Assembly: GCA_948144175.1 (NCBI GenBank)
Contig: CANXME010002275.1
Coordinates: 5,085,001-5,149,000 of the forward strand
Direction: 5' to 3'
DNA: 64,000 nt
Source: Closterium sp. NIES-65
Lineage: Eukaryota > Streptophyta > Zygnematophyceae > Desmidiales > Closteriaceae
Under the pieces are notes generated by a model. The model worked only from the letters and a program-made list of their open reading frames with translations, had not been told where the DNA came from and did not search any database. The position numbers and the translations under genes were made by a program. Of the stretch, positions 1 to 64,000 are shown piece by piece. Position 1 is the stretch's first letter. Each line of letters opens with the position of its first letter.

Positions 1-621
1 AGGGCTAACATTTCAGGTCTGTTGTAAGTTACCGAACCTCTTCCGAACCGCTCTAGGGGACACGTCCTAAGTTTCCTATACTCCAAGGTAAAATTTGCTG
101 ACGTAGTACTTCGGCCGCAATTAGGCAGCGGAGTTTCCGGCTGGAGGTTTGACGCAGACGCCCGTCGCGGGAAATTAGCGTAGCAGCTTAGCTGGCAGCA
201 CCTCGCAACTAGGCTGGAGGATTGCGCCGCCTCGGAGGAACGTGCTTCTTGACTACTATAGTAGTACTGTCAATGTCTGGACTCGTCTGTCAAGTAGCAG
301 TACAAATGCGCGTTGCTGGAAGCAACGAAAATCGTTTTCGGCGGCGACGCAAGCGAAGAGCCAATTGATATGTCACGTCATTGCGTTGTTGGCACTTGAA
401 GCATGTGACACATATCCTCAGGAACTATTTTGCCGAAACCCTAACTTCATCCAACTTTAGCATAACGGCGCGCTCAGACCTCGCTTCTGGTTCTCGCTCT
501 TGCTTAGCTCACTAAGACATTTATCTAAACCGAGTCTAGAACATTCACAGGACACTCTCCTTCCGTTATAGGACTAGATACCATCTCCACCACCATACCC
601 GTACCGTAACCGGGGAGTGAA

Positions 622-815
622 TTCACGGAAGGTCGCCCCTGAGGCCCTTCACAAGTTTCCGTACGAGGAGCTGGTACGGAAGGTCGCCCCTGAGGCCCTT
701 CACAAGTTTCCGTACGAGGAGCTGGTACGGAAGGTCGCCCCTGAGGCCCTTCACAAGTTTCCGTACGAGGAGCTGGTACGGAAGGTTGCCCCTGAGGCCC
801 TCCAAAAGGAGCTGG
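622..815 (+). repeat. 51-bp minisatellite in the former 5' leader of subtilase A
   Basis: About 3.7 copies of a 51-bp unit beginning GGTACGGAAGGTCGCCCCTG. The single-copy counterpart in the complete paralogue lies just upstream of its start codon (near 30905-30955, minus strand). The array is therefore an expansion of untranslated leader, not a coding repeat, although 51 is a multiple of three and several frames stay open. At its right end the sequence jumps directly into what is the middle of exon 2 in the paralogue. Confidence 0.85.
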
Positions 816-3800
816 AGCGGAACTTCCGCTACTGGACCAGCCAGTCGACAAGGTTATCCCGTCCGCCGTATCTGACGTGTACATCGTCCGCCTCCGCGCC
901 GCCCCGCCAATCGCGGGATGCACCGGCGGAATCAACGGGATTGCCGCCACGGCAGCAGAGGCTGTCAGAGACTCGGTGTCTGACGTCATCAACTCAGTGA
1001 CTGGCCAGATTCGCAGGGGGCGTCGCCGAGCGAGTCGCCAATCGTCGCGACTGAACCTGGGGGCGCCAGCAGTCGCACAGTTCAAGCAGTGGCTCGATCG
1101 GCTGCAGGATGGAGTTGCGAATGACGTGCGCCTGCCACGCGCGAATGTACTGTACAAGTGAGTTGTAACAATCAATGGAAGCTAATATGCTACTGTAGAT
1201 GCACTACACTTAATTTTCCAAACCTATTTTCTCCCTCTGCCAGTTCACTGATTCTCCCTCTGCCAGCTCATCACCCCTTTTTTTCTGCCCACTTCCCCCC
1301 CATCGTTTCCAGATTCAAGCACGTCAGCAATGCCTTTGTGGCGCGATTGACACCTAAGCAGCTGCAGCAGCTGAAGCGGCACCCAGCAGTTGCAGAAGTC
1401 AAGTCCAACTACCGAATCAGCAAGCTCACCACCGACTCTGCAAACTTTCTAAACCTGCCCGGGACGCTCTGGACTGCCCGGGGTCGCGAGCGGGCAGGAG
1501 AAGGTGTAGTCGTTGGAATAGTTGACACGGGTTTTTGGCCGGAACACCCTTCATTCTCCTCGAATGTTACTCCACCTGATCTTCCATACCCTAACCCTCC
1601 ATCAATCTGGAGAGGCACCTGTCAGGTGACATCTGATTTCAAGTGCAACAGAAAGGTGATTGGCGCGAAAATTTGCAACTCGGGGTTCCGGATGTGGTTC
1701 GGGCAGGAAGACACGACCGCTGATTGGACATCGGCTCGGGATGCGGATGGGCACGGCACCTGGTGTGCAGCGTGAGTGATCCATCCACTCCCCCCCTTGC
1801 CTCTTGCTTTTGAGTCGACTGCTGACGCGAGTGCTGATTGGACATCGGCGCGGGATGCAAACGGGCACGGCGCTTGGTGTGCAGCGTGAGTGTTCGATCC
1901 ACACCCCCTTGCCTCTCGCTTTCTTGCTTTCCATGGCGACTTTTGAGTCGACTAAAAAGGCACCTGGCGTGCAGCGTGAGTGATCGATATGACACCCCCA
2001 TGCCTCACCATCATGTTGCAGAGTATTTTTGAGAATTCTCAAAAATACTCTGCAAGATCGATACGATACCCCCGTGCCTCACCATTTCTTGCCTTTCACT
2101 TTCCACTTCAACCCTCTGAAAGACCATAATGAATGTCACTCTTTCTTGCTTTTCCGTCGTTGGACTCCACCTAAAAAGGCACATGCCGGCACCACCACTG
2201 GCATGATCGGGCTCCCCGGCCCCCGGGCCTTCCTCTTACCGTGCTCTCAGGATCCATCCCCCTTCAGCTTTTGAGGCGCCTCAAAACCCGGGCCTTCCTC
2301 TTAGTCTGTAGGATCCGTCATGTTGTTGTCTATCCCCTTTCAGCCCATAAGTCTGACTTTTGAGTCGACTCAAAAGTCACCCCGGGCTTTCCTCTTAGTC
2401 TACAGGATTCAACATGTTTCTTTCTTTCCCTCTACAGCTCATAAGGCTGAAGTACCAAACGCGTTTGAGCCTCTTCTCCTTCTCCCCTCGTCTCCCACTC
2501 CTCTCCTCTCCCCTCCACTATACAGAGCGGCATCAGGCAACAGCAACGTACCTGTGGTGCCCTCCCTCTGCTTAACCCCCTTCGCCTGCCTCCCCCACCC
2601 CTCCTCTCCCACCCCTCTTTCCCATTCAATAATGCAGAGCGGCAGCGGGCAACAGCAACGTGCCTGTGGTGCTATCTCCCCGCGACATAAACGTCGGCAA
2701 CGCCACCGGCATGGCACCCCGCGCCTTCCTCGCAGCCTACAAGGTCTTCTGGGGCAACTCTGTCACAGGCGGCGGGATCACTGCCACGTATGCTGACGTG
2801 GAGGCAGCAGTCAACGCGGCTGTCGCTGACGGGGTTGACGTCATCTCGCTCTCCCTGGGCGGCGCAGACCCCAGTGCCACGTATTTCAGCGATCTGCCGT
2901 ATTTATATGCGAATCTGGCCGGCACGGTGGTGGTTTATGCAGCGGGGAACTCCGGTCCTCCTCCTCTCACCTCTTCAATGTATCGCAGCATCTCCAACTT
3001 CTCGCCATTCTACCTCACTGTTGGCGCCAGGTGGGTTTCCAGGTGGCTTTCTGTTGGTGCCAGGTTAGTGGTAGGTGTCCTCAGGAGTTGACGGGGTTGA
3101 CGTCATCTCGCTCTCCCTGCGCGGCGCAGACCCCAGTGCCACGTATTTCAGCGATCTGCCGTATTTATTCGCGAATCTGGCCGGCACAGTGGTGGTTTAT
3201 GCAGCAGGAAACTCTGGCCCGCCTCCCATGAATCCACATGATAAAAGTGTTGTTTTGAGACGTCTCAAAACAACACTTTTATCGCGTGTCCGGCACAGTG
3301 GTGGCCGGCACGTGCAGCAGGAAACTCGGGCCCGCCTCCCATGAATCCTTCAATGTATCGCAGCATCTCCAACTTCTCGCCGTTCTTCCTCACTGTTGGC
3401 GCCAGGTGTGTTTCGGGCGCTTTTCCGTTGGTGCCAGGTGAGCTGTCAGGTGCTTTTCTGTTAGCCCCAGGTGAGCCGCCAGGTGCTTTTCGTTGGCGCC
3501 AGATGAGTGCTAAGTGTCCTCAGGAGGGTGGCGCTATGTGTTCAATCCAGGCCATGCGTGTGCCAAGTGAAGTGAAGGCCACCCCTGCCTTCGCCCTCCC
3601 CTCCCCTCCCCTCCCCCCCCCCTCCCCTCCTCTCCTCTCCTCTCCTCTCCTCTCCCTCCCTGCAGCACCATCGCTTGCAGCTACGTCTCTTCAGCCACGC
3701 TGGGCGACGGGCGAGTCGTGAAGCTGTACGGCCTTGTGCATTCCGGTATCAACCTCTCCTCCCCCTTTTTCCCTCCCCTTTCCCCTCCCCCTTTTCCCCT

Positions 3801-6800
3801 CCCCTTTCCCCTCCCCCTTTTCCCCTCCCCCCTTTCCCCTCCCCCTTTTCCCCTCCCCCCTTTCCCCTCCCCCTTTTCCCCTCCCCCCTCTCCCCCTGCA
3901 GCACCATCGCTCGCAGCTATGTGTCGGCTGCCACGCTGGGCGACGGGCGGGTGGTGAAGCTGTACGGGTTTGGCTCGGGAAACGTGCCGGTGCAGGGACT
4001 GGGGCTGGTGGAGGGCGCTGCAGCGCGGGCAGCCGGGAAGACTGAGATCGAGGTGGGTGTGGCGAAGGGCAGATGCAGTGCGGTGCAGGGTCTGGGGCTG
4101 GTGGAGGGTGTTGCAGCGCAGGCAGCCGGGAAGAGTGAGATCGAGGTGAGACTCGGAAGGAGATAATGAGCTTGAGTGTCAATGTCTGGCTGGCACTCAG
4201 GCAGGGTCGTGACTCCAGCTCCAGCAGCAAACTGCCCTGAGTTGACTTTTGAGGCGACTCAAAAGTCAACTCGTATGGGGCCACCAGCACCAGCAGCAAC
4301 CTGATCCACTCCCATTCCCTCCCCTTTGCTCCCTCACCCTGCAGGGTCAGTACTGCGCTGAATGCTCACTGAGCGCCTCCAAAAATTCAGGGAAGATCGT
4401 TCTGTGGTCGTATGAATGGGCCACCACCGGCAGCAACCTTCGTTGATCCACTCCCATTCCCTCCCCTTTGCTCGCCCACCCTGCAGGGTCAGTACTGCAC
4501 TGAATGCTCACTGAACGCCTCCACAATTGCAGGGAAGATCCGACTTTTGAGTCGACTCAAAGGTCTTCTGTTGCGATTGTATGATTGGACCAGCACCAGG
4601 AGAAATCCCTATTCCACTCTCTTCCGCCTCCCTTTCCTCTCGCCCTCTGCCCCGACCCTGCAGGGTCAATACTGTGCTGAAGGCGCACTGAACGCCGCCA
4701 AGATTGCAGGGAAGATCGTTCTGTGCTCGTATGGGTGGACCAGCAGCAGAAGCAAGGCAGCAGAGGTTGCTGGGAAGGGCGGCAGCGCTGTGATTGTAGT
4801 GGATGTGCCTGTAACAGCCAGAACGTACCCTATTTATGAGGCTCGGCTGCCGGTCATGGGATCAGAGGCGAGCGAGACGGGTGTTTTGCGCGCGTACACC
4901 CGCACTGCTGCCAGGTGAGGGGTTACTACACTCGCTTTCTGCGTTTAGCAAGGGTTATCCCCTCACACGTCTGCCATACCCACAGGACACACACAGCTAA
5001 ACCCAGTCCGACCCGACTTCCCCTTTCCCGCTTTCCCCCACCTCTCCTCCCACCCCTCCTCCCATCTCCCTCCCCCCCCCCCCCTTCTCTTCCGCTCCCT
5101 CTCCCTCTCCCCTCCACCAGCCTGGCTGCTTCCAGTAACCACCAGTCAAGCCTACAAAGCCGCTTCTTCTGTTTTAACTCACGCTTTGAGACGTCTCAGA
5201 ACCAGCCAGGCTGTTTCCAATAACCAGCAATCAAGCCCTCAAAGTCGCTTATTCTGTTTTGACTCACGAGTTCCTTCCCGTCCCTTACCCTCTCCCCGTC
5301 TTCTTCGTCTCGCTCTCTTCCCCTCTCCCCATCGCTCCCCCCTCCGCCAGCCCGACTGCATGCGTCGCCTACACTTTCAAAACAGCCTCGACCACTAATC
5401 AAGCCTTGAAATTCGCTTTTATTTCCTTCGACAAAAGAGTTTCCTCCCGTTCCCTACCCATTCCCCCTCTCCCCATCGCTCCCCCCTCCGCCAGCCCGAC
5501 TGCATCCTTCGCCTACACCTTCAAAACGGGCGTAACCAGCGATAAAGCCCTCACGCTTATTCGCTTTTGACTCACAAGTTTCCTCCCCCCACCTATCCAT
5601 TCCCCCGCTTCCCCCCACCTTTCCTTTCTCGCCCTCCCCTCCGCCAGCCCGACTGCATCCTTCGCCTACACCTTTAAGACGGACGTAACCAGCGACCAGG
5701 TTTTGAGGAGTCTCAAAAGACAAGGCCTTGAAAATTGCTTTCGTTTCTTTTGACTCACAAGTTCCCTCCCGCCCCCCACCCCTTCCCCTCTCCCCGTCGC
5801 CCCCCCCTCCGCCAGCCCGACTGCATCTTTCGCCTACACCTTCAAGACAGACGTAACCAGCGATCAAGCCCCGGACGACGCGTATTCCCTTCTGACTCAC
5901 AAGTTTCTTTCCCCTATTCCACCCCTACCCCCCTGTCCTCCCTCTACCCCCCCTCCGCCAGCTCGTCTGCATCCTTCGCCTACACCTTCAAGACGGACGT
6001 AACCACTGAGCACACCTTGAAAATCGCTTTCATTTCCTTTGACTCAGGATTTTCCTCCTGTCCCCTGCCCACTCCCCCTCACTCCCCCCTCCGCCAGTCC
6101 GACTGCATCCTTCGCCTACACCTTCAAGACAGATGTAACCAGCGATCAAGCCCCGGATGTCGCGTATTTCTCGTCTGCTGGTCCGCTCGTCAACCCCGCT
6201 ACTGCAGCCACCCTCTCTTTCCCCACCAACGACATCTTAAAGCCCGATATAATCGCTCCCGGCGTTTCTCTATGGGCCGCTGCGCCGTCCTCGTCTCTTG
6301 CATCTGCTTCTACCCCCGCTTACGCCATGCTTAGCGGAACCTCCATGGCTACTCCGCACTTGGCGGGAATCGCGGCGCTGCTCGTCGAAAGATACCCTGC
6401 TTGGTCACCGTCGCAAGTCATGTCCGCGATTATGACTACAGCGAGCGTGACTAATACTAAAAACGGGTCGATCGCCGCGGGTTTGACTGGAAACAAGGCA
6501 ACGCCGTGGGATATGGGAGCGGGCCACGTCAATCCCAATGGTCTTATGGACCCTGGGCTAACTTTTCCCGCCAGCGCTACGGATTATTATAACTTCCTTG
6601 CCGGGCAGAACTTGGTGAGCGCCAAAAGTTCCGTGCCAATCAGAACGAAGCTGTCGCCGATTCCAGCGTACAATTTGAACCGCCCGACGATTTCTGTCTC
6701 GCGGCTGAAAAAAACAGTGCTGGTATCGCGAACGGTGCAGAACGTTGCGAATACAGTATCCAGCTACACTTCAACTGTGGTTGCACCGCCTGGTGTTACT

Positions 6801-6974
6801 ACAGTCGTAAGTCCTAATAAATTCACAATCCCTCCAATGCGGGTTGTAACATTCACTATCAGGTTCACAGTCGCTAAGGCGTCTCCCGGTTTCCAATTCG
6901 GAAGCCTGACATGGAAGGACCAGTTTGGCCACGTGGTGCGGTCAGTGCTGGCGGTGCAACCTCTTTCCAAATAA
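798..6974 (+). CDS. Subtilisin-like serine protease (S8A), copy A lacking its 5' end
   Basis: Secreted-type plant subtilase relative. Exons I assign: about 798-1157 (prodomain), 1313-1771, 2638-3030, 3902-4052, 4664-4914 and 6098-6974, all GT-AG and phase-consistent. The catalytic Asp is in VVGIVDTG (exon 3), His in DADGHGTW (end of exon 3), the oxyanion Asn in YAAGNSG (exon 4) and Ser in LSGTSMATPH (exon 7). A PA-like insert is in exon 6 and an Fn3-like tail follows the Ser. Compared with copy B, the leader is fused to mid-exon 2: the start codon, signal-peptide exon, intron 1 and the proline-rich linker are missing, and an in-frame TGA lies just upstream near 793. There is no ATG in the remaining prodomain. 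The body is otherwise open, so this is either a young pseudogene or a gene with a new start. A polyadenylation-like AATAAA lies at 7090-7095. Confidence 0.82.
2016..2055. repeat. 40-bp perfect palindrome, AATT core
   Basis: Central 18-mer TTTTGAGAATTCTCAAAA at 2027-2044. The arms extend perfectly for 11 more bases on each side (TTGCAGAGTAT outward). It is flanked by a direct repeat of the intron text (GATCGATA... CCTCACCAT) on both sides. Confidence 0.95.
2269..2286. repeat. 18-bp palindrome, GCGC core
   Basis: Perfect TTTTGAGGCGCCTCAAAA in intron 3 of subtilase A. The phrase CCCGGGCCTTCCTCTTA occurs before it, and a near-copy starts immediately after it. Confidence 0.95.
2358..2375. repeat. 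18-bp palindrome, TCGA core
   Basis: Perfect TTTTGAGTCGACTCAAAA, with GAC/GTC extending both arms by three bases. It is followed by another copy of the CCCGGGCTTTCCTCTTAGTC intron text. Confidence 0.95.
3240..3283. repeat. 44-bp perfect palindrome, ACGT core
   Basis: Central TTTTGAGACGTCTCAAAA at 3253-3270. Arms GATAAAAGTGTTG and CAACACTTTTATC extend the symmetry to 44 bp. It sits between two echoes of the 3' half of exon 4 (3086-3232 and 3341-3405). Confidence 0.95.
4239..4272. repeat. 34-bp palindrome with one imperfect core base
   Basis: Arms GAGTTGACTTTTGAG and CTCAAAAGTCAACTC are perfect. The central tetramer reads GCGA instead of a self-complementary tetramer. It lies in intron 5 of subtilase A, between echoes of the exon 5 donor side and the exon 6 acceptor side. 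Confidence 0.9.
5110..6097 (+). repeat. Array of exon 7 acceptor echoes in subtilase A
   Basis: The acceptor and first roughly 60 bases of exon 7 (CCGCCAG then CCCGACTGCATCC and the codons for AYTFKTDVTSDQA) recur at about 5347, 5489, 5645, 5811 and 5957 before the true exon at 6098. A weaker copy lies near 5120. Spacing is about 145-165 bp. Each copy ends in polypyrimidine-rich intron text. Palindrome relics occur near 5185 and 5703. Confidence 0.85.
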
Positions 6975-7779
6975 GGCTCAAGGATGGAGTCAGGCATCTC
7001 AAAAGGACTCCTGATACCTTCCTCCTACGGCCAATGTATATGTCTTCCCCTTGAGTTATTCCCAGGTGGGACCCTAGTACGGTATTACCAATAAAGGGAA
7101 TGGCTCCCTGCCTGCCCTGTGCAATGATTTGATCGTAATTGGTGCTCCTGCCATCCATCCATGTCATGACATGGCCAGGCGTGTTGTTTGCATAAACGAG
7201 TCGTGCTGTGCGTGTATAATGGAGTACAAAGCGAGTGGAAATCATGAACAAGTGCTCGGTACCAACCACTCACAACACTGCCATTGCGGATGTTTTCTCC
7301 CTAACCATTTCTCTGTGTGATGTGGTGGTGGTGGTCTCTGTAATTCTGGTTGGACAGCCGCACATATAGTGCTCCACTAAAGGAGGTTGGAAACTCTGTA
7401 TACAGCTGAAAGATCAGCATGAGCAGTTACGGAAGGAGGATTAATCAGCGTAGGTACTGAAAAAACACATCATCATGAACTCCTACCCAAATCAGGGTAA
7501 ATTGGCTGACTAGTGGTAACACACGTTTCCTGTACAGCATGTATCCATCCATCAGTTCCAGCAATCATGCGCGGAAAACTACCATCACTCTGAAAAGATA
7601 TCATGCTACAAGTGAGCATGGCATGTGGATGAGTCCAGAGACCTGCCAATACAAAAAGCGGGAAGCAAAAACATACCGGTATGTAGGAGCGGGAGAAACC
7701 CCCATGAAACATGGCGAAACCACTATCGGAAAGCAAGGAATGAGGGAAAGAGGCAAAGTTCCAAGTCAACCATACAACC

Positions 7780-8035
7780 CTGAACCGTCTGTCTGCCTTA
7801 ACATAAACCACAATCTCTGCTTGCATAACCAACGTGGAAGTGCTTTTCCCCCCATGGCACACGGCAGCGACTCTCAGGCAGCTAGGCACGAGGCAGCAGT
7901 CACTCGGCTATTCACTCAGCCAAGCAAGAGCCAGCTTTCAAGTACTCTCATAAACTGCTACTCACTCGGCTTGGACAACCAGGGCGGATGCACCAACCCC
8001 CCCCATTGCACACAGCAGCGACTCCAGGGCGGCTA
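7780..8035 (-). repeat. 3' echoes of the last thiolase exon
   Basis: Downstream of the thiolase stop, two decayed copies of the final codons (AAVCxGG... VVQAE region) occur at about 7965-8035 and 7780-7895 on the minus strand. They lie outside the predicted coding sequence and would fall in the 3' untranslated region or beyond. Confidence 0.6.
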
Positions 8036-8072
8036 AAGGCAGCTCGCTTCTGATAAGTCCCACAAACCAGAC

Positions 8073-14292
<6,220 letters not shown>

Positions 14293-14380
14293 CTGGACAA
14301 GGAAGGAGACGCAGAGAATAAGGAATGACCGAGAGAGGTTAACGGCATGGGAGAATGGAGTGGAATGTGAAGGAACTCAT

Positions 14381-15950
14381 TGTCACGTCTGAAAAAAGCC
14401 TAGGAAAACAACGCCCTGACAGTCCAGTAGACCTAGTTACTGAGCTCGCTTGTACGCTGTGAAAAGTGCGAGAGCGTTCACGCCAGGACAAGAATACAGT
14501 TAATAAGTGGAAGGTCACCCTACATTTGCCATGTCCCGTCTGCACGTTCGGCCACTTGGGTTTCCAGCTATTTCGGAAAAAGAAACGGGGTATACTACTG
14601 AGCATTTACATTACGCCGTACCCCTGGGATCAAATTCGTCATTTTGATGCTCGGCGCTGTTCGCTTCTGCTGGTGGCGCGGTGGTCGTTGACGAACCAAC
14701 CATCAGGACTGGCTGATGCTACACAACAGACACGGAACCTGTAATGGATGTGAGGAGAAGTGCTGCTGCAGCTGTTGAGAATAGACACGCGGATATTGGC
14801 GTCCTCTTTTATCCGCGCTTGAGTTTAATCCGTGCACAGGGACACCTACAGAACAGATTTGCTCAACCTTGGTAAAGGGTGACGAGAAAGTAGTAAGTAT
14901 AGTGGCTCTAAATCTGGAATTTCGACGCAGTGAGATGCAGGGCCAGAACGACAATGCTCGGCCTTTAATGCTCGAGACTTGTGTTCTTGAGAAGAACCAA
15001 GTTATTCTCTGGACTTGAAATCGTATGGTCCAAACGCCTCCGAAGTTGGTTCCTGCTGAGGAAAAGCAGTCACAATTCCAACAGCGGAATGCTCGCCATG
15101 GATTCACGTGTCAGGGATACTGGAAGGTCGTCTTGGGAGGGGAGGGTGTGATGAGGGGAGGTTGACGAGTATTTGACGAATACGGTAACACGTTTTCGAG
15201 TAGACTAGAAGGGATTGCACAGAAGCTGCGAATTTAAGCGACCTTCGCATATTCTGATCTGACCAACAACCGCGTTGTGGTTGAGAACAGATGGAGCAGG
15301 GTTAGCTTTTGTGGTGGGCGTTGCTCTTGTTGTGTGAGCTGGAAATGACGCTGATTTGCTGGACCTACGGCGGGAAAAGCTTGATTGTTTCGCGGAATGT
15401 GCGGGAGCCAAATCACGTGCGATTGGTTGTGGTCCTGCGCTGTATGCGATAAAGGATCATCCAGCGGTTTTTTACAGGGTTTGCACCCACCTCGCGAAAT
15501 GCTGGAGTTTCGATTTTGATAACTTTGCTAGTGAACGACCACCACCTTACCCTAGCGCGCGAACTTCGGCGGATCCCAGATGCGCGATTTCCTCCAGCAC
15601 CGACTTTTTCGCCCATCCATATCCACCCGTCGAAATTCCCAAGGCTTCATCCCGACCGCTCGTTCAAAATGCTTGGTCTATTCACATGTCTTTCGCAGTG
15701 GTCCAGAAAGCGAAGGCAACGACACCTAGTTCCTGAAAGGCGTGTCTACTTGAGACGAAAGACAGACTTTGACAGATTCGGTCTGTACCGAACCCCCGAG
15801 GTGAACTGTGACACAAAGCTGCAAATAGCAACTCGCGTCCTTTGTAAGGCCCAATACAAGACAAGGATATTCAAGGAATACGACCCATCACTAAACGCAC
15901 ACAGCCAACTCCAGGCACAGCAATAAAGGGACGGGGATGTGAAAAGGTAA
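14381..15950. other. Spacer between divergent thiolase and acyl-CoA synthetase genes
   Basis: No convincing coding exon. Open frames here (for example 15356-15736) have no recognisable similarity and no supporting splice structure. The region probably holds the promoters and 5' leaders of both divergent genes. I could not identify defined promoter elements. Confidence 0.5.
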
Positions 15951-16461
15951 GGGCGCGTGTCTTTCGGTGTAGCAGCTCAAAAAAAGGTCGAACTTTGATG
16001 GTAACCAGCTTCGCTAACTTCGTACAGATCTATTGACGACGAACGTGTGTCCAAGCTCAAAGTTGCTGAAACAGAAGGACACTGAACTAGGGTCGACCTC
16101 GCATTCGACTATCCCCGAGCACGTTTCTCCAATCGTGTGTTCTTCTGCCCACGCACGAAGAAGCTGCGAGATTCGCGATGGTTACGAGCCACTTCGCGCC
16201 AGGTTACCAGAGTTGAAAGTGCTAACGAGCTTCACTGTATAGACAGGGTAACCTACGAAACTTGGCGCGACTCGGATTTTACTGTACAAATTCGACCTTT
16301 GAAAGTCGAGCATTTCTTGTGCCATGTGCTCCACGTCAAGGTGAACACGCGACTTGACAATGAAATGACGAGATAGTCGACTACAGGTCGACCTGTGTTC
16401 AATTGCAAAAATTCGACTAAAAAACATGAACTCTGGCCTAAATTTCAAAAGACACACGCCC
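15951..16461. mobile_element. MITE, PIF/Harbinger-like, TAA target duplication
   Basis: A 511-bp element with terminal inverted repeats GGGCGCGTGTCTTT and (reverse complement) GGGCGTGTGTCTTTT, flanked on both sides by TAA (15948-15950 and 16462-16464). No transposase is encoded. The terminus GGGCG and the 3-bp TWA duplication fit the PIF/Harbinger superfamily as known in plants. Confidence 0.7.
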
Positions 16462-16863
16462 TAACCATGGAGCTTATGTCATCCAGAGCTCTCCGCCAAA
16501 TTCGCGAGGCGTGGATCTCGAGGTAGCGTGTGATCAGGCAGCAGGACTGCATGTGGCTGTTCGCTTTACCGAGGTAATAATAGAAGAGTGCTGTTTAAAG
16601 AGATCCATCACACGCCGTCGATCTGTGTCAGGACCAGCAGGTGAAAGGCTCTTTTCCTTCTAGGCTTCCTTCCAGGCTTCCGATTCCCAAATCCGAGTTT
16701 TGAGATTCGGTTTTAGCTCTGAACTTGGGAGTAGCTCCGAACGTCGGACCAATTGAGTAGAACAAGGTCATCCCGAGACTTGTAGCACTCACATTGTCCT
16801 GTTGTAGGCGTATTTCTCGAGATATCTCTGATTTCGCTTACATCTTCATCCACTGATTTTACC

Positions 16864-24807
<7,944 letters not shown>

Positions 24808-25467
24808 CTACATGACTAATGTTTTGATTCTTATACAGGGGGCTGGCTGTAGTGTCTACTACAGTATGCTGTGAAGAATATCCACAAGGCGTTTTCCAAG
24901 GAGTCATAAAATCTCCATGTGTAGGGTAGGTCTGATGGACTTCACACATGTGGTTACTGGATAAGATTGTACAATTCTGAAAGGAACGTACCTTCATTCT
25001 CAGAGGGGGCAAAAGCTTGGATTAAAGCCTAGGGTGAAGCTGAGTGTGTGGACCATGACTTGCTGTGAATTTTGTTGAAGGCCATGAACCAAGGAGCTGT
25101 TTTGGCGCCAAATGCTGGTTAATGGTAGGTGCATGCATGATATTCTTGAATAGAAAACATAGGTATCAAGTTGTGCAGTACGGCTGCTTGCTTCGTGCGT
25201 ACCTTCACAAAAACAGTACACATTACATTTACTGTATTGCTGCACATTGCTTGCCAATGCCAACATCGCTCTTGGCCTTGATATGGAATGGTGGGTGCAT
25301 GGGACCATGTTCCATCCACAAGGCGTTGCGCAGGGGGCAGTACATGCCCTTTATTATCAAGCCCGGATCCCGATGTCCCATCCGAGCATAGCTCCAGCAG
25401 ATCGACATGTCAGCTCTAGGAAGGAATGCAGCACACTCCTCCTGACATGCCTTACTCAATCCGCTCT

Positions 25468-28400
25468 CTACCTATAAAGGGGTTGCACCGCCAGCACCGA
25501 CCGCACCGCGTGGCCAAACTGGTCCTTCCATGTCAGGCTTCCGAATTGGAAATTAGGAGACGCTGTTGCGACAGTGAACCGGACACTGAACGAAACAGTC
25601 CCCATAGGAGGGATGGTGAATTTATTGGGACTTATTGCTGTGATAACACCAGGCGGTGTAACGATAGTCGAAGTGTAGCTGGATACCTTATTCGCGACGT
25701 TCTGCACCGTTCGCGATACTAGCACCGTTTTATTCAGCCGCGAGACGGAAATTGTTGGACGGTTCAAATTGTACGCCGGAATCGGGGACATCTTCGTTTT
25801 GATTGGCGCGAAAGACTTGGCGGTCACCAAATTCTGGCCGGCAAGAAAGTTGTAAAAATCCGCAGCGTTGGTGGGAAAAGTGAGCCCAGGGTCCATCAGA
25901 CCATTGGGATTGACGTGTCCCGCTCCCATATCCCACGGCGTCGCCTTGTTTCCAGTCGAACTCGTTTCAATCGGCCCGTTGTTGTTATTAGTCACGCTCG
26001 CTGTAGTCATGATCGCGGACATGACTTGCGACGGCATCCAAGCAGGGTATCTTTCGACGAGCAGCGCAGCGATTCCCGCCAAGTGCGGAGTAGCCATAGA
26101 CGTTCCGCTAAGCATGGCATACGCGGGGGTGGAAGCTGATGCGAGAGACGAGGACCGCGCAGCGGCCCATAGAGAAACGCCGGGACCGATTATATCGGGC
26201 TTTAAGATGTCGTTGGTGGGGAAAGAAAGTTTGGTTGCAGTAGCGGGGTTGACGAGTGGACCAGCAGACGAAAAATACGCGACTTCAGGGGCTTGATCGC
26301 TGGTTAGGTCTGTCTTGAATGAGTATGAGAAAGAAGCAGTCGGGCTGGTGGAGGGGGGAGCAAGGGGGAGAGGAGGGAAGAGCAGGAAGGGGAAGAGGGG
26401 GAATGGGTATGGGACAAGAGGAGACTCGTGAGTCAAAAGAAGAAGCAGGCTCAGGGTACCCAGTCGGTGGTTAGGTCTGTTATATGGAAATCACTTGTGA
26501 GAATTCTCAAAAGTGATTTCCATTGGAAGAAGAGGCTTGAGATTCCCTGTCGGTGGTTAGGTCTGTCTTGAAAGTGTAGGACCAGGATGCAGTTGGGCTA
26601 GCGGGTGGGTGAGGGAGAGGGAACGGGGGGAGAGTGACAAGGAGGGGAAAAACTGGTAAGTGACGGTGGGACACTCGTGAGTCAGAAGAGAATAAGCGGC
26701 TTTGAGGGCTGGTTGGTGGTTAGGTCTGCCATAAAAGCGACACTTAGAAGTGTATGCGAAGGAAGCAGTCAGGCTGCAGGAAGCGGGGAGGGGAGGGACA
26801 GCAGGGGAACCTCAGGAATGGGTAGGTGAGGAGAACTTGCGAGTCAAAAATGGCTTTTCAGGCGCCTCAGAACAAATTTTTCAAGGCGTGTCCAAATTTT
26901 TTTGAGGCGCCTAAAAAACAGTGAGAACTTGCAAGTCAAAAGAGGCTATGGTCAGTGGTTGAGTCTGCCTTACAGGTTCGAAGGAAGCAGTTGGGTTGGT
27001 GAAAGGGAGAGAGAGAGGGAACAGGAGGGGAGGGGTGGCATACGTCTGCGGACAAACTTGCTGTGCGCAGAAAGTGAGTGTAGTAACCCCTCACCTAACC
27101 ATAATGCGGGTGTACATGCGCAGAACACCCGTCTCGCTCGCCTCTGCTCCCATGACAGGCAGCCGAGCCTCATAAATGGGGTATGATCTCGCTGCTGCCG
27201 GCACATCCACCACAATCACTGCCTTTCCGCCCTTGCTAGCAACCTCTGCTGCCTTGCTGCCTGTGCTGGTCCATCCATAAGAGCACAGCACGATCTTCCC
27301 TGCGATCTTGGTGGCGTTCAGTGCACCTGCAAAGCAGTACTGGCCCTGGTAGGTGGGGTAGGCGAAGGGAATGAAAGGGAGGAACGGGAGGAGAAAGAGA
27401 ATGGATGAGGGATGGGTTGGTGCTGGCGCTGGTCCGTCCATACGAGCACAGCACTATCTTCCCTGCAGTCTTGGTGGCATTCAGTGCACTTGCGAAGCAG
27501 TACTGGCCCTGCAAGGTGGGGGAGGGGAACGGGAGGAAAGGGGGGAGAAAGGGAATGGACGAGGAATGGGTTGGCGCTGGTCCATCCATACAAGCAGAGT
27601 ACGGTCTTCCCTGCGATCTTGGATTGACTTTTGAGAATTCTCAAAAGATATTCCCTTCGACCTTGGTGGCGTTCAGTGCGCCAGCGAAGCAGTACTGGCG
27701 CTGCTAGGTTCGGTAGACGGAGGGGAACAGGAGGAACGGGGGGAGAAAGGGAATAGACGAGGGATGGGTTGGTGCTGGTCCATCCATACGAGCGGCCCAT
27801 AGAGAAACGCTGGGACCGATTATATCGGGCTTTAAGATGCCGTTGGTGGCGTTCAGAGAGCCTGCGAAGCAGTACTGGCGCTGCTAGGTGGTGGTGGTGG
27901 TGGAGGGAGGGAGGGGGGGAGAGGGGAGGTAGCAGAGGGGAAGGAGTGAGGACAAGTAACATTGTCACTCATAAATGGGGAATGGTCTTACTGGCACACT
28001 CACCACCAGTATTGCCTCACAAGTCATACATCACGAGTCACGAGCCCCTGCCTGAAAGCCATCCAGAGACTTAGTTTCAGGCACATGTGCCCTTCCCTAT
28101 GCCTACCTCGGTCTCAGTCTTCCCTGCTGCTCTCACTGCAACCCCATCCACAAGCCCTAGCCTCTGCACTCCCACGTTTCCCGAGCCAAACCCGTACAGC
28201 TTCACCACCCGCCCATCGCCCAGCGTGGCTGAAGAGACGTAGCTGCGAGCAATGGTGCTGGAGGGAGGGAGAGGAAGAAGAGGGAGAGGAAGAAGAGGAG
28301 GGGGAAGGAGGCAGGCAGAGATGGGGTAGAAATGAACACATAACCCAAGACCTTCACACGCCCATGACGTTTAATGAACACATTACGCCAACCCTTGGAG

Positions 28401-30875
28401 CACCTGAGCACTCACCTTGCGCCAACAGAAAATCACCTGAAATCTCACCTGGCGCCAACAGAAAGGCACCTGGAAACCCACCTGGCGCCAACAGAAAAAA
28501 ACACCTGAAACCCACCTGGCGCCAACAGTGAGGTAGAACGGCGAGAAGTTGGAGATGCTGCGATACATTGAAGAGGTGAGAGGAGGCGGACCGGAGTTCC
28601 CCGCTGCATAAACCACCACCGTGCCGGCCAGATTCGCGTATAAATACGGCAGATCGCTGAAATACGTGGCACTGGGGTCTGCGCCGCCCAGAGAGAGTGA
28701 GATGACGTCAACCCCGTCAGCAACAGCCGCGTTGACTGCTGCCTCCACGTCAGCATACGTGGCAGTGGTCCCGCCTGCGTTGGCGTTGCCCCAGAAGACC
28801 TTGTAGGCTGCAAGGAAGGCTCGGGGTGCCATGCCGGTTGCATTGCCGATGGTGGTCTTGCGGGGTGGTAGCACAATGGGCACGTTGCTGTTGCCTGCTG
28901 CCGCTCTGCACAATGGAGGGGAGAGGAAAGCATGCTATATCGAAAGTGATTTCGACTCTGCACAATGGAGGGGAGAGGAAAGCATGCTATATCGAAAGTG
29001 ATTTCGACTCTGCACAATGGAGGGGAGAGGAAAGCATGCTATATCGAAAGTGATTTCGACTCTGCACAATGGAGGGGAGAGGAAAGCATGCTATATCGAA
29101 AGTGATTTCGACTCTGCACAATGGAGGGGAGAGGAAAGCAGCGGGAGGCTTTTGAGTCGACTCAAAAGTTGGATGCGGTCACAATCTTGGCGATTTTTTC
29201 TCCCTGTGTTCACCTCTCCCTTTTGAGTCGACTCAAAAGCACAATGGAGGGGAGAGGAAAGCAGCGGGAGGCGAATGGAGAGGGGAAAGGAGTTAAAAAA
29301 ACGTTGGATTACTACAGCCATATGAGGTGAAGGGAAAAGAGAAACAGACAAAAAGACGTCTGATCCTGTGGACTAAGAGGAAGGCCAATGGTGGTGCCGA
29401 CATGTGCCTTTCCAGGTGGAACTGAACAAGGGAAAGGCACGATCCGAGAAAGATATGGAACATAGCATGATGGTCCTTCAGAGTGTAAAATTGGAAAGCA
29501 AAAAATGGCGAGGTAAAGGGGTGTGGATGAATCACTCACGATGCACACCAGGTGCCGTGCCCATCCGCATCTCGAGCCGACGCCCAATCAGCGCGCAAGT
29601 CTTCCTGCCCGAACCACGCCCGGAACCCGGCACTGAAAAATCTCGCGCCAATCACCTTTCTGTTGCACTTGAAATCAGATGTCACCTGACAGGTGCCTTT
29701 CCAGGTAGATGGAGGGTTAGGGTACGCAAGTTCGGGTAGGGTAAAATTTGAGGAAAATGACGGGTGTTCCGGCCAAATACCCGTGTCGATTATTCCGACC
29801 ACCACGCCCTCCCCTGCCCGCTCGCGGCCCCGGGCAGTCCAAAGAGTCCCGGGCAGGTTTAAAAAGTTTGCAGAGTCGGTGGTGAGCTTGCTGATTCGGT
29901 AGTTGGACTTGACTTCTGCAACTGCTGGGTGCCGCTTCAGCTGCTGCAGCTGCTTAGGTGTCAATCGCGCCACAAAGGCATTGCTGACGTGCTTGAATCT
30001 GGAAACGATGGGGGGGAAGTGGGCAGAAGGAAAAAGGGTGATGAGCTGGCAGAGGGAAAAAATAGGTTTGAAAAATCGAGTGCAGTGCATCTACAGTAGC
30101 ATATTAGCTTCTATTGATTGTTACAACTCACTTGTACAGTACATTCGCGCGCGGCAGACGCACGTCATTCGCAACTCCATCCTGCAGCCGATCGAGCCAC
30201 TGCTTGAACTGTGCGACTGCTGGCGCCCCCAGGTTCATTCGCGTCGCTTGGCGATTCGCTCGGCGACGACCCCTGCGAATCCGGCCGGCCACTGAATTGA
30301 TGACGTCAGACACAGAGTCTCTGACAGCCTCCGCTGCAGTGGCGGCAATCCCGTTGATTCCGCCAGTGTATCCCGCGATTGGCGGGGCGGCGCGAAGGCG
30401 GATGATGTAAACGTCAGATACGGAAGAAGGGATAACCTTGTCGACTGGTTTGTCCAGTAGCGGAATATCCGGCGGGTTTCCCGTTACATTGGAGGCCGAC
30501 CCGTTAAAGGATTCTTCTGGCGTTTCAGGAGTCGGCGCAGGTTGCGATTCAGGCGCAGTTTCAGGTGGAATTTCAGGTGCGGGCGGCGGAGCGGCTTTCG
30601 AAGCGTCATTTTGCGATGGTTGCTGGGGCTCCAAGATGATCTCTGATTGGTCAGCTGCAAACGAACCAAATTTTAGAATCAGGAGCATGATAAGGCATAC
30701 GCATGACAATCGGACACATTGCGGCAGCAGAAAAAAAAATCCCTTAAATCACATTGGTCAAGCTCTCACCTTCTTGCCCGTAAACGAGGCTGCTTCTGGC
30801 GAGGATAAGTAGTGCTAGCAGGCAACCCACGCTGGCCCTTGACCAGGAAACTGAGCGACATCGACAAATCTCCAT
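25468..30875 (-). CDS. Subtilisin-like serine protease (S8A), copy B, complete
   Basis: Secreted subtilase. Exons in coding order: 30875-30770 (signal peptide), 30654-30132, 29998-29540, 28905-28516, 28257-28107, 27345-27095 and 26344-25468. They total 2,757 nt, encoding 918 residues, with all phases matching and GT-AG introns. The start at ATG 30875 gives a basic N-terminus and hydrophobic core (VGCLLALLILA) and then small residues, a good signal peptide. A Pro/Glu-rich linker (about residues 45-90) precedes an I9-like prodomain (VYIIRLRAAP onward). Catalytic Asp in VVGIIDTG, His in DADGHGTW, Asn in YAAGNSG and Ser in LSGTSMATPH. The PA-like insert contains GKIVLCSYGW, and an Fn3-like C-terminus follows. 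It probably matures extracellular or wall proteins; the substrate cannot be told. Confidence 0.93.
26484..26523. repeat. 40-bp near-perfect palindrome, AATT core
   Basis: ATGGAAATCACTTGTGAG and CTCAAAAGTGATTTCCAT around AATT, with one mismatched pair. It sits between echoes of the exon 7 acceptor in intron 6 of subtilase B (copies at about 26550-26600 and 26720-26780). Confidence 0.9.
27629..27646. repeat. 18-bp palindrome, AATT core
   Basis: Perfect TTTTGAGAATTCTCAAAA in intron 5 of subtilase B, between echoes of the exon 6 start (27440-27515, 27580-27625 and 27655-27705). Confidence 0.95.
28903..29130. repeat. 52-bp tandem repeat at the exon 4 acceptor of subtilase B
   Basis: Between four and five copies of a 52-bp unit (TCTGCACAATGGAGGGGAGA onward, ending GTGATTTCGAC). 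The first copy overlaps the real splice acceptor of exon 4 (28905), so each unit carries a copy of the acceptor CAG. Each unit also has a short inverted pair, TCGAAA ... TTTCGA. Confidence 0.9.
29150..29167. repeat. 18-bp palindrome, TCGA core
   Basis: Perfect TTTTGAGTCGACTCAAAA just beyond the 52-bp array in intron 3 of subtilase B. Confidence 0.95.
29221..29238. repeat. 18-bp palindrome, TCGA core
   Basis: A second perfect copy 71 bp on. It is followed directly by GCACAATGGAGGGGAGAGGA, a copy of the text that precedes the first palindrome. Confidence 0.95.
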
Positions 30876-31510
30876 CGCACGCAATCCCTTTTCCGCTAAG
30901 TTCAGATCCTCCGCACCAGCTCCAGTGGAGACGCCTCAAAAGGAACCTTCCGTACCCAGTCCGATGACAACTTGCGAACCTACTAGTCGTCCCCGGTTGT
31001 CTGGCGGTTTTGGTACTGGAGAATCTGTCCAGTGGTTTAACGGAAGGAAAGAGAAGAACGAATCTCCGATTCTAGTCTTAAATGAAATGACAACCTTCTG
31101 AAAAATAGTGAGCGAGAATCAGAAGCCTTGTCTGATCTCGAAGTATGGCTCAAGCGAGACGGATTTAGGGTTCGCTGAAATTGGATCTCGTGACATATGC
31201 CACCGACTGCTATCAAAGTAGTAGGAAATGGCGTGAAAAGACCTTTGACTCTTCTCTTGCGTCGCCGCCGATAACAAATTTCGTTGCTTCTAGCGACGCG
31301 CAAACGTACTTCTACTACTAGTAGTACTTGAGAGACGAACATCGCCATTGACGCTTCTTGGCTAGCCAAGAAGCACGTTTCTCCGAACCGGCGCGGATAG
31401 TGCCAGCCTAGCTACGAGCTGCTGCCAACTAAGCTGCTGCGCCCAATCTCCAGCGCCAGGCTTCTGCACCTCGGGCCTCCAGCAGGAAACACTTTGCAAG
31501 CTAGTCGCAG

Positions 31511-32215
31511 CAGGAAATTTCTCCTAGGCATAGCACAGCAGTGACGACGGGGCGAAACGAGGCGCAGGTGGGAAGGGGAGGCAATCCCCCTCCCTTCCCT
31601 CCCCTCCCCGCTTCGCCCAAGTTTCCACTTCTACCTCCCCAGCCTGCCTGGCCGTGCGCGCAGCCCTCACGCATCCTCTCTCGCGCCGCTGACATCGCGT
31701 CCACTTGCTGCGCTCTGGATGCCTATGGCGACTGTGGGATGGCGAATGAGTGACCTAGCGAAACGATCTGCCCGTGTAGCGAAACTCGTCGTTGCCGGTT
31801 TTGTTTTCGTCGAATTTACCGCCACCTCTGGCAAAAAGCAGTTCATGGAATGGTGCAGATGGTAACAACGCGACTCTACAATCGTTAAAGCTCGCAGTCC
31901 AAATTGCGGGGCGCGCTGGCCAAGCTTACTAAGGTTGACGGGGGTGATGTTTTGAGTGCTGTTTGGGTTGCGAACGGTGGTTACGAGAAGTGAGATGCAA
32001 TCTGATTGGCCAGATATTTTTTGTCGAATGGGAGAGCAGGGAACAACAACAATATGTTGATTGCAATTTGGGTCTCTAGAAGCAAACCCAGGTTGCTCCC
32101 AGCGGTTTGCCGTGTCAACGAAAACCCCAAGGGTCTAGCGCGAAACTGGGCGAAAACAAACAGCCCAACTCCCAACAAGTCAACTTCTTCTCCAGCCACC
32201 CAAAGGTCAACCTTA
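31511..32215. other. Spacer, nothing recognised
   Basis: Beyond the right arm of the inverted duplication I see no exon, RNA gene or clear repeat. Small open frames at 31541-31753 and 32006-32272 have no recognisable similarity. Confidence 0.5.
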
Positions 32216-32756
32216 GGACGCGTTGAAAGTAGACGATCGATCGTGGGTGGCGATCGATGTGCGGATCTGTAACCCTATTTACTGTGCTTTAACCTTGCTA
32301 CAGTATGGTTTCTGGCCAAAATTTGAGCACAGTGTGTGAATGCGACTGATCACTGATCGTGGGAGATCAGTGAGAGGCATCAAAGCGTCATTGATGCTCT
32401 CGAACCGAGCCTACCTGGCGCGATTGATTCTGATGCCTGCGAGTTTCTGAAATTTCGCAGAGCCAGGAATCGCTGTCGCCCAAATCGTCCACATTTGGCT
32501 AAATCTGTAAACATCACATCGCCGGGGTGGTTGCCCTGTTGGCTGCGAGTGTCGCAGGTGGGTATGGACAACGTATGTGTTTTGGGTGCGAGTAGCTTGC
32601 ACGGCAGTAATCTCGGTCCTGGAACATCCACCACAATGCTCAGGTGCGATCGTTACAACGTATCGGTCTGCATGTTTCGCCAATCGATCTGCCCACTCGA
32701 TTGTGGGGCTCGATTTATGCTCGCGATCCCGCGATATTTGCACTTTCAACGCGTCC
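32216..32756. mobile_element. MITE, PIF/Harbinger-like, TTA target duplication
   Basis: A 541-bp element with terminal inverted repeat GGACGCGTTGAAAGT and its complement ACTTTCAACGCGTCC, flanked by TTA on both sides (32213-32215 and 32757-32759). It has no recognisable transposase. A further terminus-like sequence (TTAAGGACGCGTTAC, near 32784) suggests a second, partial copy next to it. Confidence 0.7.
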
Positions 32757-33052
32757 TTACTAAGGTCGAACAATTTGGGCCGCGAGCTTTAAGGACGCGT
32801 TACAAGTAGCATGTTCCAGGGGTCAAAACAGAACACGGATCTTTTCGCTTCACTGGGCAAGTTCGATACCGAGCTTGAAGTTGCACGTGTGACGCCAGGG
32901 GTCCCCACGAAGTAACCTCTGAAACACAGGGGTTTCACCACACTTAATTCCTGCTTAACGCAATCAACATATTGGAACCTATTTACGCTACGTTGCAATT
33001 TGGACCTGCACAGGTTAGATCGAACAGAAAAGCTCGAGTTTTCCAAGAAGGT

Positions 33053-33120
33053 GTCAGGAATGGGATTCGAACCCATACCCTTTCGGAGCAGTACCTGAAA
33101 CCGGCGCCTTAGACAAGACT
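33053..33120 (-). pseudogene. tRNA-Leu(CAG) 3' portion
   Basis: On the minus strand: TCTAAGGCGC (D-arm end), a TTTCAGGT anticodon loop region, a CTCCGAAAGGG variable arm, a perfect T stem-loop ATGGGTTCGAATCCCAT and the acceptor 3' strand TCCTGAC. The first roughly 18 bases of the tRNA, including the acceptor 5' strand GTCAGGA and GGCCGAG, are absent and the anticodon stem has a mismatch. It is not a functional tRNA by itself. Confidence 0.75.
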
Positions 33121-33221
33121 TCATTTACAATGTTCCTAGGTACATGGACTTATAGTATTTACACTATGTACAGAAAGTCCTAATGGAGTGCAAAGGTGTT
33201 AGCAAAAAGGAAATTGTGAAC

Positions 33222-33246
33222 ATGATGGCCGAGTTGGTCTAAGGCG
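33222..33246 (+). pseudogene. tRNA-Leu 5' fragment, opposite orientation
   Basis: Plus-strand ATGATGGCCGAGTTGGTCTA then AGGCG matches the A-box half of a plant tRNA-Leu, precisely the part missing from the fragment at 33053-33120. It lies about 100 bp away and points the other way. This is consistent with an inversion break inside a tRNA gene or with remnants of a tRNA-derived SINE. Confidence 0.65.
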
Positions 33247-33524
33247 ATTTTATATTTTGAAATCTATTACGGTATTTTATATTCTCTCGTGTTTTGTTTG
33301 TAACTAATATGTACTTGTTTCGAAGAGCGTGCATTTCTTATCACTAAAAGCCTCATAGCTGTATTCCAACACAAGCATTGAAGGCACACACTAGGACTTG
33401 CCTCAGGAAAATCATTAGACTCCCCACATGAACCCCACCTACCCTGGAAGCCCTGGCATTCAATCCTCTTCCAGCTAATGTAGTATATGCACAAGAGCAG
33501 TGAGTCAGTGAATGGTTGTTTGCT

Positions 33525-36418
33525 CTACTCCGCTTCCTTCACAGCATCCTGGGCAAAACCAGGTAAAAGAGGAAAAGCAGTAACACAACGGTTACACGGA
33601 TACAATGCGTAGTGTAGCTAATGAATGGACAGTACAGCACATCACTACTTCTGGGACAGCTCAAAAGGCTACAGCAGCTTCAATAGTAACAGTGGGCACA
33701 GTACAAAGAGCTGACGACTGGAAAGGAAAATTACTGCAAGGTAGAAACTCTTTAAACGGGCAGTGCTATGCGTAAACTCCACCCAACCCCTTACCTGCAC
33801 GATTTTGGTGATATAAGTGGCGGCAAAGGCTGTGAGGGCCACCCCACCCAGCAGCGAATAGAGCGATGAGTCGCCCAGCAATGAGCTCCCACTCTCCGCC
33901 TCCTGAGAGAGAGAGAAAAAAACCGGGAAATAGGTCTATTTTGAGGCGCCTAAGAACCGTGCCAAGAGTTGAGTCCCCCAGCAACGAGCTTCCACTCTCC
34001 ACCTCTTAGATTGTGAGAATGGAAGGCAGGGAGGGATGGGTTTGACAAACGGGGAGGTCGGGGGGGAGAGGGGGGTCGGCCAAGGAGACAAACAGCAGTA
34101 GTAAGCAGTGTTTGTAGTGTCCATGCCATCGTGCCGAATGGTTACTAAGCTTGGAAGTAGATGAAGGTCTGGCTTGACGAATCACAGAAAGCAACACTCT
34201 GATGAATGTGGACACGAAGGGAAGTCATGATGAAGTAACCCAGAAGAAGATGCATCATAAGAGGACCTCACGATCAAAGGGAGGCGTACCAAAAGGGAGC
34301 GGCCAAAGGATCCGGCGCTGACATACGCCCACGTGCCTGGCAGCATGCCTATCCACCTGGCGTGTGGTAACAGGGCAACACGGAGACAAAGTCGTAAGGT
34401 GAGGGGGTTACCCTTTGGACCGACACAAAAGGGGTAAACAGCTGACAAAATCCCCTGTGCCATGCACCCTGTGCCGATCCACCTGGGATCAAGAAGCCGT
34501 CCAGAGATGACCCGTGCCCGTGTGCCACTTCAGAAACAGCACATGGATACGAGAGACCAGAGGCATGGTGCAGAGGTGATGCAGAGAGAGGGGCTAAGTG
34601 AGAGGGGCGAATGGAGAGGGGTGAAGCAGGGAGAGGGGCGAATGGAGAGGGGTGAAGCAGAGAGAGGGGCAAAGGGAGAGGGGTGATGCAGGAAGAGGGG
34701 TGATGCAGGGAGAGGGGTGATGCAGGGAGAAGGGTGATGCAGGGAGAACGGTGATGCAGGGAGAAGGGTGACGTAGGGAGAGAGGTGATTCGACAAACCT
34801 ACAGCAACATGCGAGACAATCTGCACGAGGACATACGTTCCGAAGATGAATGGAAGAAGTTGGAAATGAGCCCATAGAAGTAGTTCCCGAGGGAGAACGA
34901 CATGAGGGGGCTGAGGCGCAGCAGAGTGACGATGGGATTGTGGTGATGCGTACAACAGTCCAAACAAGTCCACATTAAAACATACGTTCCGAAAATGTAT
35001 GGGAGAAGCTTCACGGAAGTGAGCCCGTAAAAGTAGTTCCCGAGGGAGAAGGGCATGAGGGGGCTGAGGCGCAGCAGAGTGACGATGCGGAACGAGTTGT
35101 TCCCCACTGCGCGGTCGATCGCCTCGTACTTCTTGTTGCCTCGCACCATATCTTGAATGCGATCGCGCGCCACATACCGCGCAATCAGGAACGCGATTGT
35201 GGCGGAGATCTGGCGCACGCGGGGAAGCGGCGGAAGGGGGATGATGGGGGGAGGGGGGGGGGGGAAGAGGGTGAGAGTGAGCGAGGGAAGGTGTTAAGCG
35301 GAGAAAGTTGAGGAGATGGACAGTCGGAAGGAGGAGAACAGGAAGGAGGCAAAAGCAGACCAGTTTTGTGTGTGTCCCATACGAATGTCCGTTTCGAGTC
35401 AATCCTAACGGCCGAGAAAGGTCAGGGACGGCATCGCGGAGGAGCGACTGAGGGGCATTCACGCACACGCAAGCAAGACCCATCAACCGACTACCAACAA
35501 ACATCCCTGTACCATCACACCCGCAAGAAAAACACCCCGCGCGTTACAGTCACGCACCGTGCCGGAGAGACTGCAGAGAAACGTGCCCATGACCGGGCCG
35601 AACAGCACACCGGCGGACAGCGTCAGCGGAATAGCCGGAACCGCGAGCACCTCGAGAAGCGAGTACCCTAGCACGAACGTCACATATCCCCCGGATCCCG
35701 CTCCCTCGATGTACGTTGTGAAGTAGTCAATCGCGCTGGAAATGTCGTCCTTATAGTAATATCCCAGAAGCGCAAGTGACGCGACGACGCTTACTATCAA
35801 TGCTCCCGCGGCCAGCGTGCCGCCGATCGCGGCTTCCTTGCTTACAACCTCGTCCGAGTCGGATTCCACGTCAGCTGCCACGTCAGTTGCCACGTCACCA
35901 GACTTCTCAATCGCCACGTCAGCAGGCTGTGAGTGGGTCGGTATTGTCAGCGAAAATTCGGGAGAGGCATTCGCGTCTGCTTCTTGATGGGTGGAGTCGG
36001 GATTCACTCGATGAGCAGTCGCGTTTTGACGCGACTCCAGAATCACGTCATGCGGGAAGACTCCATGGTTGTCCTCGTTATAAGAGGCGTCATGGAAAGG
36101 TTTTATGAGCTTGACGCCGTTAGGGACATCCCAGAGTCTGTCAGACTCATGTCGTTTCCGTTCCTTTTGAAGAGCACACCGAACCGAGCTGTACCGAGCT
36201 GGATTGCTCCTAACCAATCGGTTCTGCGTATTTCTGGCATGAAACGCCGAAAGGCTTTGCCAGGCTGAAACGCATCGTTCACGGCAATAGTCAGTTCTGT
36301 AGGGTAGTCTGATAGCCGTGACATCGGAGAGGGCTTGTGGTGAACTGTGTGACTGTACGAGGGAGCGATGTGCTGCTGAAGGAGTCCGCAAGGCGGTTGT
36401 GGCTACTCCCGTCGCCAT
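33525..36418 (-). CDS. TVP38/TMEM64 (DedA/VTT) family membrane protein, plastid-type
   Basis: Exons: 36418-35558, 35209-34986, 34353-34290, 33902-33795 and 33548-33525, total 1,281 nt, 426 residues, GT-AG and phase-consistent. The long N-terminus is rich in Ser/Thr/Arg and lacks conservation, compatible with a plastid transit peptide. A transmembrane segment follows at about residue 205 (GALIVSVVASLALLGYY). The VTT core has VLAVPAIPLTLSAGVLFGPV, then ARYVARDRI, RIVTLLRLSPLMPFSLGNY and LPGTWAYVSAGSFGR, the signature of plant plastid TVP38-like proteins. Relatives act in membrane lipid or ion handling; the exact job is unknown. The last exon is only 24 nt, coding DAVKEAE and stop. Copies of the exon 2 end (34795-34930) and of exon 4 (33955-34000) lie in the introns. 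Confidence 0.9.
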
Positions 36419-37893
36419 GGTTACTGCTCGCGTTGAAGCTCAAGGCGAGGAGCTTAAGAACACACACGCGCGGCGCAACGAGCGGCTTCCGATCGAAACA
36501 GCCACGACACGCCGCAGCGGAAAGCGATCGGTTTCTGAGGCACGTCTTAAGGTTGTCGCTAGATACACAATCGCCAATCCGGAGGGTGCTCAACCCTACA
36601 AGCGAAAGGCAAGGAGCTCTGGAGCTTTGGATTGCTGCAAGCTGTTATGCCCCACCAAGACCAAGCTGGAGAGAACGCCTCGGCAACGCGCGCTCCGCCG
36701 AAGAAAATAATCAAGAACTGCGGGACTGACACTTTATACCCTTTCCGTCAGTCACGGCTGGGAAAGGGGTAGGGCGCGAGGATTCGGCGGTGGTCGGAGC
36801 GATGTGGGTGAATATGGGAGTGATGAAAGGGATTCCCCGAGAAAAAATGGGAACGTCGATCTTGGAGTGGTGAGTTTCGGCTGGCTACGAGTGGGGAGGT
36901 GATGGTTCGTAATCCTCGAGGAGATGTTAGTGAGCGCTGGATGTGCTTGCAAGGTGTACAGTTGGGTGCTCCTTCGGGAATATACTCAGTTGTATGTGCA
37001 CTGAACTCAACGGAGGGTTGAGATTCGGCGATGCGGCCAGCAGATTCCCTCGAGGCGGAAACAAACGGATACGATGTGAAACGAAAGATGATCTTTCACG
37101 AAGCATTGGTGGATTTGTGTACACCCCGTGACCCCCCACCCCACCCATCGCAGCGTGTGATGATGATGATGTGTTTGTGCGATCAGCGATGGTTGAAACC
37201 AGCACACGCGCGAGGTGTGTGAGGGACGAAAGCGAAGCGAATAGCGTGGCACGAGGTCTCAAAAGACGGGGACTGACAGCCAACCATGTGCTTTCGAGCG
37301 CTGTGCGGATGAAAATGGAGGACCACGTGGCAACGAGTCATTGCCCCATGCACACGCTATGTTGTCGATGCTTCTTGACACACGGTGTCAAGTGGTCAAC
37401 GCTGCGTCTGTTTCGTTTCGTGCTGACGCGTAACGGGTCATCGATGGTGGTCGAAGACCATCAGAGGTGCACACTTGGCCTTTTCTACGAGCCTGTCGTG
37501 TGGAAAAAGGAGGTCACCATTAGCACCGCGGCACGTCGGCGCAGGTTCGACATTGGAAAGGGAATCGTTGGTGGATTGAGATTCCATGTCCGCGGATCGT
37601 GGGGCTGGTTTGGAATGGGGCTGGCCGATATCCTTCTCGAGCATCCATTGGTGAAAGTGATCGTCGGCTAATCAGAAAGTGCAAAACCGAGATTTTTCCA
37701 ACACATCAAGATGCTGATGAAAGGTTGAGATTGAAAGTTCAAAACAACAGCAAAGCCTGATTCCTCATAATGTCCCCAACGCAATCATATGCTATATCAA
37801 AATGTGGTACAGAAAATGTAACGCTGCTAATCCAGAACATTGAGAGGCTGTCTGTATACCTCTATTGCCACACCAGTCCAACGTAACCCACAA
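36419..37893. other. Spacer upstream of the TVP38-like gene
   Basis: No exon could be supported. A plus-strand open frame of 166 residues at 37171-37671 has no family I recognise and no conserved-looking neighbour. I leave it unassigned. Confidence 0.4.
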
Positions 37894-40800
37894 CTACTGG
37901 AACCAGCGACCCACCTGGTATTGCTCCTGTTGCTCCTGCGGCTTTGCATCCACCTGGTCCTCTTGCTTTGCAATCTTCGGGCCTTTGAACCACCGGTGAG
38001 CGTCAAGAAACCACCATAGAAGAAACACAGCCACCACCACCACAATACCAACGGCAGCATAGTTGAAATTCTCCGCCGTTACGGGATACTCGGTCGGGAT
38101 AACAAAGACAACCATGGTGTAGACTACGTATGTGAGAGCCAGGATGTGGACGCATTTGCTGGAAGTGGGGGATAAGGGGAAGGATGAAGAAAAAGGAGGA
38201 TTAATGGAGTGGCATAAGTGAAGGAGTAAAAGGGGAGGGGTATAAGAGAAGCAGATGAATCGGAAGGGGTGTAACGCAAGGGGAGGGGGGATATACATCC
38301 TTCACTTTACCATCCCTCGCCCCCTTGCTTTTCCTCATCCCCCCTCTCTTTCCCCCTCTCCCCCTCTTTCCCCTCTCTTCCAATCAGTATCTCTTCCTCT
38401 TCCCCACCCTTCCCTCCTCATCCGCCCGTGTGCCCGACGTAGTTCGGCAGATAGAACGGCCCCTTCTGGATGAACAAGTCTTTGTCCGACTGGAAGACAG
38501 CACCCTTCTCGCTCCTTTCCCTCCCTCCCCTCCCTTGCCCGCACCCCTCTGCCCGCGCTCACCCGCCCGTGTGCCCAATGTAGTTGGGCAGAAAGAAGGG
38601 CCCCAGAACGAAGTCCTTATTGGATTGGATAATTCGAAAGAAGACCGGCACTCCGTACGCGCCGAACCACCCCACGGTGGCCATGCCCGTGACGGCAAAG
38701 TGGGTGACAGACAGACTCCCCCAAACAGAAGCGCAAGGAGTGAAACACCCACCGTTCCCCTCCTCTTCCCCTCCTTCCCCTCTGTCTGCTATCGCCCCCT
38801 CTGTCTGCTACTGCCCCTCTGTCTCCAAACCACCCCTACCTCCCGCCCCTGCTCACCCGCCCGTGTGTCCGATGTAGTTGGGAGAAGGGCCCCGGAGCAA
38901 AGTCCTTATCAGACTGGATGATCCGAAAGAACACCAGTACTCCGTATGCACCAAACCACCCCACGGTGGCCATGCCTGTGATGGCAAAGTAGGCCACGGA
39001 AAGAACCCGCCAAGCAGAAGCACGACGACTGAAACACCCAAAGAAACCACCCGTCCCTCCTCCTTCCTATCCTCCCCTCTCTCCTCCCTCTTACCCGCCC
39101 GTGTGCCCGATGTAGTTGGGAAGAAAGAAAGGCCCCGGAGCAAAGTCCTGATCAGACTGAATGATCCGAAAGAACACAGGCACTCCGTAAGCGCCGAACC
39201 ACCCCACGGTGGCCATGCCTGTGACGGCAAAGTAGGCCACCGAGCCTCCGAGCAGCGGCATGAGGAAGACAATGGCGATGGCGCTGGTGCACGCTATGGC
39301 GTTCACCGGCACCTTGCTGGAGTTCACTCGGCGCCAGAGAAAAGATAAAGGGAGCCCGCGGTCGCGAGACAAGGCGTAGCCCTGTAGGGGGGGGGGGGGT
39401 TGAGAAGGACATGGGGGAGGAGAGGGACAGGGCGACGGGTGCTGCTGGTGCACACTATGGCGTTCACTGGCACCTTGCTGGAGTTCACTCGGCGCCAGAG
39501 AAAAGACAAAGGGAGACCCCTGTCCCGAGACAAGGCGTAGCCCTGGGGGAAAGCGGGTAGGGAAAGGGAGGGACGAGTTGAAGGTACTGCTGGTGCAGGC
39601 AATGGCGTTTCACTGGCACCTTGCTGGAGTTCACTTGGCACCTGTCGAGAGACAGGGCGTAGCCCTGTGGGGGTGGGGGGTGGATGGGGGCAGGAAGTCG
39701 ATGGCACTGGTGCAGGCAATGGGGCATTCTTGAGAATTCTCAAAAACACCCTGCAGCAGGATGGGGGTAGGAAGTTGATGACACTGGTGCAGGCAATGGG
39801 GCATTCACTGGCACCTCGTGGGAGTTGACTCGCCGCCACAGGAAAGAGAGAGGCAGGCAGGCCCCTGTCGCAAGACAGGGCGTAGCCCTTGGGGAAGTGG
39901 GGAGAGGAGAGCAGGGAGACGAGGAGGTGAAATTAGCACTGGGAACGTGAACAAACCACACCGCACCGCACCGCACCAAACCGCACAGCACACCACAATC
40001 CAACTCACCACACGGGCAGCAGCAAGGATGAGAGTGATGGTGGCGAAAAAGAAGGAGGTGAAGAAGAGACCCAGGAAGACACATGCACCCGCGCCACTGC
40101 CGAACCTGACAGGGAGAGAGATATAATGACAGGAAGGGAAGGCATGCACAGGAAGAAAATCATTAAATTAACCTTCAATTATTTACTATGGGAACCTTCA
40201 TAAAATCACCACCAACACACCTGCCTCCCCTCACACCTGCCCTGGTGGAACCCACCTGCCCTGGAACCCACCTGCCTTGGAACCCAACCCACCTGCCATA
40301 GAACACGTCCCAGAGAACCTGCACCTCTGTGCACTCCCTTGAAACGTCTGCAAACTCCCCACATATCACCTGCTCTGGGACCCAACCCACCTGCTCTGGG
40401 AAGGGAACCAACCCACCTGCCATAGAACACATCCCAGAGAATCTGCACCTCCGTGAAATCCCCGCCTGTCACCGTGTCCTTTGAAAGCAAGTTCTCCGGG
40501 TCCTGCATGTATGCACCAGCAGACACCCACGGTGAAATGGGAGCAAATTTTGAGACATCTCAAAAAGAGAACCTGCACCTCTGTAAAGTCCCCCCCTGTC
40601 AACGTGTCCTTTGAAAGGAAGTTCTCCGGGTCCTTCAGCCATGAGACTGGGCGAGCTGCAGCTTAGGAGAAGTCTCTTTTCGCATTTCCAAGACTTATTG
40701 AGACGTCTCACTAAGAGAATCTGCACTTCTGCAAAGTCCCCAGCAGTCATGGAGTGATTTGAAAGCAGGTTCTCTGGGTCTGGGTCCTGCAGGCACGCAG

Positions 40801-43800
40801 GCACAGCGAAAGGGGAGAGGAACAAAGCGATGTGCGCACCCAAAAGGTCCGCCTTACCAAACACACACACACACACCTACCCACCTGGATGCAGAATGTG
40901 AGGGCCACAATGACGCCCCACTCCACAAAGCAGATGACCGAGAGGGCAGCTATCATCGCAAAGGGAGTCGTTACGTCAGACCGCTTCGCCTCTTCTGACG
41001 TGTGCGCTGCTGCATCGAATGCGTAGAGCGCGTATTGCGACATGAGGAGGCCGGCTACCACCGCGTAGGCCTGGGATGGGAACAACCAAGAAGGGAGCGA
41101 AGAGAAGGAACAGTTGAGTAGTTTTGCCTCTTGTGACGTGTGTGCCGCTGCATCGAATGCGTAGAGCGCGTACTGCGACATGAGCAGCCCGGCTACCACC
41201 GCGTAGGCCTGGGATGGGAACAACCAAGAAGGGAGCGAAGAGAAGGAACCGTTGAGTAGTTTTGCCTCTTGTGACGTGTGTGCCGCTGCATCGAATGCGT
41301 AGAGCGCGTACTGCGACATGAGCAGCCCGGCTACCACTGCGTAGGCCTGGGATGGGAACAACCAAAGAGAACGGAGTAAAAGGAGTGGTCTATATTGTTG
41401 TCTCTTCTCTCCTGACGTGTGTGCCGCTGCATCGAACGGGAGAATTGAGGGGAGAAACGGAAGGAAGAGCATCAAATGCGGAGAGGAGCGTGGATTGTTA
41501 CTTGAGGTGTCAGTGGCGGACAGGTGGGCTGCGGAGGCCTTACTTCCATTCCATTCCATCAAATCTTGTTGTTCTTAGGACAAAGAGACAAACCCCACAG
41601 GATGCCTGCGTAGAGGAGCGTGGACTGTTGGTGTGACTTTTGAGAGGAGCGTGGACTGTTGGTGTGACTTTTGAGAGGAGCGTGGACTGTTGGTGTGACT
41701 TTTGAGAGGAGCGTGGACTGTTGGTGTGACTTTTGAGAGGAGCGTGGACTGTTGGTGTGACCTTTGAGAGGAGCGTGGACTGTTCGTGTGACTTTTGAGA
41801 GGAGAGTGGACTGTTGGTGTGACTTTTGAGAGGAGCGTGTACTGTTGGTGTGACTTTTGAGAGGAGCGTGTACTGTTGGTGTGACTTTTGAGAATTCTCA
41901 GAAGTACTGTTACTTGAGGAGGCCTGCTGCTATTACTGTGTATACGTGAACACCAGGGCAGGGGGTGAGGAGAAATTCAGGAATTACGCTCACTGATGGG
42001 AACCCCCGGAGTTACCCAACAGGATGCTGCTTGTTTGTTTGTTTGTTTGTCTCTTCGCCGGGTAAATAAGTGGCAGAATTGGGCAACAACTCACCCCGTT
42101 GGGGATGCCTGTGATGTGATGTGAGTATTGCACCTCAAAGAGACCCAACAGAACACCCACGAGGCTGGCAGATGGGTTGGGTCATAAACACTGCAAGAAC
42201 CATAATTACGTCTCCCACAGAAAGACTCACCCCGTTGGGGATGCCTGTGATGCTGTATTGCACCTCAAAGTGACCGAACACCCACGATGCTGGCTGGTGT
42301 GTCTTTGCAACAGCAGGGAGAGTAATTATAAACACGAAAGCCACTAGGATCTGGTGGGGCAAAGGGGGGGGAGCGGGAAGAAACAGGGAGAGGGAAGGGG
42401 GGTGCGGGGTGAACAAGAGCATGAGAGTGCGACAGCAGGGAGCGTGACTATGAACACGAATGCTTTTGAGACGTCTCAAAAGTCGAATGCCACTAGGAAA
42501 TGGTGGACTAAAGGGAGTGGGAGCGGGAAGAAACAGGGAGATGAGGCGAGGGCGGAAGAGGATTATGAGTGTGAATGTGCCAGCAGAGAGAGTGATTACA
42601 AACACCAGTGCCACTAGGATTTGGTGAATGAGGGGGGGAGAGAAGAAACAGGGAGGGGGAAAAACAGGCAGGTGGCAGAGGGTGAAGAAGAGCGTGAGTG
42701 TGAATGCGACCACAGCAGGGAGAGTGATAATGAACACCAGTTCCACTGGGATCTGGTGAACGAGGGGGGAGAGAGAACGGTCCCTCACTTGCAGCACTCT
42801 CCCTACTGCCGGCACTTGCCCCACGCGCTTAATGGGAAGAAATTTGATGGGTGCACAGACCAGAAGGTGTGCGCTCATGGTTTTGAGGCGCATCAAAACT
42901 AAAATGTGTGCGCTCATGGGTTCATTGTCTTGCATAAGTCACACCTGCACCACTCACGCACCCTCTCCTCTCTCACCCACTATCTCTCACCTGCAGCACT
43001 GTCGCCACGGCCAGCACTTACCCCACCACCTGCATGTACCATTCATCTACACTCATGCTCACCTGCAGCACTGCCCCCACGGCCAGCACTTGCCCCACGC
43101 GCTTGATGGGAAGCATGTCAATGGGGGCACTGTCGAGGATGATGGGTTATGGGCCAATCGGCATATACACGTCACACCTGCACCCCACTCTTTCGCAGTC
43201 CCTATCTCTCTCTCTCCTCACCTGCAGCACCGTTCCAATTGCCAGCACTTGCCCCACGCGCTTGATGGGAAGCACGTTGATGGCTGCACACATGAGAATG
43301 AGCGCCACACACGCTAGAAACTGCAGGTAGTCCGGGAAGGTGTATCCGCCACTGTTGGAGCCGCCTGGGGGAAAAGCAGGTGGAATGAACGGTATAGAAA
43401 CAGATGGGGTGAGGATTAGGGGAAAAGAATGAGCGCCACCCGCGCTAGCCTAGTTAGGAACTGCAGGCAGTCTGGGAAGGTGTATCCGCCACCGTTGGAG
43501 CCGCCTGGGGGGCAAAGGGGAAGCAAAGGGGTCGATGGGGGAAGACATGTGGCACACACAGAATGAGCGCCACACAGAATGAGCGCCACACAGAATGAGC
43601 GCCACACAGAATGAGCGCCACACAGAATGAGCGCCACACAGGCTAGAAACAGCAGGTAGTCTGGGAAGTTGTATCCGCCACCGTTGCTGTTGCCTGCTGC
43701 GGTGGAAAAGCAGGTGGAATGAACGGTATAGAAACAGATGGGGATGGGGGAGAAAGAGTAAGAGCCACGCACGCTAGGAACTGCAGGTAGTCTGGGAAGT

Positions 43801-45199
43801 TGTATCCGCCACCGTACGAAGAAAAAGGACCGGCAGACGGTGGGGTGGTGGGGGGGAGTGTTAGTCGTAACCAGCCACCCAGCCACCCACCCAGCCAGCC
43901 AGTCAGCCAGCCAGTCAGCCAGCCAGCCAGCCAGCCACCCACCCACCTGTGGCAAGCAGGACGAGCGACATGATCTGCTGGATGCCCCCAAACGCCACTC
44001 CGCCCACCCCCACTGACACCCCCACGAACTCCAACCAGCCCTGGGGATGCACGAGGGAGGTGGAGAGGAGTGGGAGGGATTGACGGGAGAGAGTGAGGGA
44101 AAAAGTAGATGTGACTCTTGAGTCGTCTCACTCATTCCCCCAAACGCCACTCCGCCCACCCCCACTGACAACCCCACGAACTCCAACCAGCCCTGGGGAT
44201 GCACGAGGGAGGTGGAGAGGAGTGGGAGGGAGAGGTAAAATGAAATCTGATCTGAGGCGACTGAAAATGAAAATGGACCCCCAAGGGCACTCCTCCCTCC
44301 ACAACAACCACCCATAATGTGTGCTTACAGCGATCCATCATCCATGCACAACCTCTATCTGTGCTTACAGCGATCCATCATCCATGCACAACCTCTATCT
44401 GTGCTTAAAGCGATCCATCATCCATGCACAACCTCTATCTGTGCTTACAGCGATCCATCATCCATGCACAACCTCTATCTGTGCTTACAGCGATCCATCA
44501 TCCATGCGGAGAGCAATGCCAAATCTCACCATGATGTATGGTGGTGCATGCATGCACAACCTCTATCTGTGCTTACAGTGATCCATGCTGCAAAGGGGCC
44601 GTACTTTGGGCCGGCGAGAGCAGCCGCCCAGAAATAGAGCGAGCCAGCTGTCTGTATAGGGCAATGGGGGAGGGGAGGGGGAGGGGTGGAGAGGTGTTTT
44701 GCGCAGTGCGGTTCCAAAAAGCAGCTGCCCAGAAATAGAGCGAGCCAGCTGTCTGTGTAGGGAGGGGAGTGAGGGAGGAGAGGGGGAGGGGTGGAGAGGA
44801 GTTTTGAGCGGTTCTAAAAAAGCAGCCTTTGTGTGGGCAGCCGCCCAGAAATAGAGCGAGCCAGCTGTCTGTGTAGGAGAGTGCGGGAGAGAGGGAGAAG
44901 GAGGTGCAGTAGAGAGATGAGGGTTGGGGGCGGAGAGGAGATTTGCGGTGTCCCAAGAAGCAGCCTCCCTGTGGAGCAGCCGCCCAGAAATAGAGCGAGC
45001 CAGCTGTCTGTAGACATGAGTGGGGGAGGGTTGGGAGGGGCAGAAACGGAGACGAGAGGAGGTTAGGTGAGGCGGAGATGAGATGAGGGGAGGGGAAGAC
45101 GAGAGGAGGGGAGGAGGAAAGGAGAGGATGGGTGGGAGACGGGACGAGAAGGAAGGCAACGAAAAAGGCATGTGTGCATGTGTGTGTGTGTGCGTGTGT

Positions 45200-45233
<34 letters not shown>

Positions 45234-46934
45234 GTGTGTGTGTGTGTGTATGTTTGTGAGTGAGAGTGAAAAGTGAGAGAGTATGTATTGGAACTCGGGC
45301 ACGAGTGTGTGAGTGAGAGTAAGAGGGAGTAAGCAGCTCACAGGGAAGGAGGAGGCGATTTCAGCAAAGGAGAGGGCGAGCAGGTGGGCAAAGAAGGCAG
45401 TGATCCACCAGAACCACACGCAGCACACCGGCCCGCCGTTCAGATACGCCGTGCTGCAAGCACAACACGAAACACGATAAGCACAAGAGGTGATGTGATG
45501 GGGGAGAATGAGGGCAGTGAAGGTCGAGCAGTGATCCACCAGAACCACACGCAGCACACCGCCCTGCCGTTCAGATATGCCGTGCTGCAAGCACAACACG
45601 AAACACGATAAGCACAAGAGGTGATGTGATGGGGGAGAATGAGGGCAGTGAAGGTCGAGCAGTGATCCACCAGAACCACACGCAGCACACCGCCCTGCCG
45701 TTCAGATACGCCGTGCTGCAAGCACAACACGAAACACGATAAGCACAAGAGGTGATGTGATGGGGGAGAATGAGGGCAGTGAAGGTCGAGCAGTGATCCA
45801 CCAGAACCACACACAGCACACCGCCCCGCCGTTCAGATACGCCGTGCTGCAATAACTGTGACATGCGTTTTCTGGGGGGGGGGAAGGGGACTGAATTGGA
45901 AGGCGGGGTGTGAAGGGAAGTGGTGGTATTATAAGCAAGGTAAAGAAAGCAGTGAAGGAGAAGGGGGATGGCTATTGCAGGTGGTGATCTCCTAAGGCCT
46001 CAAGCAGCAGAGCAGAGAGCCCTAAATCCACCCCCCACTTTCCCCCCTGGCTTATGAGGCGCCTCTAAAGTCATAGCAGGCAACAGGAAGCAACAGGAAG
46101 CCCAAGCACGTAACCATAGTAGGGGAGAATCCCAAGAATAGGCCCATGCGCTCACCCATGTCCTCGCACGTACGTACCCATAATAGGGGATCCCCAGGAA
46201 CATGCCCACGCCACAGAACGCCACTGAGAACAGCTCGAACGAGTTCTGCAGACGAAAAAAGAAAGGGTTACATTGTTACAACATTTTCTTTTCAGTCGGG
46301 CCGGCTCAAAACAATTCCCCAGTGATACAAAAGTGTGGAGTTTCAAGGTCACCATGGGGCAAAGAAATCCTTTTGACGGTTCAGAAATCAGGATTGAGAA
46401 GTTTCAGGTTTGGGGTTAGCCGCCGCGGCAGCGGGCCGCAAAACGAAAACGGAAAACAGAGCGGCGCTTTACAGACAGGAAATTGACTGAATCGTGATAG
46501 AGGCGCTCTTTGACGCGTACGAAAAAAACGACGGGACGGAAATCGGAGGAAGTGGGAAACACAAGAAACAGGACAATCATGACCCGGTGGCGTCATTTCC
46601 TTCAAGGACGAAAATCAAGATAACTTGCGGTGTACGCGTTATAGAGTCGCACCATGGACCGCTGCAGGTCTTGCGTGTATCCGAGCTCCATTAGCCGTTT
46701 CTCTCCAGAATCGAGCTCCAACGTAAACAGCACGCCGTCGTCTAACATAATTTCCATAGTCTTAGCTTTCCCCTCCCCGGCCTCTCCGCCTTCCCCGCCT
46801 TCCGCTCCGCCAACGTGGATCCCCCCGTCTTCTTTCACCAGCGCAACCACCGCAGCCCCCTCGAAGGCGCAGCCTTCGCGGAAAAGCTCGTCTTCTTCTG
46901 ACTGCACGATCGCCGATTCCGTCGTCGTCGACAT
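37894..46934 (-). CDS. BAT1: Amino-acid permease, BAT1-like (APC superfamily)
   Basis: Membrane transporter for amino acids and possibly GABA. Exons in coding order: 46934-46653, 46245-46178, 45453-45342, 44651-44577, 44040-43947, 43364-43222, 42350-42231, 41070-40885, 40502-40417, 40105-40009, 39381-39095 and 38158-37894. They total 1,815 nt, 604 residues, every phase matching. Family marks: KRLMELGYTQDLQR before helix 1, AYLNGGPVCCVWFWW, AEIASSFP then TAGSLYFWAAALAGPKYGPF, MSQYALYAFDAAAHTSEEAK, GYALSRDRGLP, RRVNSSKVPVNAI and DFAPGPFFLPNY. The acidic N-terminal tail of about 80 residues and Gln/Asp-rich C-terminus (EDQVDAKPQEQQEQYQ) are longer than usual. The final exon could instead splice at 37915, but reading through to the stop at 37894 is simplest. 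Introns hold many exon-edge echoes. Confidence 0.9.
38410..39015 (-). repeat. Three echoes of permease exon 11 end
   Basis: Copies of the exon 11 3' edge (FFRIIQSDQDFAPGPFFLPNYIGHTGG plus donor GTAAG or a variant; only the idea of the text is conserved) occur at about 38865-39010, 38565-38720 and 38410-38490 on the minus strand. They are ordered by increasing decay away from the exon. Confidence 0.8.
39445..39900 (-). repeat. Echoes of permease exon 11 start
   Basis: The acceptor side of exon 11 (GGCTACGCC... RRVNSSKVPVNAI) is repeated upstream at about 39450-39545, 39600-39665 and 39780-39895. A clipped AATT palindrome (TCTTGAGAATTCTCAAAA, 39728-39745) separates the last two. Confidence 0.8.
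41080..41450 (-). repeat. Echoes of permease exon 8 start
   Basis: The first half of exon 8 (AYAVVAGLLMSQYALYAFDA) with its acceptor is repeated at about 41130-41212 and 41270-41352, almost perfectly, at a period of about 140 bp. A degraded copy lies near 41405-41440. Confidence 0.9.
41614..41905. repeat. 31-bp minisatellite ending in a half palindrome
   Basis: Nine copies of GAGGAGCGTGGACTGTTGGT followed by GTGACTTTTGA. Each unit ends in TTTTGAGA, the left half of the palindrome. The last unit alone carries the nearly complete form TTTTGAGAATTCTCAGAA (41886-41903). Confidence 0.9.
42464..42481. repeat. 18-bp palindrome, ACGT core
   Basis: Perfect TTTTGAGACGTCTCAAAA between two echoes of permease exon 7 (AACACGAATGC before it, GTCGAATGCCACTAGGA after it). 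Confidence 0.95.
43551..43645. repeat. 16-bp repeat of a permease exon 6 fragment
   Basis: Five copies of CACACAGAATGAGCGC, derived from codons within exon 6 (GCGCTCATTCT on the coding strand). Larger echoes of the exon 6 start flank it at 43430-43510, 43630-43700 and 43770-43820. Confidence 0.85.
44308..44580. repeat. 40-bp repeat of the permease exon 4 donor region
   Basis: Five to six copies of a unit containing GTGCTTACAGCGATCCAT, which on the coding strand is the exon 4 end and donor (ATCACTGTAAGC). Amplification of the splice donor region itself. Confidence 0.85.
44710..45015 (-). repeat. Echoes of permease exon 4 start
   Basis: The acceptor and first roughly 35 bases of exon 4 (ACAGCTGGCTCGCTCTATTT) are repeated at about 44720-44757, 44838-44873 and 44978-45012 upstream of the true exon. 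All are nearly exact and separated by G/A-rich (coding-strand C/T-rich) intron. Confidence 0.9.
45180..45260. repeat. TG microsatellite
   Basis: An approximately 80-bp alternating TG tract with a few interruptions, in permease intron 3. Confidence 0.95.
45460..45860 (-). repeat. Three 130-bp echoes of permease exon 3 start
   Basis: The start of exon 3 (ACGGCGTATCTGAACGG... GTGGTTCTGGTGGATCACTG) plus adjoining intron is repeated three times at a period of about 130 bp. The copies are almost identical, so recent. Only the innermost at 45453-45342 continues into the full exon. Confidence 0.9.
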
Positions 46935-48756
46935 AATGATGGGTGTAACAATTTTATGTCTAAATGGAAAATCGTACGGCAATTTCGGATTGAATATTGC
47001 TTTATGGTTTTTTTCAAGAAGGGGGAATAATGATCGGTTGATATAATCAGAGAGTAAGGAGTCGCGTCCGAGTTAGCGCCTCGAGGCGTACTGACAGAGT
47101 GCTAGTTTCCCGTGACTCGAAGGAAATTTTGAGTCGACAGCGACGCACTGAGCAAAAGTTAAGTTAGTGAGTCTGTTTGTTACATATGCATGCGACAATG
47201 CGGTCCAAGCGGCTCTAGATACTACGGCGTTCCCGAAAAAAACGATGAGTTTCGCGACGGGGAAAACGAGAGGGGGTTACGTTCGGGTTTCCGAAGCGCG
47301 CGGTCACGAGTCGACGGGTGTCGTTGCTAGACTAAGTTAGTACGTAGCACGGGCGGCTGCATTGCTCAGGACGACAAAGACGGGTCAACACGGTTCATAG
47401 AGATGATCTTAACATCCGTGACTTGAGTGTGAATTACTCACGGACGAGCAATTGCAAGTTAGAGAATCTACTATAAAATCGGCTCGAAGGATGCATTTTC
47501 CTGGAATAGTATTGCCTTTATCAGGCAGGGAGCCGAAGCCAGTCGTAGCTAGTAGCGCTGCGCAGCAGAGGGGAGGCAACCGTTAGAGCTTGGAGGTTTT
47601 GGTAGGAGGGAGGGAAGGGAAACTTTTGTTGAGCGAGTGGCATGGTTCGAGCATGTCCGCCAAAGCCGCACAGCAGCTAGAAACGGACAGCTCTTGGGCA
47701 GGTTCACTCCAAGATTTGGTAGGTTCCTGCAATTAGGGCGATCTTAGGGCGGGTCCAGCGCGTACGTTTTCCGTACATTACAGTTCATCCAGTACGGTAA
47801 TCCGTATTGCGTCACGCTTTCAAACGGTGAAATTTCAAAACCATTGTGCACCGCCTGATATCTTTTCAAACCACTACGAATGAACTGTATAGTACCTGTA
47901 GACGTACGCGCTGGACCCGCCCTTAGAGCTCGCCCTCAAGAACCCACCTAACCACTTGAACATGTAACGAAATCTTCCTGAAACACACAGAACCGTATTA
48001 GTTCTCTGAGGGAAAGCGGTCATTATCACTGGTAGTTGCGGTACGGTGCAAACTGTCAGAGCTCGGTGCAACGTCCATACACCTCGGTGGGGCGTCACTT
48101 GGAAACGCCGCAACTAGACAAGGGGAAGGAGGAGAGGAGCATGTCGCTTTTCCATTTCGGTCAAGATTGAGCAGGTGATTTGAAAGCACTTAAAGAGTGT
48201 CCCTTGAAGAATACGGGGGCCACGGGGGGTGTTCTCAGAGTTGGAAGGCTCTGCCTTCAACGCTCATGAATCAACTGCCTCTACAGACTGCTACCAATTT
48301 TTCTCAGTGGCGCTTACTAAGTAGAAATGTGTCCATGTTTATGGAACAGATGGTGGTTCCAACAAGCCTTACATAGCATGGAAAGTTTAAAAAATTTGAC
48401 CTATGATTTCCAGGTCTGATCAAAAGCATGCCCAGTTGTGGCCCGGGGAGGGAGGGGAGCGGGGATGAGCGGTTGGTGGGAACTGTCACTCCACTCCGTT
48501 TTCATTCCCAGTGGTGCAGTTCGGTTCTTTGAGGCACATCAGTTCCTTTGTTTGACAGCGGTCTTGGGTGTAGCACCGCGCCTTTTCCATTTGTAAAAAC
48601 ACGATCAACAAAACACAGAACCGTGAGTTTTTACGTAGGTTTCAATATTTTTTCTCACAAGCTGGTGCCGCCTCCCTCCAACAACGCGTACAAACGACAG
48701 TCATCACCACCTGGAAGCTCCTGCCCTAGCCTCAGCAAACCAGATACGTGTCGATT
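46935..48756. other. Spacer between divergent permease and DUF3598-like genes
   Basis: No exon supported. It contains one MITE (47747-47922) and should hold both promoters. I see no further defined element. Confidence 0.5.
47747..47922. mobile_element. MITE, PIF/Harbinger-like, TTA target duplication
   Basis: A 176-bp element with perfect terminal inverted repeats GGGCGGGTCCAGCGCGTACG, flanked by TTA at 47744-47746 and 47923-47925. The symmetry continues imperfectly inward (TACAGTTCAT), so the whole element could fold into one hairpin. Confidence 0.85.
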
Positions 48757-49328
48757 ATGGCGCTTCTAGCGGGTGCTCCACCCACGCTTATGCCTAATGT
48801 GGTTACATCACGAACATGCGCGACTGCCGTGTTACCATTCGCCTCACATTGCGCATCCATTAAATCTTATCGAGCCCATCTCACAACCTCCCGAAATCTC
48901 TCCCTCATTTCTCCACGAACCCCGCCTTTTCAACGACTCGCCTCGAGGTCCGAGCGTAGCCGAGCTGGTTTCGTGACCCGCGCTTCGGCGGACAGTTCGG
49001 CGGAGCGCAATTCCGAATCCTCAAGGACAGTGCGCGAGGGAGAGGAGCAGGCGGCGGGGGAAGAAGCGGAGGAGGAAGAGGAGGAGGATGAGGAAGTGGA
49101 GCTGGAAAAGTGCCATTTTGGCGGGAAAGAACTGGAGCGGTTCGTGAAAATCAACGAGGGCCAGTGGCGTGGCGCGTTTCTGGTGAGTTAGACGCACTAA
49201 TGATGGTGAATCATCATGACAGAGATGTCAAAGGACAGACGGGCCGCGGCGTATGTTACGAGCGGAATTCTTAGTCCGCTCAGAATCACTTTCACAAGTC
49301 AGGCTTACTCTTTTGAAAATAACTTGGG

Positions 49329-49363
<35 letters not shown>

Positions 49364-52300
49364 GGGGGCTTTTAGGCACGGCTGTTGTATTGAGAACCCA
49401 AGGGCTGTTGTATTGAGAACCCAAGGGCTGTTGTATTGAGAACCCAAGGGCTGTTGTATTGAGAACCCAAGGGCACGGCTGTTGTATTGAGAACCCAAGG
49501 GCACGGCTGTTGTATTGAGAACCCAAGGGCACGGCTGTTGTATTGAGAACCCAAGGGCACGGCTGTTGTATTGAGAACCCAAGGGCACGGCTGTTGTATT
49601 GAGAACCCAAGGGCTGTAGCCTTCAAAGATGAGCCCACGGTTCTGTTTTAAACCTTCAGGCATGCCCACTGGGGTTGATGTTCGGGGTTTAAGTTTGGGT
49701 CTCAGTCTCGGATGAAGGTTTGGGGTTTAAGGCCTCGGGTTTATGTTTTGTTCAAGCTCATAGTACTTTGTCCTTCCCATTCATGCTCCCCAATCCCTCC
49801 CTCCTTTCTTTTTGCTTCAATCTCCTAATCTTAGCCCTTCCCCCCACCCACCTTCACCTCCGCTCCCCTTCTCCCCTTCAACCCCCCTTCACCTCCCCAC
49901 CCCTTCTCTCCTTCTCCCCTTCAACCCCCCTTCACCTCCCCACCCCTTCTCTCCTTCTCCCCTTCAACCCCCCTTCACCCGCACAACGATTCTGAATGCC
50001 GCCTGATACACAGAGAGCCCACCCAACCGCCTTTCTTCTCCTCCCCCTTGCCTCTCCCCACCTTCCTTGCCCCTTCCCCCCCGCTTCCCCCTCTCTCCGC
50101 CCAACCCCCCCCTCCCCTCCCCTCCCCCCACCAGCACTACGATCTGAACGGCCGTCTGCTGCACAGAGTGCCCACCCGCCTCTCTGCTACAGCCTCTGGG
50201 CGGGGAGAGAACAGCTCCCTGCTACAGACGTGAGTCTCTGCTACAACTTCTAGACGTGGTAATTACTGCGTTTTGTTTCATTACTGAGCCTTAGGTCTCT
50301 CCGTTCCTCTGCACCTCTCACCACCCGCTGCCACCTCTCACCATTCCCCTCCCCTCCTCTCAGCTCCAGCCCAAGTCGATTATGCAGCAATCTTGTTCTC
50401 GCTCTCGCTCTCGCTCATAGAAGAACTGCTAGCAATTTTCGTCTCCTCTGCTCCTTGTTATCTTCCACCTCTCTTCATTCCCCCCCTCCCATTTTCTCAC
50501 CATTCCTGTCCCCTCTTCTCACCATTCCCGTCCCCTCCTCTCACCATTCTTGTCCCTCTTCTCACCATTCTCCCTCCCTCCTCCTCAACAGGTTGAGTGT
50601 GAAGCAAGCGTGCACAAGTGGGGAGGAGGTGGGAGGGGAGGAATGGGTGGAAATCAAACTAGAGGAGGTCAACCGGATCACAGCAGCCAATCGCCTTCAG
50701 GCACGTGGCAGAGGACTTTTCACAATAGAGAATGATTAAGATGGCTGGCTCGTGTAATAAGAGTATTTTTGAGACGTCTCAAAAATAGAGAATGATTAAG
50801 ATGGCTGGCTCGTGTAAAAAGAGTATTTTTGAGACGTCTCAAAAATAGAGAATGATTAAGATTGCTGGCTCGTGTAAAAAGAGTATTTTTGAGACGTCTC
50901 AAAAATAGAGAATGATTAAGATGGCTGGCTTGTGTGAAAAGAGTATTTTTGAGACGTCTCAAAAATAGAGAATGATTAAGATGGCTGGCTCGTGTAAAAA
51001 TAGTATTTTTGAGACGTCTCAAAAATAGAGAATGATTAAGATGGCTGGCTCGCGATGATGCTTGGGCTGTCAGCTCGGTTTTGTCGGGTTGCTATGATGT
51101 GACACATCGTTGTGACATTGCAACCCGCGGGAGGCACATAGTACATTGTGCCTCTTCCTACCCTGCCCCTCATTTCCTCTACTCTCCTTACCCCGGCTGC
51201 CCATACCCCTCACTTCCCCTACCCCCACTCCCTATCCCCGCTGTATCTCCACTCCACTCTGTCCCTCGACCCCATCCCTCACACAGTGAGGGCAGTCACA
51301 TGCCGCTCTTTCTTTTGCATTTCCACTCCCATCTCTCTGACATCCCATTCCATTTCCAATCCCATCTCTCTGACATCCCATTCCAGTTCCAATCCCATCT
51401 CTCTGACATCCCATTCCATTTCCAATCCCATCTCTCTGACATCCCATTCCATTTCCAATCCCATTCCATTTCCAATCCCATCTCTCTGACTCCCCTCTCC
51501 TCTGTATGCAATTCAGGTCGCCTGGTTCCCAGACTACAGGGCATACGCGTTGAGCCACCAAACCGCAGAGGACTTAGTGAGGGCGCTGGCAGTGGGGGTG
51601 GTGGGAGCAGAGGCAGCAGATGCCTACGAAGCAGCAGAGGTCATCCGAGGGGTGAAGCTGCCGTCCCGCCGCCCGGCTCTCGTCAGCGAAACCTGCCTCT
51701 TCCTCTCCGAACCAGTTTCCGAAGCAGGTTCCGAACCAGGTTCCGAGCCTCCTGCCGAAGCAAGCTCAGAAGAAGATGTAACTTGGGGAAATCGGAGGGT
51801 GCGCACATTCCATGTGCTGGACTCCAAGGGAATGATCGACACCCTGGGAGTGTTTGTGGAGGAGAGGGAGGGAGCGGGTGAGGATGGTTCAGGGGCAACG
51901 ACAGCCCATGCGAGAGAGTTATTGGAGGTGAGTCATTAAAAAGGGAGAGGGTGGGAGGGGGCGTGCATTCCATGTGTTTGACTCCAAGGGAATGATCGAC
52001 ACTCTGGGGGTGTTTGTGGAGGAGAGGGAAGCAGCGGGTGAAGCTGGTCCAGGCGCTACGCCACCCCGCTAGCGAGTCAAGATGGTCAAGATGGTCAACA
52101 TGGTCAACATGGTCAACATGGTCAACATGGTGACGACAAGTCGGAGCACTTTAAGGCGTGTAACTTTTTTCCGAAGCGTCAAATGTCCGGACCAGCTTCT
52201 CAAACCGTACGGGCAGCGTCGGTTCGGAAGGTTTTAGACGTTTGTCCGGACGAGTCCCGTACGGACCTCTATGGTAGAACTTTTTTTGTGGCGAAAACGT

Positions 52301-55300
52301 GAACTGTAAACGAAATGATAACGACCTGTTACGCGACATGATTTTTGAATTCGCCCTCCAATGAAAGCGCACCAAAATGGGACGGTCCGAACTGCAACTG
52401 GACGCTGAACGGACGGAAATATCCGCCAGAAATGTCAAAAAGTGTCACATTCTGTCCGTACGCCAGCGACGTCGCCAAGGACCTCGCGAACAGCCATACG
52501 AATAGGGCCGAAAACAGTAACCACGTCTGTTGTCCGGACCATCCCAAGTACGGACCGTGGTTCGAAAAAAAGTTACACGCCCTTAGAGAGCTACTGGAGG
52601 TGAGTCAATGAAAGAGGAGAAGAGAAGGCGGGTTGTGCGTTACATGTGTTGGATTCAAAGGGAATGATCGACACTCTTGGGGTGTTTGTGGAGGGCAGCA
52701 GGAAAGGATCAAGTGAAGAAGGCACATGGGTCCATGGCAAAGAGTTCATGGAGGCGAGTCAATGAATGAAAGAGGAAGAGGTGGGTGCGAGCGTTCCATG
52801 TGCTGGACTCCAGGGGGACGATCGACACCCTTGGGGTGTTTTTGGAGGAGTGGGAGGGAGCGGGGGTGAAGCTGGGTCATCCCAGAACCCAGGGGCAACG
52901 GCAGCCCATGCGAGAGGGCTTCGGGAGGTGAGCCTATGAAAAATCGGTGGGTGCCTTTTGAGGCGCCTCAAAAGTGGATCCCGTTCCATGTGCTGAGGTT
53001 TAGGGCAATGCTTGACACTCTGGGGGTGTTTTTGGAGGAGTGGGAGAAAGCGGGTGAAGCTGGGTCAGGCGCAACAACAGCCCATGCCAGAGAGTTATTG
53101 GGAGGTGAGTCAGTGAAAAGGGAGAGGTTGGGTGAGAGCTTTCCATGTGTTGGACTCCCAAGGGGATGATCGACACCCTTTGGGGTGTTTTTGGAGGAGT
53201 GGGAGGGGAATGAAGAAGATGGTCCAAGGGCAACAGCAGCAGCCCATGTCAGAGAGCTTCTGGAGGTGAGTCAGTGGTGGTTGCGAGCTTTCGATGAGGG
53301 CAACGGCAGCCCATGCCAGAGAGCTTCTGGAGGTGAGTGAATTACTTTTGAAAGGAGAGGTAGGGTGCGCGGGTTCCATGTGTTGGACTCAAAAGGGGAT
53401 GCATCCACAAAGGACACGCTGGGGGTGTTTGTGGGAGGGGAATGGAGAAGGAGCGGGTCAAGATAGTCAAGAAAGTCAACATGGTCAGGTCATATTGGCC
53501 CGCTCCTAGCATGGGCCAAGGGGTCATCTTCACATGTTGGCCCGCTCCTAGCATGGGCCAAGGGGTCATCTTCACATGTTGGCCCGCTCCTAGCATGGGC
53601 CAAGGGGTCATCTTCACATGTTGGCCCGCTCCTAGCATGGGCCAAGGGGTCATCTTCACATGTTGGCCCGCTCCTAGCATGGGCCAAGGGGTCATCTTCA
53701 CATGTTGGCCCGCTCCTAGCATGGGCCAAGGGGTCATCTTCACATGTTGGCCCGCTCCTAGCATGGGCCAAGGGGTCATCTTCACATGTTGGCCCGCTCC
53801 TAGCATGGGCCAAGGGGTCATCTTCACATGTTGGCCCGCTCCTAGCATGGGCCAAGGGGTCATCTTCACATGTTGGCCCGCTCCTAGCATGGGCCAAGGG
53901 GTCATCTTCACATGTTGGCCCGCTCCTAGCATGGGCCAAGGGGTCATCTTCACATGTTGGCCCGCTCCTAGCATGGGCCAAGGGGTCATCTTCACTTGTT
54001 GGCCCGCTCCGAGCATGGGCCAAGGGGTCATCTTCACATGTTGGCCCATGCCTGCCAGAGAGTTGCTGGAGGTGAGTCAGTGAAAAAGGAACAGCTGGGG
54101 TCGTTTATTTCGTGCACATCCACCACCCACCGGTCTTCAGTTGTTCCCTTCCTTCTCCCCTCCCTCTGCCCTCCGGTCCTCTTCCTGCTTTTCTGGCGCA
54201 ACCCGACCCGCTCGCTGCCCTGATCCCCCCCCCCCTCCCGCCTGGCTCTACTGCTGGGCGAGTGGGACGGCACTTCAACACCCACCGGTCAAGCACTCAC
54301 CATCCCTACATTGCTCCCTTTCCCCCACTTCCGCCCTTATCCCTCCACCCTCCCTCCTCACCAGACGCAACCAGACGACCCCAGCGCCCTGATCCCCCCT
54401 TCCCGCCTGGCTCTGCTGCTGGGGGAATGGGATGGCACCTGCACCACCCACCAATCAATCACCACCCTTTTCCTCCCCACTCCATATTGGAGTGACTTTT
54501 GAGACTTCTCAAAAGTCACCACCCACCAATCAATCACCACCCTTTTCCTCCCCACTCCCCACTCCCTTCTCCTCGCCAGGCGCAACCAGACCCCACCAAC
54601 GCCCCGATCCCCCACTCCCGCCTTTCACTACTGCTGGGCGAGTGGGACGGCACCTCCACCACCCACCGATCGGCCATCTATGGGGAAACCGTCACCCACT
54701 CCACCTCCAACTTCTTCCTCACTCGCTTCAGTGACAGCAGCCTGGGCCTGGTGAGTCACCCTCTGCCCTCCATCCTCCATCTCCATTCCACGATCACCCA
54801 CCGGTCAGCCATCTATGGGGAGACCGTCACCCACTCCACCTCCAACTTCTTCCTCACTCTCTTCAGCGACAGCAGCCTGGGCCTGGTGAGTCACCCTCTG
54901 CCCTCCATCCTCCATCTCCATTCCACGATCACCCACCGGTCAGCCATCTATGGGGAGACCGTCACCCACTCCACCTCCAACTTCTTCCTCACTCTCTTCA
55001 GCGACAGCAGCCTGGGCCTGGTGAGTCACCCTCTGCCCTCCATCCTCCATCTCCATTCCACGATCACCCACCGGTCAGCCATCTATGGGGAGACCGTCAC
55101 CCACTCCACCTCCAACTTCTTCCTCACTCTCTTCAGTGATGCGAGCCTGGGCCTGGTGAGTCAACTTTTGAGTCGACTCACTCAGGAGCCTGGGCCTGGT
55201 GAGTCAACTTTTGAGTCGACTCAGGAGCCTGGGCCTGGTGAGTCAACTTTTGAGTCGACTCAGGAGCCTGGGCCTGGTGAGTCAACTTTTGAGTCGACTC

Positions 55301-57084
55301 AGGAGCCTGGGCCTGGTGAGTCAACTTTTGAGTCGACTCAGGAGCCTGGGCCTGGTGAGTCAACTTTTGAGTCGACTCAGGAGCCTGGGCCTGGTGAGTC
55401 AACTTTTGAGTCGACTCAGGAGCCTGGGCCTGGTGAGTCAACTTTTGAGTCGACTCAGGAGCCTGGGCCTGGTGAGTCAACTTTTGAGTCGACTCACTCA
55501 GGAGCCTGGGCCTGGTGAGTCAACTTTTGAGTCGACTCAGGAGCCTGGGCCTGGTGAGTCAACTTTTGAGTCGACTCAGGAGCCTGGGCCTGGTGAGTCA
55601 ACTTTTGAGTCGACTCAGGAGCCTGGGCCTGGTGAGTCAACTTTTGAGTCGACTCAGGAGCCTGGGCCTGGTGAGTCAACTTTTGAGTCGACTCAGGAGC
55701 CTGGGCCTGGTGAGTCAACTTTTGAGTCGACTCAGGAGCCTGGGCCTGGTGAGTCAACTTTTGAGTCGACTCAGGAGCCTGGGCCTGGTGAGTCAACTTT
55801 TGAGTCGACTCAGGAGCCTGGGCCTGGTGAGTCAACTTTTGAGTCGACTCAGGAGCCTGGGCCTGGTGAGTCAACTTTTGAGTCGACTCAGGAGCCTGGG
55901 CCTGGTGAGTCAACTTTTGAGTCGACTCAGGAGCCTGGGCCTGGTGAGTCAACTTTTGAGTCGACTCACTCAGGAGCCTGGGCCTGGTGAGTCAACTTTT
56001 GAGTCGACTCAGGAGCCTGGGCCTGGTGAGTCAACTTTTGAGTCGACTCAGGAGCCTGGGCCTGGTGAGTCAACTTTTGAGTCGACTCAGGAGCCTGGGC
56101 CTGGTGAGTCAACTTTTGAGTCGACTCAGGAGCCTGGGCCTGGTGAGTCACCCCCCCTTATTGCCTCCTTCCTCCCTCCTCCACCTCCACCACCCACCCG
56201 TCCGCCATCTATGGGAAGATGGTGACCCACTCCTCCTCCAACCTTTTTCCTCACCCGCTTCAGTGATGGGAGTTTGGGACTGGTGAGTCACCCGGCCTTG
56301 TCGCCTCCTTCCTCCTTCCCTGAAGGGCCTGCTACGAGTTTTGGGTCGACTCAAAGCTCGACTCACTTTTGAGTCGACTGAAAACTTGTCTCCTCCATCC
56401 TCCTTCCCTGAAGGGCCTACTACATGCCGTTCTACCCCCCCACCAAACTCGTGCTTCCTCCACCCCTTTTTGCCAACACCTGTTCACACATGCTTTCTTA
56501 CACCAGGAAGAGACAGGGGGTGACCTCTTCTTCAGGTGGAGGGGAGCCGTTGCAAGCCACTCAGAGGCAGCCCCTGAAGGGGCTTCTTCATTCCGTCCCC
56601 TTTCAACTCTCCCCTATTCTTTAATTCTTTTCCACATGCGTTCCTACACCAGGAGGAGACACGGGGTGACCTCTGCTTCAGGCGGCGAGGTGCCGTTTCC
56701 AACCACACAGAGGCAGCTCCCAAAGCTGAGGCCACCTCTACCGAAGCTGCAGCCTCGGAAGATCAGGCTGGGCAGGAGCAGCGGGACGGGGGCGGGCGCG
56801 TTGTGCTAGACGGAGGGCAGCAGATCACCCTCCTTCCCGGCGGTCTCGCTCTCTCCGCCCCCTGCTGTGTGCCCCGCGGCCGAGCTTTCTTCTTTGAAAC
56901 CATCCTGGCGGAACCAGAGGAGGGAGAGGGGGCAGGGGCTGGGGTGGAGAGGCAAGGAGGCGAGGGGGTGGGGGTTGGGGTGGCTGGAGCAGAGGGGTGG
57001 TGGCGGCGGCGAGTGGTTCGGACGTACGATCCGGATGGGTTGGTTGTTTCCAGCTCAGTGTTCGCTGAGAGGAAGCTGGGATGA
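48757..57084 (+). CDS. DUF3598-like plastid protein
   Basis: Exons: 48757-49182, 50135-50229, 50592-50700, 51517-51927, 54580-54750 and 56653-57084, total 1,644 nt, 547 residues, all phases matching. The first 80 residues are Ser/Thr/Arg-rich with few acidic residues (MALLAGAPPTLMPNVV onward), a likely plastid transit peptide, followed by an acidic Glu run. Recognisable family text: FVKINEGQWRGAF, AYALSHQTAEDLV, RTFHVLDSKGMIDTLGVFVE, LLLGEWDGTSTTHRSAIYGE, QQITLLPGGLALSAPC and RVVRTYDPDGLVVSSSVF. Such lipocalin-like proteins occur in cyanobacteria and plant chloroplasts and have no settled function. Intron 3 appears to be GC-AG (CAG/GCACGT). Introns 4 and 5 are packed with echoes, minisatellites and palindromes. 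The family assignment is from memory of the pattern. Confidence 0.78.
49331..49362. repeat. CTG trinucleotide repeat
   Basis: About ten CTG units in intron 1 of the DUF3598-like gene, directly before the minisatellite at 49376. Confidence 0.95.
49376..49617. repeat. 23/28-bp minisatellite
   Basis: About nine copies of GGCTGTTGTATTGAGAACCC plus AAG. Some units carry an extra GGCAC between copies, so the period alternates between 23 and 28 bp. Confidence 0.9.
50752..51050. repeat. 60-bp tandem repeat carrying the ACGT palindrome
   Basis: Five copies of a 60-bp unit, each with a perfect TTTTGAGACGTCTCAAAA (50767, 50827, 50887, 50947 and 51007), plus flanking partial copies. With outer bases the symmetric core is TATTTTTGAG...CTCAAAAATA. 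The repeat lies just after the donor of intron 3 of the DUF3598-like gene. Confidence 0.95.
51335..51490. repeat. 33-bp repeat before DUF3598-like exon 4
   Basis: About five copies of ATCTCTCTGACATCCCATTC plus CA(T/G)TTCCAATCCC, polypyrimidine-rich and immediately upstream of the exon 4 acceptor. Confidence 0.9.
52154..52582. mobile_element. MITE, PIF/Harbinger-like, inserted in an exon echo
   Basis: A 429-bp element with terminal inverted repeats (A/G)GGCGTGTAACTTTTTT and complementary AAAAAAAGTTACACGCCC, flanked by TTA (52151-52153 and 52583-52585). The right flank continues as an exon 4 echo (GAGAGCTACTGGAGGTGAGT), so the element landed after the echo array had formed. Confidence 0.78.
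52956..52973. repeat. 18-bp palindrome, GCGC core
   Basis: Perfect TTTTGAGGCGCCTCAAAA at the boundary between two exon 4 echoes of the DUF3598-like gene. Confidence 0.95.
53490..54050. repeat. 42-bp minisatellite, about 13 copies
   Basis: Nearly perfect units beginning TTGGCCCGCTCCTAGCATGG. Each has an inverted pair GGCCC ... GGGCC around TCCTAGCAT. Both strands stay open throughout because 42 is a multiple of three; this does not indicate a protein. Confidence 0.95.
54199..54465 (+). repeat. Echoes of the DUF3598-like exon 5 start
   Basis: The acceptor region of exon 5 (CGCAACC.GAC... CTGGCTCTACTGCTGGGCGA GTGGGA) is repeated at about 54199-54290 and 54365-54450 before the true exon at 54580. 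An imperfect palindrome (TTTTGAGACTTCTCAAAA) lies at 54497. Confidence 0.8.
54751..55155 (+). repeat. Three 135-bp echoes of the DUF3598-like exon 5 end
   Basis: Three copies at exactly 135-bp period of the 3' half of exon 5 (SAIYGETVTHSTSNFFLT... SLGL), each ending in CTGGGCCTG/GTGAGTCA. The last leads directly into the 39-bp palindrome array. Confidence 0.92.
55144..56152. repeat. 39-bp array combining a splice donor and a palindrome, about 25 copies
   Basis: Unit: GAGCCTGGGCCTGGTGAGTC then AACTTTTGAGTCGACTCAG. The first half is the end of exon 5 with its 5' splice site (CTG/GTGAGT). The second is the TCGA palindrome lacking its last three bases. Three units are 4 bp longer (ACTCACTCAG), dividing the array into blocks of about 9, 12 and 4. 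Copies are otherwise nearly identical. Confidence 0.95.
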
Positions 57085-57098
57085 GAGGAAGGTGCGGG

Positions 57099-57565
57099 GG
57101 TGCTAGATGGATGGCAGCAGATCACCCTCCTTCCCGGCGGTCTCGCTCTCTCTGCGCCCTGCTGTGTGCCCCGCGGGCGAAAATTCTTCTTTGAAACCAT
57201 CCTGGCGGAACCAGAGGAGGGCAAGGGGGCGGGGGTGGGAGTTGGGGAGGAGGGGCAAGGAGGTGAGGGGATGGGAATTGGGGTTCCTGGAGTGGAGGGG
57301 TGGCAGCGGCGGCGAGTGGTTCGGACGTACGATCCGGATGGTTTGGTTGTATCCAGCTCAGTGTTTGCAGAGCGGAAGTTGGGGTGATGGCAGCATGGTG
57401 TCCTTTTGAGGCGCCTGAATGAGCGGAAGTTGGGGTGATACGGTATTAGCTGAGAGAACGATGGGGTATTTGGTAGATGAGATGGCATGGCTGGCAGTGA
57501 TTACTGAGTAGAGTTAACTCAATAAAGTGGTTCTGATGTACGATCCGGATGGCATTGCAGTGACC
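57099..57565 (+). repeat. 3' copies of the last DUF3598-like exon
   Basis: After the stop at 57084, a second copy of the terminal 95 codons (QQITLLPGG ... VFAERKLG and stop) occupies 57100-57387. It is followed by a clipped GCGC palindrome (TTTTGAGGCGCCTGAA, near 57402), a 20-bp third start (GAGCGGAAGTTGGGGTGATA) and a short decayed copy of TYDPDG near 57535. Confidence 0.88.
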
Positions 57566-57642
57566 AGCTTGAGACAAAATAGCTGCTAAGAAAAGAATTC
57601 AGTTTTCCCCCCTCTTTTCTTGAGCTGTCTCTGAATACATAA

Positions 57643-57981
57643 TGTTAGAGGGGTGTTTACTGTTCATTCCGAACAGTACATTCCTAGTCACCATTATCCT
57701 TATCTTCTCAGATTCTCTAGTGCCACGTGGCACTCTACTTTTCTTGCACTCCAATTCTTGGTCCCACATTCCACTTTCCAACCTTGTTTCTTGCATGCTA
57801 TATAAACCTTGCTTGTACTTGCCATTATCAATCAATTCTCATTCAACTCTTCTTCAATTACTTAGTAACTTCTTCGCCTATTTCGCCAATAGTTCTTTCG
57901 CCAAAGTCTTCCGCCGCGTTTCATCCTCGACTTAGTCGACCCCGCTAATTCTTTAGCGGACTTAGGCCGTCGGGCCTAACA
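57643..57981 (+). repeat. 5' LTR
   Basis: 339 bp, TG...CA type, with a TATATAAA promoter-like box at 57799-57806. Confidence 0.95.
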
Positions 57982-58096
57982 CTTGGTATCAAGAGCCTTC
58001 GCGGGGAGCGACTTCCAACAAGCGACCGTCAACGACGAGACTACGACGTCATCGTCCCGCGGTGCCGACTTGCAGACTTGGAGTCGTTGAGCGAAC

Positions 58097-59119
58097 ATGG
58101 ACGAAACCATGCACGCAGTCCCCCACGACATGGGCAACACGCTTGCCGAACTCATGCGCCAACTTCAAGAGTTGACGCTGGAAAATCGACAGGCACGAGC
58201 TGAAATGCAACAGCTTCGTGAATTGGCTTCTAACCCCCATGGTCATGCCACGCCAACTCTTGCGCCCAACACGTCGACTGGCGCGGAAGCGCTGCCGGAA
58301 CGTCGAAGCGCACTCAAGCCGCAGAAACCCGAGTCGTTCGACCCAAGTCAACGCGACGCGAACGTGCGGACGTGGCTCTTCATGCTGAACAACTACTTCG
58401 CCGCGAGTGGGGTGCAAGAGGCGGACGCGCAGCAGCGGATCGAGTACGCTGTTACACTGCTGAGGGGCCCGGCCTTGGAGTGGTGGCGCCAACTCACTCA
58501 AACTGCTGTAAGAAGGGCTCAGACGGACGGGCATCAACAGGGCGTGGAGCATGCAGCTGCAACTTCGAGCTTAGGGAGTTTAGCTTTGGGTGTTACCACG
58601 GTTCCGACCACATGGGAAGGATTTGAAGCGGCGCTGAAAAGTAGGTTCGATTTGGTGAACGCCTCCGAAGCTGCTAGGAAGCGTCTGCGTCATTTCCGAC
58701 AGATAGGCAACGTCCAGGAGTACACACGACGGTTCTTGAGCATCTGCAACGAGATAGACGATATCACGGAAGCAGAGATGCGCGATCGCTACCTCGAAGG
58801 GTTGAAGCCGGACATAGCGGAAGTCATTGCGATTCACGGGTTGTCCACCTTCGAGTCGGTAGTCGCAGCAGCAGAACGCGTCGACGCAGTACGAAGCCGA
58901 CGGGGTCGTGACGATCGCGATAGGGGATACAACAGACCGATCAACGACGCTCGATCGAGGGACGGACCATCGCCCATGGAGATTGGAGCAGTTAACAGTG
59001 ACGGCTCACAGAAAATGGGATTTAGGGGGAACTGTCACTACTGCAAAAAGCCGGGACACATGAAGCGAGACTGCCCACAGCTTAAGGAGCGGCAGCAGGG
59101 AAACGGAAACCGCCAGTAG
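58097..59119 (+). CDS. gag: Retrotransposon Gag
   Basis: 340 residues. The middle region resembles the retrotransposon capsid domain (motif YLEGLKPDI near residue 235), and a single CCHC zinc knuckle, [14 protein letters not shown], lies near residues 313-327. It forms the particle that packages element RNA. The start at 58097 is the first ATG after the leader. Confidence 0.92.
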
Positions 59120-59139
59120 ATAGCGGGTCGCTAGCTGGT

Positions 59140-62100
59140 GTGGAGGTTCCCGTACCCGCCACGTCTACCAACGTAGAGGAGACGGCTTTGCAGCAGTCAT
59201 CTACGGAGAACGAGGTAGACACTGTTGATCGTCCAGTCGTGCTTCTAGGGAAGCTTCGCGGAGTTCCTGTTAAGATTCTCGTAGATAGCGGAGCTAGCCA
59301 CTCGTTCGTCTCTTCATCGTTAGTTTCTCGTCTCCATCTCGAAGCAGATTCAGCAGTCAACTTCAAGGACGCTCGCATGGTAGATGGGACGCCACTTCAC
59401 ATAGGACCGATCATCCGCAAGTTGCGAGTAGTGCTAGGACCGATCACAGTCAGGCGTGATTTCGACTCTGCGACGCTGAACAGATACGATTTTATCTTCG
59501 GGAGAGATTGGCTACGGACGGTTAGTACTCGGTTCGATTGGGCTCAGGGAAGCTGCAGCGTCAAGGTAGACGGGGAGTTCCGGGAGCTGCCACAGTGGAG
59601 CGATGGGGCCACATCATCCACAGCTATCATTAATGTTGTTCGTGTGCGACAGTTAGTGAAGCGTGCGGCACGGATCTTCACGGTTTTTCTTGAGGAGGTG
59701 GAAGCTGAGGAGGGGAAAGGAGGGAGTGCAGCAGTTAGTGAGAAGGCGACTCTTCCTGCTGAGGTGAGTGCACTGTTAGCAGAGTTCGCAGACGTCTTCC
59801 CCGACGAGTTGCCTCCCAGCCGAGCAGTAGACCATCGAATAGAATTGGAGCCGGGGAGCAGGCCAGTAGCGAAGCCACAGTGGAGGTTGAGTCCAGCGGA
59901 GACAGAGAAGATGACGCAGCAAGTTAGGCACTTTCTCGCACAGGGTTTCATACAGCCATCTAGATCGCCTTGGGCCGCACCGATACTTTTCGCACCCAAG
60001 AAAGACGGAGGGTTACGGATGTGCATAGATTACCGCGCACTGAACGCCGCCACCGTCAAGAATAGATTCCCGGTGCCGAGAGTAGAGGATCTTCTCGATG
60101 CAGTGCAGGGCGCTAGAGTCTTCTCAAAGATCGACCTTCGTTCGGGTTACCACCAGATTCGAGTAGTTCCAGAGGACCAGCACAAGACGGCATTTCGTAC
60201 GAAGCAGGGGTTGTACGAGTTTAGGGTTCTACCGTTCGGATTGACCAACGCCCCAGCGACGTTTCAGACGCTCATGAACACAGTCCTCTCCGAGTTCCTA
60301 GGGTCGTTCGTTGTCGTTTACCTAGACGACATCCTAGTGTTCTCTAAGACGAAAGATGAGCACGTGCAGCACTTGCAGAAGGTCTTCGAGGTCTTACGGA
60401 GGGAGCAGTTATACGCTAAGCAGTCGAAGTGCGAGTTCTTCCTTCCAGAGGTCGAGTTCCTAGGACACGTCGTATCCGCTAGTGGCATTAGGACTGACCC
60501 GAAGAAGATCGCAGCAGTACAGGATTGGGTAGCACCGACCTCAGTCAAGGAGTTGCAGAGCTTCCTCGGTTTCGCGAACTACTACCGTCGTTTCGTTCAG
60601 GGTTACGCATCGATCGCTAGTCCACTCACCGACCTACTTCGGAAGGGCGTAGAGTACGTTTGGGGTCCAGCGCAGCAGCAGGCGTTCGAGCAGATGAAGC
60701 AGTCGCTCACGTCTTCACCGACACTGTCGTACCCTGATCCCACTCGCCCATACGTTGTAGTGACCGACGCTTCCGATCAGGCCATAGGAGCAGTGCTTCT
60801 TCAGGACCAGGGACGCGGGTTGCAGCCGATCGCGTACGAGTCGCGTAAGCTTAGGGGAGCGGATTTGAACTATCCCATACACGACAAGGAGGCGCTCGCG
60901 ATTATCCATGCGTATAAGGTGTGGAGGTGCTACCTAGAGGGGGCAGATAGTGTTATACGCACGGACCATTGTTCGCTTCGTTTCCTCAAGTCGCAGCCGC
61001 AGCTGAGTCGTCGCCAGGCTAGGTGGATGGAGTTCATGGAAGGGAGCTTTCACTACAGGATAGAGTACAAGCCAGGCGTGCGCAACCCAGCAGATCCGCT
61101 CACTCGCCCTAGTTGTCAGCTCGCCAGTCTCACAGTCACTGCTGGCCACCCACTTCTCACAGCACTCTTCGAGCACGGTTACACAGTAGATCCCGACTTC
61201 ACACCGCAGCCGCCCGCAGGAGCAGAGGTGCAGGGTAGTGTCTACATACGGAAGGGTACCACACGGATTTGGGTTCCAGCCTACCGCCCTCTTCGACAGC
61301 TCCTTCTCTCAGAGGCGCACGACGTAGTTAGTGCAGGGCACTTCGGAGCAGATAAGACGGCTAAGACGCTTAGTCGCACGTACTACTGGCCCGGGCTTGC
61401 AGCAGACGTAGAGGATTACATTCGCTCGTGCGACACGTGTCAGCGTACGAAGTCCTCTCGCCAGCGCAAAGCAGGACTCTTGCAGCCGATTCCACCGCCC
61501 GACCGCCCTTGGCAGGTAGTTACCATGGACTTCATCATGGCTTTACCGCTCACAGTTAGGGGTCACGACGCCATCTTCGTAGTAGTGGATAAGTTTTCTC
61601 GAGCAGCGCATTTCATCCCCACGCACGGCAAGGTCACAGCAGAGGAAGCCGCGACGCTGTTCGTAGATAACGTAGTCCGACTGCACGGGGTTCCAGATTC
61701 CATCATCTCATACCGCGACCCTCGTTTCACTTCGAAGTTCTGGAAGCAGCTTTTCGCACTGTTTGGGACTCGCTTAGCCATGTCGTCTGCGTACCACCCA
61801 GAGACAGACGGACAGACCGAGCGTGTGAACCAGACCTTGGAGCAGATCCTTCGCAGCATCACGATGCACGACGCAGCCGCATGGGACAAGAAGCTGAGCA
61901 TGGCAGAGTTCGCCTACAACAACACGCACCACTCCGCCACAGGCATGTCACCGTTCTTTGCACTTTACGGTCAGCACCCCAATGTCCCCACTCGTGTCGA
62001 TCTCACACCCACAGTCCCTCGTGCGGACAACTTCCACCAGCATCTCACCTTCATTCATGATCACGTGAGGAAGCACCTTGAGCTCGCAAATGCACGCATG

Positions 62101-62604
62101 GCACGCACCACCAACCGCAGTCGTCGTGAGGTGTCGTTCGCAGTCGGCGACCGTGTTCTCTTGGATAGCCGCAACCTCCGACTGCCACAGGACAGCAAGC
62201 TTCGTCCACGTTTCATTGGTCCATTCGTCATTGAGCGCGCACTAGGTCCAGTCGCATACCGCCTTCGCCTTCCCGCACATTTCCGCATGCACCCGTCATC
62301 CCACGTGTCTCTCCTTCGCCCATACACCGATCCCAATGCCACCTTCTCGGGCCGTGATCGCACTCCACTGCCGGTAGCTGTTGACACCGACGAGCCCGAC
62401 TACCAGATCCAGCGCATCCTCAGGCACCGTCGCCGTCTCCAGGGGGGTGTCACTTTCATCGACTTCTTGGTTCGTTGGCGTGGTTACGACGCAGCAGACG
62501 ACAGCTGGGTTCCTTCGTCCTCGCTGTCTCCTGACAACGCTTGCCTCCAAGCGTACCTTCAGTCTGCAGGCGCCGCGGACGTCGCCTCCTTGGGCGGGGG
62601 GTAG
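59140..62604 (+). CDS. pol: Retrotransposon Pol polyprotein with chromodomain
   Basis: About 1,150 residues. Aspartic protease [11 protein letters not shown] (about 45-55); reverse transcriptase with [10 protein letters not shown] (about 394); RNase [15 protein letters not shown] (about 540); integrase zinc region (H...H...CDTC, about 725-770) and the DDE core, first Asp in MDFIMALP (about 796); C-terminal chromodomain [17 protein letters not shown] (about 1,107-1,123). The chromodomain places it in the chromovirus branch, whose integrases target chromatin marks. It lies close behind gag. Confidence 0.95.
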
Positions 62605-62943
62605 TGTTAGAGGGGTGTTTACTGTTCATTCCGAACAGTACATTCCTAGTCACCATTATCCTTATCTTCTCAGATTCTCTAGTGCCACGTGGCACTCTAC
62701 TTTTCTTGCACTCCAATTCTTGGTCCCACATTCCACTTTCCAACCTTGTTTCTTGCATGCTATATAAACCTTGCTTGTACTTGCCATTATCAATCAATTC
62801 TCATTCAACTCTTCTTCAATTACTTAGTAACTTCTTCGCCTATTTCGCCAATAGTTCTTTCGCCAAAGTCTTCCGCCGCGTTTCATCCTCGACTTAGTCG
62901 ACCCCGCTAATTCTTTAGCGGACTTAGGCCGTCGGGCCTAACA
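62605..62943 (+). repeat. 3' LTR
   Basis: 339 bp, the same text as the 5' LTR as far as I can compare by eye. It overlaps nothing else and is followed by the CATAA target duplication. Confidence 0.95.
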
Positions 62944-63178
62944 CATAAGGTACATACATTGTAGAAAGATTGCGAATACGGTAGCCATACTGCCCCACTA
63001 CTCTCCCCCTTCCTCCTCCTCCCCCTCCTGCTTCTGTCCCCCTTTCCCCCCCCACCCCCACTCCTTGCTGTATACCCTCTACCACTTCCCTCTTTCTCTC
63101 CTCTCCCCATCCCGATGTTTAACCACAAAGCATGTCACTGGAAAAATGTAACCAAGGTCGTTTTACTAACTGACTAAC

Positions 63179-63848
63179 TTACGGTACCATTTGCAATGGA
63201 TACAAACTCCGTACCAGAGGAAGTGTGACAAAAGAACACTCCAAAATCGTATTTATTTCGTACCCATACAGAGAATGATCCACCATCCAACTGTTGTCTA
63301 CATTCAGCCTGTTCTAGAGCGATCTCAGAACAGCCTGAATGTACGCAACGCTGTCCCCAACCACCAGCCAGCCTTCTATCAAACAAGCAATTTAGCCACA
63401 AACGCGGACGAGAGCCTACCAAAAATCCAGCTTCCCAGAGATCGACCCGCCGAACACAACAAACATCTTGGGCGCGCGGCGATGGTTACCCGTGTTCTGC
63501 AGGCTTTTGAGACACCTCAAAGGTCAAACGCGGACGAGAGTCTACCAGAAGTCCAGCTTCCCAGAGATCGTCCCGTTGCCGCGGAACACAACAAACATCT
63601 TGGGCGCGCGGCGACGGCCGTTCGTGTTCTGTAGACCGGCCATAAGCGCAGCGCCATCCATGGTACCGTACAGAGTGTAGGCTGTGCCCCGGCGAACCCA
63701 GATGGAAGTCCAGGTGCCGGGCAGATCCGTAACAGTGGTTGGAGTTACCAGCGTGTCGCAGGGGTTACCGGTTACGACAGACTGTGAGGTGGGGGCTGAA
63801 GTGGTTCCTGTAACGAGCAGCTGATAGGTGAGAGTCAGGGAGCCGTTC
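63179..63848 (-). CDS. 3' end of an unidentified minus-strand gene (partial)
   Basis: Two likely exons: 63848-63546 and 63308-63179, joined by a GT-AG intron in phase. The acceptor of the first (CTTTCCTTCAG) implies further exons beyond the right edge of the window. The translation has Thr/Ser/Gly-rich text and hydrophobic strands (LTLTYQLLVTGTT, TWTSIWVRRGTAYTLYG, PKMFVVFRGNGTISG), suggestive of an extracellular or beta-rich domain. I do not recognise the family. The last exon is open in a second frame too, and a GTAAGT lies at the predicted stop, so the C-terminus is uncertain. An echo of the first exon's end lies at 63402-63490. Confidence 0.45.
63402..63545 (-). repeat. Exon-edge echo with a diverged palindrome
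   Basis: The exon end at 63546 (PKMFVVF... GKLDF plus donor GTAG) is repeated at 63402-63490. Between the two copies lies TTTTGAGACACCTCAAAG (63504-63521), a two-mismatch member of the palindrome family. Confidence 0.8.
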
Positions 63849-64000
63849 CTGAAGGAAAGGGGAGCATTAGGAGGGCAAGGGAAACAAGATTTATAATGTG
63901 GGGAGGACGGAATGTGGGAACCAGCAAAGAACCAACACAAACACTCGAAATGCAGGCTTGATCGAAATGGGGAGACATCGTTACCATGATATAGAGAGGG

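Follow-up and report, generated by a model that had tools for sequence, protein, structure and literature searches.

Short TTTTGAG-NNNN-CTCAAAA Palindromes Lie Mostly between Two Copies of Local Direct Repeats in the Closterium Genome

The genome of Closterium sp. NIES-65 contains a real family of short palindromes of the form TTTTGAG-NNNN-CTCAAAA (hereafter, linkers), and most of them have one copy of a local direct repeat on either side. The presence of one defined palindrome at the joint of a duplication is new. Probably, a short palindrome is captured during the repair of a staggered break in which the overhang is duplicated (a mobile hairpin). The observations underlying this reading are the segment-palindrome-segment order, the symmetry of the insert, the microhomology at its ends, the shared ageing of linker and duplication, and two empty sites.

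In the window, i.e., the whole stretch of 64,000 nucleotides analyzed here, the pattern occurs 22 times exactly and 65 times with up to two changes, while 100 dinucleotide-preserving shuffles of the window give a mean of 0.20 and at most 2. The abundance beyond chance proposed by a previous sequence-only reading is thereby confirmed, and all 18 of its coordinates of perfect 18-mers are correct. The genome-wide count that it had called for was performed on 874,075,685 bases in 2,400 contigs: TTTTGAG-NNNN-CTCAAAA (TTTTGAGNNNNCTCAAAA) is found at 30,327 places exactly, compared with 4 for the backwards pattern. For the AATT core, the numbers are 2,601 and 0 (reversed control). The spacer between the half-sites is exactly four bases in 31 of 31 matches when spacers of 0-15 are scanned in the window and loci L121-L144; spacers of 0-3 and 5-15 give no match there. 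The constant unit is indeed 18 bp long, as was stated in the sequence-only reading, but the palindrome itself can be longer (40 bp at 2016-2055 and 44 bp at 3240-3283). Among 348,044 bases, 131 palindromes belong to the family (array copies counted). Outside it, 2,495 palindromes are present, of which 8 distinct ones are left after low-complexity sequences are dropped.

The central tetramer follows a rule, with some exceptions. TCGA, ACGT, GCGC or AATT occupies the core in 18 of the 22 exact-arm matches of the window, the others being GCGA (4247), GAGT (5701), ACAT (40548) and ACTT (54497). In the first 50 of the 30,327 genome places (counted by hand), these four tetramers are found in 46 cases, and the remaining cores (TTGA, AATC, ACAT and TCAA) are one transition away from the rule. 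Most of the exceptions look decayed. No further self-complementary core, which the sequence-only reading had likewise not seen, occurs among these 50 places, and the even spread across cores that would have spoken against the family is not observed, since four cores dominate. The core is self-complementary at 33 of 40 exact-arm sites of the collapsed 80-site sample used for the age test described below, compared with 2 of 120 listed matches in viral contigs (Fisher p about 6e-25). Viral origin was considered and rejected: at least 120 viral-contig stretches carry the pattern once each, and 2 of 120 self-complementary cores correspond to the chance level.

The linkers and arrays of the window are listed in Table 1. 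The claim that a target-duplication signature is missing turned out to be wrong. A flanking direct repeat with a score of at least 10 is present at 33 of 41 window sites (up to three changes), compared with 20.7% of 600 random positions. The larger sample combined the window with 20 evenly spaced 10-kb loci, 20 kb on each side of the window and 26 fetched stretches chosen for holding or adjoining listed pattern places (two of them are two bases long). Its 161 matches were collapsed to 111 sites; a few array members remain, so the sites are not fully independent. Direct repeats with a score of at least 14 flank 84 of the 111 sites versus 164 of 600 random positions between 1 and 57 kb of the window (Fisher p about 1e-21); since 27% of random window positions pass this test, a part of the 84 cases is due to chance, the share of sites expected to pass in this way being perhaps a quarter. 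Over all loci, 146 of 800 random positions pass. The other 27 sites have no flanking repeat at this score, and a gapped repeat test performed without a control, to which no weight is given, shows a match at 101 of the 111 sites. Clean cases are 9906, 17055 and 54497 (Table 1) as well as L145:5299 (60 bp, identical) and L147:2827 (44 bp, 98%).

Table 1. Linkers and linker arrays in the window
Feature	Positions	Flanking repeats and remarks
Linker, TCGA core, one change	1941-1958	1875-1898 / 1965-1988, 92%
40-bp perfect palindrome, AATT core	2016-2055	1982-2011 / 2056-2085, 90%; contains 2027 18-mer
Linker, GCGC core	2269-2286	2222-2238 / 2287-2303, identical
26-bp palindrome, TCGA core	2354-2379	2287-2356 / 2381-2450, 79%; contains 2358 18-mer
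44-bp perfect palindrome, ACGT core	3240-3283	3200-3235 / 3313-3348, 97%; contains 3253 18-mer
Linker, GCGA core, arms GAGTTGAC	4247-4264	4215-4234 / 4284-4303, 90%
Linker, two changes	5184-5201	Exact joint of 5117-5183 / 5202-5268, 85%
Linker, AATT core	9906-9923	9885-9903 / 9924-9942, 19 bp identical
Linker, GCGC core, two changes	12469-12486	Exact joint of 12431-12468 / 12487-12524, 92%
24-bp palindrome, AATT core	17052-17075	16966-17047 / 17075-17156, 82 bp, 99%; contains 17055 18-mer
65-bp array	20287-20444	Two GCGC linkers (20334, 20399) between 47-bp segment copies; last copy partial
38-bp array	22104-22233	Four copies of a 16-bp segment, separated by three AATT linkers
Two GCGC linkers, 27-bp spacer	26855-26917	26831-26849 / 26923-26941, 95%
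Linker, AATT core	27629-27646	Weak repeat, score 10
Two TCGA linkers, 53-bp spacer	29150-29238	29116-29149 / 29239-29272, 34 bp identical
Linker, ACAT core	40548-40565	40436-40504 / 40566-40634, 90%; 43 extra bases on left side
Linker, ACGT core	42464-42481	Ungapped repeat not found
60-bp array, five ACGT linkers	50724-51052	
Linker, GCGC core	52956-52973	Ungapped repeat not found
Linker, ACTT core	54497-54514	54442-54483 / 54517-54558, 42 bp identical
39-bp array, about 25 units	55143-56150	TCGA linker per unit, right end lost
Two TCGA linkers, 10-bp spacer	56339-56384	56297-56335 / 56385-56423, 92%
Linker, ACAC core, one change	63505-63522	63399-63449 / 63525-63575, 92%

The spacer between the two TCGA linkers at 29150-29238 corresponds to 29168-29220. 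A related copy near 22345 holds the 16-bp segment of the array 22104-22233 once, with three differences. Tandem arrays of other composition are present as well. In the 31-bp array at 41612-41893, the unit carries the left half TTTTGAG only, and the array terminates with a complete AATT linker that differs at one position. Units of the near-perfect short tandem arrays at 20605-20854, 28904-29140, 44320-44507 and 53491-54047 are free of linkers, while head-to-tail linkers with a 24-bp period and 6-base spacers are found at L158:282-347 and L146:5185-5465.

The duplicated segment is 14-84 bp long with one case of 121 (84 sites; median about 38; flanks of 150 bases limit the length), and its length varies continuously with no fixed value. 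The distance between the repeat copies is 18-32 bp in 34 of the 84 cases (with an upper bound set at 110). Upstream of the duplicated segment, A is in excess (33 tight sites), at least partly because of neighbouring array linkers, and no fixed target motif was found at the duplication. A very short MITE, i.e., a DNA-transposon remnant with TTTTGAG-N4 terminal inverted repeats, would account for the inverted repeats, the high copy number and the insertion with duplication. Such an origin is very unlikely, as the duplications are long and variable instead of short and fixed, no terminal repeats enclose an interior at any spacer other than four up to 15 in the window and loci L121-L144, and isolated half-sites are few in the window; the view that these are not ordinary MITEs is thus upheld. 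Variable target duplications are usual for LINE-type elements, and a hairpin RNA could be inserted by a LINE-type reverse transcriptase. This origin is hardly more than conceivable: instead of one constant tailed end and one truncated end, both ends of the insert vary, and an A-rich tail is absent from the inserts inspected. At the duplication border, where an endonuclease motif would be expected, the A excess is owed at least in part to array neighbours.

Linker mismatches rise as the flanking repeats diverge (rho -0.37, p 0.004; based on those 59 of 80 sites that have a duplication). Linker and duplication therefore seem to derive from the same event, and the events seem to cover a range of ages. 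Ordinary slippage could have produced the duplications first, with palindromes accumulating or being kept later, e.g., for protein binding; the window is rich in tandem duplications, as the 164 of 600 random positions show. This order of events is extremely improbable given the common ageing and the location of linkers exactly at the joint (e.g., 5184, 9906, 12469 and 20334).

Two subtilase genes (PF00082) of opposite orientation, 818-7193 and 25257-30471, lie within 31 kb and are 83-92% identical in their three longest alignments. Four neighbourhoods of the first gene were aligned to the second one. At 2027 and at 3253, a single copy of the segment and no linker are present in the second gene, i.e., both sites are empty in the paralogue. 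The 2269 linker has no counterpart there. Opposite the 2358 linker, the same-core linker 29150 is aligned, so a shared origin of this pair is possible. The paralogue alignment is poor in the neighbourhood of 4247. Pfam-supported exons of the first gene are located at 1317-1769, 2639-3028, 4658-4912 and 6021-6971 (the last from residue 42). Its nine linkers (1941 to 5701, up to two changes) all fall between these exons, which agrees, for this gene, with the assertion that no linker lies in an exon. The 44-bp palindrome 3240-3283 is situated within an intron, inside a copy of the exon 2639-3028.

Many linkers are found inside introns of nuclear genes. Ty3-type coding sequence is present in 16 of 24 ten-kilobase loci, and none of these 16 holds a linker; linkers occur in 5 of the 8 loci without such sequence (Fisher p 0.001). 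Window blocks were left out of this test. The last of them contains both, its linkers (56 kb and 63,505) being outside the Ty3 frames. The distribution reflects either a preference of insertion for genes or a younger age of the retroelements. The sequences GAATTC, GTCGAC, GGCGCC and GACGTC are restriction sites. They form the centres of linkers, as could be expected of an adapter or assembly artefact. Such a source can practically be dismissed, as artefacts account neither for the increase in linker mismatches with repeat divergence, nor for the empty paralogous sites, nor for the lack of linkers in the 16 Ty3-bearing loci; a library adapter, named earlier as one of the refuting conditions, is very unlikely in view of the shared decay and the empty sites.

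The sequences outside the 18-mer indicate how the insert could be formed. Profiles read by eye point to an arm preference: AGGTGAC precedes TTTTGAG at TCGA sites, and the pattern CGTG...A...AG...TG is seen at ACGT sites. Long arms are perfect complements within a site and differ from site to site. Symmetrical arms of at least 8 bases are found at 8 of 111 sites versus 0.0008 expected by permutation within core families; the longest arm, 17 bases, is at L166:504. Microhomology exists at the joint of linker and segment: the segment continues the consensus for 0.97 bases compared with 0.35 (sd 0.12) for permuted ends, a value reached in 0 of 4000 permutations (33 ends of TCGA sites whose arm exactly matches part of the consensus). 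Close pairs of linkers were sorted by hand, and those whose spacer is an array unit or copies the duplicated segment were left out of the count. The core is the same in 7 pairs and differs in 2 (L146:2661/2687 and L147:378/440). The pairs 1941/2027, 2269/2358, 12418/12469 and L145:156/215 were excluded, the spacer in each being a segment duplicated by a later event; their cores differ in all four cases.

According to the capture reading, a short palindromic insert of 18 to about 54 bp would have the 18-mer as its constant centre. Two offset cuts would enclose 14 to over 80 bp, both overhangs would be filled in so that this segment is duplicated, and the palindrome would be joined between the two copies, often via about one base of microhomology. 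The variability of the duplication would follow from offset cuts, fill-in and joining. The fixed centre, the variable outer ends, the microhomology outside and the full self-complementarity suggest an insert made by fold-back of one strand or by pairing of two identical halves. The self-complementary tetramer could be a two-fold protein site or a sticky end. The palindrome may be mobile, its copies being derived from other sites or a shared source, presumably with the participation of an enzyme; neither a donor copy nor an enzyme for the capture was found. Some inserts may later be turned into arrays by slippage. At 17055 and L166:504, the arm by our own reading looks like the border of the duplicated segment in inverted orientation. 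This suggests that arms may in some cases be synthesized locally and counts against capture or copying.

Alternatively, nothing moves, and the linker is a scar of templated end-tailing: a polymerase with a fixed template would tail both ends of a staggered break with arm-TTTTGAG-tetramer, after which the tetramers anneal and are ligated, much as linkers are in cloning. The restriction of cores to self-complementary ones, the fixed centre with variable outer ends, the likeness of arms within but not between sites, the microhomology outside the arms and the same core in 7 of 9 close unique-spacer pairs could all be explained in this way. We regard end-tailing as unlikely though worth keeping in view: the cores of 2 of the 9 pairs differ, the template and the enzyme are not known, and locus-specific arms would need several templates. 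Doubtful, too, is the broader proposition of a natural linker-ligation repair which, over a long period, generated tens of thousands of tandem duplications and expanded introns throughout the nuclear genome.

Several described systems share features with the linkers. Organelle genomes of Volvox carteri contain short hairpin-forming palindromes, 14-79 nt long in the plastid (PMC2670323). As in Closterium, the host is a green alga, and short palindromes with a shared four-base centre and variable stems occur in great numbers in introns and intergenic DNA (PMC2670323). Unlike the linkers, which are present in 30,327 copies in an 874-Mb assembly, many of them within introns of nuclear genes, the Volvox palindromes are mainly organellar and judged inert in the nucleus; their loops, TAAA or TTTA, are not self-complementary, whereas the Closterium cores are (PMC2670323). 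The words "duplication" and "target site" are absent from the main text of that paper. The LIMP palindromes of Lobosphaera incisa mitochondria, 19 copies with a 7-nt loop and stems of pentanucleotide repeats, are likewise a dispersed family with an invariant centre and variable stem length, but differ from the linkers in their location, loop, stem composition and copy number (PMC4524435). In mammalian cells, fill-in at break ends leads to small tandem duplications, in which, as at the Closterium sites, an overhang is filled in, joined and duplicated (PMC8355091). The abstract on these duplications mentions no constant palindrome at the joint (PMC8355091), and the Closterium joints have one. 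Variable direct duplication and microhomology at the joint, as expected from break repair, are both found in Closterium; instead of a blunt joint or filler without recurrent sequence, one constant 18-mer is present. Introner elements of Amoebophrya resemble the linkers in having inverted and direct repeats, a mobile appearance and a location in introns (PMC7789003). They form introns themselves, with direct repeats of 3-5 nt and no constant 18-mer (PMC7789003), while in the first subtilase gene all nine linkers are embedded in larger introns.

The exact 18-mers gave no text match in the open-access papers searched. Open-access literature on Closterium genome assembly and palindromes consisted, by title, of papers on other subjects, and "palindrom" is absent from the main text of a Closterium genome paper (PMC10407611). 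The statement that no element of such a kind has been described therefore holds in that no nuclear family combining linker and duplication was found in open-access literature. In the tests made here, the linker family behaves neither as MITEs nor as introners or LINE-mobilised insertions, and it is regarded as new within the scope of open-access literature and one Closterium genome assembly.

If the capture reading is true, each linker records the place and the approximate time of origin of a tandem duplication, and a usually invisible mutation process becomes countable genome-wide. It would also show intron growth from copies of neighbouring exons and disclose either a mobile DNA that is among the smallest or a repair pathway writing a fixed sequence.

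Introns with decayed tandem copies of the adjacent exon are present at 2639-3420, 21430-21850 and 22480-23060; the genes concerned are the subtilase gene and an AMP-binding gene resembling long-chain acyl-CoA synthetase. Judging by these copies, introns here seem to grow by exon duplication. A hairpin of another kind, with 19-bp arms and a 6-base loop, is located at L147:3472-3515 and is unrelated to the TTTTGAG family. The Ty3-type retrotransposon of the window (58091-62604) has open gag and pol frames. The best matches of its polyprotein (59086-62604) are from Closterium, and some stretches share 90-97% identity with Closterium sp. Yama58-4. An identical 16-bp palindrome, AGTGCCACGTGGCACT, is found on either side of the element, at 57719-57734 and 62681-62696, and both copies probably belong to its terminal repeats.
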